Positions 1-64,000 of a DNA stretch of 64,000 bases are shown piece by piece. Every line of letters starts with the position of its first letter. The stretch's first letter is position 1. Source of the DNA: an uncultured Eubacteriales bacterium (lineage in GTDB: Bacteria; Bacillota; Clostridia; Christensenellales; Aristaeellaceae); assembly GCA_902799045.1 (NCBI GenBank), contig CADBZH010000011.1:54434-118433 (forward strand), read 5' to 3'. Position numbers and translations under genes: made by a program. The notes below the pieces were generated by a model. That model was not told the origin of the DNA. It saw only the letters and a program-made list of their open reading frames with translations, and made no database searches.

Positions 1-1
1 G

Positions 2-695
2 CCCGTGATCGCGCCTTGGCGCATCTGGGACATCAAGGGCCGGGACGAGGAGATCGACTACGCCGAGGCCCACAACATCCCGCTGAAGATCAGCCGCGAG
101 ACCAACTACTCCAAGGACAAGAACATGTGGCACCTGAGCCACGAGGGCCTGGAGCTGGAGGACCCCGCCAACGAGCCGAAGTACGCCGGCAACATGGAGA
201 TGGGCTGCACCCCCGAGGAGGCCCCCGACGAGGCCGAGTACGTGTCCATCGACTTTGAAAAGGGCTGGCCCGTGGCCGTGAACGGCGAAAAAATGGCCCC
301 GGTGGACCTGGTGTGGAAGCTGAACGAGCTGGGCGGCAAGCACGGCATCGGCATCATCGACATCGTGGAAAACCGGCTGGTGGGCATCAAGTGCCGCGGC
401 GGAGTACGCCGACCTGGTGTACAACGGCCAGTGGTATTCCCCGCTGCGCGAGGCCATGACCGCCTTCTGCGAGAAGACCCAGAAGACCGTCACCGGCACC
501 GTGAAGCTTAAGCTCTACAAGGGCAACATCATCGGCGCGGGCATGACCAGCCCCTACAGCCTCTATGACCCGGAAATCGCCACCTTCGACGAGGACGACG
601 TGTACGACCAGACCTGGTCCGAGGGGTTCATCACGCTGTACGGCCTGCCCACCGCGGTGTACGCCAAGATGAAGGCGAAGAACGGGCTGGAATGA
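2..695 (+). pseudogene. argG: Argininosuccinate synthase, 3' part, with internal deletion and frameshift
   Basis: ArgG joins citrulline and aspartate to argininosuccinate using ATP. The window opens inside the gene. The visible part begins with the [15 protein letters not shown] segment and continues through [14 protein letters not shown] and [12 protein letters not shown], typical of the family. Near 396-402 the frame changes: coding resumes in another frame as [20 protein letters not shown] and runs to the stop at 693-695. In family members as I remember them, about 35 residues (the VYETPGG region) lie between these blocks, so roughly 105 bases are missing. The junction falls in GCGGCG, which could belong to either side. 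argH follows after one gene. A real lesion or an assembly error is possible; the other broken core genes in this window favour error. Confidence 0.9.
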
Positions 696-702
696 GTGTG
701 GC

Positions 703-732
703 GTGCGGAGTGAGAGAACGCTCCGACCGCAC
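703..732 (+). terminator. Possible terminator after argG
   Basis: An imperfect stem, GTGCGG at 703-708 pairing with CCGCAC at 727-732, has GAG/CTC pairing inside and is followed by TTTCCTT. It begins eight bases after the argG stop. The stem is interrupted and the T run is short, so it may be weak. Confidence 0.4.
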
Positions 733-756
733 TTTCCTTGCACGCAGCTGATATGT

Positions 757-826
757 ACAGATCCTTCGCTTTGCTCAGGATGACAACATCGCAATCCTGT
801 CATCCTGAGCCTAGCGAAGGATCTGT
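757..826. repeat. Inverted repeat, CATCCTGAGC type
   Basis: Two 28-base arms (757-784 and 799-826) are reverse complements except for two central bases, with a 14-base loop. The arm core is GATCCTTCGCTTTGCTCAGG, a kind of intergenic palindrome seen in many bacterial genomes. It fills most of the 230-base gap between argG and the methyltransferase; I see no gene in that gap. Confidence 0.75.
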
Positions 827-926
827 ATGTTTCGTAAAGTACAACGCGACAAGCAGGACTCCCCCTTGCGATTCGGGCAAACGGCGTGTATAATGGATGC
901 AGGTAAACCGCGAAGGAGGACCGACC

Positions 927-1685
927 ATGGAGTTCAGGAAGATCTTCGACACCATTCCGGAGCAGTTCGACCGGTACCGGCCCCGCTACAGCCCGGCGCT
1001 GTTTCAGGACCTGATCGAATACGCCGGCGTCGGGCCGGGCAAGGCCGTGCTGGAGATCGGCCCCGGCACCGGCCAGGCCACCGACCCCATCCTGGACACC
1101 GGCTGCGACTACCACGCCATCGAGCTGGGCGAGCACCTGTGCGGCGCGATGCAGCGCAAGTACGGGGAACGGCCGAACTTCCACATCGCGTGCGACGACT
1201 TCATCACCCACGATTTCGGCACGCAGCGGTTCGACCTGGTCTACTCCGCCGCCGCGATCCAGTGGATCCCGGAGGAAATCGCCTTCTCAAAGACCTTTGA
1301 GCTGCTGAAGCCCGGCGGGACGCTGGCGATGATGCTGACCGTCTCCGAATACCGGACGACGAACCCGGCGCTGTACGAGGCGATCCAGAAGGTCTACGAC
1401 GCCCACTTCAGGCCGGAAACGCGCTACACCCACGGCGGCTTCGACTACGAAAGCGCCCCGGACTACGGCTTCGTCGGCTTTGAAAAGCGTGAGTATCCCG
1501 GAAGGCGGACGTTCACGGCGGAGGAATACGTGGCCTTCTGCGGCACCCACTGCGACCACATGGTCATCCCGGAGCCGCACAAAACCCGGTTCTTCGACGG
1601 CCTGCGCGACGCGGTGCTTTCGGCGGGCGACCGGATCGTGTTCAACGACACCTATGTATTGTATTTAACTCAAAAACCCCTTTAA
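927..1685 (+). CDS. Class I SAM-dependent methyltransferase
   Basis: A 252-residue cytosolic methyltransferase of the Rossmann-fold class. Motif I, VLEIGPGTGQ, lies at residues 41-50, an acidic residue that could hold the SAM ribose follows in HAIELGEH, and the post-motif segment DLVYSAAAIQWIPEE matches the ubiquinone/menaquinone methyltransferase-like (Methyltransf_11) pattern. The ATG at 927 is preceded by GAAGGAGGA at good spacing, so the upstream in-frame ATG at 897 was not used. The substrate cannot be told from sequence. It sits between argG and argH but need not act in arginine synthesis. Small-molecule methyltransferases of this shape are common in Clostridia. Confidence 0.85.
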   Translation: MEFRKIFDTIPEQFDRYRPRYSPALFQDLIEYAGVGPGKAVLEIGPGTGQATDPILDTGCDYHAIELGEHLCGAMQRKYGERPNFHIACDDFITHDFGTQRFDLVYSAAAIQWIPEEIAFSKTFELLKPGGTLAMMLTVSEYRTTNPALYEAIQKVYDAHFRPETRYTHGGFDYESAPDYGFVGFEKREYPGRRTFTAEEYVAFCGTHCDHMVIPEPHKTRFFDGLRDAVLSAGDRIVFNDTYVLYLTQKPL

Positions 1686-1705
1686 CGGTTTTCTTTGGAG
1701 GGAGC

Positions 1706-1747
1706 GCGAGGGAACCTTTCTTTTTCCGAAAAGAAAGGTTCCCTCGC
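1706..1747 (+). promoter_or_regulatory. Perfect 19-bp hairpin in the argH leader
   Basis: Positions 1706-1724 and 1729-1747 are exact reverse complements (GCGAGGGAACCTTTCTTTT and its complement) around the four-base loop TCCG. The hairpin ends one base before the AGAAAGGA ribosome-binding site of argH. It lacks a following T run on the plus strand, so it is a poor intrinsic terminator. A role in mRNA stability or in translation of argH is possible. Confidence 0.7.
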
Positions 1748-1763
1748 AGAAAGGAATGATACT

Positions 1764-3137
1764 ATGAAGCTATGGGCGGGCCGCACGGGCGGCGACGTGG
1801 ACGAGAGGCTCTCGGCCATCAACAACTCCATCGGCTTTGACAGCCGCATGGTTAAGCAGGACATCACCGGCTCCATCGCCCACGCGAGGATGCTGGGCAA
1901 GGTGGGCGTCATCGACGAGGCGGACGCTGCGGCGATCGTGGAGGGCCTGAAGGGCATCCTCGCCGATATTGAGAGCGGCACGCTTTCGATCGACATGACC
2001 TGCGAGGACATCCACACCTTCGTGGAGGCCACGCTGACCGAGCGCATCGGCGACGCGGGCAAGCGCCTGCACACGGCCCGCAGCCGCAACGACCAGGTGG
2101 CGCTGGACATAAGGATGTATCTGGCGGACGAGATCGACCGCCTGATCGTGCTGATTCGGGCGCTGACGGGCGCGTTCTGCGACGTGGCGGAGCAGCACCT
2201 GGAGACGGTGATGCCCGGCTACACCCACCTGCAGCGGGCGCAGCCGATCACGCTGGCGCACTGGCTGATGGCCTACGCGCAGATGCTGCTGCGGGATATC
2301 GAGCGCCTCACCGACTGCAAGAGGCGCACGCTGGTGCTGCCGCTGGGCAGCGGGGCGCTGGCGGGCACCACCTATCCGCTGGATCGCGCCTTCGTGGCCG
2401 AACAGCTGGGCTTTGGCGGCATCTCCCTCAACAGCCTGGACGGCGTGTCCGACCGGGATTTCGCGCTGGAGCTGCTGGGCGACCTGTCCATCCTGATGGT
2501 GCACCTGAGCCGCTTCAGCGAGGAGATCTGCCTTTGGTGTAGCTGGGAGTTCAAGTTCGTCACGCTGGCGGACCAGTTCTCCACCGGCTCGTCCATCATG
2601 CCCCAAAAGAAGAACCCGGACATCACCGAGCTGGTGCGCGGCAAGGCAGGCCGGGTGTTCGGCGACCTTACGACGCTGCTGACGGCCATGAAGGCCCTGC
2701 CCCTGGCCTACAACAAGGACATGCAGGAGGACAAGGAGGCGCTGTTCGACGCGCTGGACACCGCGGAGCTGAGCCTGGAGGTGCTCGCGCCGATGCTGCG
2801 CACCGCCACGTTCCACCCCGCCAACATGAAAAAGGCCGCGGCAGCCGGGTTCATCAACGCCACCGACTGCGCGGACTACATGGTGAAAAAGGGCGTCCCC
2901 TTCCGTGACGCCTACCGGGTGACCGGCCAGCTGGTGAAATACTGCATCGACCGGGGCCTGACGCTGGACGAGTTGCCCATCGCCGAGTACCGCCAGTTCA
3001 GCCTGGTGTTCGACGAGGACGTGTACCAGGCCATCGACCTGCTGACCTGCGTCAGCCAGCGCAAGCTGCCGGGCGGCCCCGCCCCCGAGGCCGTGCGGGC
3101 GACGATCGAAAAGACGCGGGCGAGCATAGAGAGTTGA
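1764..3137 (+). CDS. argH: Argininosuccinate lyase
   Basis: Splits argininosuccinate into arginine and fumarate, the last step of arginine synthesis, as a cytosolic homotetramer. The 457-residue product starts MKLWAGRTGG, the usual ArgH N-terminus. It carries the family block HTARSRNDQVALD near residue 100 and the fumarase/lyase signature GSSIMPQKKNPD near residue 275, which holds the catalytic serine loop. Length is normal. The ATG at 1764 follows AGAAAGGA; an in-frame start at 1695 would translate the leader hairpin and is rejected. It lies downstream of argG on the same strand with one methyltransferase gene between, so the arginine genes form a loose cluster. No frame damage is seen here, unlike argG. 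Confidence 0.96.
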   Translation: MKLWAGRTGGDVDERLSAINNSIGFDSRMVKQDITGSIAHARMLGKVGVIDEADAAAIVEGLKGILADIESGTLSIDMTCEDIHTFVEATLTERIGDAGKRLHTARSRNDQVALDIRMYLADEIDRLIVLIRALTGAFCDVAEQHLETVMPGYTHLQRAQPITLAHWLMAYAQMLLRDIERLTDCKRRTLVLPLGSGALAGTTYPLDRAFVAEQLGFGGISLNSLDGVSDRDFALELLGDLSILMVHLSRFSEEICLWCSWEFKFVTLADQFSTGSSIMPQKKNPDITELVRGKAGRVFGDLTTLLTAMKALPLAYNKDMQEDKEALFDALDTAELSLEVLAPMLRTATFHPANMKKAAAAGFINATDCADYMVKKGVPFRDAYRVTGQLVKYCIDRGLTLDELPIAEYRQFSLVFDEDVYQAIDLLTCVSQRKLPGGPAPEAVRATIEKTRASIES

Positions 3138-3163
3138 GAGTTCAGAGTTCAGATAAGCTATTC

Positions 3164-3318
3164 GGAGAACCGGATTGCCACGTCGGGTCATTCTGACCCT
3201 CCTCGCAATGACATTGTACTGGTCGTTGGCATTGCTTTCTGTCGCAGCAGAAGCGCATGGCCGCAACGACCGCTGATGTCATTGCGAGGAGCAAAGCGAC
3301 GTGGCAATCTGGTTCTCC
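3164..3318. repeat. Long inverted repeat, CATTGCGAGGAG type
   Basis: Arms at about 3164-3213 and 3276-3318 share GAGAACC(G/A)GATTGCCACGTCG and CTCCTCGCAATGACAT in opposite orientation, making a long imperfect palindrome between argH and the HD gene (convergent ends). The same family appears as three tandem copies at 35505-35774. The sequence resembles the widespread non-coding CATTGCGAGGAG...GTGGCAATC repeats of many bacteria. It may also end transcription from both sides. Confidence 0.75.
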
Positions 3319-3325
3319 ATCTGTC

Positions 3326-3916
3326 TTACTCCCCCTCCGGCGCGATGCCCCGGGCCCTGGCTTCCTCGATGAGCGCCTCGGTCTCCCGGCGCATCTCGGC
3401 GCGGAGGGCCTTGAGATACGGGTGGAAGGCGGCGTTGCTCTCGCCGTAGGTGAGGTTCAACTCGTATTCCAGCGGCAGCCAGGTGGCCGGGTCGGATTCA
3501 TTGTGGCTCTGGATGGCCTCCATGCGGTCGAGGGCCTTGTAGATCCGGCTCTCCAGTGTCTGCTGGGCCTCCATCTCCTCAAACAGCGCGCCGAGCGTCT
3601 CGGGCCAGGGCGCGGGCAGGCCGCCGATCAGCGCGTCCACCTCCCTGCCCTCCACCACGCGGTCCGCGTCGGTCTTGAGGAAGGTGGGAATGTCGCCGGT
3701 GATGGCCTCGCCGATGTCGTGCACCAGGCCCATGCGCACCACCTTGTCCATGTCCGCCTCCGGGAACTCGTCCGCCATCAGCATGGCCATCAGCGCCACC
3801 CGCCAGCTGTGCTCCGCCACGCTCTCCCGGCGGCCGCCGGTGGTCCAGCAGTGGCGCGGGGCGTCCTTCAAACGCTCCATCACCCGAAGAAAACCGATCA
3901 ACGCCCGTGCGTCCAT
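3326..3916 (-). CDS. HD-domain phosphohydrolase, YfbR/HDDC2-like
   Basis: A 196-residue HD-superfamily metal-dependent phosphohydrolase. Metal ligands are visible: H36 in ESVAEHSWR, the HD pair at 66-67 in LVHDIGEAITGDIP, and a downstream acidic residue in ALDRMEAIQSHNESD. This arrangement is that of 5'-deoxynucleotidases related to E. coli YfbR and human HDDC2, which remove phosphate from deoxynucleoside monophosphates; that activity is inferred from family. The start is preceded by AGGAGGACGCAAT on the coding strand. It stands alone, with repeats downstream and a strong palindrome upstream separating it from the sugar transporter genes. Confidence 0.85.
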   Translation of the reverse strand: MDARALIGFLRVMERLKDAPRHCWTTGGRRESVAEHSWRVALMAMLMADEFPEADMDKVVRMGLVHDIGEAITGDIPTFLKTDADRVVEGREVDALIGGLPAPWPETLGALFEEMEAQQTLESRIYKALDRMEAIQSHNESDPATWLPLEYELNLTYGESNAAFHPYLKALRAEMRRETEALIEEARARGIAPEGE

Positions 3917-4051
3917 ATTGCGTCCTCCTGTATTTTATACTAAATTCCTTCTAAAACATGTACAAATGCGGAGTGGATTTTTCGTTCTGGCAAAGCTGAG
4001 CGGAGGGAGGCGATGCAGCGCATCGTTGACTGAAGAATTTAGTATTATGCC

Positions 4052-4083
4052 AAACACCATGTCGGCGCGCCGACATGGTGTTT
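4052..4083. terminator. Perfect 32-bp palindrome ending the sugar transporter operon
   Basis: AAACACCATGTCGGCG at 4052-4067 is followed directly by its exact reverse complement at 4068-4083. The stem ends in TTT and lies nine bases beyond the stop of the leftward permease gene, so it is best read as the terminator of that operon. It could also stop rightward transcripts. Confidence 0.75.
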
Positions 4084-4092
4084 GCTATGCTA

Positions 4093-5142
4093 TTATTTCT
4101 TGGTCTTCCTGCCGCGATGCGAGAGCACCACGCTCTGCAGGATGATGAAGAAGCCGAGCATGGCGCCGCTGGCCATCTCCTGCCACCAGGAGGCGTTCAG
4201 CGGGCTCAGGGCGATGATCTTCTGGATGGTGGCCAGGATCATCACGCCGAAGAACGTGCCGATCACGTTGCCGACGCCGCCGGTGAGCAGCGTGCCGCCG
4301 ATGATGGAGGCCGCGATGGCGTCCATCTCGCTGCGCATGGCCACGCTGGCGTTGCCCGCAGGCTTGTGCATCAGGAACACGAAACCGGCCAGGCCCGAGA
4401 GCAGGCCGCTGATCAGGTAGCTGTAGAAGCAGGTGCGCTTGACGTTGATGCCCAGCATCAGCGCACTCTGGCGATTGCCGCCCAGGGCATAGATGTTGCG
4501 GCCCAGGCGCAGGTGGCGCAGCAGCACGAACATCAGGATCACCACGCAGATGGCCACCACGGTGCCGATCTCGATCTTGGCGGGGATCAGGTTGCCGTTC
4601 TGGGCCACGTAGCCCAGCCACGGAATCTTGATCTTGGCCTTCACCAGCTCCAGGAAGCCCTCGTGGGCCACCTTCACGGGGTTGACGGAGAGGATGGTGG
4701 TCAGGCCGCGGGCCAGGAACATGCCGGCCAGCGACACGATGAAGGGCTGGATCTGCAGGTAGCTGACCAGGAAGCCCATCAGCAGGCCGAAGCCCAGGCC
4801 GATGCCCAGCGCCAGCAGCAGCGCGAGCACGATGCCCATCGGCCCCGAGGCGATGCCCGTGCCGTTGAGGAATATCGCGCAGGCCATGCAGGTGAAGCTG
4901 ATGACGCCGCCGACGGAGATGTTGATGCCGCCGCCGATCATGACGATGGTCAGCGCGCAGGAGATGATGATGAGGTAGGAGTTGTCGTTCAGCAGGTCGA
5001 AGATCTGCTGGGCCTTGAGGAAGCCGCCGCCCATGAAGATCATGGCCGCGAGGTACATGGCCGCGAAGATGCCGATGGATATGGTCATCAGCAGCTGGGC
5101 ATCCGTCAGCGGTTCACGACGCCGGTTGTTCTTGCCGCTCAC
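4093..5142 (-). CDS. yjfF: Sugar ABC transporter permease, YjfF-like
   Basis: Second membrane subunit of a ribose/galactofuranose-class importer (BPD_transp_2 family). The 349-residue protein has about eight to ten hydrophobic segments and the family blocks INISVGGVISF, NIYALGGNRQSALMLGI and IIGGTLLTGGVGNVIGTFFG. In E. coli, YtfQRT-YjfF imports galactofuranose; the same substrate here is a guess from family only. It begins next to the end of the YtfT-like gene and is the last gene before the 4052-4083 palindrome. The basic start MSGKNNRRRE fits a cytosolic N-terminus. Confidence 0.88.
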   Translation of the reverse strand: MSGKNNRRREPLTDAQLLMTISIGIFAAMYLAAMIFMGGGFLKAQQIFDLLNDNSYLIIISCALTIVMIGGGINISVGGVISFTCMACAIFLNGTGIASGPMGIVLALLLALGIGLGFGLLMGFLVSYLQIQPFIVSLAGMFLARGLTTILSVNPVKVAHEGFLELVKAKIKIPWLGYVAQNGNLIPAKIEIGTVVAICVVILMFVLLRHLRLGRNIYALGGNRQSALMLGINVKRTCFYSYLISGLLSGLAGFVFLMHKPAGNASVAMRSEMDAIAASIIGGTLLTGGVGNVIGTFFGVMILATIQKIIALSPLNASWWQEMASGAMLGFFIILQSVVLSHRGRKTKK

Positions 5143-6231
5143 TCAGCCCACCTCCTTCCTGATCGCGGCCCCGCTGGAGCGGAGCTTCTTCCAGAGCGCG
5201 GTGACCTTTTCCTTCACCACGGGGGAGCCCGCGATGACGATGATGATGATCACGATGGCCTTGTAGGCCTTCACGTTCACGGGGCTGACCTTCATGGCAT
5301 AGAGCGTGGTGGTCAGCATCTGGATGATGTAGGCGCCCAGGATGCTGCCCGACAGCTTGAACTTGCCGCCGCCCAGGTTGTTGCCGCCGATGGCCACCGC
5401 CAGGATGGCGTCCATCTCGATGTCCACCAGCAGGGTCTTGTGGTTCAGCTGGCCCAGTCGGCTGATGCCGATGAGGCTCGCCACCGACACGCACACGCCC
5501 AGCAGCACGAAGCTCAGCAGCTTGATGACGATGGGGTTGATGCCGTTCAGCCGCGCCGCGCCCTGGTTGATGCCCACGGACTGGGTGTACAGGCTGATGT
5601 TGGTGAAGCGGAAGATCAGCGCCAGCAGCAGGCCCACCAGCAGCACGCAGAAGATCGGCGTGGGCACCGGGATGCCGGGAATGGTCATGCCGATGGCGGT
5701 GAGGATGGGGCTGGTCAGCTGGGGCGTGGCATCGCCGTTGATCCAGTAGGCGATGCTTCGGCCGCACGAATACAGGATCAGCGTGGCGATCATCGGCTGG
5801 ATCCGGAACACGGACACCAGCGTGCCGTTGAACAGCTTGAAGCAGATGGTGACCACGATGGCCAGCAGCAGCGCCACCGCGAAGGTGCCGGCGTTGATGC
5901 CGCCCATCGCCTGGATCATCTTCACGAACACCGCGCCGGAGATGGCGCCCACGGCGCCGACGGAGATGTCCTGTCCGCCGCAGGCCGCGGTGACCAGCGT
6001 CATGCCCATGGCGATGATGGCCAGCTCGCTGGCGCTGTCGATGATGCTGATCAGGTTGCCGGTCAGCACCCGGTTGCCGTCGTTGTTCACCGCGACGCCG
6101 ATGCCAAAGAAGCCGGGATCGCGGATCAGGTTGAACAGGATCAGTATGGCCAGAGCGATCAGCGGAATGACCAGCTGGCTCAGCTCCGACATCATCTTCT
6201 TCTTGAAACCGTTGCTCATATCACTGTTCAC
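5143..6231 (-). CDS. ytfT: Sugar ABC transporter permease, YtfT-like
   Basis: First membrane subunit of the importer, 362 residues with about ten hydrophobic segments. Family blocks include GGQDISVGAVGAISG near the middle of the first half and AVAIGGNNLGGGKFKLSGSI near the C-terminus, the ribose-class permease signatures. Its start overlaps the end of the ATPase gene by 11 bases (6221-6231), suggesting translational coupling, and the YjfF-like gene follows without a gap. Like its partner it should sit in the cytoplasmic membrane and form the heterodimeric channel driven by the YtfR-like ATPase. Confidence 0.88.
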   Translation of the reverse strand: MNSDMSNGFKKKMMSELSQLVIPLIALAILILFNLIRDPGFFGIGVAVNNDGNRVLTGNLISIIDSASELAIIAMGMTLVTAACGGQDISVGAVGAISGAVFVKMIQAMGGINAGTFAVALLLAIVVTICFKLFNGTLVSVFRIQPMIATLILYSCGRSIAYWINGDATPQLTSPILTAIGMTIPGIPVPTPIFCVLLVGLLLALIFRFTNISLYTQSVGINQGAARLNGINPIVIKLLSFVLLGVCVSVASLIGISRLGQLNHKTLLVDIEMDAILAVAIGGNNLGGGKFKLSGSILGAYIIQMLTTTLYAMKVSPVNVKAYKAIVIIIIVIAGSPVVKEKVTALWKKLRSSGAAIRKEVG

Positions 6232-7726
6232 CTCCCGCGATGGTCTTCATCACATAGCCCTGGGTCAGCTGGTCTCCGGTCAGCTCGCCCACGATCTTGC
6301 GGTCGCGCATGACGATCAGGCGGGAGCAGGTGCGCAGCATTTCCTCGATCTCAGAGGAGATGAACGTGACCGACATATCCTCCTCGGCCAGCTTCAGCAC
6401 CAGCTTCTGGATCTCCAGCTTGGTGCCCACGTCGATGCCTCGGGTGGGCTCGTCCAGGATCAGGTAGTCCGGATGGGTCAGCAGCCAGCGGGCCAGGATC
6501 ACCTTCTGCTGGTTGCCGCCGGACAGCGACTTGATGGGTGTGTCCTGGGAGGCCGTCTTGATCTGCAGGGTCTTGATGTATTCGTCGGCAAATTCCTTCA
6601 TCTGGGCCTTGGACATCGGATGGAAGAAGCCCTTCATGACCTGCAGCGCCAGGATGATGTTCTCCCGCACGGAGAGGTCTGCGATGATGCCGTCGCGCTT
6701 CCTGTCCTCGGGCAGATAGCCGATGCCGTTCTTCATGGCGTCGTGGGGATTGGAGATCTTGACTTCCTTGCCCTTGACCTTCACCTTGCCGCCGGTCACG
6801 CGGTCGGCGCCGAACACGGCGCGCACGCTCTCGCTGCGGCCGGAGCCCAGCAGGCCGGTGAAGCCGTTCACTTCGCCGCGGCGGATGGAGAAGTCATACG
6901 GGCGGCACTCGGTGCTGGACAGGCCGCTGGCCTCGTAGACCACCTCGGCCTTGCCGGCGCTCTTGGCGCCCACCTGCTCCAGGTCCTCCATGTCGTTCAG
7001 GTCCTTGCCCATCATCCTGGCCACCAGCTCCACCTGGGGCAGCTCGCTGACGGGATACTCGCCCACCAGCTGGCCGTTGCGCAGCACGGTGATGCGGTCG
7101 CTGATCTCGTAGACCTGCTCCAGGAAGTGGGTGACGAACACGATGCCCACGCCGCGGCTCTTCAGATCGCGCATCAGCTTGAACAGCATCTCCACTTCCT
7201 TCTCGTCCAGGGAGGAGGTGGGCTCGTCCAGGATCAGCACCTTGCACTGCATGTCCACCGCGCGGGCGATGGCCACCATCTGCTGCACGGCCAGCGAGCA
7301 GTGGGACAGCTCCTGCCTGGCCCGGGCGGGGATCCCCAGGTTGTCCAGGATCTCGGTGGCCCGCTTTTCATATTCCTTCCAGTTCACCTTCTGGCCGGCG
7401 GTCCTGCCGATGAACATGTTTTCCGCCACCGTCAGGTTCGGGCAGAGGGTGATCTCCTGGTACACGGTGCTGATGCCGATGTTCTGGGCGTCCTGCGGGG
7501 AATGGATGTGGGCCTCGCCCTCGCTGCCCTCCACCCAGATGCTGCCGGCATCCTTTTCATAGACGCCCGTCAGCACCTTGATCAGCGTGGATTTCCCGGC
7601 GCCGTTCTCCCCCATCAGCGCGTGGACCTCGCCCTTGCGCAGCGTGAAGTCCACACCATCCAGCGCCCGGGTGCCCGGGAACGTCTTGACGATCCCGCGC
7701 ATTGTCAATACTACGTCATTCTGCAT
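6221..7726 (-). CDS. ytfR: Sugar ABC transporter ATPase with two nucleotide-binding domains, YtfR-like
   Basis: The 501-residue energy-coupling subunit consists of two fused ABC domains. Domain 1 has Walker A GENGAGKST at 39-47 and Walker B VLILDEPTS. Its C-loop, LSHCSLAVQQ, departs from LSGGQ, as is common in this family. Domain 2 has a degenerate P-loop GLLGSGRSES but a good LSGGNQQKV signature and YLILDEPTRGID. This one-good, one-degenerate layout is typical of RbsA/MglA/YtfR. The ATG at 7726 follows GAGGAGATTCCCAG, so a much longer open frame upstream is not used. It forms an operon with the two permeases downstream and the binding protein upstream. Confidence 0.92.
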   Translation of the reverse strand: MQNDVVLTMRGIVKTFPGTRALDGVDFTLRKGEVHALMGENGAGKSTLIKVLTGVYEKDAGSIWVEGSEGEAHIHSPQDAQNIGISTVYQEITLCPNLTVAENMFIGRTAGQKVNWKEYEKRATEILDNLGIPARARQELSHCSLAVQQMVAIARAVDMQCKVLILDEPTSSLDEKEVEMLFKLMRDLKSRGVGIVFVTHFLEQVYEISDRITVLRNGQLVGEYPVSELPQVELVARMMGKDLNDMEDLEQVGAKSAGKAEVVYEASGLSSTECRPYDFSIRRGEVNGFTGLLGSGRSESVRAVFGADRVTGGKVKVKGKEVKISNPHDAMKNGIGYLPEDRKRDGIIADLSVRENIILALQVMKGFFHPMSKAQMKEFADEYIKTLQIKTASQDTPIKSLSGGNQQKVILARWLLTHPDYLILDEPTRGIDVGTKLEIQKLVLKLAEEDMSVTFISSEIEEMLRTCSRLIVMRDRKIVGELTGDQLTQGYVMKTIAGGEQ

Positions 7727-7777
7727 CTGGGAATCTCCTCCCCGTTCACGATCGAAGCGATAGGTTCTCTCAAAGAA

Positions 7778-7817
7778 GGCGCGGTATGAACGCGCGCATT
7801 GCCGTTCATACCGCGCC
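7778..7817 (-). terminator. Stem-loop between binding-protein and ATPase genes
   Basis: GGCGCGGTATGAACG at 7778-7792 pairs exactly with 7803-7817 around a 10-base loop, 20 bases after the binding-protein stop and 50 before the ATPase start. Without a T run it is probably a partial terminator or RNA-stabilising hairpin. Such elements commonly give more binding protein than membrane subunits. Confidence 0.65.
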
Positions 7818-7838
7818 AAGCTGTCATGGGATGTCGGA

Positions 7839-8822
7839 TCAGTCGAGGGTGACCTCGTCCTCCAGGGTGCCCAGGCCGTAGGTGTCGATGTCTTCCTCGG
7901 TGATGGTCGCGGCGTCGAAGCCCACCTCATCGTTGTAGATGATGCCGCCTTCGATCTCCTCGCCGGCCTCCAGCGCCTTGATCATCTCGTCGATCTTGGC
8001 CGCCTGGAAGGGGGAGCACTGGCCGTCGTAGTTCCACTCGCCGTCGAGCACCTTCTTCAGCGCCCACTTGTTGCAGTCGAAGCCCATGATGATGACGTCG
8101 CCGTTCACGCCGTGGGTGATGCCGGCCTTGTCCAGAGCGGCCACAACACCAGCGGCCATGCCGTCGTTCTCAGCGTACACGATGTTGAAGTCCTCGCCGG
8201 CGTCGATGGCGGCCTGGGCGATGTTGCGGGCCTCGTTGGGATCCCAGCTGTCGCCGCCGGTGCCTTCGCGGACGATGGTCCAGTTCTCTTCAGCGTCGCA
8301 CTTGGCGGTCAGAGCGCCGGAACGGCCGACCTGAGCGGCGGAACCGAGCTGGCCCTGAATGTGCAGGATCTTGTACTCGTCGAGGTTCAGGCTCTCCAGC
8401 CAGGCCACGGCGGTCTCGCCTTCCTTGGGCATGTCGGAAACGACAGCCGCGGTGTACAGGGAGGGATCGCACTCGATCAGGCGGTCAAACAGGAACACGC
8501 CGATGCCGGCTTCCTGAGCGGCTTCCAGGACCTCGTCCCAGCCGGTGACCTCAGCGGCGGAAACCAGGATGTACTGCACGCCCTCGGTGATGAAGCTGTT
8601 CGCGGCTTCCAGCTGCTTGTCAGCGGTGGGAGCGGTGACGAAGGTGGCGTCATAGCCGTTGTCGGCGGTGAAAACGTCGTTCAGGTTCTGGACGTTCGCC
8701 TGACGATAGCCAGACTCGGAGGGGTCCAGGTTGATGATGCCGACCTTGATGCCTTCCGCCAGGGCGGTGAAGCAGCTCAGGGCCATGATGAGAGCGAGAG
8801 CCAGCACGAGAATCTTCTTCAT
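7839..8822 (-). CDS. ytfQ: Sugar ABC transporter substrate-binding protein, YtfQ-like
   Basis: A 327-residue exported binding protein of the periplasmic-binding type I (ribose/LacI-like) fold. The signal peptide MKKILVLALALIMALSCFTALAEG has a clear type I cleavage site (ALA-EG). Its one cysteine (ALSC) sits inside the hydrophobic core and is a poor lipobox, unusual for a Gram-positive solute-binding protein. Mature-domain blocks VSAAEVTGWDEVLEAAQEAGI and YAENDGMAAGVVAALDKAG match YtfQ-like proteins. It heads the ytfQRT-yjfF operon, with a stem-loop before the ATPase gene. An acidic C-terminal tail (EDEVTLD) is present. The sugar is unknown. Confidence 0.88.
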   Translation of the reverse strand: MKKILVLALALIMALSCFTALAEGIKVGIINLDPSESGYRQANVQNLNDVFTADNGYDATFVTAPTADKQLEAANSFITEGVQYILVSAAEVTGWDEVLEAAQEAGIGVFLFDRLIECDPSLYTAAVVSDMPKEGETAVAWLESLNLDEYKILHIQGQLGSAAQVGRSGALTAKCDAEENWTIVREGTGGDSWDPNEARNIAQAAIDAGEDFNIVYAENDGMAAGVVAALDKAGITHGVNGDVIIMGFDCNKWALKKVLDGEWNYDGQCSPFQAAKIDEMIKALEAGEEIEGGIIYNDEVGFDAATITEEDIDTYGLGTLEDEVTLD

Positions 8823-8847
8823 TGTGAAATGCCTCCATTTCTTATTT

Positions 8848-8879
8848 GCGGCAGGTCTGCCGCTGATGGTATTATTGTA
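8848..8879 (-). promoter_or_regulatory. Promoter -10 and leader palindrome of the sugar importer operon
   Basis: On the minus strand a TACAAT -10 (8874-8879) lies about 50 bases before the binding-protein ATG; no good -35 is seen, as expected for an activated promoter. Between it and the start lies the palindrome GCGGCAG-GT-CTGCCGC (8848-8863). The neighbouring AraC-type response regulator is a plausible activator, but its binding site is not proven. Confidence 0.5.
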
Positions 8880-8973
8880 TCAGCATTTCCGCTTAAAGAA
8901 AATACAATCACTTTGGAAGATGGTTGAAAATCCTTTTGCGTTTACCGGGCAGGTTACCGACAAAAGGTAATTA

Positions 8974-10551
8974 TCATTCGGCGTCGGGTTGAATTTTTTT
9001 CGTCCGGCGATAGTCGCTGGGGGTCATGCAAGTGTGCTTCTTGAACAGGTAGCTGAAATAGTGGGCGTCGTTGTAGCCCACCTGGAAGGCGATCTCCGAG
9101 GAGCGCAGGTCCGTGGCCGCCAGCAGCTCCTTGGCCTTGGCAATGCGCAGGCCCGTGAGGTACTGGGTGAAGGTGATGCCCGTCTCCTGGGCGAACACGG
9201 TGGAAAAGTGGCTCTGGGAGATGCCCACCTCCTTCGCCACGTCCTGGAGCATCAGATTCGGGTTGGCGAAGCACCGGCTCAGGTAGGCGCGGGCGCGGCC
9301 CACCGGGGTGTCGCCCGAGCCGTGGCCGCTGCGGTCGCGGCACTCGATGGCCGAGCGCAGCAGCGCCCGCACCGATTCCAGGCCCTCGGCGTCCTCCGCC
9401 CGCAGCGCCCGGGCGATCAGCTCCTCGTTCAGGGCCTGCTGGGGATCGGCGCCCACATCCTCCACGATGCGCCGCGCGGCGATCACCGCGGCGATGCGCA
9501 GGTAGCCCATGGCCAGCTCGATGCCGCCGCCGCTGTCGGGCAGGGAGCCGGTATACTCCGCCAGGATGGCGTCCAGCTCGCCCTCGGGGGCGTATTGCAG
9601 GCGCTCGTACAGCGGGCTGAGCTCCAGGCTGTTCAGCACGGTGGTGGCGTCATTCAGCTCGCCCACGCCGATGATGCGGCGGCCGGCGGTCTGCCCCGCG
9701 GCCACGTGGCGCAGGTGGCGGGCGGAGTGCATGGCGCGGCGGATATCGTAGAAATCGGACACGGTCTCGCCGATGGACAGCATCAGCTCCTCGCAGCTGG
9801 CCAGCTGGGGCAGCTGCACCACGGAGCTGGCGAAGGAATAGGCGCGCTCCTCGGCGTCCTGCTCGTTGTCGCCCAGCACCAGCGCCCGCGCCCCGTGGTT
9901 CATGCCGCAGGTGAACACGCTGCCGCCGGTGGCCTCCGCCAGGTTGGAAAGCGCCGCCCGCGCCCGGGCGCGCTCCTCGTCCCGGAAGGGGAAGGCGATG
10001 TCGATCACCACATAGCAGTTGGCGGCCAGGTTCACGCCCATCTGGCGCATTTGCAGCATCAGCTGCTCGTCCTCGAAGCGGTCGCCCTCGTCGGTGAACA
10101 GCGCCGACAGCAGCTTTTCCCGCAGGAACTGGCTGCCCCGGCGCAGGTTCTCCACGCTCTGCTTGGCGCTGCGCTCCTCGGCGATCTGCTCCGCCACGCG
10201 GGACAGCGCCTTGCCCAGCTCCTGGGCCGTGATGGGCTTGAGCAGGTATTCCTTCACGCCCAGGGAGATGGCCTGCTGGGCATAGAAGAAGTCGTCGTAG
10301 CCGGAGAGGATCACGATGCCCACCCAGGGCATGGCCCGCTTCACCTCGGCGCACAGCCGCACGCCGTCCATGAAGGGCATGCGGATGTCCGTCAGCAGGA
10401 TATCCGGGTTCAGGTCGCGGATCATCGGCAGGGCCATTTCCCCGTCCGAGGCCTCGCCCACCAGCTGGAAGCCGTTGGACTCCCAGGGGAACGAGTTGCG
10501 CAGGTTCTCCCGAATGGCGATCTCGTCGTCAACCAGAAACACCTTCATCAT
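8974..10551 (-). CDS. Response regulator with AraC-type DNA-binding domain, YesN-like
   Basis: 525 residues. An N-terminal receiver domain (1-125) has the acidic pair DD at 8-9, phospho-acceptor D55 in LLTDIRMP and lysine K105 in YLLKPI. A long middle region follows, and the last 100 residues are an AraC-type double helix-turn-helix ending in VGYNDAHYFSYLFKKHTCMTP. Such YesN-type regulators activate sugar uptake operons when phosphorylated by a YesM-type kinase. The start overlaps the end of the kinase gene by 23 bases. The ytfQ-like operon lies just downstream and is the likely target. Confidence 0.93.
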   Translation of the reverse strand: MMKVFLVDDEIAIRENLRNSFPWESNGFQLVGEASDGEMALPMIRDLNPDILLTDIRMPFMDGVRLCAEVKRAMPWVGIVILSGYDDFFYAQQAISLGVKEYLLKPITAQELGKALSRVAEQIAEERSAKQSVENLRRGSQFLREKLLSALFTDEGDRFEDEQLMLQMRQMGVNLAANCYVVIDIAFPFRDEERARARAALSNLAEATGGSVFTCGMNHGARALVLGDNEQDAEERAYSFASSVVQLPQLASCEELMLSIGETVSDFYDIRRAMHSARHLRHVAAGQTAGRRIIGVGELNDATTVLNSLELSPLYERLQYAPEGELDAILAEYTGSLPDSGGGIELAMGYLRIAAVIAARRIVEDVGADPQQALNEELIARALRAEDAEGLESVRALLRSAIECRDRSGHGSGDTPVGRARAYLSRCFANPNLMLQDVAKEVGISQSHFSTVFAQETGITFTQYLTGLRIAKAKELLAATDLRSSEIAFQVGYNDAHYFSYLFKKHTCMTPSDYRRTKKIQPDAE

Positions 10552-12037
10552 TGGCGATTTCCTCCCTGGATTTCAGCGGCACGCGGAAGGACACGCGGGT
10601 GCCTCCCTGGCCGCTCTCGATTGCAAGGCCCTCGTCCTGGTGGTAGAAGAGGCGGATGCGCGTGTCCACGTTGCGAAGGCCGAAGCTGCTGCCGACGGGC
10701 GGCGCCTCCTCCGTGGAGGGCGCCTTGCCGGATGTGTCGACGGCCAGGGTCGGCGCGTCGCTGCGCATGGCGGCGATCACCCGCTCCAGCTCCCCGGGGG
10801 TCATGCCCCGTCCGGTGTCCTCCACCACGAAGCGCGCCTTCCCGCCCTCCCGGGTGGCGCTGACGCGGATGAAGCCGCCGCCGCGCCGGGTCTTGATGCC
10901 GTGGTACAGCGCGTTTTCCACCAGCGGCTGCAGCATCATCTTCACGACGTAGCCGTCCATCAGCTCGTCGGGGATCTCGATGGAATAATTCAGTATATCG
11001 CGATAGCGGGTCTTCTGGATGCTCAGATAGCCGGACAGGTGGCGCACCTCGCGCTCCAGGGGGATCCAGTCCGCGCCGGAGGACAGGGAGATGCGGAAGA
11101 AGTCGCTCAGCGAGCGGGTGAGGTGGATGACCTCCTCGCTCTTGCCGGACTCCGCCTGCCAGATGATGGCGTCCAGCGTGTTATAGAGGAAGTGGGGGTT
11201 GATCTGGGCCTGCAGGAGGCGCAGCTCCGACTTGGCCAGGTTCTCCTGCTCCAGGCGGCTGCGCTCGATCAGCGTCTCCAGGCGGTTGGCCATCACGTTG
11301 ATCTGGGTGGCCAGCTCGCTCAGCTCCGCCACCTCCATCTCCGGCACGCGGGCCTTCAGGTCGCCGCTGGTGAGGCGGTAGACGCTGCCCTCCATCCGGT
11401 AGATGGCCCGGCGGATGGTCTCCGCCAGCCGATAGGTGCCCTCCCGGGCCCAGAACAGCGCCAGCAGCAGCATGATCGCCTCCGCGAAGAAGGCCACCCA
11501 GACGATGCGCTGGATGTTCGCGCCGTTGCGCACGGCGGCGTCGATCTCCACGGACACGAAGTCGTCCAGCATGTCCGTCACCAGGTCACCCACGTCGCGC
11601 ACCTCGTCCACGATCCGCTCGATCTCGCTGATGGCGCGACCCTCGGCCATGCCGTCGCGCACCTGGTCGATGTAGCTGGAGAGGGTGTCCATCGTGCGCC
11701 GGGCCACCGTCAGCTGCAGGTAGCCCGCGCCGGAATCGTCCTCCAGCAGGCCGTCCAGCGTCTCATTCACGTCGGCCAGCAGGCTCTCCACGCCGCTTTC
11801 GTCGTAGTTCCGCTGGCCCGCCGCCACGGAGAACAGCCGCTCCGGCAGCTCCGTGCCCACCGTGGGCTTCAGGCCCGCCGCCGTCTCCATGCGGGAGATG
11901 GCCCTCTGGTAGCGGGTGGACGTGACGAACATCATCGCCAGGCTCACCAGCACCGGGATCAGCAGCGCCAGCGCAATGATGCGCGTGGTCCGGTTCAGCT
12001 GGCCGATGATGCTCTTGCGCCGCAGGTTGCCGTTCAT
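10529..12037 (-). CDS. Sensor histidine kinase, YesM/LytS-like
   Basis: A 502-residue membrane kinase. TM1 is near residues 18-38 and TM2 near 178-196, enclosing a 140-residue extracellular helical domain. A HAMP linker follows, then the His_kinase domain with phospho-acceptor H282 in AQINPHFLYNTLD and an HATPase_c domain with LVENALYHGIK (N box) and DTGRGM (G box). The gene lies between the lipoprotein sensor gene (one base gap) and the response regulator (overlap), so all three are probably co-translated. Sensing is presumably through the adjacent binding lipoprotein. Confidence 0.92.
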   Translation of the reverse strand: MNGNLRRKSIIGQLNRTTRIIALALLIPVLVSLAMMFVTSTRYQRAISRMETAAGLKPTVGTELPERLFSVAAGQRNYDESGVESLLADVNETLDGLLEDDSGAGYLQLTVARRTMDTLSSYIDQVRDGMAEGRAISEIERIVDEVRDVGDLVTDMLDDFVSVEIDAAVRNGANIQRIVWVAFFAEAIMLLLALFWAREGTYRLAETIRRAIYRMEGSVYRLTSGDLKARVPEMEVAELSELATQINVMANRLETLIERSRLEQENLAKSELRLLQAQINPHFLYNTLDAIIWQAESGKSEEVIHLTRSLSDFFRISLSSGADWIPLEREVRHLSGYLSIQKTRYRDILNYSIEIPDELMDGYVVKMMLQPLVENALYHGIKTRRGGGFIRVSATREGGKARFVVEDTGRGMTPGELERVIAAMRSDAPTLAVDTSGKAPSTEEAPPVGSSFGLRNVDTRIRLFYHQDEGLAIESGQGGTRVSFRVPLKSREEIANDEGVSG

Positions 12038-12038
12038 G

Positions 12039-13016
12039 TCAGTATCCCCTCGGGGCCAGGTCAGACAGGTCGTCGAACTCGGTGAAGCAGGTCTCCTCGG
12101 GGTGGTTTTGCTTGGGAACCTCCTCCCCCTTCGACAGGGCGTCCACCATGGCCATCACGCGCTCGCCCAGGTCCGGCGTGCACTCCACGATGCAGTTGAT
12201 CCGGCCTGCCTTCAGGGCGTCCACCGCCTCCTGCTGGCCGTCCACCGAGATCAACACCATGTCCTCCCCCGGCTTCACCCCCGCCGCCTCCAGCACGTCC
12301 AGCGCGCCGAGGGTCATCTCGTCGTTGTGGGAATAGATGACGTCGATGCCCTCCGCGCCGTAGGTCTCCAGCAGCGAGCGCATGCACTCCTCGCCCTTCG
12401 AGCGCAGGAAATCGCCGGAGACGCTGGCGATCACGGTGAAGCGGTCGTCCCCGTCAATGGCCTGCATGAAGCCCGCCTGGCGCTCGCGCATCGGGGTGGA
12501 TTCCTCGGTGCCGGTGATCTCCACCACGTTCAGGTGCTCCGCGCCCAGGGCGTCCGCCTTCCGGACCAGGAATTCCCCGGCGCGCCGGCCCTCCGCCAGG
12601 AAGTCCGCGCCGATGTAGGCGGTGTACAGGCCGTCGTCGTCGGTCTCGATCATGCGGTCCATGATGATCACCGGGATGCCGGCGTTCCTGGCCTCGGTCA
12701 GCACGTTGTCCCACCCGGTCTCCACGATGGGCGAAAACACGATCACGTCCACCTGGTAGGAGATGAACGAGCGGATTGCCGCGATCTGCTTGTCCTGGCG
12801 CTGGTTGGCGTTGTCCAGCATCAGGCCGAAGCCCCAGCGCTTGGCCGCCTGCTCCATGCTGGCGGTGTTGCCGATGCGCCAGCCGCTCTCCGCGCCCAGC
12901 TGGGAAAAGCCCACCACCAGCGCCGAAGGATTGGCGGTGACCGGCTTGGCCGCGCAGCCCGCCAGCAGCGCGCCGCACAGCGCCAGCGCGATCGCCGCCA
13001 GCGCGCGCCTCGTCAT
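12039..13016 (-). CDS. YtfQ-like sugar-binding lipoprotein, probable co-sensor of the kinase
   Basis: A periplasmic-binding type I protein with a lipoprotein signal: MTRRALAAIALALCGALLAGC, lipobox LLAGC. The mature part is closer to E. coli YtfQ, as I remember it, than the importer-linked binding protein is: VVGFSQLGAESGWR, IAAIRSFI, SGDFLRSKGEECM and YSHNDEMTLGAL are near-family consensus. Alternative ATGs at 13031 and 13040 lie upstream; 13016 gives a normal signal peptide. It is immediately upstream of the kinase, so a three-part sensor (binding lipoprotein, kinase, regulator) is inferred. It could instead also feed the transporter. Confidence 0.87.
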   Translation of the reverse strand: MTRRALAAIALALCGALLAGCAAKPVTANPSALVVGFSQLGAESGWRIGNTASMEQAAKRWGFGLMLDNANQRQDKQIAAIRSFISYQVDVIVFSPIVETGWDNVLTEARNAGIPVIIMDRMIETDDDGLYTAYIGADFLAEGRRAGEFLVRKADALGAEHLNVVEITGTEESTPMRERQAGFMQAIDGDDRFTVIASVSGDFLRSKGEECMRSLLETYGAEGIDVIYSHNDEMTLGALDVLEAAGVKPGEDMVLISVDGQQEAVDALKAGRINCIVECTPDLGERVMAMVDALSKGEEVPKQNHPEETCFTEFDDLSDLAPRGY

Positions 13017-13102
13017 GTGCCTCACAGGCATCCCCTCCATGTCAGGATCCACCAAAATGGGTTGTCTCAAAACGCATAGGCATACAGCAGGCATGCATTT
13101 GC

Positions 13103-13125
13103 AGGGGCGGCGTTGCGCCGCCCCT
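13103..13125. repeat. GGGGCGGC palindrome
   Basis: AGGGGCGGCG (13103-13112) pairs with 13116-13125 around TTG. Relatives of this GTAGGGGCG(C/G)CG-TTG-CG(C/G)CGCCC element occur near 14807, 28791, 35456 and 47717. Lying between the priming transferase stop and the lipoprotein start, it may also act as a terminator for the transferase gene. Confidence 0.6.
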
Positions 13126-13185
13126 ACATCTGCTTTATGCGCACATAATCTATTAAGGCAGCCCTTGCAATGGTTCGTTGGTCCC

Positions 13186-14643
13186 CTATGCCGCGGGCTG
13201 GTCGTCGGAGCCGGCGTTCACCCGGCCCTGGGCGATGCCCTCGGTGCTCTCCCGCTGGAAGATGATCTGGAACGTGGCGAACAGGATCTTGATGTCCTCG
13301 ATCAGGCTGGGGCGGGAGATGTACATCAGATCCATCTGCAGCTTGTCATAGGGCGTGGTGTTGTACTTGCCGTACACCTGGGCATAGCCGGTGATGCCCG
13401 CCTTCGCCTGCAGGCGGAGGGCGAATTCCGGCATTTCCTTTTCATACTCGGCGGCGATCTCCGGCCGCTCCGGCCGCGGGCCGACCAGGCTCATGCTGCC
13501 GCCCAGCACGTTGAACAGCTGCGGAAGCTCGTCGATGCGATGGGCGCGCAGCACCCGGCCCACCCTCGTGATGCGGGCGTCCACGTCGCCGGTGGAGAGG
13601 CGCGCCACGCCGTCCTCCTCCGCCGTCACCACCATCGAGCGGAACTTCAGCATCCGGAACGGGCGGCCGTCCTTCGTCAGGCGCACCTGGCGGTAGAACA
13701 CCGGCCCGCCGTCCTGCAGCTTCACGGCCAGCGCCGTCACCAGCAGGATCGGGCTGAACAGCGCCAGCAGAAACAGGCTCAGGCAGATGTCCATGGCCCG
13801 CTTGGCCAGGGTGTGCTCCGGATTCGGGTTGTAGCGGTCCACCCGCAGCATCGGCAGGTGAAACAGATGGATCTTCTTCGCGCCGCTCATGATCACGTCG
13901 CCCACCCGCGGGATGATGTAGACCACGATGCCGTTGGCCACGCAATACTTCAAAATGACGTTGCGCTCGTGGCTGTGCACGCCGCAGAGGAACACGCTGG
14001 TCAGCTCGTCCAGCATCTCCAGCCGGCCCAGGCACTCCTCCACCGTGCAGGTGAAGCGCACGTCAAACTTCTGCTCCATGCCGTAGCGGCCGAACAGATC
14101 CTCCACGCCGCGGCGCATGTCATAGATCACGCCGGTCTTCTGCCGGGCGTAGTGGGAATAGTACCATCGGTTCGCGCTCAGGCACCACACCGCCGACAGC
14201 GCCAGCTGCGCCGCCATGGCCCCCAGCGCCGGGAACAGGTTCGGGAAGTGGTTGCTCATCAGCCACATGACCAGGAACATGAAGCCGTCCGCGAAGAGTA
14301 TGCTCAGCGCCTGGGCATAGAACATGTCCGAGACGCGCTTCAGCGACACCAGGAACGACTCGTAGGCGCGCCCGAAGAAGGCATAGAGCACGACGAACAT
14401 GACGATGATGCCCCCGGCCCTGTAGACCGACGGATACATCAGCACTTCGCGGATGTACACCAGCAGCCAGACCAGCGCAAATGGCAGCGTGATCAGCGCC
14501 ACGTTCGCCAGCTTGAGCAGCCGGATGCCGAAATCGTGATGCAGGTTCACGCCCTGCTTCGGCGCCCGGGGCAGCGCGCGCTTGCTCCGGAGCCGGCTGC
14601 GCATGCGCGCGTCCCGCGCCTGTCCGCGCTTTTGAGCGTCCAT
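13186..14643 (-). CDS. Exopolysaccharide priming transferase (polyprenyl glycosylphosphotransferase)
   Basis: Transfers a sugar-1-phosphate to undecaprenyl phosphate to begin exopolysaccharide or capsule repeat units. The 485-residue protein has four or five N-terminal membrane helices (about 45-175), a cytosolic Rossmann-like stretch, a further membrane hairpin near 290-310 (AMDICLSLFLLALFSPILLV), and the bacterial sugar-transferase catalytic domain. The domain shows LKFRSMVV and IDELPQLFNVLGGSMSLVGPRPE. This is the WcaJ/CpsE type. No polysaccharide cluster surrounds it, so it is an isolated priming gene. The basic N-terminus (RSRLRSKRALPRAPKQG) is cytosolic. Confidence 0.92.
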   Translation of the reverse strand: MDAQKRGQARDARMRSRLRSKRALPRAPKQGVNLHHDFGIRLLKLANVALITLPFALVWLLVYIREVLMYPSVYRAGGIIVMFVVLYAFFGRAYESFLVSLKRVSDMFYAQALSILFADGFMFLVMWLMSNHFPNLFPALGAMAAQLALSAVWCLSANRWYYSHYARQKTGVIYDMRRGVEDLFGRYGMEQKFDVRFTCTVEECLGRLEMLDELTSVFLCGVHSHERNVILKYCVANGIVVYIIPRVGDVIMSGAKKIHLFHLPMLRVDRYNPNPEHTLAKRAMDICLSLFLLALFSPILLVTALAVKLQDGGPVFYRQVRLTKDGRPFRMLKFRSMVVTAEEDGVARLSTGDVDARITRVGRVLRAHRIDELPQLFNVLGGSMSLVGPRPERPEIAAEYEKEMPEFALRLQAKAGITGYAQVYGKYNTTPYDKLQMDLMYISRPSLIEDIKILFATFQIIFQRESTEGIAQGRVNAGSDDQPAA

Positions 14644-14806
14644 CCATCCTCACGCCCTTCCCCTTCGTTATGGCCTGTGATACCGACATATTATCACATT
14701 ATATTGTAACTTCACCCGCGGGTCTTGTCAAGCCTTGGGAAAACAAGGTTCACGCCAAACGCATGAGTTGCGGTTCTGTGTCGATCACATTGCCAATACT
14801 CCATGT

Positions 14807-14935
14807 AGGGGCGGCATCTCGTGCGCGGTGCAGGAAGAAAGTCTTCCCCACTGGGGATTCGAGCGCACGGACGGGCCCCCGGTAGGTGGCCGGGCAAGGC
14901 GAGGACGGATGAGGTCGTTTCGGGCTCCGGACCGC
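14807..14935. repeat. Composite palindromic repeat ending in CGGATGAGGTCG
   Basis: A GTAGGGGCGGC start is followed by a TTCCCCACTGGGGA stem, GGTAGGTGGCCGG, and CGGATGAGGTCG, the tail shared with the dispersed family. The same long form recurs at 23623-23718 and 47741-47900. The 360-base gap 14644-15003 holds this repeat and the recA terminator; I see no gene in it. Confidence 0.65.
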
Positions 14936-14962
14936 AAACCATGCCGCCCTGGCAATAGGAAA

Positions 14963-14991
14963 GCGGGCCGGAGACAATGCCTCCGGCCCGC
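14963..14991 (-). terminator. Terminator of recA
   Basis: GCGGGCCGGAG (14963-14973) pairs exactly with CTCCGGCCCGC (14981-14991). Read on the minus strand the stem is followed by TTTCCTATT. It lies 12 bases past the recA stop. Confidence 0.8.
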
Positions 14992-15003
14992 GAAAACAGG
15001 CTG

Positions 15004-16128
15004 TCACTCGTCCAGCTCAAACTCCTCGTCGTCGCCCTCCTCATCCTCGTCGTCCACGGACGCGACGGGCGTCTCCAGCGGGGCTTCGATGCCGCCCGAG
15101 CGGAAGCTCTCGCGGATCTTCGCCTCCACGGCGTCAAAGGCCTCGGGGTTGTCGTGGAAGAACTTGCGGGCGTTGTCGCGGCCCTGGCCGATGCGCTCGC
15201 CGTTGTAGGAATAGAAGGAACCGGACTTCTGCACCAGGTCCTGCTCCACGGCGATGTCCAGCAGCTCGCCCTCGCGGGAGATGCCCTCGCCATACAGCAT
15301 GTCCACCACGCAGGTGCGGAACGGCGGCGCCACCTTGTTCTTCACGATCTTGATCTTCGTGCGGTTGCCGACGATCTCCTTGCCCTCCTTGATGGCCTCG
15401 CTCTTGCGGATGTCGATGCGCACGCTGGCGTAGAACTTCAGCGCCTTGCCGCCGGTGGTGGTCTCGGGGTTGCCGTACATCACGCCCACCTTCTCGCGTA
15501 GCTGGTTGATGAAGATCACCACGGCGTTGGTCTTGCTGATGACGCCGGTCAGCTTGCGCAGCGCCTGGCTCATCAACCGGGCCTGCAGGCCCACGTGGCT
15601 GTCGCCCATGTCGCCCTCGATCTCCGCCTTCGGCACCAGCGCGGCCACGCTGTCCACCACGACGATGTCGATGGCGCCGGAGCGCACCAGCGCCTCGCAG
15701 ATGTCCAGCGCCTGCTCGCCGTTATCCGGCTGGGACACGTACAGCTCGTCGATGTCCACGCCCAGCTTGGAGGCGTACACCGGGTCCAGCGCGTGCTCGG
15801 CGTCGATGAACGCCGCGGTGCCGCCGGCCTTCTGGGCCTGGGCCACGCAGTGCAGCGCCACCGTGGTCTTACCGGAGGATTCCGGCCCGTAGATCTCCAC
15901 GATGCGGCCCTTCGGCAGTCCCCCCACGCCCAGGGCGAAATCCAGCTGCAGGCTGCCGGTGGGAATGACCTCCACCTGCATGTTGCTGGCGGCATTGCCC
16001 AGCTTCATCACCGAGCCCTTGCCGAAATCCTTCTCTATCTTGCCCAGCGCCACTTCCAGCGCCTTCTTTCGATCATCCCCGAACTTCTGGGTCGCGGGCT
16101 TCTTCTCCGCCTTCTTATCCGCTGCCAT
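15004..16128 (-). CDS. recA: Recombinase RecA
   Basis: DNA-dependent ATPase that carries out strand exchange and triggers LexA self-cleavage. 374 residues, normal length. Walker [10 protein letters not shown] is at 81-89, Walker B is [11 protein letters not shown], the L2 loop region is [18 protein letters not shown], and an acidic C-terminal tail ([16 protein letters not shown]) is present, as in other RecA proteins. The ATG at 16128 follows GGAGGATACCCAG; the ATG at 16143 overlaps that ribosome-binding site and is rejected. Two LexA boxes and a TATAAT promoter lie upstream, so SOS control is expected. The upstream neighbour is the last gene of a phage-like tail operon reading the same way. 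Confidence 0.97.
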
Positions 16129-16187
16129 CTGGGTATCCTCCAAATCGTATTCGCGGGAAAATCCCGCCTCAGTGTGTTTGCTCCCTC

Positions 16188-16193
16188 ATTATA
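16188..16193 (-). promoter_or_regulatory. recA promoter -10
   Basis: TATAAT on the minus strand (plus-strand ATTATA), about 60 bases before the recA start, with a weak TTCCAA -35 at 17 bases. The nearer LexA box ends just upstream of that -35. Confidence 0.7.
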
Positions 16194-16217
16194 ACACACC
16201 CTCGGCGGGATTGGAAT

Positions 16218-16254
16218 CGAACATATGTTTAATTTTTATGTCGAACGTATGTTC
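16218..16254. promoter_or_regulatory. Two LexA (SOS) boxes upstream of recA
   Basis: CGAACATATGTTT (16218-16230) and CGAACGTATGTTC (16242-16254) match the Gram-positive SOS box CGAAC-N4-GTTC; the second is a perfect dyad. They are 24 bases apart start to start, about two helical turns. The outer box ends eight bases from the stop of the phage-like small protein gene. Confidence 0.92.
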
Positions 16255-16261
16255 TATTCGC

Positions 16262-16453
16262 CTACAGACTTTCCCCCGCGTACGCCAGCACCGCCTGGGC
16301 GCTGGCCCTGGCTTCGGCGTCGGTAATCACGCGGTCAAAGCGCTGGTTGTCGCTGACGACGCGGCCCGTCGCCTCGTCGATTTCGCTGTAGGTGGCGCTC
16401 ATGCGCATCCCAACGGCATCGTTAAAAACGGTTACACTGGTGATGATCTTCAT
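16262..16453 (-). CDS. Small phage-type protein, 63 residues
   Basis: Sequence begins MKIITSVTVFNDAVGMRMSATYSEIDE. Small proteins of this type (a TVxNDxVGMRxSxTYSEID motif) are, to my knowledge, found at the ends of tail operons in Clostridia prophages; their role is unknown. Its start overlaps the tail-protein stop by four bases, so it belongs to the same operon. No terminator is visible between it and the LexA boxes. It has no membrane segment or signal. Confidence 0.7.
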   Translation of the reverse strand: MKIITSVTVFNDAVGMRMSATYSEIDEATGRVVSDNQRFDRVITDAEARASAQAVLAYAGESL

Positions 16454-19038
16454 GCGGATAATCTCCTTTCTTTCAGTTGGTTGAGATATTGAAGTGCCTG
16501 TTCCCCGTAGTTTGTCTCGTCGCGCTCGTATTCTCCCATGGGTGTATCAAGTCGCCGCTGGTCGAAGTCCGCCTGCTTGGCCTTCAGCTCCCAGCCGAAA
16601 GAAAGTCCCGGCGTCCCCTCGACCACAAAGCAGCTTCCCCTGCGCTCGGAAACCCAGCAGTCCCCGCCGCCATACTTCTGCAGGAACACCTGATACTGGC
16701 TCGTCGTAATGGTCTGCGCGAACACCGCATCGAGCCACACGTAGCACTTCCCGTCCTCGCCGATCACGCCCTCGCCCACGTCGCCGAACATCGGCGACGG
16801 GGTCTCGTAGCAGTAGAGCAGCCGGTCGGAATACTGCCCGGTCGATACGACGCGGCTCTTGGTGCCGCTGACCGTCAGGTTATTCCTGACGCTCACGTAG
16901 TGAAATGAGCTGCTTCCCAGCGCGGTAATTCCGTTGTACACATAGATATCGTCGCGAACGAACACCGTCTTATACGTGGTCGGCCCGACGGAGCGGATGT
17001 AGATCGGGTCATAGGCGTTCCCGTCCGCGTCGTAGCATCTGATGGTAAAGCCATGGGTGGTGCTGGTGGCCCCGACGAACAGCGTCGCGTAAAGCTCATT
17101 GTTCCTGTAAAGCCGAAGCCCCTGGCCGAAAACATATGTCTTATAGGTATCGCCGCCGAGGTTGGCATAGGTCTGGTTGTAATAGACGCCGTCTTTCCCG
17201 ACATAAGCGCCCGTTCCGCCGACGCCCAGCGAGCCGTATTTCAGTGAACCGGCGTCCAGAGTAAAGTCGCCGATGTTCCCCTTTCGCGTCACGAACTCGC
17301 TGTTCGCGCCGTCCAGGATCCAGTAGTTCTCGCCGCTGGCGTCGGTGATGACGCCCGCCGTCAGCAGATCGGCGCTCAGGACGCCCGTGTCGATGTACGT
17401 GGCGTTGATGTAGAGCCTGCCGTTCTTCAGATACAGCCCCTGGACCTGGCCGTTGTTCGTCAGCCGGTTGAAGATCTCCTGCTGGGTCAGCGCCGTGTCC
17501 AGCGCCGTGTCCAGCGCCGTGACCGCCAGGCCCGCGTCGTTGGCCGCGCTGTTGGCGCCGTTGATGGCCTTGGCGAGCACCGGCGTCGTGTAGGTCGTCG
17601 TGCCGTTGGTCCAGGTGATCTTCGAGCGCGTCCAGATGTACTTCCCGCTGGCCCACGCCGGCTGGCTGGTGCTCCAGGAGCCGCCGCTGCGCGTGGTGCT
17701 GCTGTTGGAAAGGTAGTATTGCTCGACGATCTCGCTGACGCCCACGCCCGTCGCGCCGGTCTCGCCCTGGGGGCCGGTCGCGCCGTCCGCGCCGTCCCGG
17801 CCGCTGATGCAGGTCGGCGAGCTGTAGCCCGTCCCGTCCGAGGTGACGGTCGCCGTGCGCTGCCAGATGTAATACCCCTCCCGCCAGGCCGGCGCGTCGG
17901 TTGTCCAGCCGGTCACGGGCGCCACCACCGCGCTCTGGTTCTGCGCGTATTCCACGTCGACGCCCAGGATCGCGTCCTCCTCGATGGTCCTCAGCTTCGC
18001 CCGCATGACGTCGATCGCCCGGTCGCGCCTGGACAGATACGGATACTCGTCGGCCATCTCCCCAGCCTCCGGAGAGGCGATGTCCCCCCGGAAGGCGAGG
18101 CCGCAGGTGGCCGTCTCGTCGTTCAGCAGGCCGCGGATCTCCCCGTTCGCCCCGCCGCGCACGTAGTCGCCCAGCTCCGCCGCCGGGTCGTAGATCGCGC
18201 CCTCCAGGGCATAGGCCTGGCAGGTCATGCCCAGCATCCAGTCTGCCAGGTCCAGCGCCACCGGCACAGACACCTCCGCGTCGATCACCAGCCCGGTTGC
18301 GTCGCCGGTGAGGTGCGTCTCGCCGTCCACAGTGCATCGGATGCCGGTGATCGTGCCGAGCGAGCCGGTGTCGATCCCCTTCACGACGCCCGCCACGTCC
18401 ACGGCGTCTTCGGTCGCGCCCGCCGCGTCGCTGGCCGAGGCGAGCCGCACCAGCCGCAGCCGGTTCGCCGGGGTGATGATCCAGTTCCCGCCGTTCGCCG
18501 CCGCGATCCTGCCCAGCAGGTCGTGCAGGGTGGTCCCCTCCTCCGGCTCCTCCACAAAATAGCCGTCGCCGGTGGCGATCCGGCTGCGCGGATCCATGGA
18601 CACGCCCAGCGCCGCCGCGAGCTCCGACGCCAGCTGCGCCATGCTCCGCGGCCAGGTCCCGCCGGGGACGTACTCCGCGTTCGCCTTCAGCATCGCGTCG
18701 TAGCACTCCAGCGTCACAAGGCCGGTCACCGCGTCCCGCGTCCGGTGGCTCACGTAGAAGGTGCCCGCGGGCAGCCATTCGGAGGCGCTTTCGCCGTCCG
18801 TCAGGCGCATCCTCACCGCCACCTCCGCGGCCCTCGGCACGCCCTCCGCGCTTCGCACGCTGAGCGTACAGTTGGCGCTGACGGCGTTGCCGATGCCGAG
18901 CCCGCCCTGCATCAGCGATCGCTTGATGACGGGGCTGGAGATGTCCGCGTGTTCGACGCCGCCTATGACGGCCACGGTTTCAAGCCTGGCACTGCCGGCC
19001 GCCCACAGCCGCTTCCACAATGCGCTCGTGGTTTGCAT
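16450..19038 (-). CDS. Phage tail tip/side-fibre protein with short collagen-like stretch
   Basis: 862 residues, encoded after the distal-tail gene. The N-terminal half resembles the minor tail proteins that follow the distal-tail protein in siphophages. Around residue 430 a collagen-like run GRDGADGATGPQGETGATG joins it to a distal part with two related W-rich blocks before and after the run (AWREGYYIWQRT and AWASGKYIWTRS), typical of phage receptor-binding and carbohydrate-contact segments. A short coiled stretch with a repeat, LDTALDTALT, follows. It probably binds the host surface or a bacteriocin-like target. The ribosome-binding site on the coding strand is GGGAGGAGAGCGGC. The frame is intact over 2.6 kb. 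Confidence 0.8.
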   Translation of the reverse strand: MQTTSALWKRLWAAGSARLETVAVIGGVEHADISSPVIKRSLMQGGLGIGNAVSANCTLSVRSAEGVPRAAEVAVRMRLTDGESASEWLPAGTFYVSHRTRDAVTGLVTLECYDAMLKANAEYVPGGTWPRSMAQLASELAAALGVSMDPRSRIATGDGYFVEEPEEGTTLHDLLGRIAAANGGNWIITPANRLRLVRLASASDAAGATEDAVDVAGVVKGIDTGSLGTITGIRCTVDGETHLTGDATGLVIDAEVSVPVALDLADWMLGMTCQAYALEGAIYDPAAELGDYVRGGANGEIRGLLNDETATCGLAFRGDIASPEAGEMADEYPYLSRRDRAIDVMRAKLRTIEEDAILGVDVEYAQNQSAVVAPVTGWTTDAPAWREGYYIWQRTATVTSDGTGYSSPTCISGRDGADGATGPQGETGATGVGVSEIVEQYYLSNSSTTRSGGSWSTSQPAWASGKYIWTRSKITWTNGTTTYTTPVLAKAINGANSAANDAGLAVTALDTALDTALTQQEIFNRLTNNGQVQGLYLKNGRLYINATYIDTGVLSADLLTAGVITDASGENYWILDGANSEFVTRKGNIGDFTLDAGSLKYGSLGVGGTGAYVGKDGVYYNQTYANLGGDTYKTYVFGQGLRLYRNNELYATLFVGATSTTHGFTIRCYDADGNAYDPIYIRSVGPTTYKTVFVRDDIYVYNGITALGSSSFHYVSVRNNLTVSGTKSRVVSTGQYSDRLLYCYETPSPMFGDVGEGVIGEDGKCYVWLDAVFAQTITTSQYQVFLQKYGGGDCWVSERRGSCFVVEGTPGLSFGWELKAKQADFDQRRLDTPMGEYERDETNYGEQALQYLNQLKERRLSA

Positions 19039-19056
19039 GCCGCTCTCCTCCCTCCC

Positions 19057-19431
19057 CTATCGTTCGATCATGCTGAAGGTCATGCCGTCGTAGACGGTCC
19101 TGCGGCTGTCCCGCTGGTAGCGCTGGACGCCGAAGGGCACGGAGGACGTGTAAAACGTCCGCCTCGCCTGCGCCCCGGTCGTCGGATCGAGCACGGTCGC
19201 CTCGTAAAATTCCCCCGCGATGTCGGCCAGCAGCTGCCGGTGGATCTCCTCCGACAGCCGCAGCAGCTTCACGTCCCACTTCTGCTTCACGCCGATCCGC
19301 GTGCGGAACATCTCGCCGGTCTGCACGTCGCGGCCGCTGCCGTCGGCATCCAGGTCGTTCCGCGAGGGCGTCAGCTCCTCCACATACGGCGCGTAGTCGT
19401 GCCCGTTGATGATCAATACTGGCGCTGCCAT
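19057..19431 (-). CDS. Probable distal tail protein
   Basis: A 124-residue protein placed between tape measure and tip protein, the position of the distal-tail (Dit) or baseplate hub component. It is all-beta in character, with LIINGHDYAPYVEEL near the start and FYEATVLDPTTGAQARRTFYTSSVP in the middle. The ATG at 19431 follows AAGGGGG at seven bases; a GTG at 19437 overlapping the tape-measure stop is a less likely start. The function is inferred from position more than from motif. Confidence 0.65.
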   Translation of the reverse strand: MAAPVLIINGHDYAPYVEELTPSRNDLDADGSGRDVQTGEMFRTRIGVKQKWDVKLLRLSEEIHRQLLADIAGEFYEATVLDPTTGAQARRTFYTSSVPFGVQRYQRDSRRTVYDGMTFSMIER

Positions 19432-19433
19432 GT

Positions 19434-22418
19434 TCACACCCCCTTCAGCGGACTCTGGCTGTACATCTGCGTCCGCCGGTTGATCTCGTTGATGATCTGC
19501 TGGGCCGTCAGCCCGCCGCCCGACGCGGCCGGCCGGTCGCCCCCGCGCTGGATCGCGGCGACGATCTGCCCCGCCACATTGACGATGGTCTGGATCAGGT
19601 CCTCGTTGTTCGCGTCCAGCGTGCCCTGCAAGTCCGCCGTGCCCTTGGCGATCTGCGCGGACACCTCATAGGGCATCACCCCGCCCGTCGCCATGGCCGG
19701 CACCGTGAAAGTGACCCCGCGCAGGGCGGCGGCCATGCCGCCCGTCACGGCGCTGTACATCGTCTGCGCCAGCTGGCTCCGGTTCAGGATCTCGGTCCGC
19801 CCGTTGACGTGGCCCACGATCTCCGGCCCGGCCTCCCCGGCGATGAACATCGTCCCGTGGGCGCGCCGCGTGCCCCGGGCGTACTTCACGGCGCTGTCCC
19901 ACCAGCTGGCCCGGCCGCCCCTTCCGATCATCCCGCCGGCCGCGAAGCTGTGCGCGATGCCGCCGGGCGAATACCAGCCGCCCTTCGCCTTGCCGCTGAG
20001 CTTGCCGCCGATGGCGTTTCCGATCACGTTCGCCAGGTTCCCCAGCACCCCGTTCACCGTCGCCGTGATGGTGATCTTGCCCTGGCTGTTGCCAGTGATG
20101 TATTCCAAGATGTTGTTCCAGCCGTTCTTCCGAAGCGCCGTGAACACGCTGACGCTGTCGCCGACGTAGTTCTCGATGTTGTTCCAGCCCCACTTCTTCA
20201 GCTGCGTCCACACCGACACCTCGTCGCCCACGTATTCCTCGATGCTGCTCCAGCCCCACTGCAGAAGCCGCGTCCACACCGACACCTCGTCACCCACGAA
20301 GCCGCTGATGCTGCTCCAGCCATTTCGCGTCAGGCTCGTCCGCACCGTCACCGCGTCCCCCGTGAAGCCCGCCAGCGTGTTCCATCCGTTCTTCACCAGG
20401 CTCACCAGCGCCGAAAGCGGCCGGCTGACGCCGACGAAATCGTCCAGCGAGCTCCAGCCCTGTCGGACCAGACCCAGCATCGCCGAAATCGGTCTGTCCG
20501 CGCCCACGAAGCTCATAAGGCTCGTCCAGCCGCTGCGCTGCAGGGCGGTCTGCACCGTCACCGAATCGCCGACGTACCCGCTCAACGTATTCCAGCCCTG
20601 TCTGGCCAGCGAGACCAGGGCCGTCACCCTGTCGCCCACGAAGCCCGCGATGTTGCTCCAGCCGTCCTTGCCCAGCGAGACCAGCACCCGCGTCGACGCG
20701 CCGATGAAGTCGGCAAGGCTGCTCCAGTTGCCCTTCCCAAGGTTCGTGTTCACCTTCACCGACGTGCCCACGAAGCTGTCGAGGCTCGTCCAGCCCTGCT
20801 TCACCAGCCGCACCGGCACGTCCGCCTCCGACCGGCTCAGCAGGCCGTCCAGTCCGCCGCCGCCCAGGCCCAGCAGGCTTCCAAGGCCGCCAAACTTGCC
20901 CAGCGCCTCGCTCAACAGCGTCCACAGCTTCCTGGCGATGCCGTCCCAGTCCACCTGGTCCAGCGCCTTCCTGAGGCCCGAAGCGAATTCATCCGAATCG
21001 AAGCCCTTCAGGAAGCGAATGCCGAAGTCCAGCACACCCTTGATCGTCCGATCCAGCCATTGGCCCAGCGCGACCCAGTCCACCCGCTTCACCAGGCCGT
21101 TCACGGCGCTCGAAAGCGCGTCGCCCGCGCGCCCCCAGTCAAAGGCGCTCACGGCGGTGCGCATCGCGCCCAGGGCGTCGCTCAGCCGTCCGCCGACGAA
21201 GCCGCCCACCTCGGTCCAGTTCACGTCCGCGATGAATCGGTTCAGGCCCTGCGTCAGCGAAAGCGCCAGCGCCGACCAGTCGATCCCGTCCAGCGCCTCG
21301 CCCATCGTGCGCACCAGGCCCGACAGCCCTTCGGCCAGCTTGCCGCCGAAGCGCCCCCAGTCGAAGGTGATCGCCGCGTTGGCCAGCACCGCCAGCTTCG
21401 CGGTCAACAGCCGCGCCAGCGTCTCGCCCAACACGTCAAAGTCGATCTCCGCCAGCGCGCCGTTCAGCGCGTCGCCCAGCGCCCGTCCCAGCGACGGAAA
21501 GTCGATGCCGCCCAGAAGGCGGTCCGCCGTGCGCAGCAGCGTGTCGATGCCATCGCCCAGCGCGCCGCCCAGGCCCGTCCAGTTCACGCCGTCCACCAGG
21601 CCGTTGAACGCGGCGCAAACGCCGTCGACGACGCGCGTCACGTCCTCGCCCACGTTTTCCCAGCGGATCCACGCCCGCGCCCGTTCGATCGCGCCGTTCA
21701 GCGCGTCCGCGAGGGTCCTTCCCAGGCCGTCATAGTCGCCCGCCTCAAAGAGCGCCTTCAGCTCGCGGGCAAACCGCAGGATGCCCTCGTCCACCGGCAG
21801 CAGCGCCAGCTGTCCCGACAGGTCCGTCGCCGCGGCGCTCAGTCCGCCGCCGCCGGAGCCTTGCCCGCTGTCGCGCAGGATATCCAGCTCGTCGAAGCTC
21901 GCCAGCTGCCGCTTCAGCGCCTTCGCCGCGCGCGTCGACCCGCGCAGCCCCTCGGCGTATTCCCGCTGCTCGCCGGCGGCGCGCAAAAAGGCGTCCTGCC
22001 CCGTCAGCGCCGCCATGAACGATCCCACGGCGCTCACTGCCCACGTCAGCAGGTCCGTCAGCGTCGTCAGCGCCGGAGCCGCCGCCGTCAGGATCGGCAC
22101 GAAGGCGTCCCGAAGGCTTCGCTTCAGCGCTCCCAGCGACGCGCTCAATCCGTTCAATCGGGTCCGGGCGCTCTCCCAGGCCCTGGCCGTATCCCCGAAC
22201 GCCAGAAGCTGCTCGTCCCGAAGCCCTTCCACCGCCCGAACGGCCTTGCTCACGGCGCTGACGTATCCCGCCGCCGTCGCGCGCAGCTGGCCGCCCATGC
22301 GCCTCGTCGCGCTGTTCAGCGAGCGCGCCGCGTCCGCGATCCGCTTCGCGTCGTCCAGCCAGTCGCCGCCTCCAAACGGCGCGTCGATCACGATCGCGCC
22401 GCCCGAATGCCTCGCCAT
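19434..22418 (-). CDS. Phage tail tape-measure protein with two repeat arrays
   Basis: 994 residues. This protein sets tail length and is ejected with DNA. The N-terminal 200 residues are helical (TRLNGLSASLGALKRSLRDAF). Then come about eleven units of some 38-40 residues with an aromatic-plus-Gly pattern (VNWTGLGGALGDGI, IDFPSLGRALGDAL and so on; about 20900-21760). About eleven units of 21-24 residues with the core GW(S/T/N)xLxxFVG follow (about 20095-20830), then a hydrophobic Gly-rich C-terminal part. By the usual 1.5 angstrom per residue rule the tail would be near 150 nm. ATG 22418 follows AAGGAGGGG. The frame is intact. Confidence 0.88.
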   Translation of the reverse strand: MARHSGGAIVIDAPFGGGDWLDDAKRIADAARSLNSATRRMGGQLRATAAGYVSAVSKAVRAVEGLRDEQLLAFGDTARAWESARTRLNGLSASLGALKRSLRDAFVPILTAAAPALTTLTDLLTWAVSAVGSFMAALTGQDAFLRAAGEQREYAEGLRGSTRAAKALKRQLASFDELDILRDSGQGSGGGGLSAAATDLSGQLALLPVDEGILRFARELKALFEAGDYDGLGRTLADALNGAIERARAWIRWENVGEDVTRVVDGVCAAFNGLVDGVNWTGLGGALGDGIDTLLRTADRLLGGIDFPSLGRALGDALNGALAEIDFDVLGETLARLLTAKLAVLANAAITFDWGRFGGKLAEGLSGLVRTMGEALDGIDWSALALSLTQGLNRFIADVNWTEVGGFVGGRLSDALGAMRTAVSAFDWGRAGDALSSAVNGLVKRVDWVALGQWLDRTIKGVLDFGIRFLKGFDSDEFASGLRKALDQVDWDGIARKLWTLLSEALGKFGGLGSLLGLGGGGLDGLLSRSEADVPVRLVKQGWTSLDSFVGTSVKVNTNLGKGNWSSLADFIGASTRVLVSLGKDGWSNIAGFVGDRVTALVSLARQGWNTLSGYVGDSVTVQTALQRSGWTSLMSFVGADRPISAMLGLVRQGWSSLDDFVGVSRPLSALVSLVKNGWNTLAGFTGDAVTVRTSLTRNGWSSISGFVGDEVSVWTRLLQWGWSSIEEYVGDEVSVWTQLKKWGWNNIENYVGDSVSVFTALRKNGWNNILEYITGNSQGKITITATVNGVLGNLANVIGNAIGGKLSGKAKGGWYSPGGIAHSFAAGGMIGRGGRASWWDSAVKYARGTRRAHGTMFIAGEAGPEIVGHVNGRTEILNRSQLAQTMYSAVTGGMAAALRGVTFTVPAMATGGVMPYEVSAQIAKGTADLQGTLDANNEDLIQTIVNVAGQIVAAIQRGGDRPAASGGGLTAQQIINEINRRTQMYSQSPLKGV

Positions 22419-22471
22419 CAAACCCCTCCTTCCATCAAACCTTCTCTCCGCGCTTCCGCCTCATCCCGCCC

Positions 22472-22532
22472 GGCCTTCCCCTCTGGGGAAGGTGGATTGC
22501 CGCACAGCGGCAAGACGGATGAGGTCGTCCCC
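22472..22532. repeat. Dispersed palindromic repeat, type A
   Basis: GCCTTCCCCTCTGGGGAAGG stem, then a TTGCCGC-ACA-GCGGCAA stem, then GACGGATGAGGTCGTCCCC. It lies between the Gp15-like gene and the tape-measure gene inside the phage operon. Confidence 0.8.
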
Positions 22533-22563
22533 CGCCAGCCTTCCCGAAAAGCCGCGGGCTGCC

Positions 22564-23121
22564 TCATCCCCCCAGCGCTGCCTCCAGCCGCCGCTTCTCC
22601 GCCAGCTCCGCCTCGCTCAGCCTGGGCCGCAGCCTGCAAATGCCCGCGTTGCGCCGCCAGAACTCCTGCTCCCACTTCTCAAGCTTTTCGCCCCGGGCCT
22701 TCTTCTGCCGCAGCGCCAGCACCGTAGCGTACACCGAATCCCGGATCTCCATGAACAGCCCAAGGAACGTCCACCAGTGCAAAAACGCCACGTCGCGCAC
22801 CTCGTAGCCGGCCACGCGGTTCACCGCCGGAAACAGCAGCGGCGCGTCCTGCTCCCAATCCATCGTCCGCGCGCCGCCCCTCTCCTCCGTCGCGCCGTGG
22901 TCGATGAACGCCACCGCCGCGCGAAAGGCCTCCGGGTAGTCCGCCTGCGGCATCGCGGGAAAGTCCTCGTACAGGTTATTCAGGCAGATGTACGCCTTCT
23001 CGGCCTCGGTCAGCTCCGGGTCCTCAAAGGCCGCCAGGATGTTCAGCACCTCGCGGTAATCCGCGCGGATCGCCCATTCCCGCTCCCCGACCGCCAGCGC
23101 CCGGGGCAAGGCAAAGCGCAT
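22564..23121 (-). CDS. Phage Gp15-like protein
   Basis: 185 residues, resembling the bacteriophage Gp15 family, which is encoded just before the tape measure in many Firmicutes siphophages. Its second half carries the AFLHWWTFLGLFMEI segment and a basic, helical tail (LRQKKARGEKLEKWEQEFWRRN) found in this family. By position it is the second tail-assembly chaperone. The start codon overlaps the stop of the previous tail gene by one base (23121), suggesting coupled translation. The exact function in assembly is not established. Confidence 0.78.
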   Translation of the reverse strand: MRFALPRALAVGEREWAIRADYREVLNILAAFEDPELTEAEKAYICLNNLYEDFPAMPQADYPEAFRAAVAFIDHGATEERGGARTMDWEQDAPLLFPAVNRVAGYEVRDVAFLHWWTFLGLFMEIRDSVYATVLALRQKKARGEKLEKWEQEFWRRNAGICRLRPRLSEAELAEKRRLEAALGG

Positions 23122-23576
23122 TACTTCCCGCGCTCCGTCAGGTACTTGGCCGCGCGGTCGGAAAAGCGCGCCGTCTCCGCGTCAAACTGCCCGGAGATGT
23201 ACTGCCCCACGGCCTTCAGCACCGCCTCGCAGTAGAACGCGCCGCCCACTGGGCTGAACGGGTGCATGTTCCCGAAGAACGCGCCCGCCGCGTCGCCGCC
23301 AAACAGCCCGTTCACGGCCTCGTACAGCCGCTTCTCGGCCTCGCGCAGCGCCTGCACCTGCTTCTCGTCGCTCTCGTCGCCCGAGAAATCCTCCAGCGGC
23401 TTCGTGATCTCGTCGAACCGGCCCACCATGTCGTTGTAGCGAGCGATGATGCCGATGTCCGTCGGATGGAAATAGAACACGCCGATCTCCTCGCCGTGGA
23501 TGTTGTGGATCGGGACCCGGCGGCTGCCGTCGTCCACGGTGATCGCCGCCATCCCCTTCTTCATCTTCTCAGCCAT
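23121..23576 (-). CDS. Probable tail assembly chaperone
   Basis: 151 residues starting MAEKMKKGMAAITVDDGSRRVPIHN, after AAAGGAGGACAAT. Position between the tail-tube gene and the Gp15-like gene is that of the first tail-assembly chaperone (G or GpG-like) of siphophages, which coats the tape measure before tube polymerisation. The C-terminal half is helical with EAEKRLYEAVNGLFGGDAA. No slippery frameshift site joining it to the next gene was noticed; the one-base overlap may replace it. Confidence 0.65.
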   Translation of the reverse strand: MAEKMKKGMAAITVDDGSRRVPIHNIHGEEIGVFYFHPTDIGIIARYNDMVGRFDEITKPLEDFSGDESDEKQVQALREAEKRLYEAVNGLFGGDAAGAFFGNMHPFSPVGGAFYCEAVLKAVGQYISGQFDAETARFSDRAAKYLTERGK

Positions 23577-23622
23577 ATTGTCCTCCTTTCGCATTCCGCC
23601 TCTCCTGCGCCAAAGCCCACAT

Positions 23623-23718
23623 GGCTTCCCGCAGGGGCGCCGTCCCGTGCACGGTGCGGGAAGCGGCGCGCGCGTTCGGTAGGCCCCGGCAGGTGGCGCC
23701 AGATGAGGTCCCCGCCCC
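23623..23718. repeat. Dispersed palindromic repeat, long form
   Basis: GCTTCCCGCA...TGCGGGAAGC outer stem with CCGTGCACGG inside, followed by GCGCGTTCGGTAGGCCCC, GGTGGCGCC and AGATGAGGTCCCC. Related to 14807-14935 and 47741-47900. It lies between two phage tail genes. Confidence 0.65.
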
Positions 23719-23745
23719 GTTCAAACGAGCGGGGACCTGCTGTCA

Positions 23746-24258
23746 TCAGTTGTCCGCCACGAAGCTGGCGGGGGTGCCATCGCTGGCGGGCGTGAACTTG
23801 CCCTTCACCTTGTCGCCCACATAATTCACGGTGAACGGGATCTGATAGCCGCTGGTGTCCCCGCCGTAGCTGGTCGGCACCACATAGCACTCCTGCTTGT
23901 ACGCCACGAACGTGCCCTCGGTCGTGCCGTCCTCCCACAGGTGCACCTCCAGGGCGCTGGTCTTGCAGCCGTCGTCGGTGGCCTGGGTGTCCACGATCTG
24001 CTGCAGCCGCTCGAACAGCGCGTCGCCCACCTCGGCGTAGAACGGCTCCGCGTCGGCGGTGATCTCATAGCCGTTGTGGATGAAGCTGTTGTTGCCCAGG
24101 ATGTTCTTCTTCTTCTCGGTGTCGGGGTTCATCTCGACGTTGAACTCCTCCAGGTCCTTGCCCACGCGATACCAGTTCGCGGTCGTGCCGCCGAAGCTGG
24201 CGTCCAGAAAGTGGGCCATGTACTTTCTCGCGATCTTGCCGGTGATGTTTTCAGACAT
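23746..24258 (-). CDS. Phage major tail (tube) protein
   Basis: 170 residues, starting MSENITGKIARKYMAHFLDA after GAGGAGGATTTGAAT. It has the typical tail-tube features of Firmicutes phages: a conserved N-terminal KYMAHFLD-type segment, AYKQECYVVPTSYGGDTSGYQ in the second half, and a C-terminal GKFTPASDGTPASF strand resembling sortase-like or Ig-type tube ends. It precedes the chaperones and tape measure, as in other siphoviruses. The large preceding gap to the next gene holds a dispersed repeat. Confidence 0.82.
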   Translation of the reverse strand: MSENITGKIARKYMAHFLDASFGGTTANWYRVGKDLEEFNVEMNPDTEKKKNILGNNSFIHNGYEITADAEPFYAEVGDALFERLQQIVDTQATDDGCKTSALEVHLWEDGTTEGTFVAYKQECYVVPTSYGGDTSGYQIPFTVNYVGDKVKGKFTPASDGTPASFVADN

Positions 24259-24271
24259 ATTCAAATCCTCC

Positions 24272-24724
24272 TCATGTTGTCGTTTCGCTCGTCGCCTCAT
24301 ATTCCACGCGCAGCTTCATGCGATACCGCGCCGTGCCGCTTTCGAAGCTCTCCGGCGCGCCGCTGTGTGCCACGAGCACCGCCGTCACGCGCCCGCCCTC
24401 CCACTCGGGAAAGCGCCCGGCCGCGTTCTGCGCCAGGATCCAGCTCTCGATCCGCTGCAGGGTTTCGAGGTTTTCCAGGTTCTGCGCCACGTCCCCGCCA
24501 TGGGGCAGGCGCGCGTCCAGCCAGAATTCGCGCCACTGCTTGCTGCCCAGCGCCTTCCGGCCCCAGATGTTCTCCCGATACGCCGGTTCTCCGGGCGCGG
24601 CGCCCAGCGAGAAGCCGCCCGCCCCGCCGTCCAGCCAGTCCGCGCCGAAGTCGCTCTCCCGCGCGATCGACGGGCAGCCGCGCAGCCACGCGCGCAGCGC
24701 CCCGGCATTGTTGATCTGTGGCAT
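24272..24724 (-). CDS. Phage tail-completion/neck protein candidate
   Basis: 150 residues. Its place, just before the tail tube gene, is where the tail terminator or neck component lies in siphophages. Visible sequence includes ARESDFGADWLDGGAGGFSL, LENLETLQRIESWIL (helix) and C-terminal beta strands (ESGTARYRMKLRVEYEA), as in minor capsid or tail-completion proteins. No diagnostic motif is present, so the role rests on order. Confidence 0.6.
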   Translation of the reverse strand: MPQINNAGALRAWLRGCPSIARESDFGADWLDGGAGGFSLGAAPGEPAYRENIWGRKALGSKQWREFWLDARLPHGGDVAQNLENLETLQRIESWILAQNAAGRFPEWEGGRVTAVLVAHSGAPESFESGTARYRMKLRVEYEATSETTT

Positions 24725-24740
24725 ACCATTCCTCCTCCGG

Positions 24741-25154
24741 CTACGCGCCCGTCAGCTTCCAGTGCTTTCCGCGGGGCGCCCTTCGGTTGTCGGTCACGCC
24801 CATCACGGTGAAGCACTCGGCGCTCGCGACCCTCAGCCGCGCGGGGGTCCAGTCCTCGCCCTCAAAGGCGCCGTGGGCCGCCAGGTCGCCGCCCTGGATC
24901 GTGAAGCGTCCCTCGCCGTCCGACTGCCGCCAGGCGATCGGGTCGGCGTAAGCCTTGCCGCCGAAGTCCGCGTCCACGGGAATGCGCACCACGTATTCGT
25001 CCGCCACCGCCAGGCCGCCCCTCGCGTCCAGGCCGACGCGCTGGCCGCCGTGCCAGCTGCAACCGACGATCACCGTCGGCACGTACACGTGCCCGCCCGT
25101 GTCGCCGTCGCGCCGCGCGTTGAACAGCGTGATCGTCTCTTCGCAGCCTTTCAT
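24741..25154 (-). CDS. Phage head-tail joining protein, uncharacterised
   Basis: 137 residues. It contains the block VIVGCSWHGGQRVGLDARGG followed by YVVRIPVDADFGG and ends PRGKHWKLTGA, a pattern I associate with a conserved protein of unknown function in clostridial phage structural operons. The ATG at 25154 overlaps the preceding stop as ATGA; a much longer upstream frame is spurious. By order it is a head-closure or connector component. Confidence 0.6.
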   Translation of the reverse strand: MKGCEETITLFNARRDGDTGGHVYVPTVIVGCSWHGGQRVGLDARGGLAVADEYVVRIPVDADFGGKAYADPIAWRQSDGEGRFTIQGGDLAAHGAFEGEDWTPARLRVASAECFTVMGVTDNRRAPRGKHWKLTGA

Positions 25155-25540
25155 CCAACGACGCCTCCCGCGTAAATCAGCGGCACGCCCTCGTCGTCCG
25201 TCAAGCCCGCCAGCAGCGTCCCGATCTCCCGGTCCAGCGCCCTCTGGGCGGCCAGGACGCGCTCGCCCGCGCCCTGATAGCTCTCGGAATAACCGTCCGT
25301 CGCGAAGGAGGCCTGGGCCGATGCTGCCGCCAGCGCCTCCGCGCCGCAGCTGTCCATCACCCCGACGGCGCACATCATCGCGTCCTTCACGGCCTCCGGC
25401 AGCGTTTCCATGCCCCGAAGCCTGCCGTAGGTCAACGCGTCCACGCGGCCCCGCGCCCTCGGCTCCGCCGCCGCGAACGCCGCCTCGTCCAGCGTGCCAC
25501 CCCGCCCGACGTACTCCTCATAGCTCAGATACTCCGTCAT
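25151..25540 (-). CDS. Phage head-tail connector, Gp6-like
   Basis: 129 residues, mostly helical, beginning MTEYLSYEEYVGRGGTLDEAAF and continuing RGRVDALTYGRLRGMETLPEAVK. The YLxYxEYxxxGGTLxExxF opening is typical of the connector protein that follows the capsid gene in Clostridia phages. It would form the ring below the portal. The downstream gene overlaps by four bases. Confidence 0.72.
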   Translation of the reverse strand: MTEYLSYEEYVGRGGTLDEAAFAAAEPRARGRVDALTYGRLRGMETLPEAVKDAMMCAVGVMDSCGAEALAAASAQASFATDGYSESYQGAGERVLAAQRALDREIGTLLAGLTDDEGVPLIYAGGVVG

Positions 25541-25556
25541 GTCATCCCTCCCATAC

Positions 25557-25608
25557 GCCTTCCCCCCGAGGGGAAGCTGTCTGCGCGGCAGGCGGATGAG
25601 GTGTCACC
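25557..25608. repeat. Dispersed palindromic repeat, type A
   Basis: GCCTTCCCCCCGAGGGGAAG stem, CTGTCTGCGCGGCAGG, then CGGATGAGGTGTCACC. It lies in the 78-base gap between capsid and connector genes. Confidence 0.75.
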
Positions 25609-25618
25609 CTTCCCCGCC

Positions 25619-26512
25619 TCAGCTCGCCGCGACGTTCACGATGATCCCGCCCGCGCGGTTGTTCAGCTTGAACGCGCCGTAGTAATAGCGCTCGTAGTAC
25701 AGGTACTTGCCCTTGCTCTGGGCGGTGGGCTCCGACATCATCGCCACCTCGTACTTCACCGGCGCAGCCACCGCCTCCGGGTCCACGATGATCATGTTGA
25801 TCTGCACGGCGTTGCTCTTGGGGGTCCAGCCCTCGTCGAAATCGTAGGCCGACTTCATCAGCTCCGCCGGCACCTCGCGGATCGTCACGCCGTCCAGGCA
25901 GGCGATCCTGCGGTTCACGTTGCCGTCGCTGGTCCCCAGGTCCACATAGCGCGTCAGGCCGGCGGCCTGCTTCAGCACGCGATACACGGCCGGCGTCATG
26001 TAGGCGCACAGGCGGTCGCGGTTGGCGCGGGCGTTCGCCATGGCCTCCAGGTAGCTGTCCCACTTGTTCAGAATGGTCGAGCTGGTCAGCGACGTGGTGT
26101 CCGGCGTGCAGAAGCTGTAGAGCTTGGAGGCCAGGTAGGCGTCCATCTCCGGCACCTTCTGCTGCTCGGTGAAGGCCTTGGTCACGTTGGCGATGGTCGC
26201 CACCATGTCGGTCTCGTCCATGTCCATCGGGTCCACCAGCGTGTCCCACTCGCGGTCCATCTCCAGGCTCACGGCCTGCAGGCTGTTGTTCCAGTTGCGG
26301 TTGAAGGTGCCCGTCACCTGGTCGCGGTCGGTCGCCCTCGCGCCGCTGGTGGTCAGGCTGGGAATGTACATCGTGCTGCCCATGCCGGGCTTGTACAGGT
26401 TGGCGTTGTTCGCGCCCCAGATCTCCCCGAAGTAGGAGATGTAGGGGTAAGCGTCCGCCATGGCGCGGCTGTAGTCCGCCGCATAGTTCACGTTCTGCTG
26501 GGTGAATGCCAT
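25619..26512 (-). CDS. Phage major capsid protein
   Basis: 297 residues with the expected length and order (scaffold, capsid, connector). Starts MAFTQQNVNYAADYSRAMAD after AGAGAGGAAGATTGT. Middle segments YLEAMANARANRDRLCAYMTPAVYRVLKQ and C-terminal VAMMSEPTAQSKGKYLYYERYYYGAF are HK97-fold-like features of siphovirus coat proteins. It should build the icosahedral head around the scaffold. The frame is intact. Confidence 0.85.
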   Translation of the reverse strand: MAFTQQNVNYAADYSRAMADAYPYISYFGEIWGANNANLYKPGMGSTMYIPSLTTSGARATDRDQVTGTFNRNWNNSLQAVSLEMDREWDTLVDPMDMDETDMVATIANVTKAFTEQQKVPEMDAYLASKLYSFCTPDTTSLTSSTILNKWDSYLEAMANARANRDRLCAYMTPAVYRVLKQAAGLTRYVDLGTSDGNVNRRIACLDGVTIREVPAELMKSAYDFDEGWTPKSNAVQINMIIVDPEAVAAPVKYEVAMMSEPTAQSKGKYLYYERYYYGAFKLNNRAGGIIVNVAAS

Positions 26513-26611
26513 ACAATCTTCCTCTCTTTCCTCTATTTCCAGGCGGCTCTGCGCCGCGCATGGACTGAATGATCGCACCACTCCCGCGAGGGAGCGCCGC
26601 GCGGCCCGGCC

Positions 26612-27148
26612 CTATCGCCTCTGTCCGAAGCCCCAGACCTGGCTGAACTGCTCCGCCGCGCCCATCGTGCCCCGGGGCATGCTGCCGCGCGGCGCGCCGC
26701 CGAATCGCGGCAGCCTCTGGGCGCGTCCCCCGCCGATGAAGAACTCCTCATACTTCTCCCGGATCGCCGCCATCTGTTCCTCCACGGGCCGCGCCTTGTC
26801 CCCCAGGTCCAGCAGCGCGTACACCTGCTCGCGGAACTTCGGCTTCACGTCCTCAAAGGCTTCCCCTCCGATGGCGCGCAGCATGTCCCGCTCCGCCGCC
26901 ACCTGCCGGTAGACCTCCTCGTCCACGCCCTTCGGCGCGGCCAGAAGCGCTTCCTCGATCCTGGAGCGCGCCTCCGCCTCGGTCAGAAGTCCCTCCGTCG
27001 CCTCATCCACGCGACGGCGGGCTTCCTCCTCGCTCACCGTGCCCTCCACCGCCGCCCGGAGCGCCGCCTCGTGGGCCTCCAGCACGGTCTCCGCCTGATC
27101 CTCCGGCACCCCGTGCCCGATCAGGAAATCCCGGTCAAACTCCGCCAT
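26612..27148 (-). CDS. Phage scaffolding protein
   Basis: 178 residues, highly charged and helical over residues 1-130 (a long E/A/R-rich coiled segment with AALRAAVEGTVSEEEARRRVDEATEG-like periodicity), then a Gly/Arg-rich tail (GGAPRGSMPRGTMG). This is the usual profile of the internal scaffold removed after head assembly. The ATG at 27148 follows GGAGG at seven bases; a second ATG at 27154 is too close to it. No protease gene is visible nearby. Confidence 0.75.
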   Translation of the reverse strand: MAEFDRDFLIGHGVPEDQAETVLEAHEAALRAAVEGTVSEEEARRRVDEATEGLLTEAEARSRIEEALLAAPKGVDEEVYRQVAAERDMLRAIGGEAFEDVKPKFREQVYALLDLGDKARPVEEQMAAIREKYEEFFIGGGRAQRLPRFGGAPRGSMPRGTMGAAEQFSQVWGFGQRR

Positions 27149-27162
27149 GTCCATTCCTCCTC

Positions 27163-28755
27163 TCACTTTCCCAATTCTTCCGCCTTCAGCCGTTCGATCT
27201 CGGCCTCCGCCTCCTTCGGCGTCAGCCCCCGCCCATACTTCGCGTCGGTCAAAAACCGATACCGGCTCAAAAGCCCCGCCTCCACCAGCTTCACGCCCTC
27301 GGCGATGCTGGTCTGGCGATCCTGGGTCACGCCGTCGTCGAAGATCGCCTGCACGCTGTATCCGCCGGCGGCCAGGCGCTCCACCGGCTCGCCCTTCCAG
27401 CGCAGCCCGTAGAGGATCGCCACGTCGATGATGTTCCGCGCCAGGTGCTCCAGCGCCGGCGCCAGCTGGTTCTGCACGGACTTCACGGTCTTGAACGTCT
27501 TGCTGTTCTCGCTCACCACCTCGGTGGCAGTCCTCAGGCCGTTGTGGGCGTCGAAGCTGAACGTCCCCGCCGAGAATCCCAGCTGCAGGCACAGGATCGA
27601 CAGGAAGGCGTTCAGCGCCGCCACATGCTCCTCCACCCGCAGCTCCACGCTGTTGTCCTGGATGCGCAATTCGCCCGCGTCGTCGGTCGCCAGCGCCTCG
27701 TACACCCGGTCCGCCGGATCGAAGTAGCGCCGCATCTCGCCGGTGGAGGGATCGGCCACCGTCCGCACGCACCGCGCCGGCACGATGATCCGCTTCTTCC
27801 CCAGCTCAAACTCCTGCACGAAGCTGTCGTAGCAGATGTCCAGCGCCCGCAGCGTCTCCAGCGCGTTTCCGTAGAGGCTCACGCCCAGCGGGCTGTCGTC
27901 GTCCAGGTTGTTGGCGATGGGCGTGTGCCAGTAGGTGAACAGGCTGTCCGACACCCGCGCTTCCGTGTGGGCGCTCACCATCGGGTACGCCTCCTCCAGC
28001 GGATACCGCACCCCCAGGATGTCCTGCCCCGGCGCCCCGTGCCGCCCGTCCGAGCGATACGCCTCGTTGTCCACGCAGTAGGTCTCGCCGTCGCGCCGGT
28101 GCCACTCCAGCCGCGTGAAGTAATATCCGTCTCTGGCCTCCCGGGAGATGAACACGGCCTCCCTCACGCGGGCATTGTCCCACGCCGTCGGCACGAACTG
28201 ATCCGCCATGCAGTATCCGATCCGCACCCTTCCGGCGTCCTCCCCAAAGGGCTCTCCCGCAGGAATTGTCTCCTTCGCCTCCCCCGGCTCGCACCACACC
28301 TTCAACGCCGCGCCGCCCAGGGCCAGCCCCTGCTCGATCAGCTGCTGCATCTTCCCGCTGAAGGCGTTCTCCCGCAGCACCGCGTGCACAAACGCGTTCA
28401 GCGGATCGTCCTTGCCCGCCGCGCCACCGTTCATGCTCACGCGAATGTCGCACTGCTCGCTCCACACCAGCCCCGCCAGCTCCGCCGACACCGCCTTGGC
28501 CGCGTTCAGCCGGTACATCTGCCGCACCGCCTTCGGATTGGCGATCGTCGGCGCGGGCACCATGTGCCAGGGCGCGTAGCTTCCCCGATACAGCGCCTTC
28601 CAGACGAAGATCCCCTTGTCGTAAAACTGCCGGTAGGCCGGCACGCCGTCCACCTCGAAGATGTCCCTGAACGGCCGGGCCAGGCCCGTCTCCGCGCCCG
28701 CCTTCTGCATAAGGCTCCGCCCCCTCTTCCTCAAAGTTTCAAATATCTTCATCAT
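27163..28755 (-). CDS. Phage portal protein
   Basis: About 530 residues. It forms the dodecameric DNA channel at one head vertex and starts packaging with terminase. Features match SPP1-type portals: an aromatic N-terminus with RQFYDKGIFVWKALYRGSY, a beta-rich wing, the long helix region FVQEFELGKKRIIVPARCVRT, and SFDAHNGLRTATEVVSENSKTF near residue 440. Two adjacent ATGs (28755 and 28752) follow GAAGGG; the first is given. A longer frame upstream only reads through a dispersed repeat. The gene lies between terminase and scaffold as expected. Confidence 0.88.
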   Translation of the reverse strand: MMKIFETLRKRGRSLMQKAGAETGLARPFRDIFEVDGVPAYRQFYDKGIFVWKALYRGSYAPWHMVPAPTIANPKAVRQMYRLNAAKAVSAELAGLVWSEQCDIRVSMNGGAAGKDDPLNAFVHAVLRENAFSGKMQQLIEQGLALGGAALKVWCEPGEAKETIPAGEPFGEDAGRVRIGYCMADQFVPTAWDNARVREAVFISREARDGYYFTRLEWHRRDGETYCVDNEAYRSDGRHGAPGQDILGVRYPLEEAYPMVSAHTEARVSDSLFTYWHTPIANNLDDDSPLGVSLYGNALETLRALDICYDSFVQEFELGKKRIIVPARCVRTVADPSTGEMRRYFDPADRVYEALATDDAGELRIQDNSVELRVEEHVAALNAFLSILCLQLGFSAGTFSFDAHNGLRTATEVVSENSKTFKTVKSVQNQLAPALEHLARNIIDVAILYGLRWKGEPVERLAAGGYSVQAIFDDGVTQDRQTSIAEGVKLVEAGLLSRYRFLTDAKYGRGLTPKEAEAEIERLKAEELGK

Positions 28756-28790
28756 AATCCCTTCCGCGCCTTCCCTCTGCTGGGGTCCCC

Positions 28791-28880
28791 GTAGGGGCGC
28801 CGTTGCGGCGCCCGCCTCCTCAGCCTTCCCTCTGGGGAAGGCGGCTGGCCGCAGGCCAGGCGGATGAGGTCGTCCCCCCG
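28791..28880. repeat. Two dispersed palindromic repeats in series
   Basis: A GTAGGGGCGCCG-TTG-CGGCGCCC unit is followed at 28823 by a type A unit: GCCTTCCCTCTGGGGAAGGC, GGCTGGCCGCAGGCCAGG, CGGATGAGGTCGTCCCC. They fill the gap between terminase and portal genes. Confidence 0.8.
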
Positions 28881-28886
28881 TCTCCT

Positions 28887-30209
28887 TCACAACAAATACG
28901 CGATCTCCCGTTCCAGCGCGTATTCCATCGCGTCCAGGCTGTCGATATTCGTCGTGCCGTCATCCAGGCGCACGTCCTGCGTGGGCTTGCTCCGATCCCA
29001 CACCGCGTTCAGGAGCGCGTCCACGGTGTTCCGGCACTCCGCCCGCACGAAAAAACGCCCTTCCCCCATCAGCAGGCACACCGCCCGGATGCGGTCGTTG
29101 ATTGGCTTCTTCCGCGCCGACCCGACGTTCACCGGCAGCCGCGCCGCGGCTGCCGCCGCCCGCAGCCCGTTGATCAGCGTCTGCTCGGCGCTGTCGCACC
29201 AGGCGTCCGTCACCAGCCACCGCGCCTGACACCTCCGCACGAATTCCACGAAGTCCGCCGCCAGGGCGTTCGGGTTCAGCGCCTCCTGCTGCCGGTACTC
29301 ATCCAGCACCACCACGGCCCCGCCGCCGGTAAACCCCAGGCAGCAGAAGGCGTGGGCGCTCCTCCCGCCGCCGAAGTCCACGCCGATCACCGCGCTGCGG
29401 ATCCCGCCCGGGGGCATCGGATGCTCCGCCGACCCGTCCACGATGAACCGCTCCGGCGCGTCGGCGAATTGCCGGTAGATCAGCCCCTCGGCCGCCGCCC
29501 GTTCGCCCAGGATGTCCCGCCGGTACCACACCGAGCCCACGTCATACCGGCTCTCGATCTCCTTGAGCCGCTCCGGCGTGATGGTCGCGTTGTCCCGAAT
29601 CGTGAAATGCTCATACAGGAATCCGCCCGCAAGGCCATCCCTGCGATACTTGTCGATGTAATCCCGATAGATCGGCGCGCCCGGCCCACAGGGATTCAAA
29701 TCCCACAGCGTCATCGGCCTCCGCGCCGCGATCTGCCGTCCCGCCGCCACCTTCACAAAGCTGGTGCGGCTGTCCGGGCCGTCAAAGTGCTCGTTGATCT
29801 CCGTGGCGATCCACAGCCCGTAGCTGTTGCCCAGGATGCGCTTGTAGCTGTCCGAGCGCCCGCCGCCCGCGAACACCACGATCTTCTCTCCCGTCCGGGT
29901 CTGCACGAACAGCGCCTCGTTGTCGCGATACTTGCCCCATCGGCATCGCCCGCGAAACAGATTCTCCAGTCCAAAGCCGTTGCACACCCCGATGTTCAGC
30001 TTCGCGTTGGCGATGGTCGCGCCGCTGGCCAGGTGAAACCGGTCCGGCGCGGTCTCCAGGTAAGCCGCCGCGATGATGCAGTGGTCGATGGTCTTGCCGC
30101 TGCGGATCGCCCCCTCCGCCACGCACATCCGCTGCCTCAACGCCCTTCGGATGTAACGCCTGTGCTTCTCGGAGAACGCCCCCCACGGAATCGTCGCCGT
30201 CCTGCTCAT
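28887..30209 (-). CDS. Phage terminase large subunit
   Basis: 440 residues; the packaging motor and headful or cos nuclease. The ATPase part has a P-loop-like segment VAEGAIRSGKTIDH near residue 33 and WDLNPCGPGAPIY near 175. The nuclease part has SAVIGVDFGGGRSAHAF with the first catalytic Asp, LVTDAWCDSAEQTLI and a C-terminal Asp near SLDAMEYALE. The ATG at 30209 follows GGGAGA. It sits between the small-subunit candidate and the portal gene. Motifs are consistent with an active enzyme. Confidence 0.9.
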   Translation of the reverse strand: MSRTATIPWGAFSEKHRRYIRRALRQRMCVAEGAIRSGKTIDHCIIAAAYLETAPDRFHLASGATIANAKLNIGVCNGFGLENLFRGRCRWGKYRDNEALFVQTRTGEKIVVFAGGGRSDSYKRILGNSYGLWIATEINEHFDGPDSRTSFVKVAAGRQIAARRPMTLWDLNPCGPGAPIYRDYIDKYRRDGLAGGFLYEHFTIRDNATITPERLKEIESRYDVGSVWYRRDILGERAAAEGLIYRQFADAPERFIVDGSAEHPMPPGGIRSAVIGVDFGGGRSAHAFCCLGFTGGGAVVVLDEYRQQEALNPNALAADFVEFVRRCQARWLVTDAWCDSAEQTLINGLRAAAAAARLPVNVGSARKKPINDRIRAVCLLMGEGRFFVRAECRNTVDALLNAVWDRSKPTQDVRLDDGTTNIDSLDAMEYALEREIAYLL

Positions 30210-30265
30210 ACTGTCTCCCTTGTCCCTTCCCTCGGTCTTTGCAGGAGCGCCCCTCCGTCTCCCTG

Positions 30266-30314
30266 CCTCCCCACCGCAGTGGGGAGGTGGCGCGCAGCGC
30301 CGGTGGGGCTCCCC
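30266..30314. repeat. Dispersed palindromic repeat, type B
   Basis: CCTCCCCACCGCAGTGGGGAGG stem, then GGCGC-GCA-GCGCC, then GGTGGGGCTCCCC. Same type as 44963-45009 and 57992-58039. Confidence 0.8.
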
Positions 30315-30315
30315 A

Positions 30316-30372
30316 GCCTTCCCCCCTGGGAAAGGCTGCTGGCCGCAGGCCAGACGGATGAGGTCGTTCCCC
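30316..30372. repeat. Dispersed palindromic repeat, type A
   Basis: GCCTTCCCCCCTGGGAAAGGC, TGGCCGCAGGCCA, GACGGATGAGGTCGTTCCCC. With the type B unit it fills the 180-base gap between the two terminase genes. Confidence 0.8.
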
Positions 30373-30389
30373 ATCCCCCCGCCCCTCGC

Positions 30390-30659
30390 TCACTCCCTGA
30401 ATATCTCCTCCAGCGGCAACCAATCCTCCGTATCCCCGCCGCTCTCCTCGGCCATATCCCCGGCCAGATCCCGATACGCGGCGGTCAGATCCCGCAGCTT
30501 GAACAGCGTGGTCGCGCCGTCGTCCTGCGCCTTCACCTCGGTCACCGCCCCGTCCGGAATCGCGTCCGCCACCCTTTCCAGCCGCATCAGCAGCTTTTTG
30601 CGCAGCCGGGCGGCAATGCGGGCGTTGCCCTTCAATCCGCCGCCCCGCGCCCGCTTCAC
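30390..30659 (-). CDS. Possible terminase small subunit, short
   Basis: About 89 residues; a basic helical protein with ARLRKKLLMRLERVADAIP and LFKLRDLTAAYRDLAGDM. The order (upstream of the large terminase) and the TxxKLRDLTAAYxDLAGD segment suggest a small terminase subunit, but the usual N-terminal helix-turn-helix is absent. The GTG at 30659 is chosen because it lies just after the stop of the overlapping regulator gene. A TTG or an upstream GTG (30692) are alternatives. It could equally be a packaging accessory protein. Confidence 0.55.
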   Translation of the reverse strand: MKRARGGGLKGNARIAARLRKKLLMRLERVADAIPDGAVTEVKAQDDGATTLFKLRDLTAAYRDLAGDMAEESGGDTEDWLPLEEIFRE

Positions 30660-30663
30660 GCTC

Positions 30664-31047
30664 TCACCGATACTCCTCCGCCCCCTTCTCACAAGCCGCC
30701 GTCCGCGCGGAGCGCAGCGCCTGCCGGTGCAGCCGGCACGCCCAATCCTCCGAGCATCCCATCTCCCTGGCGATGCGCTGCATGCTCCAGCCGTTCAGAT
30801 ACCGGTATCGCAGCACCTCCCGATACCGCTCCTCCTCCACCGCGTCGATCGCGCCTTCCACCCGGCGCACCTTCTCGGCCAGCCTGGCCACCCGCGCCTC
30901 GATCTCCGCCGCCAGCGCCCGCATCCGCGCGCGCCCTTCCTCGCCGCAGCTCAGCCCCAGCTCCAGGTACCGCCGCTGCCGTTCGCGCAGCGCCACGATC
31001 TGCCGCTCCAGGCGCACCGCCTGGCCAAGAAATGCCGTCCCCGCCAC
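30664..31047 (-). CDS. Phage ArpU/sigma-like late transcription regulator
   Basis: 127 residues. The N-terminal 75 residues are a charged coiled region. The C-terminal part holds a sigma-70 region 4-like helix-turn-helix, LRYRYLNGWSMQRIAREMGCSEDWACRLHRQALR, as in ArpU, RinA and DUF1492-type regulators that turn on late (packaging and structural) genes in Firmicutes phages. The start is a GTG at 31047 after AAAGGG at seven bases. It is the first gene of the leftward operon and faces the divergent repressor, fitting a late activator. Confidence 0.78.
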   Translation of the reverse strand: MAGTAFLGQAVRLERQIVALRERQRRYLELGLSCGEEGRARMRALAAEIEARVARLAEKVRRVEGAIDAVEEERYREVLRYRYLNGWSMQRIAREMGCSEDWACRLHRQALRSARTAACEKGAEEYR

Positions 31048-31086
31048 GCAATCGCCCTTTCTTCACTGATTCCTGTTCAATTTGTC

Positions 31087-31100
31087 CAATAGTCTGAACA
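31087..31100 (-). promoter_or_regulatory. Probable repressor operator, copy 1
   Basis: CAATAGTCTGAACA is an exact inverted copy of 31152-31165. It lies upstream of the leftward phage operon, with a possible minus-strand -10 TATAGT at 31106-31111. Confidence 0.7.
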
Positions 31101-31142
31101 CCAATACTATAGGGCGCTCTCCCGCCGATCTTGCCTTTCTCC

Positions 31143-31171
31143 TTGACAAATTGTTCAGACTATTGTACAAT
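31143..31171 (+). promoter_or_regulatory. Promoter of the XRE repressor with operator copy 2 in its spacer
   Basis: TTGACA (31143-31148) and TACAAT (31166-31171) are 17 bases apart. The operator TGTTCAGACTATTG (31152-31165) fills the spacer up to the -10, so bound repressor would block RNA polymerase: a self-limiting arrangement as in phage repressors. Confidence 0.82.
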
Positions 31172-31203
31172 CTGGTCAAAGAACAGTCTCAGGAGGTCCT
31201 CTC

Positions 31204-31737
31204 ATGTTGATTCCCAACCTCTCCGCGCGGCTGGCCGAGCGCCGCCTCACCCTCTCCAGAGTTTCCGCCGACACCGGCATCTCCCGCACCACCCTCACCG
31301 CCCTCACGAACGGCAGCGCAAAGGGCGTCCAGTTTGATACGCTGAACGCCCTCTGCCAATACCTGAACGCCACTCCCGACGATCTTTTCCTCTATCGTCC
31401 CTTCGATCTCACCGCCTTCGCCGCCGGCGATCCCGGCCCCTCCCGGGTCGAATTCACGCTCCGCCGCGCCGGACGGCGGGACGAGCGCCACGCCCTGAAC
31501 TGCGAGGTGCAATACCTCCCTTCGTCCGGCGCGCCTGTCCTGGACGCCCTCCGCGTCCGCCTCACCGTGCCCCCGGACGATCCCGACGCCCCCGCCTTCG
31601 TCCGGCTCCTTCGCGCGCTTCCCGCCCCGGCCCTGGCCGATCTCGAGCTTCAGATCCTCCGCGCCTTCGACGCGAAGGTCGACCCCTCCCTCGCCCCCGA
31701 CGACTACACCCCGGACCTGCTCTGGCCCTGGCAATGA
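31204..31737 (+). CDS. XRE-family (Cro/CI-type) transcriptional regulator
   Basis: 177 residues. The N-terminal helix-turn-helix (about 5-60) is LAERRLTLSRVSADTGISRTTLTAL, of the Cro/CI class with short YozG-like domain. The rest is a beta-rich region without a visible RecA-type cleavage site. AGGAGGT precedes the ATG at good spacing. It is divergent from the phage-like operon. A 14-base operator occurs in its own promoter and, inverted, before the phage operon, so it probably represses both. Lack of an Ala-Gly cleavage motif means induction by RecA-stimulated self-cleavage is not evident. Confidence 0.82.
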   Translation: MLIPNLSARLAERRLTLSRVSADTGISRTTLTALTNGSAKGVQFDTLNALCQYLNATPDDLFLYRPFDLTAFAAGDPGPSRVEFTLRRAGRRDERHALNCEVQYLPSSGAPVLDALRVRLTVPPDDPDAPAFVRLLRALPAPALADLELQILRAFDAKVDPSLAPDDYTPDLLWPWQ

Positions 31738-31763
31738 CGCCCCCGGCCCCCTTGTGCCGGGTA

Positions 31764-31793
31764 TTGACAACCTCTCCCGTTTGATGCTACAAT
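31764..31793 (+). promoter_or_regulatory. Promoter of the AAA+ gene
   Basis: TTGACA (31764-31769) and TACAAT (31788-31793), spacing 18, a near-consensus housekeeping promoter 80 bases before the ATG at 31874. The gene is therefore transcribed on its own as well as possibly by read-through from the repressor gene. Confidence 0.82.
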
Positions 31794-31873
31794 TAACATG
31801 AAGGTAATTTTTCTCAAATCCAACTGAAATCGCCGCATCATTCAAAAAACGCCCCAAAAATGGAGGTCAAATC

Positions 31874-34165
31874 ATGTCACTGCCCGGAAAACTCTGCATC
31901 GGCATCCTGGAGGAGGACAACCCCCTCAAGGCCTATTTCCGCTTCAAGCCGCTTCTGGTGGCTGAAGGCGGCCGCTATGTCCCCTATGCCGAGCCTCAAA
32001 GCTACCCCGAAGACGGCTGCATCCGCATCGTTCCGGACAAAAACGAATCCTTCCGGTTCAAGGCGCGTATGCGCCAGATGGGCCTGTTCTGCGCGGTCGA
32101 TCTGCGCGCACACCCCGACGACAACGACAAGATCCGTCCCAACAAAAACTATCGCGAGGGCTCTCAGGAGCAAAACGCCTTCATTCTGTATTCCGACGTG
32201 ATCCACGAGCCCGCGCCGGAGACCATCTTTGAAATCCTTCCGGAGGCCGAGCCCGGCGTCCCGCGTCCCCGCCCCCGCACCGCCGCGGTGCTCCTCCAGG
32301 GCGAAGCCCTGAACCCGGAGCGCTTCGAGTGGACCGCCGATCCCGAGACCGGCGAGCGCTGCACGCTGCACCCCACCGGCAAGCGCGTCGAGCCGGGCGC
32401 CGTGCAGGTCTTCGACCTTCCCGGCTTTGGCGGGGAAACCATCTCCTTCGCCATCGCGCTCCCCGCCGAGGCTCCCGCAGGCCCCGCCGAAAAGCCCGCC
32501 GCGCCCGAAGCGTCGCCAAGGGCAAGCGTCCCCGCCGCGACGGAGCCCGTGCCCCAGGCGGTCGAAAAGCCCGCGGAGCCGCGGCCCCGGCAGGCCGAGG
32601 TTCCCGACAAGCCCTGGATCCACCGCGACCACAGCATGCAGCCCGCGCCGGTGGACCCCCGCCTGTCGCCCACCCAGCGCAGCCTCGCTGCCCAGAGCGG
32701 CATGAACCCGCGCCGGGGCCGCAGCCTGCAGGAGCTGATCGACGAAAAGTGGCAGCAGTCCCGCCTCGGCCAGCTGGGCCAGCCCGTCGCGCCGATCCAA
32801 ACCGGCGCGCCCGTATCCAGCCCCGTTGAAAACGCCGTGGAGGCCGTGCGCGACGTCTGGAACCAGCCCCAGCTGCGCCAGGACCTGCTCCAGTCTCTCG
32901 GCGGTATCGAGGAATTCGGCGCCTCCCTGGAGGAATGCCGCGAGGCCGCCCGGAAGCTGGACATCGAGCGCCACCTGGAAAGCCTGGAGGCCCGCCGCCT
33001 GGCCCTGCTGGGCGAGCTGGATCACCTCACCCTCCAGCACGCCGAAACCCGCGAAGCCCTCATGCGCCAGCTGAGCGAGCGCGCCACCGGCGAACTGGCC
33101 GACGCCCTCGCCCGCACCCAGAGCGCCCGCGCCGAGCAGAAAAAGTATGAGCAGCTGGCCGACGAGGCCCGCGCCGCCGCCCGGGACGCCCGCCGCGCCG
33201 TGGATGACCTCACCAACGAAGAGCTGGAGCGCCGCCTCAGCGACTTCGTCCTCAACCAGCGCATGGTCGAGCGTCTCGCCCTCCTCCGTGGCGAGGCCGA
33301 GCCACTGCCCGCCGCGCCCGAATTTGAAAGCACCGACCTGAACGGCCTGGCCCGGCGGCTCGAGGCCCGCTTCGCGGCCGAGGGGCTCCCCCTCGGGCAC
33401 GAGGCCGCCCTCAACCTCTGCGCCTGCGCCGCCATCGGCCCCGCGCTGATCCTCAGCGGCCCCGTGGGCTGTGGCAAGACCACCGCCGCCCGCCTGCTGG
33501 CGGACGCCCTCGGTCTCGCCGCCGTCGATCGCTGCGCCGAATTCCCCTCCGGAAAGGGCTCGCTGGAGGGCGACGCCCGCCTCGCCGCGCTGGACGCCCT
33601 GCCGGACGCCCCGGCGCTGCTGATCCTCGACGACGCGAATCTCTCCCCCGCCGCCGACCCGCTCCGCGGCCTCGACGCGCTGAACCGGCCCCAGTGGCGA
33701 CTGTGCCTCACGGTGCAGGACGACGCCTGCCCGCTCCGCGCCCACGCCCTGGATCGCGGCTTCACCGTCCGCCTCTCGCCCGACGCGAGCGCTCCCTGGA
33801 GGCCTCGGCGCAAAGCGGCCGCGGTGCCGCAGCCGCCGGTCGTCCTCTCACTCGATATCCCGGAGAGCCCGCTGCCTACCGCCGCGGAGGACCGCGTCCA
33901 GGCCCTGCGCGAGGCCCTCGCCCGCGCGAACGCCGCGCCCTCCCCGCGCGCGCTGGACGCCGCCTGGCGCTATTGTGCGCTGATGCTAAGCGCGCTGCCC
34001 GACGCCGATCCCCTTCACATCGTGGATCTCGCCGTCGCCCAGCGCCTGCTGCCGCCGCTGCTCGCCGGCGCTCCCCTTGACGCGCTCCGCCAGCTGCCCG
34101 CGCTGCTCGACGGTCTCCCCCTCAGCCGCGCCCTTCTGCGCGCCCCCCTCCCGATCCAGCTCTAG
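31874..34165 (+). CDS. Large AAA+ P-loop protein with coiled coil, unknown family
   Basis: 763 residues. Residues 1-200 form a charged, beta-like domain beginning MSLPGKLCIGILEEDNPLKA that I do not recognise. Residues 200-290 are Pro/Ala-rich. About 350-470 is a long coiled coil rich in E/A/R. About 500-640 is an AAA+ module: Walker A GPVGCGKTT near 529, Walker B LLILDDANL near 583, and HALDRGFTVRLSP, which resembles the LxxRALDRxF motif of the McrB/MoxR-like clade. A helical C-terminus follows. It has GGAGG before the ATG and its own promoter. Its place beside the phage repressor suggests a particle, defence or housekeeping role; none is shown. Confidence 0.8.
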   Translation: MSLPGKLCIGILEEDNPLKAYFRFKPLLVAEGGRYVPYAEPQSYPEDGCIRIVPDKNESFRFKARMRQMGLFCAVDLRAHPDDNDKIRPNKNYREGSQEQNAFILYSDVIHEPAPETIFEILPEAEPGVPRPRPRTAAVLLQGEALNPERFEWTADPETGERCTLHPTGKRVEPGAVQVFDLPGFGGETISFAIALPAEAPAGPAEKPAAPEASPRASVPAATEPVPQAVEKPAEPRPRQAEVPDKPWIHRDHSMQPAPVDPRLSPTQRSLAAQSGMNPRRGRSLQELIDEKWQQSRLGQLGQPVAPIQTGAPVSSPVENAVEAVRDVWNQPQLRQDLLQSLGGIEEFGASLEECREAARKLDIERHLESLEARRLALLGELDHLTLQHAETREALMRQLSERATGELADALARTQSARAEQKKYEQLADEARAAARDARRAVDDLTNEELERRLSDFVLNQRMVERLALLRGEAEPLPAAPEFESTDLNGLARRLEARFAAEGLPLGHEAALNLCACAAIGPALILSGPVGCGKTTAARLLADALGLAAVDRCAEFPSGKGSLEGDARLAALDALPDAPALLILDDANLSPAADPLRGLDALNRPQWRLCLTVQDDACPLRAHALDRGFTVRLSPDASAPWRPRRKAAAVPQPPVVLSLDIPESPLPTAAEDRVQALREALARANAAPSPRALDAAWRYCALMLSALPDADPLHIVDLAVAQRLLPPLLAGAPLDALRQLPALLDGLPLSRALLRAPLPIQL

Positions 34166-34340
34166 GTAGCCGCTGATTTATTCCCGCACCGATTCTGCGG
34201 CGCCTTTTCCGGCATCTGTCTCTTGCAAATTTCTCGATTTACCTCCAGTAAACCATCGAAATCTGCAAGGCCACCTGCCGAAAAATGCACTCGCAGCCTC
34301 GATGCTCGAATTAATCATCGTCTACCTAACCGCCCGCCCA

Positions 34341-34392
34341 GCCTTCCCCTCTGGGGAAGGTGTCCCGAAGGGGCGGATGAGGTCGCCTCCCC
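34341..34392. repeat. Dispersed palindromic repeat, type A short
   Basis: GCCTTCCCCTCTGGGGAAGG, TGTCCCGAAGGG, GCGGATGAGGTCGCCTCCCC, in the 294-base gap between the AAA+ and LCP genes. The rest of that gap shows no gene. Confidence 0.78.
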
Positions 34393-34459
34393 GCCTCCCC
34401 CCGTACGGCCACCATTGCGCCGCCCGCCCCTCCAAAAACCAAAGAAAGCACACTCCGCC

Positions 34460-35443
34460 ATGTACTACGAAGAACCCTACCGCAAACGCAACTCCCGCCG
34501 CCAGCGCCGCAGACGCGGTCCCGGCGGCTGCCTTATGGCACTGATCCTCCGCCTGCTGGCGCTGATTCTGCTGCTGGCGATCCTCGGCGTGGGCCTCCTC
34601 TATGCCCTGCCGGTCTCGCTGTTCGCCGTGGAGCCCGAAAACGCCGACCTATCCCTCGCCACCGACCTCCCGGCCACCCGCGCCAACATCCTCCTGCTCG
34701 GGCTGGACATGGCCCGGGAGAACAGCCAGCGCAGCGACGCCGTGCTCATCGCCTCCCTCGGCTATGGCGAGCTCCGCCTCACCAGCGTCCTGCGGGACAC
34801 CCTCGTGAATATCCCCGGCCACGGCGCCGGCAAGCTGAACGCGGCCTACGCCCACGGCGGGCCGGAGCTGGTCATGCGCACCCTCAACGAAAACTTCGGC
34901 CTCAATATCATGCACTATGTCGCCGTGGATTTCACCGCCCTCGTGAACCTGGTGGACGCCCTCGGCGGCGTGGAAGTGAACGTCACCGAAGCGGAGATGG
35001 GCCGCATCAACCAGAACCTCGACGCCGCTCGCGCCCGGTTCGAGGCCATGGGCTACAGCGCCCCGGCCCTCACCCAATGCGGCGAGGCCACCCACCTGAA
35101 CGGCGTCCAGGCCCTCTATTACGCCCGCATCCGCAAGCTGGACAGCGATTTCATGCGCGCCGCGCGACAGCGCGCCCTCCTGGAGGCCATGCTCAGGAAG
35201 CTCAAAGGCAACCTCTGGAACCCCGCGCTGCTCTGGCGCCTGGGCCAGGCGATCCTGAGCGCCGCGAAGACCAACATGTCCCCCATCCAGCTGCTCTCCC
35301 TCGGCGAAAAGGCCCTCCTGGCGGGCACGCCCAAGACCAACCGCCTCCCCGTCGACGGCAGCTATACCGACGACGGCGCCAGCCTCACGATCACCGATCC
35401 CCGCATGAACATCGACGCCTTCCGCGCCTTCGCCTACGAATAA
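34460..35443 (+). CDS. LytR-CpsA-Psr (LCP) family cell-wall polymer ligase
   Basis: Attaches undecaprenyl-linked glycopolymers to peptidoglycan on the outer face of the membrane. 327 residues: a very basic cytosolic start (YRKRNSRRQRRRRGPGG), one membrane helix at about 28-50, then the LCP domain with NILLLGLDMARENSQRSDAV, SVLRDTLVNIPGHG (catalytic Arg region), KLNAAYAHGG and FTALVNLVDALGGVEV. The ATG at 34460 has only a weak AAAGAAAG site; an upstream frame beginning at 34223 reads repeat sequence and was rejected. It stands alone. Confidence 0.88.
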   Translation: MYYEEPYRKRNSRRQRRRRGPGGCLMALILRLLALILLLAILGVGLLYALPVSLFAVEPENADLSLATDLPATRANILLLGLDMARENSQRSDAVLIASLGYGELRLTSVLRDTLVNIPGHGAGKLNAAYAHGGPELVMRTLNENFGLNIMHYVAVDFTALVNLVDALGGVEVNVTEAEMGRINQNLDAARARFEAMGYSAPALTQCGEATHLNGVQALYYARIRKLDSDFMRAARQRALLEAMLRKLKGNLWNPALLWRLGQAILSAAKTNMSPIQLLSLGEKALLAGTPKTNRLPVDGSYTDDGASLTITDPRMNIDAFRAFAYE

Positions 35444-35504
35444 TTCCCTCAGCCCGCAGGGCCGCCGTTGCGGCGCCCGTCCAAATGGAACCCGGATCGC
35501 CGCG

Positions 35505-35774
35505 TCTCTTCGCTCCTCGCAATGACGTGATTCGATGCCGCTTCGCACTTCGTCATTGCGAGGAGAACCCGAAGGGTTCGACGTGGCAATCTGGTCTCTT
35601 CGCTCCTCGCAATGTCGTGATTCGATGCCGCTTCGCACTTCGTCATTGCGAGGAGAACCCGAAGGGTTCGACGTGGCAATCTGGTCTCTTCGCTCCTCGC
35701 AATGACGTGATTCGATGCCGCTTCGCGCTTCGTCATTGCGAGGAGAACCCGAAGGGTTCGACGTGGCAATCTGG
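35505..35774. repeat. Three tandem 90-bp copies of the CATTGCGAGGAG repeat
   Basis: Units start at 35505, 35595 and 35685 with TCTCTTCGCTCCTCGC and are almost identical (single-base changes such as AATGACG/AATGTCG). Each contains an inverted pair CTCCTCGCAATGACG/CGTCATTGCGAGGAG and GTTCGACGTGGCAATCTGG. The same family forms the palindrome at 3164-3318. The region reads open on the minus strand, but the predicted peptide is only the repeat translated. Confidence 0.88.
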
Positions 35775-35843
35775 TCTCTTCCTCACTTGCGACGCATGCA
35801 ATCCCCCTCCGCAGGAGCATTCCGTACGCCAACCCACCCCATC

Positions 35844-35890
35844 GCCTTCCCCTCTGGGGAAGGTGCCCCGTAGGGGCGGATGAGGTCCCC
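35844..35890. repeat. Dispersed palindromic repeat, type A short
   Basis: GCCTTCCCCTCTGGGGAAGG, TGCCCCGTAGGGGC, GGATGAGGTCCCC. Together with the tandem array and the terminator it accounts for the 530-base gap between the LCP and DUF308 genes. Confidence 0.78.
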
Positions 35891-35916
35891 CGTCCCCCGC
35901 CCTCCCGTGCGCGCAA

Positions 35917-35955
35917 AAAGCCCTTCGCGGTCCGCATCGACCCGCGAAGGGCTTT
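35917..35955 (-). terminator. Terminator of the DUF308 gene
   Basis: AAAGCCCTTCGCGG (35917-35930) pairs with CCGCGAAGGGCTTT (35942-35955). On the minus strand the stem runs into TTTTTG. It may serve both facing transcripts. Confidence 0.85.
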
Positions 35956-35974
35956 CTTCCTTCCAGTCCCGAAA

Positions 35975-36523
35975 TTATCTTCCCATCTTCCTGTACCGGC
36001 TCTCGATCCACAGATTCGACACGCCGTTGTACACGAACACGCCGCCGATCACCATCACGGCCACCTCCATGGCGCTAAACGCGAACACCACCAGGAACAG
36101 CCCCAGCACGATCGTCAGCACGGCCATCACCAGGCTGCTCGTCCAGCTGCCGTTGCCCACGTTCCTCAGCTCCAGCGCCTGGGCCAGGTTGATCACGCCG
36201 TTGATCAGTATGGCAATGCCGATCAGCTTCGGCAGCAGCGTGATGATCCCCTTCGGCGCGATCAGCACTACCAATCCCGCCACCAGGCACACCATGGCCA
36301 CGCCCAGCGTGCCGTAGCCCGCGTTCACCTTGTGCCGGTCCCGATACCACGACAGCGCCGAGATCCCCGCGCCCACCAGCAGCGCGATGCCCAGGATCTG
36401 CGCCGCCAGCGTCAGCGTCTTTCCGGGCCAGATGAACAGCGCCAATCCCAGCACCACCATCACGATCGACAGCAGCATGTTGTTCTTGCCAAGCTTTTCA
36501 AATCTTTCCTTCAGCTTTCCCAT
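35975..36523 (-). CDS. DUF308 family membrane protein
   Basis: 182 residues with about six membrane helices arranged as repeated pairs (LLSIVMVVLGLALFIWPG, LGVAMVCLVAGLVVLIAPKG, LVMAVLTIVLGLFLVVF), the HdeD/DUF308 pattern with W/P-G turns after alternate helices. The N-terminus is basic (MGKLKERFEKLGKN). Function is unknown; HdeD itself is linked to acid resistance in enterobacteria, which should not be assumed here. It lies downstream of polyphosphate kinase on the same strand and has a strong terminator after it. Confidence 0.82.
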   Translation of the reverse strand: MGKLKERFEKLGKNNMLLSIVMVVLGLALFIWPGKTLTLAAQILGIALLVGAGISALSWYRDRHKVNAGYGTLGVAMVCLVAGLVVLIAPKGIITLLPKLIGIAILINGVINLAQALELRNVGNGSWTSSLVMAVLTIVLGLFLVVFAFSAMEVAVMVIGGVFVYNGVSNLWIESRYRKMGR

Positions 36524-36572
36524 GATAACCGTCCTTTCCCGCCCTCCGGGTCTTTCCGGAAGGGCACTCCCT

Positions 36573-38753
36573 CTACTGTCTGAAGCTCCACCACCGCCGG
36601 ATGCGCTTGTGCAGCGTCTCCCGGGTCGCCTGCGACTTCGCGAATTCGATCGGGTGGCTCATGTACCAGGCCTGCACGTCGATCGGCTCCGCCTCACCGG
36701 GCGTCAGCCGCGTGTACACGCCGTCGCTGTGCTGCCGCCAGGCGCGGGTGTTGTCCGCCAGCAGCAGGTTCAGGTATTCCTCCAGGAACTGCTTGATCTC
36801 CGGCGAGCGCACCGGCCCGCCCACCTCCACGCGGCGATCCTGGTTGCGGGTCATGAAGTCCGCCGACGAGAGATACAGCTTCATCTCCAATCCCTCGCCG
36901 AAGGCATAGATGCGGCTGTGCTCCAGGAAGCGGCCCACCACCGAAGTCACGGTGATGTTCTCGGTCCTGCCGGGCACGCCGGGCACGATGCAGCAGATGC
37001 CGCGAATGATCAGGTCGATCCGCACCCCCGCGCAGCTGGCCTCACTCAGCTTGTCGATCAGCTGCCGGTCGGTCACGGAGTTCGCCTTGATGCGGATTCG
37101 CCCGTCCGCGCCGCGGGCGATCTGCTCGTCGATCATCTCCATGATCCGGTTCTTCATCGCGAACGGGGCCACCAACAGCTTCTGGTATTCCCCGGCGCTG
37201 TTGCCGATCAGCATGTTCTCGAAGAAGTTCACGGCGTCCCGGGTGATCACCGGGTCGGCCGTCATCATGCAGAAGTCGGTGTAGAGCGTCGAGGTCTTCT
37301 CGTTGTAGTTGCCGGTGCCGATCTGGGCGATGTAGCCCAGCCCCCCGCGCTCCCGCCGGGTGATCAGGCACAGCTTGGCGTGGCACTTCAAATTCTCCGG
37401 CCCGTAGATGATCCGGCAGCCCGCCTCCTCCAGCTCCATCGTCCAGTCGATGTTGTTCTGCTCGTCAAAGCGCGCCCGCAGCTCCATCAGCACGGTCACT
37501 TCCTTGCCGTTCTCCGCCGCGGCGCAAAGCGCCTTGGCGATGGCCGAGTTCCGCGCCAGCCGATAGATCGTGATCTTGATGGACAGCACGTCCGGGTCCT
37601 TCGCGCTCTGGCGCAGCAGATCCAGGAAGGGCTGCATGCTCTGGTAGGGATAGAACAGCAGCACGTCCCGCTGCGCCACCTGCTCCCAGATCGGCTTGTC
37701 GGCGATCAGGTAATCCGGATACACCGGCGTGTGCGGCGCGTTGAACAGCTCCTTCGGCGCCTTCTCGATCTGGTCGACGTAGTCCAGCTTCAGGGGGCTC
37801 GAGCCGCTGAACACCCGCTCCGCGTCCAGCTTCAGGAAGTCCGAAAGCCGCTTCGCCAGCCGCGGAGCCTTGCCCTCCAGCTCCAGGCGCACCGGCGCCA
37901 GCCTGTCCCGCTTCTTCAGCAGCGTGCGCATGTAATTCAGGAAGTCCGGGTTTTCCTCGTCGTAATGCTCCTCGCTCAGGCTGATGTCCGCGTTTCGCGT
38001 GATGGAGATGATCGCCTGCTCGCCCACGTCGTAGATCTTGAAGATCTTCTTCATGTGGGCGGCGATCACGTTCTCGGTCCGTATGTAGCGCACGTCTCCG
38101 CCGGGCAGCATGATCACCCGCGGCAGCGTCTGGGGCACGTCCACGATGCCCAGCACCGCGGGCTGCTTGCTTCCGCCCTTTTCCTTGTCCTTCTCCTTGT
38201 CCCTTTCCTTCTCCTTGCCTCCGGCGGGCTTCGCGCTCAGCGTCAGAAGCGCCGCGGCATAGAGCGCCTTGTTCTTCAAATGGGGAAAGGGATGGCTTCG
38301 GTCGATCACCTGCGGGGACAGCAGCGGCCGGATGTTCTCCTTGTAGTAATCCTGCACATAGGCCTTCTGGCTGCTGGTCAGCCCCTCATAGGTCGCCTCG
38401 GTCACGCCGGCGTTGTCCAGCTGGCCCATCAGCTCGCGATAGATCGCGTCCCGGCGCTCCACCAGCGGCCGCACCGCCGCGCAGATGGCGCTCACCTGCT
38501 CCCTGGGCGTCATGCCGCTCTTGTTGTCGGTCTCGTCCGGAGCCAGCATGTCCATGTCGATCAGGCTGCCCACGCGCACCATGAAGAACTCGTCCAGGTT
38601 GCTGGTGAAGATCGACACGAACCGCATCCGCTCCATCAGCGGCACGGCGGGGTCCACGGCCTGCGCCAGCACCCGCTCGTTGAATCTCAGCCAGCTCAGC
38701 TCCCGGTTCTGCGTGTAACTCATGTCCCGCTTCGCAATCGGCGCGTTTTCCAC
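36573..38753 (-). CDS. ppk1: Polyphosphate kinase 1
   Basis: Builds and degrades polyphosphate from ATP at the membrane. 726 residues in the four-domain PPK1 layout. The N-terminal part has NRELSWLRFNERVLAQA. The first catalytic histidine is in LKCHAKLCLITRR and the second in GRFLEHSRIYAFG, both in expected context. YIAQIGTGNYNEKTS and RDQNRELS-like family segments are present, and the middle holds a Lys/Glu-rich loop (GGKEKERDKEKDKEKGG). The GTG at 38753 follows GGGAGG at eight bases and is preferred over the ATG at 38723. A promoter TTGGAA-17-TATAAT precedes it. Confidence 0.94.
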   Translation of the reverse strand: MENAPIAKRDMSYTQNRELSWLRFNERVLAQAVDPAVPLMERMRFVSIFTSNLDEFFMVRVGSLIDMDMLAPDETDNKSGMTPREQVSAICAAVRPLVERRDAIYRELMGQLDNAGVTEATYEGLTSSQKAYVQDYYKENIRPLLSPQVIDRSHPFPHLKNKALYAAALLTLSAKPAGGKEKERDKEKDKEKGGSKQPAVLGIVDVPQTLPRVIMLPGGDVRYIRTENVIAAHMKKIFKIYDVGEQAIISITRNADISLSEEHYDEENPDFLNYMRTLLKKRDRLAPVRLELEGKAPRLAKRLSDFLKLDAERVFSGSSPLKLDYVDQIEKAPKELFNAPHTPVYPDYLIADKPIWEQVAQRDVLLFYPYQSMQPFLDLLRQSAKDPDVLSIKITIYRLARNSAIAKALCAAAENGKEVTVLMELRARFDEQNNIDWTMELEEAGCRIIYGPENLKCHAKLCLITRRERGGLGYIAQIGTGNYNEKTSTLYTDFCMMTADPVITRDAVNFFENMLIGNSAGEYQKLLVAPFAMKNRIMEMIDEQIARGADGRIRIKANSVTDRQLIDKLSEASCAGVRIDLIIRGICCIVPGVPGRTENITVTSVVGRFLEHSRIYAFGEGLEMKLYLSSADFMTRNQDRRVEVGGPVRSPEIKQFLEEYLNLLLADNTRAWRQHSDGVYTRLTPGEAEPIDVQAWYMSHPIEFAKSQATRETLHKRIRRWWSFRQ

Positions 38754-38803
38754 TTCGGTAACCTCCCGCCCCGTCAAAGGGCATGTTTTCCTACGTTACT
38801 TTC

Positions 38804-38832
38804 ATTATACCAGACCGCCGCGCATTTTCCAA
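38804..38832 (-). promoter_or_regulatory. ppk1 promoter
   Basis: Minus strand: TTGGAA (38827-38832), 17 bases, TATAAT (38804-38809), with TGG just before the -10 (extended -10). It lies about 50 bases from the GTG start. Confidence 0.8.
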
Positions 38833-38897
38833 CCGGCAAACCCGTAAAAAACATCGACACAATTGTGCGATTGCGTCGATTTTCCTCCCTTCGGGGC

Positions 38898-38926
38898 TTG
38901 CCACGTTCTGCAAAATGCGCTATAAT
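38898..38926 (+). promoter_or_regulatory. Promoter of the first phosphofructokinase gene
   Basis: TTGCCA (38898-38903), 17 bases, TATAAT (38921-38926), about 60 bases before the ATG at 38988. Confidence 0.82.
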
Positions 38927-38987
38927 ACGTTAAAGGAATGTTTCCGTTTTAACGAGAGCATAAACAAACAGAAAGAGGTGTCACCCC

Positions 38988-40036
38988 ATGATTCGCATCG
39001 GTATGTTGACTTCCGGCGGCGATTGCCAGGCCCTGAACGCGGCCATGCGCGGCGTCGCGAAGACCCTCTTCAACTCCAAGGAAGAGGTCGAAATCTACGG
39101 CTTCCTGAATGGCTATCAGGGCCTCATTCACGGGCGCTTCCGCCTGCTCACCTACGGTGATTTCTCCGGCATCCTCACCAAGGGCGGCACCTTCCTCGGC
39201 TCCAGCCGCACCCCGTTCAAAACCATCGAGGTCATCGAAGAGGACGGCATCGACAAGGTGGCCGCCATGAAGCAGACCTACTATAAGCTCCAGCTGGACT
39301 GCCTGGTCATCCTCGGCGGCAACGGCACCCACAAGACGGCCAACCTGCTCAGCGAGCAGGGCCTGAACGTGGTCACCCTGCCCAAGACCATCGACAACGA
39401 CCTCTGGGGCACGGACATGACCTTCGGCTTCCAGTCCGCCGTGGATATCGCCACCGACTGCATCGACATGATCCACACCACCGCCGCCTCCCACGGCCGC
39501 ATCTTCATCGTGGAGATCATGGGCCACAAGGTGGGCTGGCTGCCGCGGACATCATCCTGATCCCCGAGATCCCCTACGACATCGACAAGATCGCCGAGAA
39601 GATCAAGGAGCGCCACGATCGCGGCGCCTCCTTCACCATCCTGGCCGTGGCCGAGGGCGCGATTTCCAAGAAGGACGCGAAGCTGTCCAAGAAGGAGTAC
39701 GCCAAGAAGCTGGAGGAGTCCCCCTATCCGTCGGTCTCCTATGAGATCGCCGCGAAGCTGACCAAGAAGACCGGCTACGACGTGCGCGTCACCGTTCCCG
39801 GCCACACCCAGCGCGGCGGCGCGCCCTGCCCCTACGATCGCGTCTTCGCCAGCCGCCTCGGCTCCGAGGCCGGCAAGCTGATCCTCAAGAAGGAATACGG
39901 CTTCATGGTCGGCTACAAGAATCGCGAGATCGTCAAGGTCCCCCTCAAGGACGTGGCCGGCAAGCTCAAGATGGTCGACCCCGACGCCTCCATCATCAAG
40001 GAAGCCAAGATGCTCGGCATCAGCTTCGGCGACTGA
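38988..40036 (+). pseudogene. pfk: 6-phosphofructokinase, frame broken by a short deletion
   Basis: Phosphorylates fructose 6-phosphate. It begins MIRIGMLTSGGDCQALNAAM after AAGAGGTG and has GGNGTHKTANLLSEQG (nucleotide loop) and the catalytic PKTIDNDLWGTD, then GHKVGWL. At about 39540 the frame breaks: coding resumes at 39545 in another frame as ADIILIPEIPYDIDKIAEK and runs to the stop at 40034-40036 (GISFGD). Family members have about nine residues (TLxAGIAGG) between WL and ADI; two bases remain, so about 25 are missing. The GGNGT loop suggests the PFK subgroup common in Clostridia; whether the phosphate donor is ATP or pyrophosphate is unclear. A second, intact PFK lies at 56974. Confidence 0.88.
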
Positions 40037-40054
40037 TCCTCCTCCATCTCCAGA

Positions 40055-40076
40055 GAGCCGCCTCCCCGGGCGGCTC
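40055..40076 (+). terminator. Hairpin after phosphofructokinase gene
   Basis: GAGCCGCC (40055-40062) pairs with GGCGGCTC (40069-40076), 18 bases beyond the stop, but no T run follows, so termination efficiency is uncertain. Confidence 0.5.
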
Positions 40077-40094
40077 CAAAATCAAATGGAACGA

Positions 40095-40152
40095 GGGGAC
40101 GGTTCCTTATCTCACATTCAACGCATCAAAAATGAGATGAGGAACCGTCCCC
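40095..40152. repeat. REP-like inverted repeat with GGGGACGGTTCC arms
   Basis: Arms 40095-40114 and 40133-40152 (GGGGACGGTTCCTTATCTCA and complement, one mismatch) surround an 18-base loop. The AGGAACCGTCCCC end is known from REP-type repeats mobilised by TnpA-REP (RAYT) transposases; no such transposase gene is in the window. Confidence 0.78.
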
Positions 40153-40181
40153 CCTTATCTCACCCCAAGGGAGGTACCCCC

Positions 40182-41306
40182 ATGCTCATTTCCAAAGCCG
40201 ACGCTCTGACCTGGTTCACCTTCTTTGCCGAGCTGCCGGAGGACGAGCCGCTCCTCCCCCGCCAGCAGGAGATCGCCCTGGCGACCCTCGCGCAGATCGA
40301 AACCGCGGAGGAGGCCCGCGTCGATCGCCTGAAAGCCGACATCCCCGGGCTCAAATCCCTGAACGGGCGCAGCTTCTACGTGGGTGACGACGCGCGCTTC
40401 CCGAAGGGCTGCCGCTCCTGCCTGCTTGGCACGGGCCTCAGCGCTGTGCGCAAGACCAATCGCTGCAACCTCCGCTGCCCCTTCTGCTATGACTACGGCG
40501 AGATGGACCTCCAGCCCCCCATCGGCTCGGGCTACTGGGAGATCGGCGGCACGAAGTTCCGCGAGTCGGACCTCGACCTCCTCCTCTCCACGTCCAAGAA
40601 GCCCACCGGCATCGCCTATGTCTACCTCGAGCCCTTCATGGAGATCGAGAAATACTACGGCGTCATCGCCAAATTCCACGCCGCCGGCATCTACCAGCAC
40701 ATGTACACCAACGGCACCCTCGCCACCGAGGAAAACCTCCGGGCGCTGGGCGAGGCCGGCCTGGACGAGCTGCGTTTCAACCTGGGCGCGAGCCTCTGCG
40801 CCGATTCGGTCATCGAAGCCATCGCCACCGCCAAAAAACACATCCCGATGGTCGGCATCGAGACGCCCATCACCCCCGAATTCTGCGAATCCTTCTGCGA
40901 AAAGCTGCCCGCCGTCCTCGCCACCGGGCTGGACTTCATGAACTGCGCAGAGCTGCACCTGAACCCGAATAACCTGGAGAATTACTTTGGCGAAAACCTC
41001 TACCAGTACCGCCAGGGCTACCTCTCCCCCATCTCCAGCCACGAGCTGACGCTGAAGCTGATGCGCCGCGCCGCCGAGGAGGCCTGGCCCATCGCCGTGC
41101 ACGATTGCTGCAACCGCACCAAGTTCGCCCGCGATCTGAACCTCCGCGCCCACGAGGGCGGCTGGTTCGGCGCCAGCGCCTGGGGCATGGAATTCCCCTG
41201 CATCCCCTACGCGGCCTTCCTGCCCATCCTCTCGGACCCGGATTTCGCGTTCCTTCGCGAAGAACCCCTGCCGGAGGGCTACCGTCCCCAGGACCTGGTG
41301 CTGTAA
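40182..41306 (+). CDS. Radical SAM protein, uncharacterised
   Basis: 374 residues. The radical SAM cluster motif is CNLRCPFC (C95, C99, C102), preceded by a second cysteine pair GCRSC (C77, C80) which may bind zinc or another cluster. Downstream are the barrel segments GIAYVYLEPFMEIEKYY, HMYTNGTLATEENLRALGEAGLDELRFNLG and MVGIETPITPE. The C-terminal part has HDCCNRTKFARDLN with a further Cys pair. It resembles pyruvate-formate-lyase-activator-like enzymes in general shape but no substrate is evident. AAGGGAGG precedes ATG 40182. It stands alone after a REP-like element. Confidence 0.8.
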   Translation: MLISKADALTWFTFFAELPEDEPLLPRQQEIALATLAQIETAEEARVDRLKADIPGLKSLNGRSFYVGDDARFPKGCRSCLLGTGLSAVRKTNRCNLRCPFCYDYGEMDLQPPIGSGYWEIGGTKFRESDLDLLLSTSKKPTGIAYVYLEPFMEIEKYYGVIAKFHAAGIYQHMYTNGTLATEENLRALGEAGLDELRFNLGASLCADSVIEAIATAKKHIPMVGIETPITPEFCESFCEKLPAVLATGLDFMNCAELHLNPNNLENYFGENLYQYRQGYLSPISSHELTLKLMRRAAEEAWPIAVHDCCNRTKFARDLNLRAHEGGWFGASAWGMEFPCIPYAAFLPILSDPDFAFLREEPLPEGYRPQDLVL

Positions 41307-41330
41307 GGCAGGCCGTCCCTCTCCTTCCGC

Positions 41331-41360
41331 TCCCCTCGCCGCGATGCCGCCGCGAGGGGA
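41331..41360. terminator. Hairpin after the radical SAM gene
   Basis: TCCCCTCGC at 41331-41339 pairs with GCGAGGGGA at 41352-41360, followed by AGCTGTCTT. It is related to the ends of the dispersed palindromes (GGGGAAGCTGTC) and may serve as the terminator. Confidence 0.5.
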
Positions 41361-41445
41361 AGCTGTCTTAAGGCGCGCTGAAAGCGCTTTCGTTGCCGCC
41401 TTCTGTCCACTTATCCTCCAAAAACGACCGTTCATCGAAAAACCG

Positions 41446-41474
41446 TTTACAACGTCGCGCCCATCCGCTATAAT
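41446..41474 (+). promoter_or_regulatory. Promoter of the LytTR-DUF3021-ABC operon
   Basis: TTTACA (41446-41451), 17 bases, TATAAT (41469-41474), 26 bases before the ATG at 41501. Confidence 0.85.
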
Positions 41475-41500
41475 CCCAATCGTCCGTTGGAGGTGACGCC

Positions 41501-41941
41501 ATGAAAGTGGAAATCCGCATCGATCCGGCCCTGCAAGAGCCGGAGGCGGTTCTCTATGCCCCCAGCGTCACGCCGGAGCTGGAGGCACTGGCCAAGCGCC
41601 TGGGCGAGGGCGAGGAAGCCACGCTGACCGTCTACAGCGACCGCGGCGCGACCTTCCTGCCCCTGGGTGAGATCGTCCGCCTCTATGCCGAGCGCCAGTC
41701 GGTCCTCGTCCAGACGCGCGCCGCCACCTACACCGTGCGCCAGCGGCTCTACGAGCTGGAGGAGCGCCTCGCGCCCCATCGCTTCGTGCGCATCTCCAAC
41801 TCTGAAATCGTCAACGCCCGCATGATCCTCGGCATGGATTTCTCCCGCGCCGGCACCATCCGCATGAGCCTTCGCGGCGGCATCGAAACCTACGCCTCCC
41901 GCCGCTATGTCTCCAAAATCCGCAGGCAGTTCGATGTCTGA
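41501..41941 (+). CDS. LytTR family DNA-binding protein
   Basis: 146 residues with a C-terminal LytTR domain and no receiver domain. Visible segments are FLPLGEIVRLYAERQSVLVQTRAATYTVRQRL, RFVRISNSEIVNARMI and ETYASRRYVSKIRRQFDV. This is the stand-alone regulator normally followed by a DUF3021 membrane protein and an ABC exporter, as here, forming an autoregulated system. Inhibition by the DUF3021 partner is known for related LytTR systems and is inferred for this one. TTGGAGGTGACGCC precedes the ATG. Confidence 0.9.
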   Translation: MKVEIRIDPALQEPEAVLYAPSVTPELEALAKRLGEGEEATLTVYSDRGATFLPLGEIVRLYAERQSVLVQTRAATYTVRQRLYELEERLAPHRFVRISNSEIVNARMILGMDFSRAGTIRMSLRGGIETYASRRYVSKIRRQFDV

Positions 41942-42036
41942 CGCATTGTCCCCCTACCGGGACGCCGATCCGCTGCCCTCGCCTCCCCCGTTCCCGGTAG
42001 GGCACCCCCCCTGCTTCCCAGAAAGAAGGTCCCCCC

Positions 42037-42507
42037 ATGCTCAAGAAGATGCTCTCCCGCGCCCTCGTCAGCGCGCCCATCTGCATGCTGATCAGCCAGC
42101 TCGTCGGCATCTGCGTCTCCCTTTCAAACGCCGACGGCCGCTATTCCCCGGTCACGCCCGCCTTCGAGGCCCGCTTTGCCAGCACCACCGCGGCGGTGAT
42201 CGTCCAGCTGCTCCTGATCGGCCTCATCGGCGCCGTGTTCGCCGCCTGCTCCGTGATCTTCGAAATCGAGCGCTGGAGCTTCCTGAAGCAGGGCATCGTC
42301 CACCTGGCGATCACCTCCGCCGTCGGCATCCCGATCTGCCTTTTCTGCTGGATGCCTGAAAACGCCGCCTGGGCCGCGGGCCTGTGCGGCAGCTGGCTGC
42401 TCACCTACGTCATCACCTGGCTCAGCCAGTATTTCGTCTATCGCCACAACATCCGAAAGCTGGACAAAAAAATAAAAGCCGTCAACGGCAAGGAGACACA
42501 GTCATGA
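42037..42507 (+). CDS. DUF3021 family membrane protein
   Basis: 156 residues with four membrane helices (about 10-30, 57-80, 90-108, 114-135) and a basic C-terminal tail. DUF3021 proteins sit next to LytTR regulators and are thought to hold them in an inactive state at the membrane. The stop overlaps the ATPase start as ATGA. GAAAGAAGG precedes the start at acceptable spacing. Confidence 0.87.
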   Translation: MLKKMLSRALVSAPICMLISQLVGICVSLSNADGRYSPVTPAFEARFASTTAAVIVQLLLIGLIGAVFAACSVIFEIERWSFLKQGIVHLAITSAVGIPICLFCWMPENAAWAAGLCGSWLLTYVITWLSQYFVYRHNIRKLDKKIKAVNGKETQS

Positions 42508-43232
42508 ACGCCATCGAAACCCAGGCCCTCACCCGCCGCTTCGGCGATCTCACCGCCGTGGACGGCCTCACCCTCGCCATCCCGGAGGGCGAGCTGTTCG
42601 CCCTGCTGGGCGTAAACGGCGCGGGCAAGACCACCGCCATCCGCATGCTCAGCGGCCTGCTGCCGCCCACGTCCGGCGACGCGCTGCTGCTGGGCAAGAG
42701 CATCGTCCGCGACACCGCCGCCGCGAAGGCCGCGCTGAACCTCTCCCCCCAGGAGACGGCCGTCGCCCCGGCGCTCACGGTGCGGGAAAACCTCGCCTTC
42801 ATCGCCGGCGTCTACGGCGAGTCCCACCGCGCTTCGCTGGAGGCTGCCGACGCCATGATCGAGCGCATGGGCCTTCAGTCCGTGGCCAAACGCCGCGCCA
42901 AGGCGCTCTCCGGCGGCTGGCAGCGACGGCTGAGCATCGCCATGGGCCTCATCACCGATCCGAAGATACTCTTCCTCGACGAGCCCACCCTCGGCCTGGA
43001 CGTGCTCGCCCGGCGGGAGCTGTGGCAGGTGGTGGAAGCCCTCCACGGCAGCATCACCGTCGTGCTCACCACCCACTATCTCGAGGAAGCCGAGGCCCTC
43101 TCCGACCGCGTGGGCGTCATGGCCCGCGGCCGGCTCGTCGCCCTGGACACCGCCCCGGCCCTCATCGAGCGCACCGGAGCCAAAAACTTCGAGGACGCCT
43201 TCGTCGCCCTCGCCGCCGAAAGGGGGGCCTGA
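42504..43232 (+). CDS. ABC transporter ATPase, ABC-2 exporter type
   Basis: 242 residues. Walker A is LLGVNGAGKTT near residue 38, the Q-loop region is LSPQETAVAP, the signature is ALSGGWQRRLSIAMGL (LSGGW in place of LSGGQ), and Walker B is ILFLDEPTLGLDV, with an H-loop TTHYLEEAE. It drives the permease encoded two bases downstream. Substrates of LytTR/DUF3021-linked exporters are often toxic compounds or peptides, but none can be named. AAGGAGAC precedes ATG 42504. Confidence 0.92.
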   Translation: MNAIETQALTRRFGDLTAVDGLTLAIPEGELFALLGVNGAGKTTAIRMLSGLLPPTSGDALLLGKSIVRDTAAAKAALNLSPQETAVAPALTVRENLAFIAGVYGESHRASLEAADAMIERMGLQSVAKRRAKALSGGWQRRLSIAMGLITDPKILFLDEPTLGLDVLARRELWQVVEALHGSITVVLTTHYLEEAEALSDRVGVMARGRLVALDTAPALIERTGAKNFEDAFVALAAERGA

Positions 43233-43234
43233 TC

Positions 43235-43969
43235 GTGAAGCTGATGGCATTGAGCCGCCGCAACCTCATGGAGCTGCTGCGCGACCCGCTGACGCTGTTC
43301 TTCGGCGCGGTGTTCCCGCTGGTGCTGCTGGGCCTGATGACCCTCATCCAGCGCAACATCCCCGTCAACCTGTTCGCCATCGAATCGCTGGCCCCGGGCG
43401 TGGCGGCGTTCGGCCAGGCCTTCCTCACGCTGTTCTCGGCGTTCCTGATCGCCAAGGACCGTTCCTCCGCCCTTACCCAGCGCCTGATGGCCTCGCCCCT
43501 CACCGGCCCGGATTTCATCCTCGGCTACGCGCTGCCCCTTCTGCCGCTGGCGGCCCTGCAGGCGTTGCTGTGCCTTGTCTGCGCGATCCCGCTGGGCCTC
43601 GACCCGGCACGCCTGCCCCTGATCGTTCTGGCGCTCGCACCCTCGGCGCTGATGTACATCGCCCTGGGCCTGCTCTTCGGCAGCATCCTCACCGACAAGC
43701 AGGTGGGCGGCATCTGCGGCGCGCTGCTCACCAACCTCTCCGCCTGGCTTTCCGGCGTCTGGTTTGACGTCAAGCTGGTGGGCGGCGCGTTCCACGCGAT
43801 CGCAAACGCCCTTCCCTTCCTCCACGCCGTCGAAGCCGCCCGGGCCGCCGCCGTCGGCGATGCCGCCGCGCTGCCTGGCCATCTCGCCGTGGTCTGCGCC
43901 TACGCCGCCGGGCTGCTGATCCTCGCGATCCTCCTGTTCACACGCGCCATGCGCGGCAGCAAACAGTAG
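43235..43969 (+). CDS. ABC-2 type transporter permease
   Basis: 244 residues with about six membrane helices: near 20-42, 55-75, 98-125, 130-155, 165-185 and 218-238. The layout and AFLIAKDRSSALTQRLMASPLTGPDF match ABC-2 exporters. The GTG at 43235 lies two bases after the ATPase stop and seven after AAGGGGG; an ATG at 43244 is a second possibility. It ends the operon. Confidence 0.86.
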   Translation: MKLMALSRRNLMELLRDPLTLFFGAVFPLVLLGLMTLIQRNIPVNLFAIESLAPGVAAFGQAFLTLFSAFLIAKDRSSALTQRLMASPLTGPDFILGYALPLLPLAALQALLCLVCAIPLGLDPARLPLIVLALAPSALMYIALGLLFGSILTDKQVGGICGALLTNLSAWLSGVWFDVKLVGGAFHAIANALPFLHAVEAARAAAVGDAAALPGHLAVVCAYAAGLLILAILLFTRAMRGSKQ

Positions 43970-43974
43970 GCGCT

Positions 43975-46776
43975 TCACAGCCTTCCAAACCCCCTCAACA
44001 GCCCCTTCACATCGTCCTCCAGGGCGGCCCGCGGGAGTGCTCCCCGCCGGGCCGCCTTCCATATGCGCCAGGCCCACGTCAACCCGCCGGGGGTGATCCA
44101 GTCGTTCCCGGCCTTCAGCATCTCCACGGCGTCCACGGTGTCATAGCTGCCCCAGTCGCTCATGATCGCGCCCTCAAAGCCCCATTCGCCCCGCAGCAGC
44201 CCCTGCAGCAGCGCGGGATTCTCCCCGGGATACAGCCCGTTCAGCGCGTTGTAGCTGGTCATCACCGCGCTGGGCTTCTGCACCCGGAACGCGATTTCAA
44301 ACGCCCGGAAGTACAGCTCCCGCAGCGCCTGCTCGCTCACCACGCTGTGGCTGCCCTTGCGCCCCAGCTCCGCGTTGTTGCAGAACAGGTGCTTGTAGCA
44401 GCAGCCCACGCCGCCCGACTCCAGCCCGCGGCCCTGCCACCCGGCCATCTCCCCGGCCAGCAGCGGGTCCTCGGAGAAGTACTCCGGATGCCGCCCGCAC
44501 AGGATGCTCCGGTGCAGGTTCATCCCCGGCCCCAGCAGCAGATCGACGCCGTGCTCGCGGCACTCCTCCGCCAGCACCGCCCCCTCCCCGCGGGCGATTT
44601 TCCGATTGAACGTCGCCGCGATCACGCTGCTGGCCGGAAAGCCCACGTTCGGCTTTCTCAGGTTCAGCCCCGCGTTCGCGTCGGAGACCGTAAACGACTT
44701 CAGCCCCCGCCGCCGGATCGGATGCGTGTAGCCCGCCGCGCCGTCCTGCCAGGGCAGCAGACGCATGCCGCCGCATACCGCGAGCCTGCACAGCTCCCAC
44801 AGCGAAAGCCCCGCCACAAAGTCGGCCAGCTTCTCCGGCGCCTCCTCGACCTCCCGCCATCCAAAAGCCTTCCCCGCCGTCCTTTCCAAGCCTTCCCCCC
44901 TTGGGAAGGTGGATTGACGCGAAGCATCAAAACGAATGAGGTCGCTTCCCGCCTCCTCCTTGCCTCCCCACCGCAGTGGGGAGGTGGCCGAAGGCCGGTG
45001 GGGCTCCCCCGTACAGCCACCGTTGTGCCGCCCGCCCATGCCTTCCCCCCTGGGGAAGGTGTCGCGGCGCAGCTGTGACGGAAGAGGTCCCCCGTCCCCG
45101 AAAGCCTCCCCTGTGTAAGGGGAGGTGTCAGTCGCAGACTGACGGAGGGGTTGTCCCCGCTCCACCGCCACGGCGATCTGCTCCCCCAGCGCGACGATCC
45201 GCGACTGCCGTCCGTCCGCCTCGGGCCGCTCCCGCGTCAGCCTGCGGATCGGCTCCACCGGCGCGCCGAACCGGCCGACCCGCTTCAGCACCCGTTCCTC
45301 CAGCGCCACGCTGCCGCAGCGCACCCGGTCGTCGATGCTCTGCCCCACGTCCAGGCCGTACTCGCCCGCCTCCAGCACCCACGCGCCCCGGCTCTCGTCG
45401 AAGCTGGCGATGTCCCGGTCGCGCGCCGTCAGCCGCAGCTCCGCCTCCCCGCCGGGCTCCAGCACGTCGGTCTTTCCAAAGTCGGCCAGCACCCGCGCCG
45501 GCTTTTCCAGCTTTCCCTCTGGCAGCGCCACATACAGCTGCGCCACCGCCTTTCCGGCCGCGCCGCCCGTGTTTCGCACCCGCACCGCCACCGAAACGCC
45601 GTCCTCATTGCGCTCAAGGCCCACCGGCCGAAGCGCGAACGTCGTATAGCTCAGCCCGTGCCCGAAGGGAAACGCCACCGGCACGCCGAACGTATCGAAC
45701 CACCGGTATCCCAGGTACACGTCCTCCTCGTAGTACACCCGCACGCCCACGGCGTCCTCGTGCACATAGGCCGCGTTCTTCCCCGCCGTCGGGAAGTTCC
45801 GGCTCACCGGGTTGTCCCGCCAGTCCCAGGGCCAGGTGTCCGCCAGGTGGCCCGAGGGGTTCGTCCGCCCGTCCAGCAGCTCCATCAGCGCATAGCTGGA
45901 CAGCATCCCCGCGAACCCGGCGTACAGCACCGCGTCCACGTCGATCTCCTTCATCCACGCCATGCCGATGGGATAGCCGGTGTTCAGGATCACGATCACC
46001 CGCCGGAACCGCTCCCGCACGGCCCGCAGCGTCGCCAGCTCCCCGTCGGTCAGGTAGTATTCCCCCTCCACGGGCTTGTTGTCGATCATCTCGCCGGACG
46101 CCCGCTCGATGAACACCAGCGCCGAGTCGCTCTCCGCCCGCGCCCGCCGCAGCATCGCCTCGTCCGGCAGCCCTGCCCGGGGATCCTTGTAGAACTCCGC
46201 CAGCTCCTCGTTCAGGGCAAAGCCGCTGTGCTCCGCGATCGCCCGGTGCACGCCGGGTCGCCAGCGCGGGTTGATGGCCGACGCCCCCGCCGACGAGCCG
46301 TGCCAGCGGTGCTGTCCGACGCCGAAGCAGTTCAGCGTCTCGCCCGAAGCCAGCGGCAACGCGCCGTTTTCATTGCGCAGCAGCACCATGCCCTCCCGGG
46401 CTGCCTCCAGCGCCGCCCGGTCATGCGCGTCGTATTCCGGCCTGCGCTCCCGGCGCGCCTCGGTTTGGACCCGGAAGGCGCATCTCGGAAACCGACGCCC
46501 CTTCGCGGTCTCAAAGCCCTCCATCACCACGCAATGGCGCTTCCCGTGCTCCAGGGCCACCTCGCCCACCGGCACAAACACCAGCGGGATCCCGCGCACG
46601 GTCACGGTCTCCCATCCGGTCAGGGGCACGCCGTCCACGGTCACGCGGCCCACGCCCGGCTTCACCGACGGCAGCGCCGCCACCGCCGCGAACCCCCGCA
46701 GCTTCGTATACACCGACAGCCGCTGCACGTCGCCCTCCGGGTCGATCCTCTTGAAAATGGGCAGCATCCACGCCAC
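43975..46776 (-). CDS. Circularly permuted GH3 beta-glucosidase with in-frame repeat insertion
   Basis: About 933 residues. GH3 domains occur in reversed order: the GH3 C-terminal domain (MVLLRNENGALPLASG... GQHRWHGSSAG) and Fn3-like domain (PFGHGLSYTTFALRP) come first. The catalytic TIM barrel follows, with KHLFCNNAE, TSYNALNGLYPGENP and the nucleophile Asp in IMSDWGSYD. This reversed type is known from Ruminococcus and Butyrivibrio enzymes. The linker between halves (about 92 residues, 44890-45165) is the translation of four palindromic repeats in series. Start GTG 46776 has GAGGTG upstream; ATG 46767 is an alternative. No signal peptide, so cytosolic cleavage of imported beta-glucosides is likely. 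Confidence 0.9.
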   Translation of the reverse strand: MAWMLPIFKRIDPEGDVQRLSVYTKLRGFAAVAALPSVKPGVGRVTVDGVPLTGWETVTVRGIPLVFVPVGEVALEHGKRHCVVMEGFETAKGRRFPRCAFRVQTEARRERRPEYDAHDRAALEAAREGMVLLRNENGALPLASGETLNCFGVGQHRWHGSSAGASAINPRWRPGVHRAIAEHSGFALNEELAEFYKDPRAGLPDEAMLRRARAESDSALVFIERASGEMIDNKPVEGEYYLTDGELATLRAVRERFRRVIVILNTGYPIGMAWMKEIDVDAVLYAGFAGMLSSYALMELLDGRTNPSGHLADTWPWDWRDNPVSRNFPTAGKNAAYVHEDAVGVRVYYEEDVYLGYRWFDTFGVPVAFPFGHGLSYTTFALRPVGLERNEDGVSVAVRVRNTGGAAGKAVAQLYVALPEGKLEKPARVLADFGKTDVLEPGGEAELRLTARDRDIASFDESRGAWVLEAGEYGLDVGQSIDDRVRCGSVALEERVLKRVGRFGAPVEPIRRLTRERPEADGRQSRIVALGEQIAVAVERGQPLRQSATDTSPYTGEAFGDGGPLPSQLRRDTFPRGEGMGGRHNGGCTGEPHRPSATSPLRWGGKEEAGSDLIRFDASRQSTFPRGEGLERTAGKAFGWREVEEAPEKLADFVAGLSLWELCRLAVCGGMRLLPWQDGAAGYTHPIRRRGLKSFTVSDANAGLNLRKPNVGFPASSVIAATFNRKIARGEGAVLAEECREHGVDLLLGPGMNLHRSILCGRHPEYFSEDPLLAGEMAGWQGRGLESGGVGCCYKHLFCNNAELGRKGSHSVVSEQALRELYFRAFEIAFRVQKPSAVMTSYNALNGLYPGENPALLQGLLRGEWGFEGAIMSDWGSYDTVDAVEMLKAGNDWITPGGLTWAWRIWKAARRGALPRAALEDDVKGLLRGFGRL
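44890..45158. repeat. Four dispersed palindromic repeats in series inside the GH3 gene
   Basis: Type A at 44890-44950 (GCCTTCCCCCCTTGGGAAGG... AATGAGGTCG), type B at 44963-45009 (CCTCCCCACCGCAGTGGGGAGG), type A at 45040-45092 (GCCTTCCCCCCTGGGGAAGG) and type D at 45104-45158 (GCCTCCCCTGTGTAAGGGGAGG, TCAGTCGCAGACTGA, CGGAGGGGTTGTCCCC). All are read through without a stop on the coding (minus) strand. Confidence 0.88.
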
Positions 46777-46803
46777 GCGCCCCACCTCGCTTTCGTCCCC
46801 TCT

Positions 46804-46854
46804 ATCATACCAAAAATACCGTCCCTTTACAATCCGCCCCGCCCGGATTATAAT
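46804..46854. promoter_or_regulatory. Divergent promoters sharing one -35 region
   Basis: Plus strand: TTTACA (46826-46831), 17 bases, TATAAT (46849-46854), for the phosphodiesterase gene. Minus strand: TTGTAA (46827-46832), 17 bases, TATGAT (46804-46809), for the GH3 gene. The two -35 boxes overlap in five bases, so both cannot be used at once. Confidence 0.8.
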
Positions 46855-46885
46855 AAACCCAACAAGACATCTTGGAGGATGCACC

Positions 46886-47719
46886 ATGTCCCTCTGGATC
46901 CTGCTCGTCATCGTCCTGGCGGCGCTGGCCTTTCTGACCCATCCAAACCTGCGCCGCGCCCGCACCCGCCGCTGGCGGGGCCAGGCCTTCGCCCACCGCG
47001 GCCTGCACAGCCCCGAGCGCGGCATCGTGGAGAACACCCTGCCCGCCTTCCGGGCCGCCTGCGAGGCGGGCTTCGGCATGGAGCTGGACATCCAGTTCAC
47101 GAAGGATATGCAGGTGGCGGTGTTCCACGACGACAATCTCGCCCGCCTCACTGGCGATCCCCGCAAGATCTGGGACGTGCCCCTGGCCGAACTGCAGGCC
47201 ATGCCCCTCGCCGGCCGGGAGAACGCCCGCATTCCCACCCTGCGCCAGGTGCTGGACGCCGTGAACGGCCGCGTCCCGCTGCTCATCGAGCTGAAGAACG
47301 GCCCTCACAACCGCCGGCTCTGCGAGGCCCTGATGGAGCACCTGGAGGACTATCCCGGTGAATACCTGGTCGAATCCTTCAACCCGCTGATCGTGCTCTG
47401 GTTCCGCCGCCACGCGCCGCAGATCGTGCGCGGCCAGCTGGTGGACGCCATGCCCTCCTACCGTCCGGCGGTCAACTCCGTCGCCGCGTTCCTCATGGCG
47501 GGCCTGCTGTTCAACTGCTTCACCCGGCCGGACTTCGTCGCCTACAACATCAACGCCCCGCGCTTCTTCTCCCCCCACTTCCAGCGCTTCCTGTTCCGCA
47601 CCCCGATGGCCGCCTGGACCGTCCGCACCCCGGCCCTCGCCGCCCTCACCGATGCGCGCGGCGAAATGAACATCTTCGAATCCGACGGCCGCCCGCCCAA
47701 AGCCTCCCCTCACTCGTAG
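46886..47719 (+). CDS. Glycerophosphodiester phosphodiesterase family protein
   Basis: 277 residues: one N-terminal membrane helix (3-18), then a GDPD TIM barrel. The catalytic features are AHRGLHSPERGIVENTLPAF (His-Arg and Glu-Asn-Thr), MELDIQFTKDMQVAVFHDDNLARLTG (metal-binding E, D and the second His) and LIELKNG. It hydrolyses glycerophosphodiesters, or lipoteichoic-acid or lysophospholipid derivatives, at the inner membrane face or outside. TTGGAGGAT precedes the ATG. It is divergent from the GH3 gene. Confidence 0.92.
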   Translation: MSLWILLVIVLAALAFLTHPNLRRARTRRWRGQAFAHRGLHSPERGIVENTLPAFRAACEAGFGMELDIQFTKDMQVAVFHDDNLARLTGDPRKIWDVPLAELQAMPLAGRENARIPTLRQVLDAVNGRVPLLIELKNGPHNRRLCEALMEHLEDYPGEYLVESFNPLIVLWFRRHAPQIVRGQLVDAMPSYRPAVNSVAAFLMAGLLFNCFTRPDFVAYNINAPRFFSPHFQRFLFRTPMAAWTVRTPALAALTDARGEMNIFESDGRPPKASPHS

Positions 47720-47740
47720 GGGCGGCGATGCGCCGCACGC

Positions 47741-47900
47741 CCTTGCCTTCCTCTATGGGAGTTCGAGCGCCCGGAAAACAGTCCATTGGACTGCATGGGC
47801 GCTTCGCTGGACGCCCTTTGGGCGTTGCAGCAAGAACGCGTTCGGTAAGCCCCCCGGAAGGCGGCACGGCGAAGCCGTGACGGATGAGGTCGTTCCCCGT
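47741..47900. repeat. Long composite palindromic repeat
   Basis: TTCGAGCGCCCGGAAAACAG... with internal TCCATTGGACTGCATGG, CCCTTTGGGCG and GCGTTCGGTAAGCCCCCC segments, then GGCACGGCGAAGCCGTGACG and GATGAGGTCGTTCCCC. It shares the GTTCGGTA(A/G)GCCCC block and tail with 23623-23718. With the terminator it fills the gap 47720-47987, where no gene is seen. Confidence 0.6.
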
Positions 47901-47938
47901 CCACTCTCCCCCCTCCCCGCCTTGTCCTCCAACCAAAA

Positions 47939-47968
47939 GGACCTGATCGCGCTTCCGCAATCAGGTCC
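47939..47968 (-). terminator. Terminator of the tldD-pmbA operon
   Basis: GGACCTGAT (47939-47947) pairs with ATCAGGTCC (47960-47968); on the minus strand the stem is followed by TTTTGG. It is 20 bases past the pmbA stop. Confidence 0.8.
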
Positions 47969-47987
47969 CCTTGTCGCACACCGCCCG

Positions 47988-49352
47988 TCACTTCCCGGCC
48001 ACGCTCAGCTTCTTCACCAACAGGCTCGGGCTGCCGAAGCAGCTGACGGAGGGCGAGAGGAATTCCAGATCCCCGCCCACGGCTTCCACGTTCTTCAATA
48101 CGTCGTAAAAGTTTCCGGCGATGGTGATCTGCGCCACCGCCTCGGCGCGCGCGCCGCCGCGCACCCGGAAGCCCTTCGCCGCCAGCGAAAAATCGCCGGT
48201 GATCGGGTTTGCACCCGCGTGCATGCCCTGCATCTCGGTGATCAGCAGGCCGTCGCCCACCTTCTCGATCATCCCCTCCAGGTCCACGTCCATGGGCTTG
48301 AAGTAGAAGTTGGTCGGCGCGACGCCCACCGGCGCGGCATAGCCGGGTCGGCTGGCATTGGCCGTGGTCGAAACGCCGTCCTTGTTGGCGGTTTTCAGGT
48401 TGTGCAGCAGCGTGTTCAGCCGTCCGTTCTCCACCACCGCCTTCGCTCTCGTCGCCACGCCCTCGCCGTCAAAGGGCGTCGAGGCCGCGCTGCCCGCGCG
48501 ATGCGGGTCGTCCATGATCGTCACGCAGGCGTCGGCGATCATCTCCCCCTCGCGGCCCTTCAGCCGGGACAGTCCCCGCTGGGCGTTCTCGGCGGAAAAC
48601 ACGCCGGAGAACGTGGACAGCAGCGTCGCCGCCACGTCGCTGCGCAGCAGCACCCGATACTCGCCGGACTCCGCCTGCGAAGCCTCCAGCCCGTCCAGCG
48701 CTTCCCGCGCCGCGGCCTTCGCCAGCTTCTCCAGGTCGATCGCGTCCGGGTCCATCGAAAAGGCCATCTTGAAGCCGGTGTTCACCCGGTCGCCGTCGCG
48801 GGCGATCGCCGACACATACGCGCCCATCAGGTTCCCCTTCGAGGACACGTCCAGCCCCCGGGTATTGGTCAGCAGCATCTCCTCCGACGAGGAGAACACC
48901 GCGCAATCCTCCACCTGCTCGATCCTCGCGTCCTGCGCGAGGGTCAGCTTTTCCAGCGTCCTGGCCATCTCGATCTTTTCAGCCGCGCTCAGCGCCTCCA
49001 GCTTCGGCTCGTACAGCTTCAATTCCGGATAGCTCTCGCTGCCCCCGAACAGGAACTGCCTGTCCTTGCTCTCCACCAGCGCCGCGTTTTCCAGCGCGCC
49101 GTCCGCCAGCAGGTCAATGGCCTCCTCGTCCAGGATCTGCGTGGAGGCATAGCCCATCCTGCCGTTCACCAGAACGCGAAAGCCCAGCCCGCCGCCGTCC
49201 GACACGTTGTACTGGTAGATCTCCCCGTCCTTGATCTGCACCTCAAAGCTCTCGTCCGAGGCCGCGCACACCTCGCAGGCGAAATCCGCCGCGTCCGGGG
49301 CCTTCTGCCGCGCCCGCTCAAACAGCTTCGCGATAAACTCTCTCCTGTCCAT
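47988..49352 (-). CDS. pmbA: TldE/PmbA metalloprotease component
   Basis: About 454 residues. TldE forms a heterodimeric protease with TldD that trims unfolded or modified peptides. The protein shows GLGFRVLVNGRMGYAST, NTRGLDVSSKGNLMGAYVSA, STPFDGEGVATRAKAVVENG and the glycine-rich C-terminal GDFSLAAKGFRVRGG, all typical of PmbA. The metal HExxxH motif is absent, as expected for this subunit. The ATG at 49352 lies nine bases after GGAGG; an ATG at 49358 overlaps the tldD stop. Both genes form one operon ended by the 47939-47968 terminator. Confidence 0.92.
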   Translation of the reverse strand: MDRREFIAKLFERARQKAPDAADFACEVCAASDESFEVQIKDGEIYQYNVSDGGGLGFRVLVNGRMGYASTQILDEEAIDLLADGALENAALVESKDRQFLFGGSESYPELKLYEPKLEALSAAEKIEMARTLEKLTLAQDARIEQVEDCAVFSSSEEMLLTNTRGLDVSSKGNLMGAYVSAIARDGDRVNTGFKMAFSMDPDAIDLEKLAKAAAREALDGLEASQAESGEYRVLLRSDVAATLLSTFSGVFSAENAQRGLSRLKGREGEMIADACVTIMDDPHRAGSAASTPFDGEGVATRAKAVVENGRLNTLLHNLKTANKDGVSTTANASRPGYAAPVGVAPTNFYFKPMDVDLEGMIEKVGDGLLITEMQGMHAGANPITGDFSLAAKGFRVRGGARAEAVAQITIAGNFYDVLKNVEAVGGDLEFLSPSVSCFGSPSLLVKKLSVAGK

Positions 49353-49354
49353 GC

Positions 49355-50737
49355 TCATCGACCTCCCACCGTCATATCGGTCACGCGAATCATCGGCTGC
49401 CCCACGTTGGTGGGGATCGAGCCGCTGGAGGCCCCGCACATGCCCTGGGCCATCCACATGCTGCCGCCCACGCGATCGATCTTCTTCAGCACCTCCGCGC
49501 CCTTGCCGATCAGCGTCGCGCCGCGCACGGGCTTGTCCACCTTGCCATCCCGGATCAGGTAGCCCTCGGCCACGGCGAAGTTGAACTCGCCGGTCACCGG
49601 GTTCACACTGCCGCCGCCCATGGATTTGGCGTACAGCCCGTCTCCGCAGGTGGCGATGATCTCCCCTTCGTCGTCGCTTCCGGCGGCGATGAAGGTATTG
49701 CGCATGCGGCTGGTGGGGGCGAAGGTATAGTCCTGGCGGCGGCTGGAGCCGGTGGGCTTCATGTTCATGCGCCGGCCGTTCAGCCGGTCCACCATGTAGT
49801 TCACCAGCACGCCGTCCTTGATCAGGGTCAGCCGCGTGGTGGGCGTGCCCTCGTCGTCGATGTTCAGGCTGCCCCACTCGCCGGGCAGGGTCCCGTCGTC
49901 AATGGCGGTCACGATGGGCGAGGCGATGCGCTGGCCCAGCTTCCCGGCGAATTCCGACGCCCCGAAGGCCACGGCCTGCGCCTCCAGGCTGTGCCCGCAG
50001 GCCTCGTGGAAGATCACGCCGCCGAAGCCGCCGTCGATCACCACCGGCATCACCCCGGCCGGGCAGGGCTCCGCGTGCAGCATCGTCACGGCCTGCCTCG
50101 CCGCCTTCTCGGCCTGCGCCGCCACGTCCACGCGGCCCTCAAACAGCTCAAAGCCCATCATCGCCCCGGGGGACGCGCTGCCGGACTGGCTCTCCCCGTT
50201 CCCCTCGGCCACGGCCGCGCAGGCCATGCGGGTATAGACGCGCCGGTCGCCGGTGAACAGCCCTTCGCTGTTGGCGATCTGCACGTCGCTGTCCCAGTAG
50301 ATCAGATTCGCCCGCACCTGCCGGATCTCCGGCGAAACGGCCCGGGCCGCCAGGTCCATGTCCCGCAGCAGCCTGGCCTTGCGGGCGCCGGCCACGTCCA
50401 TCGGCATGGCAAGAATGGGGTGCAGGTTCCCGGCGATGGACTGCGTCAGGTGGATGTCCCCCACGGCGGCGCTGCCGGACACCGCGTCAGCGGCCTTGCG
50501 CGCCGCGGCCACCAGGCCCGAAAGGCTGGTGTCGTTCGTGTGCACGTACACGCTGTTCAGGCCGTTGTACACGCGGATGCCCGCGCCGTGGCGGCGCACG
50601 GTGGAGGCGCTCTCCACGTGCCCGTCCACCAGGCCCAGCGCGCCGCTGCGGCGATCCTCGCAGAACAGCTCCGCAAAGTCCCCGCCGGTTTTCAATGCCT
50701 CATGCAATACCTGCTCGGCAACGGATTTCAAAACCAT
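49355..50737 (-). CDS. tldD: TldD metalloprotease
   Basis: 460 residues, normal length. The zinc motif HEACGH is at 244-249 in GGVIFHEACGHSLEAQA. Other family segments are YNGLNSVYVHTND, GSLNIDDEGTPTTRLTLIKDGVLVNYMVDR and GGGSVNPVTGEFNFAVAEGYLI. Pairs with PmbA downstream; stop and start are five bases or less apart. ATG 50737 is chosen; another at 50761 has GGGAG just before it and is possible. In some bacteria TldD/E matures ribosomal peptides or modified antibiotics; no precursor peptide gene is seen nearby. Confidence 0.92.
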   Translation of the reverse strand: MVLKSVAEQVLHEALKTGGDFAELFCEDRRSGALGLVDGHVESASTVRRHGAGIRVYNGLNSVYVHTNDTSLSGLVAAARKAADAVSGSAAVGDIHLTQSIAGNLHPILAMPMDVAGARKARLLRDMDLAARAVSPEIRQVRANLIYWDSDVQIANSEGLFTGDRRVYTRMACAAVAEGNGESQSGSASPGAMMGFELFEGRVDVAAQAEKAARQAVTMLHAEPCPAGVMPVVIDGGFGGVIFHEACGHSLEAQAVAFGASEFAGKLGQRIASPIVTAIDDGTLPGEWGSLNIDDEGTPTTRLTLIKDGVLVNYMVDRLNGRRMNMKPTGSSRRQDYTFAPTSRMRNTFIAAGSDDEGEIIATCGDGLYAKSMGGGSVNPVTGEFNFAVAEGYLIRDGKVDKPVRGATLIGKGAEVLKKIDRVGGSMWMAQGMCGASSGSIPTNVGQPMIRVTDMTVGGR

Positions 50738-50772
50738 TTCGTTTTTGCTCCTTACAGTCATTTTCTCCCAAA

Positions 50773-50824
50773 AGGCTCCCCTGTGGAAGGGGAGCTGTCT
50801 GCGCAGCAAACCGAGGGGTTGTCA
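50773..50824. repeat. Dispersed palindromic repeat, type D
   Basis: GGCTCCCCTGTGGAAGGGGAGC, TGTCTGCGCAGCA, then CCGAGGGGTTGTC. Same type as 45104-45158; between tldD and the response regulator gene. Confidence 0.75.
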
Positions 50825-50830
50825 TCGTTC

Positions 50831-51598
50831 TCACATGAACCGCTTCTGCAGCTCCTCGAACCGCTCGTGGGTGATCAGCGCGTCGTCCTTCAGGCCCTTC
50901 AGCTTCACCACGTAGGTCCACCGCCCGTAGGGCGCGATGGACTCGATCAGGTTCAAATTCACGATGTAGCTCTTGTGGGTGCGGAAGAACCGGTCGTCCG
51001 GCAGCCGCTCGTCCAGCTCCGCCATGCCGTCCCCCACCACATAGCGCGTCCCGTCCTGCATCAGCAGGATCGTCGCGCGGTTCTCGCGCATCACCATGGC
51101 GATCTGGGGAATGTCGATAAAGCTGATGCCGTCCCGGTGCTTCAGCATCATCCGGTCCGGCACCGGCTCGAAGCTTTCGCCCCACCGGTCCGCCAGCCCC
51201 GGCGCCTGGATGGCCTCGGGCAGAGCGCCGCGCAGCCGGTCGCGGATGCGCTCCAGGGTCTGCATGGCCCGCTCCACCTTGAAGGGCTTCACCAGATAGT
51301 CGAAGGCGTACACCTCGAACGCGCTGGCCATGTACTCCTCGTGGGCCGTGGCGAACACGATCACGGTGCGCGGGTCCCGGTCCTGGATGGCGCGGGCGCA
51401 CTCGATCCCCGTCATGCCGGGCATCTCCACGTCCATCAGCACCACCTCAGGGTGCAGCCGGTCATACAGCTCGATCAGCTTTTCGCCGTCCTCAGCCTCG
51501 CCCACCAGCTCGTAGCCCTCGGCCTTTTCGACCAGCTTTTTCATCACCAGCCGCATGCCCGCGTCGTCGTCCGCGATCAGGATTCGGATGTTGTTCAT
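50831..51598 (-). CDS. Response regulator, LytTR type (LytR/AlgR family)
   Basis: 255 residues: a receiver domain (1-120) with DDD at 10-12, phospho-acceptor D56 in VVLMDVEMP and K in YLVKPFKVER, then a LytTR DNA-binding domain with FRTHKSYIVNLNLIESI. The ATG at 51598 follows GAGGAGTGACT. No histidine kinase gene is adjacent, so it is an orphan here; the cognate kinase must be elsewhere or another signal is used. Repeats bound the gene on both sides. Confidence 0.92.
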   Translation of the reverse strand: MNNIRILIADDDAGMRLVMKKLVEKAEGYELVGEAEDGEKLIELYDRLHPEVVLMDVEMPGMTGIECARAIQDRDPRTVIVFATAHEEYMASAFEVYAFDYLVKPFKVERAMQTLERIRDRLRGALPEAIQAPGLADRWGESFEPVPDRMMLKHRDGISFIDIPQIAMVMRENRATILLMQDGTRYVVGDGMAELDERLPDDRFFRTHKSYIVNLNLIESIAPYGRWTYVVKLKGLKDDALITHERFEELQKRFM

Positions 51599-51618
51599 AG
51601 TCACTCCTCTATATAAGT

Positions 51619-51721
51619 CCAAAAGCCTCCCTCTTCGAGGGAGGTGGTCCGCAGGGCCGGAGGGAGTTGGACTCCCTCGGTCGCCTGCGGTGACAGCTCC
51701 CTCGGGGAGGGAGCCTTTTGG
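51619..51721. repeat. Nested palindromic repeat between two minus-strand genes
   Basis: CCAAAAGCCTCCCTC (51619-51633) pairs with 51707-51721, enclosing smaller stems (TCCCTCTTCGAGGGA; GGAGTTGGACTCC; GCTCCCTCGGGGAGGGAGC). The outer arms start with CCAAAAG/CTTTTGG and may terminate the FloA operon. Confidence 0.78.
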
Positions 51722-51726
51722 GCTGC

Positions 51727-52359
51727 TTAGGCGGTGTACTGCCGCCCCTTCAATGCCTTCGGCCTTCCCAGCACCTCGGCCATCACCACGGCCCTGCGCA
51801 GGGCCTGGGCGTCGATGTGCTCGGGCAGCACGTCGTCCGCGCGTTCGTCGTCGACGGCGGTCATTCGGCGGGCCTGCTCGCTGCGGCTGACACCCTCGGT
51901 GTGGGTGTGCTCCATGCTGCCGCCGATGCAGTCCTCGTCCTCCAGGGCGCTGTCGCCCTCGGCGTGGGCATGGGGCATCGAACCGCCGTGGCAGTCGTCA
52001 TCCGCCAGCAGGCTGTCGCCCTCGGTGGGAGCCGGCTGGAGCTTCACTTCCAGAAGCTCCTTCAACTCATTCAGCGAGGACTCAAAGCTTGCCCTGGCGT
52101 TGTCGGGCATCACGGACTCCGAGGCCTTGGCAGCACTCTGCGCCATGCGCTCGGCCCGCTTCTGCCTCAGCTCCGCCATCCGCGCCTGGCGCTCCGCCAT
52201 GCTCATCTGGCGCGCGCTCCTGCCGCTTGCGACGGTCTTCTCCGCCGCCGTTGCGTCCGGGTTTGCGCGGTTCTGCGCCTGCTTCGCCGCCTTCTTCTTG
52301 CGGTCGCCGGCGCTCACCAGCGCGAATATGACCACCAGAATAAAGACGATGATCTCCAC
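51727..52359 (-). CDS. Uncharacterised membrane-anchored protein with Cys/His repeats
   Basis: 210 residues. An N-terminal membrane helix (VEIIVFILVVIFALVSAG) is followed by a basic coiled region (about 30-85). Two copies of an acidic motif follow, DDDCHGGSMPHAHAEGDS and DEDCIGGSMEHTHTEGVS, then a helical tail. The C-x-G-G-S-M-x-H-x-H-x-E-G motif could bind metal. The GTG at 52359 lies seven bases after GGGAGG and is preferred. It follows floA on the same strand and probably belongs to the NfeD-FloA operon. I know of no function for the family. Confidence 0.75.
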   Translation of the reverse strand: MEIIVFILVVIFALVSAGDRKKKAAKQAQNRANPDATAAEKTVASGRSARQMSMAERQARMAELRQKRAERMAQSAAKASESVMPDNARASFESSLNELKELLEVKLQPAPTEGDSLLADDDCHGGSMPHAHAEGDSALEDEDCIGGSMEHTHTEGVSRSEQARRMTAVDDERADDVLPEHIDAQALRRAVVMAEVLGRPKALKGRQYTA

Positions 52360-52424
52360 GCGCTCGCCTCCCTTCATTCCCCCGAAGGCGCGTTCAGCGC
52401 CTCCGGGGTCCGCTCAAGCGTCCG

Positions 52425-53426
52425 TCACTTCTTGCCCTTGTCCTCCTGCGCGGCAGGCGCGGTGCCGTCGCCGGCGATCGCCTCGCGCATGCGGGTATCG
52501 GAGATCACGTTCTGCATCTGGTAGTAGTCCATCACGCCCAGCTTGCCCTCGCGCAGCGCGGTCGCCATGGCCCGCGGCACCTCGGCCTCTGCCTCGACCA
52601 CCTTCGCGCGCATCTCCTGCACGCTGGCCTTCATCTCCTGCTCGTGGGCGACGGCCATCGCGCGCCGCTCCTCGGCCTTGGCCTGAGCGATGCGGCGGTC
52701 GGCTTCCGCCTGGTCCATCTGCAGCTGCGCGCCCACGTTGCGGCCCACGTCCACGTCCGCGATGTCGATGGACAGGATCTCAAACGCGGTGCCGGCGTCC
52801 AGGCCCTTGTTCAGCACGGTGCGGCTGATCAGGTCGGGGTTCTCCAGCACGTCCTTGTGGCTCTCGGAGGAGCCGACGGTGGTGACGATGCCCTCGCCGA
52901 CGCGGGCGATGATGGTCTCCTCGCCGGCGCCGCCGACCAGGCGGTCGATGTTGGCGCGCACGGTCACCCGCGCCTTGGCCCGCAGCTCGATGCCGTTCTT
53001 GGCGATGGCAGCGATGACCGGCGTCTCGATGACCTTCGGGTTGACGGACATCTTCACGGCCTCCAGCACGTTGCGGCCGGCCAGGTCGATGGCCTTGGAC
53101 TGCTCAAAGGTCAGCTGGATCTGCGCGCTCTGCGCCGCGATCAGCGCGTCCACCACGCGATCCACGTTGCCGCCCGCCAGATACAGCGTCTCCAGCTCGT
53201 TCATGCTCACGTCGATGCCGGCCTTGCGGGCCTTGATCATCGGCGGCACGATCCTGCGCGGGTTCACGCGGCGGAACTTCATGCCCACCAGGTTGAAGAT
53301 GCTGACGTGCACGCCGCTCATCAGCGCCGAGAACCACAGCCCCAGCGGGAACAGCGAGAACAGCGCGATCACCAGAAAGACGATGATGACCGCAATCGCG
53401 ATGGTCATGACATTGCTCGGAAACAT
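52425..53426 (-). CDS. floA: Flotillin-like protein FloA
   Basis: 333 residues. A hairpin-like hydrophobic segment (about 5-40) anchors it in the membrane. The SPFH/PHB domain follows ([34 protein letters not shown]...). The C-terminal coiled coil has Ala/Glu repeats ([29 protein letters not shown] by parts). FloA scaffolds membrane microdomains with NfeD, whose gene lies directly upstream. ATG 53426 follows GGGAGG at about eight bases; the frame extends upstream to 53444. Length matches FloA (UPF0365). Confidence 0.94.
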
Positions 53427-53443
53427 AATTTCTACCTCCCCCA

Positions 53444-53956
53444 TTATTCTCCCTTGTCGATGATTTCACTCACCAGAATCCGGTTGCCCTTCACCGAGAG
53501 CACGCGAATCGGCTTGTCCTTGCCGATGAACTCGCCGTCGGAAACCACGTTCAGCTTCACGCCGTCGAATTCGCCGATGCCCGCGGGCCTCAGCGCCGTG
53601 TGGGTCACGCCCTCGCGGCCGATGAAGTAGTTCAGGTCGTTGTTTTCGGCGTTGTCAGCCGGCACCGCCACGTCGTTCAACACCAGCTTTGACTTGCTCA
53701 GCCGCCCCTTCGACGCCGAATACAGGCAAATCGACAGCGCGACGCACAGGATCGCCGCCAGGATCGCGAACAGCACCAGCCCCTGCGCCAGCGTTGGCTT
53801 CAACAGCCAGAAGCCCACTCCCAGCAGCGCGATGCCGGAGATCCCCGGCACGCCGAACCCCGGCACGTACATCTCAAACACCAGCAGGCCCACGCCCACC
53901 AGCATCATCACCATCACCGGAATGTTGTTCAGCAACAGGCTGCCCAAACCGTCCAT
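53444..53956 (-). CDS. NfeD-family membrane protein
   Basis: 170 residues: two or three membrane helices (about 10-30, 34-54, 58-80), then a C-terminal OB-fold NfeD domain with [35 protein letters not shown] and VKGNRILV. It is the short NfeD form without a protease domain, the usual partner of FloA. The ATG at 53956 follows AAGGAGG at eight bases; a GTG at 53965 is less likely. Confidence 0.92.
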
Positions 53957-54074
53957 GGGCTGCACCTCCTTCTTCCGGGGGATCGCCCCCCGTTCATCAC
54001 GTCGTCAGTATACCAATAATCCGCGCTTCTGAAAACCCCAAACCGCCGAATCATACGTTTTCACGGATGAAATG

Positions 54075-54473
54075 TCACAATAATCGCTCCACAAACACCC
54101 GGTCCGCCCCGGCGAAATCAAACCCCTTCAACGCCTCGAACGCCACCCAGCGGATGTCGTTGCAATCCACCCGCCTCGGCTCCCCCTCGATCCTGCACAT
54201 GTAGAACAGCACCAGCACGTCCCGGTCGGGATACCGGTAATACACGGCGTCGCAGACGCGGCCCACCTCGCATTCGACGTCCAGCTCTTCCCGCATTTCC
54301 CGCTTCAGCGCCGCCTCCGGGCTCTCCCCCGGCTCGATCTTCCCGCCGGGAAACTCCCACTTCAAGGCGTTGTGCGCCCCGGGCCGACGCTGGCAGATCA
54401 TCACCCGGTCGTCCCGCAGCGCCACCGCGGCCACCACGATCAGCGGCTGCTTCGGCCTTCCTTCACGCTCCAC
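54075..54473 (-). CDS. Nudix hydrolase, MutT-like
   Basis: 132 residues. Complete Nudix box GGKIEPGESPEAALKREMREELDVE, read with the conserved REMREEL core. The N-terminal strands VVAAVALRDDRVMICQRRPG and WEFPGGK resemble 8-oxo-dGTP diphosphatase MutT, which removes oxidised GTP. The GTG at 54473 follows AGGAG at eight bases; an upstream TTG at 54500 is possible. It overlaps the preceding membrane-protein gene by eleven bases. Confidence 0.88.
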   Translation of the reverse strand: MEREGRPKQPLIVVAAVALRDDRVMICQRRPGAHNALKWEFPGGKIEPGESPEAALKREMREELDVECEVGRVCDAVYYRYPDRDVLVLFYMCRIEGEPRRVDCNDIRWVAFEALKGFDFAGADRVFVERLL

Positions 54474-54990
54474 GTTCCACGCTCCTGATGTGCCTGCCAA
54501 AGCAATCCAGCCGCACCGTCTCGCCAGCCTCCGGGAAGCCGTCCCGCTTCGAGACGTTCAGGTACACGATGCGCTCGTCCCCGGTATCCTCCTTCGATTC
54601 CAGGTTCAGCCGTCGCGACGCCGCGGAGCCCGCCGCGCTGTCCCGCGCCTCGTCCGGCGCCAGCCGCACCCGCACCGGCAGCACCCTCGCGCCGTCCTGA
54701 AGCTCCTCGGTCCTGGACACCTCCACGATCGTGCCCCGCACCTCGCGGCTCAGCCCCTGGTCCATGTCCTCCAGGAAGCCCTTGTAGCGCATGTTCGGCC
54801 ACAGGTGGGCCAGCACGCCGTAGCAGCCCACGACGAACAGCAGCGCACCCGCCGCGAAGGCCAGCCACTTCACCCGCGCCGCGAACCCATACACATAGGC
54901 CCCCAGCAGCGCCGCCAGCACCGGCGTCAACACCAGCCAGTTCCTCCGTATCCTGCCTTTGATCTGCGCAAAGTCCTTCTCCGTATACAT
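54463..54990 (-). CDS. Uncharacterised membrane protein
   Basis: 175 residues with two hydrophobic segments (about 20-38 and 42-62), then a cytosolic or external beta-rich domain with VRGTIVEVSRTEEL, VRVRLAPDEARDS and RIVYLNVSKRDGFPEAGETVRLDCFG, suggesting an OB-like fold. The ATG at 54990 follows GAGAGGGA. I do not recognise a family. It lies between parB and the Nudix gene. Confidence 0.72.
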   Translation of the reverse strand: MYTEKDFAQIKGRIRRNWLVLTPVLAALLGAYVYGFAARVKWLAFAAGALLFVVGCYGVLAHLWPNMRYKGFLEDMDQGLSREVRGTIVEVSRTEELQDGARVLPVRVRLAPDEARDSAAGSAASRRLNLESKEDTGDERIVYLNVSKRDGFPEAGETVRLDCFGRHIRSVERGA

Positions 54991-55027
54991 GTCTTTCCCT
55001 CTCACATCCCGTGTCGCCCGGTCCGCT

Positions 55028-55927
55028 CTATTTCTCCCTCGCCATCTCGATCACGTCCCAGATCCGCTGCAAATCGTCGGCGTTGTAGTAGAACAGCGTG
55101 ATCCGCCCGCTCTCGGTGGTGCCGTCCAGGCGCACGCGGGTGCCGAACAGCTCCCGGGCCATGCTCTCCAGCTCGCCGATCTGGGCGTCCTTGGGCACGC
55201 GGGGCTTCCGCGTCTCCTCCTTCACCGGCTGGGCGCAAATGCGCTCCAGCTGGCGCACGGACCAGCCCTGCTGCACGGTCAGGTTCGCCAGCTGCACCTG
55301 CCGCCGCGCGTCCACCGTCACCAGCGCCCGCGCATGTCCGGCGGACAGCTTCCCATCCACCAGCAGCTGCTTCACGCTGTCCGGCAGATTGAGCAGCCGC
55401 AGCAGGTTCGCCACCGCCGGCCGGCTCTTGCCCAGCCGCTCGGCCACCTTCTCCTGGGTCAGGCCCGCCTCGTCCATCAGCCTGCGAACGCCCATCGCCT
55501 CCTCCAGGGGGTTCAGGTCGTCGCGCTGCAAATTCTCGATCAGCGCCGCCTCCAGCCGCTTCTGGTTGTCCCAATCGCGCACGATGGCCGGGATCTCCTC
55601 CATCTCCGCCAGCCGGGATGCCCGATAGCGCCGCTCGCCCGCGATGATGGTATAGCGCTCGCCGTTGGGCGACACGATGATCGGCTGCAGCACGCCCACC
55701 GCCCGGATGGACGCCGCCAGCTCGTTCAGCGCCGCCTCGTCAAAGCGGCGGCGGGGCTGCTCCAGGTTGGGGTCGATCAGGTGGATCGGCAGCATCCGCA
55801 CCGCGTCCGCCGGTGCCTGCTGGGCCTGTTTGGCCTGCTCGGCCTCCTGGGCGGCCTCCGCCACCACGTCCTCGCCCAGCAGCGCGCCGAGCCCCCGGCC
55901 CAGTCCCCGCTGTATTTTCTTCGCCAT
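55028..55927 (-). CDS. parB: Chromosome-partitioning protein ParB
   Basis: 299 residues. ParB binds parS and CTP and spreads on DNA for origin segregation. It starts MAKKIQRGLGRGLGALLGED, the usual ParB/Spo0J N-terminus. The CTPase region shows GVLQPIIVSP and IIAGERRYRASRLAEM, then IENLQRDDLNPLEEA and the helix-turn-helix LTQEKVAERLGKSRPAVANLLRLL. GGAGG lies eight bases before ATG 55927; the longer frame upstream translates a repeat. It follows parA in one operon. No parS site was found by eye. Confidence 0.95.
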   Translation of the reverse strand: MAKKIQRGLGRGLGALLGEDVVAEAAQEAEQAKQAQQAPADAVRMLPIHLIDPNLEQPRRRFDEAALNELAASIRAVGVLQPIIVSPNGERYTIIAGERRYRASRLAEMEEIPAIVRDWDNQKRLEAALIENLQRDDLNPLEEAMGVRRLMDEAGLTQEKVAERLGKSRPAVANLLRLLNLPDSVKQLLVDGKLSAGHARALVTVDARRQVQLANLTVQQGWSVRQLERICAQPVKEETRKPRVPKDAQIGELESMARELFGTRVRLDGTTESGRITLFYYNADDLQRIWDVIEMAREK

Positions 55928-55951
55928 ACGCTTAACCTCCAAGGTATTTTC

Positions 55952-56010
55952 GCCTTCCCCCCTGGGGAAGGTGGCTCGCCGCAAAGCGGCGAGACGGATG
56001 AGGTCTTTCA
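55952..56010. repeat. Dispersed palindromic repeat, type A
   Basis: GCCTTCCCCCCTGGGGAAGG, CTCGCCGCAAAGCGGCGAG, ACGGATGAGGTC, between parA and parB. Confidence 0.82.
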
Positions 56011-56024
56011 CCCGAAAGCATTTC

Positions 56025-56804
56025 CTATCTGTTTCTCTCCATCAATTCCTTCGCCAGCTCCTGATAGGCCTTCGCGCCGCTGCACCGCGCGTCGTACAGG
56101 TGTATCGGCAGGCCGTAGCTGGGCGCTTCGCTCAGCCGCACGTTCCGCGGGATCATGGTCTCAAAGGCCTCGTCCCGGAAGTGGCTGCGCACCTCCTGCA
56201 CCACCTGGGCGCACAGGTTCGTCCGCCCGTCAAACATCGTCAGGAGGATTCCCTCCACGGCCAGCTCCGGGTTCAGCTTCCGGCGCATCAGCTTCACGGT
56301 GTTCACCAGCTGGCCCACGCCCTCCAGCGCGTAGTATTCGCATTGGATCGGGATCAGCACGCTGTCCGCCGCGGTCAGCGCGTTCAGCGTCAGCAGGCTC
56401 AGCGAAGGCGGACAGTCGATGAAGATGTAGTCATAGCGCGCCTTCAGCGGCTCCAGGGCCGCCTTCAGCAGCTTTTCCCGGTCCTCCACCGCCACCAGCT
56501 CGATCTCCGCGCCCGCCAGCTCGATGGCGGTGGGAATCAGATCCAGCGGCCCAAAGCCGGTCTCCACCACGGCCTCCCCCGCGGTGGCCTCTCCGATCAG
56601 CACGTCATAGATGGTCGCTCCCCCGCCGTCCGCCTGGGCCGGGTCGGGCGCCTTCCCCAGGCCGCTGGTCGCGTTGCCCTGGGGATCGATGTCCACCAGC
56701 AGCACCTTTTTGCCCAGCGCCGCCACGCAGGCGCTCAAATTCACGGCGGTGGTGGTCTTGCCCACGCCGCCCTTCTGGTTTGTCACAGCGATGATCTTTG
56801 CCAA
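56025..56804 (-). CDS. parA: Chromosome-partitioning ATPase ParA (Soj)
   Basis: 259 residues. The deviant Walker A KGGVGKTTTAV is at 11-21, with the signature lysine at its start; A' and B motifs are LLVDIDPQGNATSG and YIFIDCPPSLSLLTLNAL. ParA binds DNA non-specifically and moves ParB complexes. The start is a TTG at 56804 after CGGAG at six bases. It is divergent from pfkA. Confidence 0.95.
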   Translation of the reverse strand: MAKIIAVTNQKGGVGKTTTAVNLSACVAALGKKVLLVDIDPQGNATSGLGKAPDPAQADGGGATIYDVLIGEATAGEAVVETGFGPLDLIPTAIELAGAEIELVAVEDREKLLKAALEPLKARYDYIFIDCPPSLSLLTLNALTAADSVLIPIQCEYYALEGVGQLVNTVKLMRRKLNPELAVEGILLTMFDGRTNLCAQVVQEVRSHFRDEAFETMIPRNVRLSEAPSYGLPIHLYDARCSGAKAYQELAKELMERNR

Positions 56805-56862
56805 GGTAAACTCCGATCCGTAACCCCGCCCACAGGCGGCGAGTACACATTTTATCTATTAT

Positions 56863-56891
56863 ATTATAAGCCATTTTATACCTGGTGGCAA
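56863..56891 (-). promoter_or_regulatory. parA promoter
   Basis: Minus strand: TTGCCA (56886-56891), 17 bases, TATAAT (56863-56868), about 60 bases before the TTG start. Confidence 0.8.
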
Positions 56892-56909
56892 GGCTAAAAT
56901 CGAATTTAG

Positions 56910-56938
56910 TGGACACCCGCCGAATTCTGCGCTATAAT
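56910..56938 (+). promoter_or_regulatory. pfkA promoter
   Basis: TGGACA (56910-56915), 17 bases, TATAAT (56933-56938), 35 bases before the ATG at 56974. Confidence 0.78.
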
Positions 56939-56973
56939 GGAATCGACAAATTACACGCGAAGGAGTGCTTCCC

Positions 56974-57984
56974 ATGGAGAACAAGATCAAGCGCATCGGC
57001 GTCCTCACCAGCGGCGGCGATTCCCCCGGCATGAACGCGGCGGTTCGCGCCGTCGTCCGCACCGCCATCGCCCACGGCGTCCAGTGCATCGGCATCCGGC
57101 GCGGCTGGCAGGGCCTCATCAACAGCGACTTTGTCCAGCTGGACGCGGCCAGCGTGGGCCACATCATCTCCCGCGGCGGCACCATGCTCTACACCGCCCG
57201 CAGCAAGGAATTCATGACCGAAGAAGGCCGCCTGAAGGCCGTGTCCACCTGCAAAATGCTGGGCCTGGACGGCATCGTGGCCATCGGCGGCGACGGCACC
57301 TTCCGCGGCGCGCTGCAGCTGTCCCGGCTGGGCATCCCCGTGGTGGGTATCCCCGCCACCATCGACAACGACATCGGCTGCACCAACTACACCATCGGCT
57401 TTGACACCGCCTGCAACACCGCCATCGACTGCATCGACAAGCTGCGCGACACCATGCAGAGCCACGAGCGCTGCTCCGTGGTGGAGGTCATGGGCCGCAA
57501 CGCCGGCTTCCTCGCCCTCTACGTGGGCATCGCCGTCGGCGCCACCGCCGTGCTGGTGCCCGAGCGCGACCTGGACTTCCAGAAGGACGTCGTGGAGCGC
57601 ATCCGCAACGCGCGCCTGGCCGGCAGCACCCACTTCATGATCGTCGTGGCTGAGGGCGCGGGCAGTGCCGTGGAAATCGGCAAGAAGATCCACGAGGCCA
57701 TCGGCATCGAGCCCCGCGTGACCGTCCTGGGACACATCCAGCGCGGCGGCGCGCCCAACGCCCGCGACCGCGAAACCGCCACCCGCATGGGCTATTTCGC
57801 CGTCAAGGCACTCGTCGAAGGCCGCGGCAACAGCATCATCGGCACCCACGAGGGCGAAATGGTGGAAATCCCCATCGAGGACGCCCTGGAGATGAAGCGC
57901 CACCTGCAAATGGATCGCTATGAGGTGCTGGAGACCGTCTCCATCACCGCCCCCCATCCTCAGCCCTCCCCGGAGGGCAACTGA
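56974..57984 (+). CDS. pfkA: ATP-dependent 6-phosphofructokinase with repeat-derived C-terminal tail
   Basis: 336 residues. The committed step of glycolysis: fructose 6-phosphate to the 1,6-bisphosphate with ATP. It has GGDSPGMNAAVRAVVR (14-29), the ATP loop GGDGTFRGA at 105-113, the catalytic TIDND at 129-133 and MGRNAGFLALYVG. GAAGGAG precedes the ATG. The usual enzyme ends shortly after a RYELAEILS-like helix; here VLETVSI is followed by TAPHPQPSPEGN, which is read from the palindromic repeat starting near 57957. The tail is probably disordered. A second PFK at 38988 is of another subgroup. Confidence 0.94.
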   Translation: MENKIKRIGVLTSGGDSPGMNAAVRAVVRTAIAHGVQCIGIRRGWQGLINSDFVQLDAASVGHIISRGGTMLYTARSKEFMTEEGRLKAVSTCKMLGLDGIVAIGGDGTFRGALQLSRLGIPVVGIPATIDNDIGCTNYTIGFDTACNTAIDCIDKLRDTMQSHERCSVVEVMGRNAGFLALYVGIAVGATAVLVPERDLDFQKDVVERIRNARLAGSTHFMIVVAEGAGSAVEIGKKIHEAIGIEPRVTVLGHIQRGGAPNARDRETATRMGYFAVKALVEGRGNSIIGTHEGEMVEIPIEDALEMKRHLQMDRYEVLETVSITAPHPQPSPEGN

Positions 57985-58041
57985 CCGGAGCCTCCCTGCC
58001 ACAGTGAAATGGCGCCGCACAGCGCCGGCGGGGCTCCCCCT
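57957..58041. repeat. Dispersed palindromic repeat overlapping the pfkA 3' end
   Basis: CCTCCCCGGAGGG-like stem at 57964 onward within the last codons of pfkA, then a type B relative at 57992-58039 (CCTCCCTGCCACAGTG..., GGCGCCGC, GCGCCGGCGGGGCTCCCC). Confidence 0.7.
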
Positions 58042-58051
58042 CCCCACGCAA

Positions 58052-58083
58052 AAACCGCCCCATGCGCTTGCATGGGGCGGTTT
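58052..58083. terminator. Bidirectional terminator between pfkA and rplQ
   Basis: AAACCGCCCCATGC (58052-58065) and its complement (58070-58083) around GCTT, with A and T runs at both ends. It suits both convergent genes. Confidence 0.88.
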
Positions 58084-58100
58084 CACGTCGCTCATCCGAA

Positions 58101-58610
58101 TCAGATGAACTCCAGGATCACCATCTCGGCGGCATCGCCGCGACGGGGGCCCTTCTTGACGATGCGGGTGTAGCCGCCGCCCTGGCCCTTTTCCTCGGCG
58201 CGCTTCTTGTACTTCGGCGCGATCTCGCGGAACAGCTTTTCGACGACCTGATGCTTCACGTCCTTCTGGCGCTTCTTGAAGTCGTCCTTTTCCTCGCCCT
58301 CTTTCTGAACGGCGGGAATGTCATACAGGTAACGCATCACCTGACGACGGGCAGCCAGGCGAGCGGGGCTGTCGTTCTGCACGGTCAGCTCTTCCACCTG
58401 CTTCTTATCGTTCATGTGCTTCTTGGTCACTTCGATGGTATTATCACACTGACGCATGGCGATGGTCACGAGGTGCTCAGCCAGAGACTGAACCTCCTTG
58501 CCGCGGGCCAGAGTGGTCTCGATCCTGCCGTACCAGATCAGGTTGGTCACCTGGTTGCGAAGCATCGCCATCCTCTGGTCGGTCGGCCGACCCAGCTTGC
58601 GATTGGCCAT
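58101..58610 (-). CDS. rplQ: 50S ribosomal protein L17
   Basis: 169 residues, longer than the 115-130 residue minimal L17. The core is clear: [31 protein letters not shown] at the N-terminus and [25 protein letters not shown] at the C-terminus. About 50 extra residues lie in two charged inserts ([14 protein letters not shown]... and [16 protein letters not shown]), as in some clostridial L17 proteins. AAGGGAGG precedes the ATG. Last gene of the ribosomal cluster. Confidence 0.95.
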
Positions 58611-58653
58611 TTCTGGTTCCTCCCTTGATGCTTATATCGGTAATGCCTCGGGG

Positions 58654-59617
58654 TTATTCCTCGCTGGTCTTGAGGGAGAGGCCCAGAGCGATCAGCTTCT
58701 GCTCCACCTCTTCCAACGACTTCTTGCCGAGGTTGCGCACCTTCATCATGTCCTCCTGATTGCGCTGCACCAGCTCGGCAACCGTGTTGATGCCGGCGCG
58801 CTTCAGGCAGTTGAACGGAGAGATCCAACTCCTCGATGGTCATCTCCAGGACCTTGCTCTTGTCGTCGATTTCCGGTTCGTTGTAATCGACGCGGACGAC
58901 GTTCACCGTCAGGTCAATGAACAGGCGCATGTTGTTGGTGAGAATTTGCGCCGCGGAAGCCAGAGCCTCCTTGGGCAGGATGCTGCCGTTGGTCCAAACC
59001 TCGATGGTCAGCTTATCATAGTCGGTAACCTGGCCCACGCGGGTATCCTCAACGGCGTAGCTCACCTTGCGGATGGGGGTAAAGATGGAGTCGACCGGGA
59101 TCACGCCGATGGGCATGCCGGCGACCTTGTTGCGTTCCATTGCGAGCTGCTTGTTGCGCTCTGCGGAAACATAGCCTCTTCCCTTCTCAAGGGTGATCTG
59201 GCACTGAAGGTGCGCGCCCTCGGAAAGCGTCGCGATGTGCAGCTCGGGGTTGACGATTTCCACTTCGTCGTCCGCCTTGATGTCGCCCGCGGTAATCTCG
59301 CAGGGACCGTGCGCATCGATGGAGACAGTCTTGGGCTGCTCCGTGAAGAGTTTCGCAGAGAGAAGCTTGATGTTGAGAATCAGTTCCGCAACATCTTCCT
59401 TCATGCCGGGAACGGTCGAAAACTCATGCTGAACGCCCTCGATACGGACGCTCGTCGCCGCCACGCCGGGCAGGCTGTTCAACAGCACTCGGCGCAGGGA
59501 GTTGCCCAGCGTCTGGCCGAAGCCGCGCTCCAGCGGGTTCACGACAAACTTGCCATAACGGTTGTTCTCGCCGACTTCAACACGCTCGATTTTGGGTTTT
59601 TCGATTTGATCGATCAC
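58654..59617 (-). CDS. rpoA: RNA polymerase alpha subunit, frame broken in the C-terminal domain
   Basis: The N-terminal assembly domain is complete: [29 protein letters not shown], then [10 protein letters not shown] and [22 protein letters not shown]. In the C-terminal domain the frame breaks near 58814: ELDLSV is followed by [11 protein letters not shown] instead of [11 protein letters not shown]. Shifting frame restores [25 protein letters not shown] and [19 protein letters not shown] to a stop at 58654-58656. Eight bases are missing between GTT and CAAC. If read without correction the product runs on to 58547. Since alpha is essential this is most likely an assembly or sequencing error. 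Confidence 0.93.
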
Positions 59618-59741
59618 TCAGCGTTTCCTCCTCTCCTGTCGCTTCACCACATGGGGTTGAAGCGGTGCTTGGCCCATGGCCGCGCGGCGCGTTTCGAATC
59701 GCGTCCCGCGCGCCAGGGGCGCCATCTGTTACAAACAGCAA

Positions 59742-60338
59742 TTAGCGGGAGTACAGCTCGACGATCAGGTTCTCGGAAACCTCATAGTCAATGTCTTCAC
59801 GGTTCGGCATCGCAACGATCTTGCCCTCGAAGGCATCCTGGGCCTTCTCGATCCACTGCGGAACGGACTTCTTGCCGTATTCCTCCAGCAGGGTCTTGAA
59901 CTTCACGGAAGCCTGGCTCTTCTGGCACACGGCGATCACGTCGCCGGGCTTGACCATGGCGGAGGGGATGTTGCAACGCTTGCCGTTGACGGTGAAGTGG
60001 CCGTGGTTCACCAGCTGGCGCGCCTCGCGACGGGTGGAGGCGAAGCCCATGCGGAAGACCACGTTGTCCAGGCGGCGCTCCAGATACTGGAGCATGATCT
60101 CGCCGGTAATGCCGCGCTTGCGCTCGGCCATCTCATAGTAATGATAGAACTGCTTTTCCAGCACGCCGTAGATGAACTTAACCTTCTGCTTTTCCATCAA
60201 CTGCTTGCCGTATTCAGACTGCTTGCGACGCATCTGGGGCTTGGGATTGCGATTGGTCTCCTTGGAGTAACCAAGCACCGCGGGAGACAGACCCAGCGCC
60301 TTGCATCTTTTCAGAACGGGCTGCGTATTCTTAGCCAT
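59742..60338 (-). CDS. rpsD: 30S ribosomal protein S4
   Basis: 198 residues. The N-terminal part lacks the usual zinc-cysteine knob. The S4 RNA-binding domain is VFRMGFASTRREARQLVNHGHFTVNGKRCNIPS. S4 nucleates 30S assembly and in many bacteria represses its own operon by binding the leader RNA. GAGAGGAGAAACCGAAC precedes ATG 60338. It lies between rpsK and rpoA as usual. Confidence 0.96.
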   Translation of the reverse strand: MAKNTQPVLKRCKALGLSPAVLGYSKETNRNPKPQMRRKQSEYGKQLMEKQKVKFIYGVLEKQFYHYYEMAERKRGITGEIMLQYLERRLDNVVFRMGFASTRREARQLVNHGHFTVNGKRCNIPSAMVKPGDVIAVCQKSQASVKFKTLLEEYGKKSVPQWIEKAQDAFEGKIVAMPNREDIDYEVSENLIVELYSR

Positions 60339-60357
60339 GTTCGGTTTCTCCTCTCAA

Positions 60358-60756
60358 TTACACTCTTCTACGCTTGGGCGGGCGGCATCCGTTGTGCGGG
60401 ATGGGCGTCACGTCCTTGATCATGTTCACTTCCAGACCGGCGGCCTGCAGCGAACGGATGGCGGCCTCACGTCCGGAGCCCGGGCCCTTGACATAGACCT
60501 CAACGGTCTTCAGGCCATACTCCATGGCGGCCTTCGCGGCGGTCTCCGCGGCGCTCTGGGCGGCGAAGGGCGTGGACTTCTTGCTGCCGCGGAAACCCAG
60601 TCCGCCGGCGGAGGCCCAGCTCAGCGCGTTGCCGTTCGTGTCGGTGATCGTCACGATCGTGTTATTGAAAGAAGAGCGAATATGGGCCGCGCCGCGCTCC
60701 ACGAGCTTCTTCTCGCGGCGCTTGCGGGTAACCCTTTTCAGCTTCGGCTTTGCCAT
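60358..60756 (-). CDS. rpsK: 30S ribosomal protein S11, fused in frame to S13 in this sequence
   Basis: 132 residues from the ATG at 60756: [20 protein letters not shown], then [44 protein letters not shown] and [17 protein letters not shown] at the end. It is a full-length S11. No ribosome-binding site or stop codon separates it from S13; the frame runs through. See rpsM. Confidence 0.94.
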
Positions 60757-61113
60757 ACCGGCAGCCTGCTTCTTCGGGCCCTTGCGGGTACGGGCATTCT
60801 GCTTGGTATTCTGGCCGCGCACGGGGAGACCACGGCGATGACGCAGGCCGCGATAGCAGCCGATCTCCATCAGGCGCTTGATGTTCATGGAAACTTCGCG
60901 GCGCAGGTCGCCCTCTACCTTGACGTTGTGGTCGATGTAGTCGCGCAGCTTACCGATATCCTCTTCGGTCAGGTCCTTCACCCGGGTATCCGGGTTCACG
61001 CCCGTGGCCTCGATGATATCGTCCGCGATGTTGCGGCCAATGCCGTAGATATACGTCAGGGCGATCTCGATCCGCTTCTCCCTGGGAAGGTCGACACCAG
61101 CAATTCGTGCCAT
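60757..61113 (-). CDS. rpsM: 30S ribosomal protein S13, stop codon missing
   Basis: 119 residues up to the S11 [29 protein letters not shown] and [28 protein letters not shown] are normal S13. The C-terminal KKK and stop codon expected after QAAG are absent and the frame enters S11 directly, so the end of S13 and the S13-S11 spacer with its ribosome-binding site seem to have been lost. GGAGGTG lies ten bases before ATG 61113. Confidence 0.93.
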
Positions 61114-61194
61114 GTGTTGTTTGCACCTCCAAATAACTTCTATGCTTTGCTGTGAAATCGGCGATATTGCCCGTACATAGATTGGGCAGCATCA

Positions 61195-61236
61195 GCTTTG
61201 CCTCGCGGCAAAGCCGGGAATCCGTTCGGGTTCCCG
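61195..61236 (-). promoter_or_regulatory. Two hairpins in the rpsM leader
   Basis: GCTTTGCC (61195-61202) pairs with GGCAAAGC (61207-61214); CGGGAA (61215-61220) pairs with TTCCCG (61231-61236). They lie in the about 230-base leader between promoter and rpsM and could be a ribosomal-protein autoregulatory RNA. Confidence 0.5.
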
Positions 61237-61345
61237 CCTGTGTCCATCCGTCTGGCGTAACGCATGGACGGGTTCGTATGATGAAATCCCGGAAAACGCG
61301 CGGGTTGCGCGCGTCAGCCGCTCCGAAATTCCGTCAGACTAAATG

Positions 61346-61351
61346 ATTATA
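61346..61351 (-). promoter_or_regulatory. Probable promoter -10 for the rpsM operon
   Basis: TATAAT on the minus strand preceded by TGG (extended -10); the -35 is weak. It would restart transcription after the spacer. Confidence 0.6.
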
Positions 61352-61649
61352 CCACATTCCGCCAAACGCTTCTTACATCTTTTAAGTATCAATCGTTAAA
61401 TCATCGGTCAAATTCTGTTAATTCTTAGAATCCTGCCATAGTTTGACCGCTGTCTCTGCAATCCTGCATCAAATATGCAGGGCAGCGTGCACGGTACATC
61501 AAACGCGCTGCACGGGAAGCCGGGGAATGAGGCAGGTGACTTGCCGGTTTTCTCTTTCAATGCGGTTCGCCGCGGAACAAACAGACTGCGCCGTACCAAT
61601 CCCTCAACTTTTGGCTCTTCACGGATACTGAGGGAATCGAGAACCCTCT

Positions 61650-61766
61650 CTCCGCCTGACAGGCACCTCTCTCCCCCCCTTGCGGGGCGAGGCGAGGTTC
61701 ATCCCTGGCTCGCCCCCGTGAGGGGGAGAGCTGGCAGCCGCAGGCTGACTGAGAGGGGCATTCCCC
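61650..61766. repeat. Dispersed palindromic repeat, long related form
   Basis: CCTCTCTCCCCCCCTTGCGGGG..., then CCCCCGTGAGGGGGAGAGCTGGCAGCC-GCA-GGCTGAC and TGAGAGGGGCATTCCCC, an architecture parallel to types A and D (two stems and a CCCC end). Lies between rpmJ and the rpsM promoter. Confidence 0.65.
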
Positions 61767-61848
61767 AGAAAACATGAAGAGCCCAACTCTTCGCGCAGAA
61801 CCCATGAAAAAGCGGGGTCGCTTTCGCTCCCCCGCCTTTCACGCATCA

Positions 61849-62270
<422 letters not shown>

Positions 62271-62271
62271 G

Positions 62272-62544
62272 CTATTCCTCCTCCTCGCTCAACCAGGTTC
62301 GCACTTCGTGATCCTCAATCGACCGGCCTTCAGCCAGCCGCTTCGCCGCTTCCGCCACCTTCAGGCCCGTGGGCTTCAGGTGCTTGCGGCGCTTCTTCTT
62401 CTGGCGATCCATCTTTCGCAGGTCTCCGTTGGCGACCATCACGAAATCCTCGTCCACTTCCCCCACGACCAGAAAGCGCCTTCCTTGGTCGCGGCCTGCC
62501 TTTGAAATGACGATGCTTCCAATCTCTATGGGCATCTTATTCAT
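62272..62544 (-). CDS. KOW-domain RNA-binding protein
   Basis: 90 residues: a KOW motif at the N-terminus ([34 protein letters not shown]) and a basic segment [16 protein letters not shown], with an acidic tail. Proteins of this kind are encoded between map and infA in many Clostridia and resemble a ribosomal L14e-type fold; the function is unknown, presumably ribosome or RNA binding. The start overlaps the map stop by four bases, with GGAGG seven bases before. Confidence 0.88.
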
Positions 62545-63314
62545 TTCAGAACCTCCGAAACCCTCATGCCGGGCCAGGACAGCAGCTCCGGCTCGCCGTC
62601 GGTGATCAGCAGCGTGTGCTCATAGTGGGAGCAGGGCTTGCCGTCCCTCGTGACGATGGTCCAGCCGTCGTCCTCCTGGTATACCTTCCAGGTGCCCATG
62701 GCAATCATCGGTTCGATGGTGATGGTCATGCCCGCCTGCAGCCGCACGCCGCGATGGGGCCTGCCATAGTTCGGCACGTTGGGGTCCTCGTGCATCTCGG
62801 TTCCGATGCCGTGGCCGCACAGGTCGCGGATCACGCCGTAGCCGAGGGATTCGGCATAGGTCTGAACCGCGCAGCCGATGTCGCCCAGGTGATTCCCCGC
62901 CACCGCCTGCTGAGCGCCCAGCCAGAAGCACCTCTCGGTGGCCTCCACCAGCCTTTGCGCCTCAGGATTGCCGCCGCCGACCACCACGGAAAACGCGCTG
63001 TCGGACTGCCAGCCGTCCAGTATGCAGGTGCAGTCTACGGAAAGCAGCTGCCCCTTGCGGAGCTTCTCCTTGTTCGGGAAACCGTGAACCACCTGATCGT
63101 CGACAGAAGCACAGATGGAATACGGGAATCCGTTGTACCCCTTCGAAGACGGTATCGCGCCGCGCTCGCGGATCAACCGGTCTGCCAGCTGATCCAGATA
63201 GTGCGTGGTCACACCGGGCTCAATGGCCTCGCGCACCAGCCCCAGCACTTCATGCAGAAGCGCCCCGGCCTTGCGCATCTTCTCTATCTGTGATTCATTC
63301 TTGATTGTGATCAT
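62541..63314 (-). CDS. map: Methionine aminopeptidase, type I
   Basis: 257 residues. Removes the initiator methionine. Metal ligands appear in order: D in SVDCTCILDGWQSD, the second D after it, H in CGHGIGTEMHEDP, E in ITIEPMI and E in HYEHTLLI. The substrate histidine lies in VVHGFPN. The gene lies between adk and the KOW gene, the usual place. Confidence 0.96.
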   Translation of the reverse strand: MITIKNESQIEKMRKAGALLHEVLGLVREAIEPGVTTHYLDQLADRLIRERGAIPSSKGYNGFPYSICASVDDQVVHGFPNKEKLRKGQLLSVDCTCILDGWQSDSAFSVVVGGGNPEAQRLVEATERCFWLGAQQAVAGNHLGDIGCAVQTYAESLGYGVIRDLCGHGIGTEMHEDPNVPNYGRPHRGVRLQAGMTITIEPMIAMGTWKVYQEDDGWTIVTRDGKPCSHYEHTLLITDGEPELLSWPGMRVSEVLK

Positions 63315-63317
63315 GTG

Positions 63318-63938
63318 CTACTCCAGCGTTGCGAGGATGGCCTTGAACACATCCTCCAGTTGACGGTCTCCATTCACCCGCCGCAGCTTGCCCAGCCCCT
63401 TGTAATAGCCGATCAGCGGCTCGGTGGAGGCGTGATAGGCCTTCAGCCGGGTCGAGATCGTGTCGGGGTGGTCGTCGCTGCGCTGATAGAGCTCGCCGCC
63501 GCAAATCGGGCAGGTGTGCTCGTCCGCGAGCTTGGAGATGTGGAACGTGCCGTGGCACTTTCCACAGATCCGACGCCCGGTGAGGCGGCTCATGAGCCGC
63601 TCATCGGGAACGTCGATATCCACCACGGCGTCAGGCGCGTCGATCTCATCGAGCGCGATGGCCTGGTCGACCGTGCGGGGAAAACCATCCAGCAGGTAGC
63701 CGTTCGCGGCATCGTCCATCGCCAGGCGCTCACGCACCATCGCGATGGTCACGCTGTCGGGAACCAGCTCGCCCGCATCCAGATACTTCTTGGCTTCGAT
63801 GCCGGTGGGGGTCTGGTTCTGTATGGCGGACCGGAACATATCGCCCGTGGAGATGTGCGCCACACCGAGGTGCGCGCTCACTCCCGCCGCCTGTGTGCCC
63901 TTTCCTGCTCCGGGAGGGCCCAAAAAGATCAGTTTCAT
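63318..63938 (-). CDS. adk: Adenylate kinase
   Basis: 206 residues. Converts AMP and ATP to two ADP. P-loop GPPGAGKGT is at 7-15 and the AMP region DGFPRT follows. The LID carries a zinc site with CGKCHGTF and CPICGGELYQRSDD (four cysteines), as in Gram-positive Adk. Stop is three bases before the map start. Confidence 0.97.
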   Translation of the reverse strand: MKLIFLGPPGAGKGTQAAGVSAHLGVAHISTGDMFRSAIQNQTPTGIEAKKYLDAGELVPDSVTIAMVRERLAMDDAANGYLLDGFPRTVDQAIALDEIDAPDAVVDIDVPDERLMSRLTGRRICGKCHGTFHISKLADEHTCPICGGELYQRSDDHPDTISTRLKAYHASTEPLIGYYKGLGKLRRVNGDRQLEDVFKAILATLE

Positions 63939-63955
63939 GTGGTTTCCTCCAGGGA

Positions 63956-64000
63956 TCAGTTCAGGAATCCCTTGTAGTGGCGCATCAGCATCTGGCTCTC
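63956..64000 (-). CDS. secY: Protein translocase SecY, last 14 codons
   Basis: The window ends in the gene; ESQMLMRHYKGFLN followed by a stop matches the conserved C-terminus of SecY (QMLMRHYKGFL). It lies upstream of adk, as in other Gram-positive bacteria. Confidence 0.9.
   Translation of the reverse strand, partial: ESQMLMRHYKGFLN

What the first reader, a model, noticed from the sequence alone, without database searches (positions are those of the whole stretch)
16262..31737. Complete phage head-tail cassette without integrase, replication or lysis genes: possible domesticated particle or gene-transfer-agent-like element
Seen: intact frames for late regulator, terminase, portal, scaffold, capsid, connectors, tail tube, chaperones, 994-residue tape measure, distal tail, tip protein and a divergent XRE repressor. 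I found no integrase, excisionase, replication, holin or endolysin gene in 15.4 kb. On the repressor side lies an AAA+ gene and then cell-wall genes; on the other side recA. Structural genes are all open over 14 kb while everything needed for an independent life cycle is gone. Known: gene transfer agents and phage tail-like particles are kept in this state. Inference: the host may use the particle. A simple defective prophage is the main alternative.
Basis: partly seen in the sequence, partly recalled or inferred. Interest (0 to 1): 0.8.

Follow-up and report, generated by a model that had tools for sequence, protein, structure and literature searches.

The report
Tamed phage particle beside recA
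A gut bacterium, probably from the rumen, and its sister species have kept at one fixed spot next to recA the genes for a phage head and tail that no longer look able to spread on their own, and whose DNA loader has lost its DNA-recognising part, which suggests that they now build particles that package the bacterium's own DNA.

Summary
The cassette is real and intact: late regulator, both terminases, portal, scaffold, capsid, connectors, tail tube, chaperones, tape measure, tip, and a divergent repressor. In 5 species both flanks, recA and AAA, lie on its contig; a sixth deleted it, leaving its end as a scar. dS, trees and flanks mostly agree on vertical descent; no stops were seen against about 50 expected under neutral decay in one pair. 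It is not a decaying prophage. Three features suggest a gene transfer agent. (1) The small terminase lacks its N-terminal DNA-binding domain in 6 of 8 elements tested; 19 of 22 phage relatives have it, 3 are cut by contig ends. (2) No integrase, though a prophage with a related repressor has one beside it. (3) Lysis genes are unlinked: all six clade members with an assembled guaA locus carry a holin-endolysin pair there, while two more distant elements at recA hold lysis genes inside. That the pair serves the cassette is inferred. Particles and random packaging are untested. The layout matches RcGTA and the 2026 Faecalibacterium agent, with a siphovirus-type tail.

The parts
16262..16453 (-). 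small gene g63 (63 aa, phrog_18444, unknown), last gene of the cassette; survives in the deletion scar of G019
16450..19038 (-). tail tip / receptor-binding protein, 862 aa, fast evolving
   Evidence: phrog_6616 tail protein E 3e-59; dN/dS 0.33-0.58 in six pairs; receptor role inferred
19057..19437 (-). distal tail-like protein, 126 aa
   Evidence: phrog_1194, no function named there; role inferred from position
19434..22421 (-). tape measure protein, about 995 aa
   Evidence: phrog_1535 E 5e-30
22564..23121 (-). tail assembly chaperone, Gp15 type
   Evidence: PF06854 E 7e-18, phrog_706; role inferred
23121..23594 (-). tail assembly chaperone-like, 157 aa
   Evidence: phrog_11299, no function named there; role inferred from position
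23746..24300 (-). tail tube protein
   Evidence: phrog_3099 E 2e-44, no function named there; role inferred from position; dN/dS 0.06-0.42
24272..24724 (-). tail completion / connector
   Evidence: phrog_3266 E 2e-17
24741..25154 (-). connector-like gene (DUF6751)
   Evidence: PF20536, phrog_3366; start as chosen; role inferred
25151..25540 (-). head-tail adaptor
   Evidence: phrog_541 E 7e-13
25619..26512 (-). major capsid protein, 297 aa
   Evidence: phrog_422 E 6e-82
26612..27154 (-). scaffold protein, 180 aa
   Evidence: no family hit (tested in a longer frame); homologues next to the capsid gene in 12 other fetched elements; role inferred
27163..28755 (-). portal protein
   Evidence: phrog_533 E 1e-110; PF05133; TIGR01542 above cut-off
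28887..30209 (-). large terminase, ATPase and nuclease motifs intact
   Evidence: phrog_2 E 2e-26; motif check (motif roles recalled)
30390..30692 (-). small terminase lacking the N-terminal helix-turn-helix; longest frame from 30692, likelier start GTG at 30659
   Evidence: homology to phage TerS; HTH profile absent, C-terminal profile 70 bits; longer homologues match phrog_1206 terminase small subunit, this one alone matches no family
30664..31047 (-). late regulator, sigma-70 region 4-like
   Evidence: PF04545, phrog_36
31082..31101 (-). operator copy on the late-gene side
31151..31170 (+). operator copy overlapping the XRE promoter-like site (TTGACA-17-TACAAT, 31143-31171)
31204..31737 (+). 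XRE repressor, HTH_26; only HTH families matched, no peptidase domain

Best explanation
This is a domesticated, vertically inherited, siphovirus-type phage element that most likely works as a gene transfer agent. Shown: a complete head-tail-packaging set fixed at recA, kept under purifying selection, without integrase or replication genes, behind an XRE gene with a conserved operator-like repeat. Shown: its small terminase lacks the DNA-binding domain that its phage relatives carry, and a conserved holin-endolysin pair sits at guaA in the same species. Inferred: when the repressor releases the operator, the sigma-like regulator and the late operon are made; TerL with the truncated TerS loads chromosomal DNA without seeking its own pac site; particles leave through lysis by the guaA-locus pair and deliver host DNA to kin.
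For: Both flanks on one contig in G000, G014, G002, G025, G022; one flank in G011 and G017 because the contig ends. 104 of 106 gene copies in seven species open; the 2 exceptions are a mis-chosen start and a contig end. Neutral simulation (substitutions only) averages 50, 15 and 74 stops in three pairs; 0 seen. Concatenated dN/dS 0.24-0.50; dS like flanking host genes, e.g. G000-G014 0.44 against AAA 0.56 and LCP 0.50. G000+G014 pair in 3 of 4 cassette trees and in the AAA+LCP tree. G019: AAA, XpaC-like gene, tip fragment, g63, recA; the XpaC-like gene lies at the same place in G002, between AAA and xre. TerS HTH profile: found in G022 and G009, not in G000, G014, G017, G002, G025, G027; C-terminal profile in 8 of 8; HTH in 19 of 22 phage TerS (the training set; the other 3 cut by contig ends). 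Repressor sought in viral contigs: 4 loci, three of them proviruses of this cassette, the fourth a 37 kb prophage contig with the repressor beside an integrase. Holin-endolysin pair at guaA in 6 of 6 assembled clade-A loci.
Against: No particle, DNA or expression data; draft genomes, the named ones MAGs. G022 and G009, at the same locus, keep the TerS HTH. G009 has a different TerL and capsid and a distant portal (26%), and G027 a rearranged head module, so phage genes still flow in. rpoB groups G022 with G027 (99/98), the cassette groups it with clade A; rpoB puts G002 weakly with G000+G014, the cassette puts it with G017. lateReg and the tail-completion gene reach dN/dS 0.99 in one pair. The lysis pair rests on one evolutionary event; G019 keeps it (dN/dS 0.21 and 0.09 against G002) without the cassette. 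The operator is absent from the lysis locus. Endolysin-like genes are common: 28 of 28 genomes had some match, many weak. The cassette's capsid gene is in only 10 of 28 genomes, two of these not linked to recA.
Confidence: 0.66

Rival explanations
1. A PBSX-like killer particle: domesticated, packages host DNA, but is kept because it kills competing strains, not because it transfers genes.
For: Same control logic as described for PBSX-like regions (XRE repressor, sigma-like late regulator; passages of PMC8347963); G009 at the same locus has an endolysin, XhlA-like and r1t-type holin genes after the tail genes. Tip protein evolves fast.
Against: TerL scores 66.5 bits on the PBSX-family model, below its 105.05 cut-off; no sheath or baseplate family was hit; tape measure, tube and tip fit a long flexible tail.
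Confidence: 0.17
2. A defective prophage that is simply old and slowly decaying.
For: No integrase or replication genes; patchy presence; G019 has deleted it.
Against: No stop codons in 13 genes against about 50 expected for G000-G014; concatenated dN/dS below 1 in 6 of 6 pairs; same locus in several species.
Confidence: 0.05
3. A phage satellite or helper-dependent prophage that uses another phage for integration, replication or lysis and still moves between species, entering next to recA each time.
For: Module differences in G009 and G027; 7 integrase-family matches elsewhere in the genome; tree conflicts outside and within clade A.
Against: No direct repeat of 12 bp or more between the junction stretches compared; dS follows the flanking host genes; deletion scar in G019; satellites usually borrow capsids instead of carrying a full set (recalled).
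Confidence: 0.08
4. The guaA-locus holin-endolysin pair is unrelated to the cassette (another domesticated lysis or secretion module). This is a rival to one part of the model and can hold together with the best explanation.
For: No XRE operator there; kept in G019 without cassette.
Against: It was found only in the clade whose visible cassettes lack lysis genes (G000, G014, G002, G011; the G017 cassette end is cut off, G019 has only the scar; G022 and G025 not testable); in G009, G008 and G018 DUF4236 lies next to guaA without the pair, and G009 has lysis genes inside its recA element.
Confidence: 0.4

Closest known systems
RcGTA (Rhodobacter capsulatus gene transfer agent)
   Same: 14 kb head-tail-packaging cluster with holin and endolysin encoded elsewhere (PMC6209664, passages seen); small terminase that appears to lack the N-terminal DNA-binding domain (PMC6854486, passages seen).
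   Different: Different phylum; no sequence comparison with RcGTA was run here. Here an XRE gene with a conserved operator and a sigma-like late regulator are retained.
FpGTA of Faecalibacterium (PMC12946183, 2026; abstract, passages and section 9 seen)
   Same: Gut Clostridia; two loci, the second with holin and endolysin; possible TerS without obvious DNA-binding domain.
   Different: FpGTA is most likely podovirus-like, a 10.5 kb operon of ten ORFs; this one has a tape measure and tail tube, lies at recA, and its lysis locus holds no recognised tail genes. Sequence homology with FpGTA was not tested.
PBSX of Bacillus subtilis and PBSX-like particles (PMC8347963, passages seen)
   Same: XRE repressor, sigma-like activator, terminases followed by structural genes; PBSX packages random 13 kb host DNA.
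   Different: [quoted passage not shown] contractile tail (recalled); PBSX TerL model not met here.
Rumen and gut phages with a related head module (viral contigs such as L326 and L272)
   Same: Capsid 51-75% identical in the full-length matches outside this cassette; TerS C-terminal domain shared where TerS was found.
   Different: TerS HTH present in 19 of 22; no XRE, recA or AAA match in the fetched stretches (at most 10 kb each side) of 77 of 80 contigs, 7 of which have weak operator-like matches (3-4 mismatches).

Membership tests
Gene transfer agent | Tailed-phage structural and packaging cluster, intact | tested here: met
Gene transfer agent | No self-propagation genes (integrase, replication) at the locus | tested here: met
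   both junctions abut host genes in 5 species
Gene transfer agent | Vertical inheritance with the host under purifying selection | tested here: met
   for clade A; placements of G022/G027 and, weakly, G002 disagree with rpoB
Gene transfer agent | GTA-type small terminase without N-terminal DNA-binding domain | tested here: met
   for the window's element; not met in G022 and G009
Gene transfer agent | Lysis by holin and endolysin, in known cases often unlinked | tested here: inconclusive
   pair present at guaA; functional link not shown, no shared operator
Gene transfer agent | Particles contain random host DNA and deliver it to recipient cells | not testable with these tools
   needs particle sequencing and a transfer assay
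PBSX-type defective phage | PBSX-family large terminase | tested here: not met
   TIGR01547 66.5 bits against cut-off 105.05
[quoted passage not shown]
   absent in the window; an endolysin follows the tip gene in G009 and G027
PBSX-type defective phage | Kills sister strains | not testable with these tools
   no assay
Active temperate prophage | Integrase and attachment sites | tested here: not met
   none in cassette; no direct repeat of 12 bp or more between the junction stretches compared
Decaying prophage | Neutral accumulation of stops and frameshifts | tested here: not met

The most novel reading that the evidence does not exclude
An independently evolved gene transfer agent of siphovirus type in rumen Clostridia, with living intermediates: elements at the same recA locus that still have the phage-type TerS and built-in lysis genes (G009), one with HTH but no built-in lysis genes (G022), one with lysis genes but no HTH (G027), and the fully converted form (G000 and relatives). 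The steps by which a prophage becomes a gene transfer agent could then be read off one genus.
Probability: 0.55. Interest if true: 0.82.

Novelty: new variant of a known kind. Interest (0 to 1): 0.74.

Why it matters
Few gene transfer agents are known outside Alphaproteobacteria, and a 2026 study reported GTA-like packaging of random DNA in several families of gut Clostridia, Christensenellaceae among them, with an element described for Faecalibacterium (PMC12946183, passages and section 9 seen). A siphovirus-type candidate with named loci, a repressor gene, an operator and a truncated small terminase would give a testable source for such packaging in the rumen. The mix of TerS states and lysis-gene positions at one locus makes the order of domestication steps directly testable.

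Tried and rejected
Attachment-site repeats: none of 12 bp or more between 16051-16480 and 31691-31960, only one 11-mer, taken as chance. Lysis genes under the XRE operator: searched in 12 genomes with up to 3 mismatches; 8 of 12 have matches, and all lie at the cassette except one 3-mismatch hit in G014:C33, not followed up; the reversed-pattern control gave one hit in G009. Holin family PF04531: 0 of 28 genomes; the guaA holin is PF05105. SOS control: two LexA-like boxes lie between g63 and recA, none at the XRE promoter (box meaning recalled); the XRE matched only HTH families, so the trigger is unexplained. AAA+ as part of the element: rejected. RNA families in the window: none at gathering score. 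The first rpoB tree was wrong because antisense frames were picked; redone by homology. The G025 rpoB is an outlier, likely a contaminant; its rpoB numbers are ignored. The first scaffold query was in the wrong frame and was redone. In one search the G002 copy of chaperone A fell out of the pair G000-G002. The upstream gene 13186-14643, labelled 'recX?' in my scripts, is not recX (its C-terminus looks like a sugar transferase, by eye); it served only as a host flank. Literature: searches listed no paper that I recognised as describing this element in the held open library; I opened passages of seven papers, not the rest, and subscription papers are not covered.
Full report
What is in the window. 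On the minus strand from 31047 down to 16262 lies one tight run of late genes: sigma-like regulator, small terminase, large terminase, portal, scaffold, capsid, three connectors, tail tube, two tail chaperones, tape measure (995 codons), distal tail-like protein, tip protein (862 aa) and a 63-aa gene. A divergent XRE gene lies at 31204-31737. Family hits support the key identities; tube, distal tail protein, one chaperone and scaffold are named by position. TerL keeps its ATP-binding and nuclease motifs in all eight copies checked (motif roles recalled). No integrase, replication or lysis gene was recognised in the cassette. recA lies at one end; at the other lie an AAA+ gene and an LCP-family cell-wall gene, each found in 25 of 28 genomes of the genus. 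The AAA gene is on the recA contig in 7 of those 25.

Where it comes from. The RGIG5017 title says roe deer rumen; that RUG means rumen is recalled.

Same locus in other species. The genus is held as 28 genomes. The capsid gene is in 10 of them. In G000, G014, G002, G025 and G022 the cassette lies between recA and AAA on one contig with the same gene order; in G011 and G017 one flank is cut by the contig end. G027 has a rearranged version next to recA, without AAA beside it. G009 has a 26 kb version between AAA and recA, with a different TerL and capsid and a distant portal. G023 shows an endolysin end like that of G027 next to recA. G013 and G020 carry relatives that are not linked to recA. 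The G013 contig has primase- and helicase-like genes beside its terminase (read by eye), so it is probably a real phage or prophage. G026 and G018 show the tail or lysis end of a G009-like element on short contigs, place unknown. In the other genomes either no such element was seen near recA or the contig was too short to tell.

Not decay. In seven species 104 of 106 gene copies are open. The two exceptions are a start codon chosen too far upstream in G002 and a contig end in G017. Concatenated dN/dS is 0.31 (G017-G011), 0.35 (G000-G014), 0.43 (G000-G017), 0.43 (G000-G002), 0.24 (G000-G025) and 0.50 (G000-G022). By gene: terL 0.09-0.24, tail tube 0.06-0.42, tape measure 0.34-0.68, tip 0.33-0.58, late regulator 0.45-0.99, tail-completion gene 0.37-0.99 (Nei-Gojobori; dS is probably underestimated at this GC content). 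A simulation with the observed number of substitutions, without indels, gives on average 50, 15 and 74 stops for G000-G014, G017-G011 and G000-G022 (minima of 200 runs: 31, 3, 51); none is observed.

Not repeated entry. Synonymous divergence of the cassette is like that of the flanking AAA and LCP genes (G000-G014: 0.44, 0.56, 0.50; G000-G017: 0.46, 0.52, 0.55) and higher than in rpoB and recA (0.17 each for G000-G014). Trees, rooted on the outlying elements: G000+G014 pair in 3 of 4 cassette trees (not in the head tree, which leaves them unresolved) and in the AAA+LCP tree; G017+G011 pair in the tail and tape-measure trees, and the head tree puts them in one group with G002; AAA+LCP holds no G011. 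G019 has AAA, an XpaC-like gene, a fragment of the tip C-terminus, an intact 63-aa gene and recA. The XpaC-like gene lies in the same place in G002, between AAA and xre, so G019 lost the cassette by deletion. Against strict descent: rpoB places G022 with G027, G023 and G015 (99/98) while the cassette places it with clade A, and rpoB places G002 with G000+G014 (85/80, weak) while the cassette and AAA+LCP place it with G017. Some exchange or replacement is therefore likely, above all outside clade A.

Origin of the switch. Two copies of an operator-like repeat, TTGTTCAGACTATTGKACAA, lie between XRE and the late regulator. The late-gene copy is recognisable in all eight elements aligned by eye, the XRE-side copy is more variable. 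In the window 2 sites are found against 0 in 100 shuffles. Among 12 genomes searched with up to 3 mismatches, 8 have matches: both copies in G000, G014, G002 and G025, one in G017, G022, G027 and G009; G011, G019, G023 and G015 have none; one extra weak hit lies elsewhere in G014. The XRE family was sought in viral contigs by short peptide patterns, which can miss distant relatives: 4 loci, of which three are proviruses cut from this cassette and one (L395) is a 37 kb contig in which a related repressor (56% over residues 1-71), with similar operators at 3 and 4 mismatches, is followed directly by an integrase. So the switch most likely comes from an integrating temperate phage, with the integrase lost here.

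Small terminase. TerS homologues were found in 22 viral contigs outside this cassette. In 19 (two identical) the protein starts with a helix-turn-helix (DWNAIRAEYIGGGISQRKLAKKHG...); the other 3 are cut by contig ends. Three proviruses of this cassette (L251, L252, L256) were left out of the profile; L251 and L252 lack the domain and L256 has it, like the genomes they resemble. The profile, built from the 19, finds the domain in G022 (59.9 bits) and G009 (28.8) and nowhere in six frames of the fetched cassette regions of G000, G014, G017, G002, G025 and G027 (best noise 7.6 bits). A C-terminal profile finds all eight (50-76 bits). G011 could not be tested. In G000 the late regulator's stop codon (30664) lies between the possible terS starts at 30692 and 30659, so there is no room for the domain. 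The G022, G009 and L326 versions match phrog_1206, terminase small subunit; the G000 version alone matches no family. In RcGTA the apparent lack of this domain is proposed to abolish sequence specificity (PMC6854486, passages), and FpGTA's possible TerS is described as lacking an obvious DNA-binding domain.

Lysis genes. In G009 and G027 an ELLD endolysin follows the tip gene, in G009 with XhlA-like and r1t-type holin genes. In G000, G014, G002, G025, G011 and G022 only the 63-aa gene lies between tip and recA; in G017 this end is off the contig. An ELLD endolysin (PF25309) and a holin (PF05105) lie between DUF4236 and guaA in 6 of 6 clade-A genomes with that locus (G000, G014, G002, G017, G011, G019; families tested on the G000 and G017 copies). 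The other 18 guaA loci fetched show no pair; one of these (G026) has only about 260 bp of flank. In G009, G008 and G018 DUF4236 lies next to guaA without the pair. dN/dS over 15 pairs is 0.14-0.56 for the endolysin and 0.09-0.47 for the holin. G022, G025, G015 and G003 have no assembled guaA of this type. G022 has an endolysin-holin pair on another contig beside a repressor-like and a late-regulator-like gene. Endolysin-like genes as such are common: 28 of 28 genomes had some match to the G027 endolysin, many of them weak, and G014, G002 and G019 have further ELLD-type copies. That the guaA pair serves the cassette is inference: it is one evolutionary event, and G019 keeps the pair without the cassette.

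Free relatives. A pattern scan of viral contigs kept the best 80 of 84 with a related capsid. In the fetched stretches, at most 10 kb each side, 77 show no XRE, recA or AAA match; 7 of them have weak operator-like matches at 3-4 mismatches. The 3 others are proviruses of this very cassette. In the phage collection the best TerL is 63% identical, the best capsid 38% and the best tail tube about 60%.

Capsid length. The capsid protein is 294-298 aa in the eight recA-locus elements of this type and 394-413 aa in four relatives elsewhere (G020, G013, G073, L029); G009 has another capsid type. The meaning is open.

Reading. The element looks like a maintained, fixed, non-mobile particle factory. 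With a TerS that has lost its likely site-recognition domain, packaging of host DNA without preference is the likeliest outcome, as in gene transfer agents; a killer-particle role as in PBSX is the main rival. Layout and logic match RcGTA and FpGTA; no direct sequence comparison with either was made. The state of TerS and lysis genes varies at the same locus (G009: HTH and built-in lysis; G022: HTH, no built-in lysis; G027: no HTH, built-in lysis; clade A: neither), which looks like several stages or parallel routes of domestication.

Noticed in passing
L338:5050-8279 (G022 contig C47): A small lysis island: XRE repressor-like gene, divergent late-regulator-like gene, ELLD endolysin and holin, between apparent host genes.
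   Followed up: partly
L332:4310-9730 (G014 contig C50): A second partial element in G014: tip C-terminus and a second g63 copy, then endolysin, a methyltransferase-like ORF (by eye) and holin, followed by a very long surface-protein-like ORF.
   Followed up: partly
L170:9621-10760, L084:3121-4260, L085:7350-8425: recA is interrupted by internal deletions in G019 (about 119 bp) and G005 and a frame break in G001, at different sites; assembly error or real loss is undecided.
   Followed up: partly
window 16219-16254: Two LexA-like boxes between the cassette's last gene and recA; none at the cassette promoter.
   Followed up: partly
L072:1215-5539 (G013): A phage or prophage with primase- and helicase-like genes (by eye) shares TerL, portal and capsid at about 61-63% identity with the cassette.
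   Followed up: partly
L395:9574-11819: AT-rich prophage contig of 37 kb with a related XRE repressor and operators next to an integrase and a divergent small excisionase-like gene (by eye).
   Followed up: partly
window 35077-35883: The ORF overlapping the end of the LCP gene contains several copies of a repeated peptide (RHCEENPKGSTWQSGLFAPRN...), so a DNA repeat lies there.
   Followed up: no
G000:C19:88629-89768 (L331:16629-17768): An integrase gene lies about 1 kb beyond the 3' end of guaA, so a separate integrative element may use guaA.
   Followed up: no
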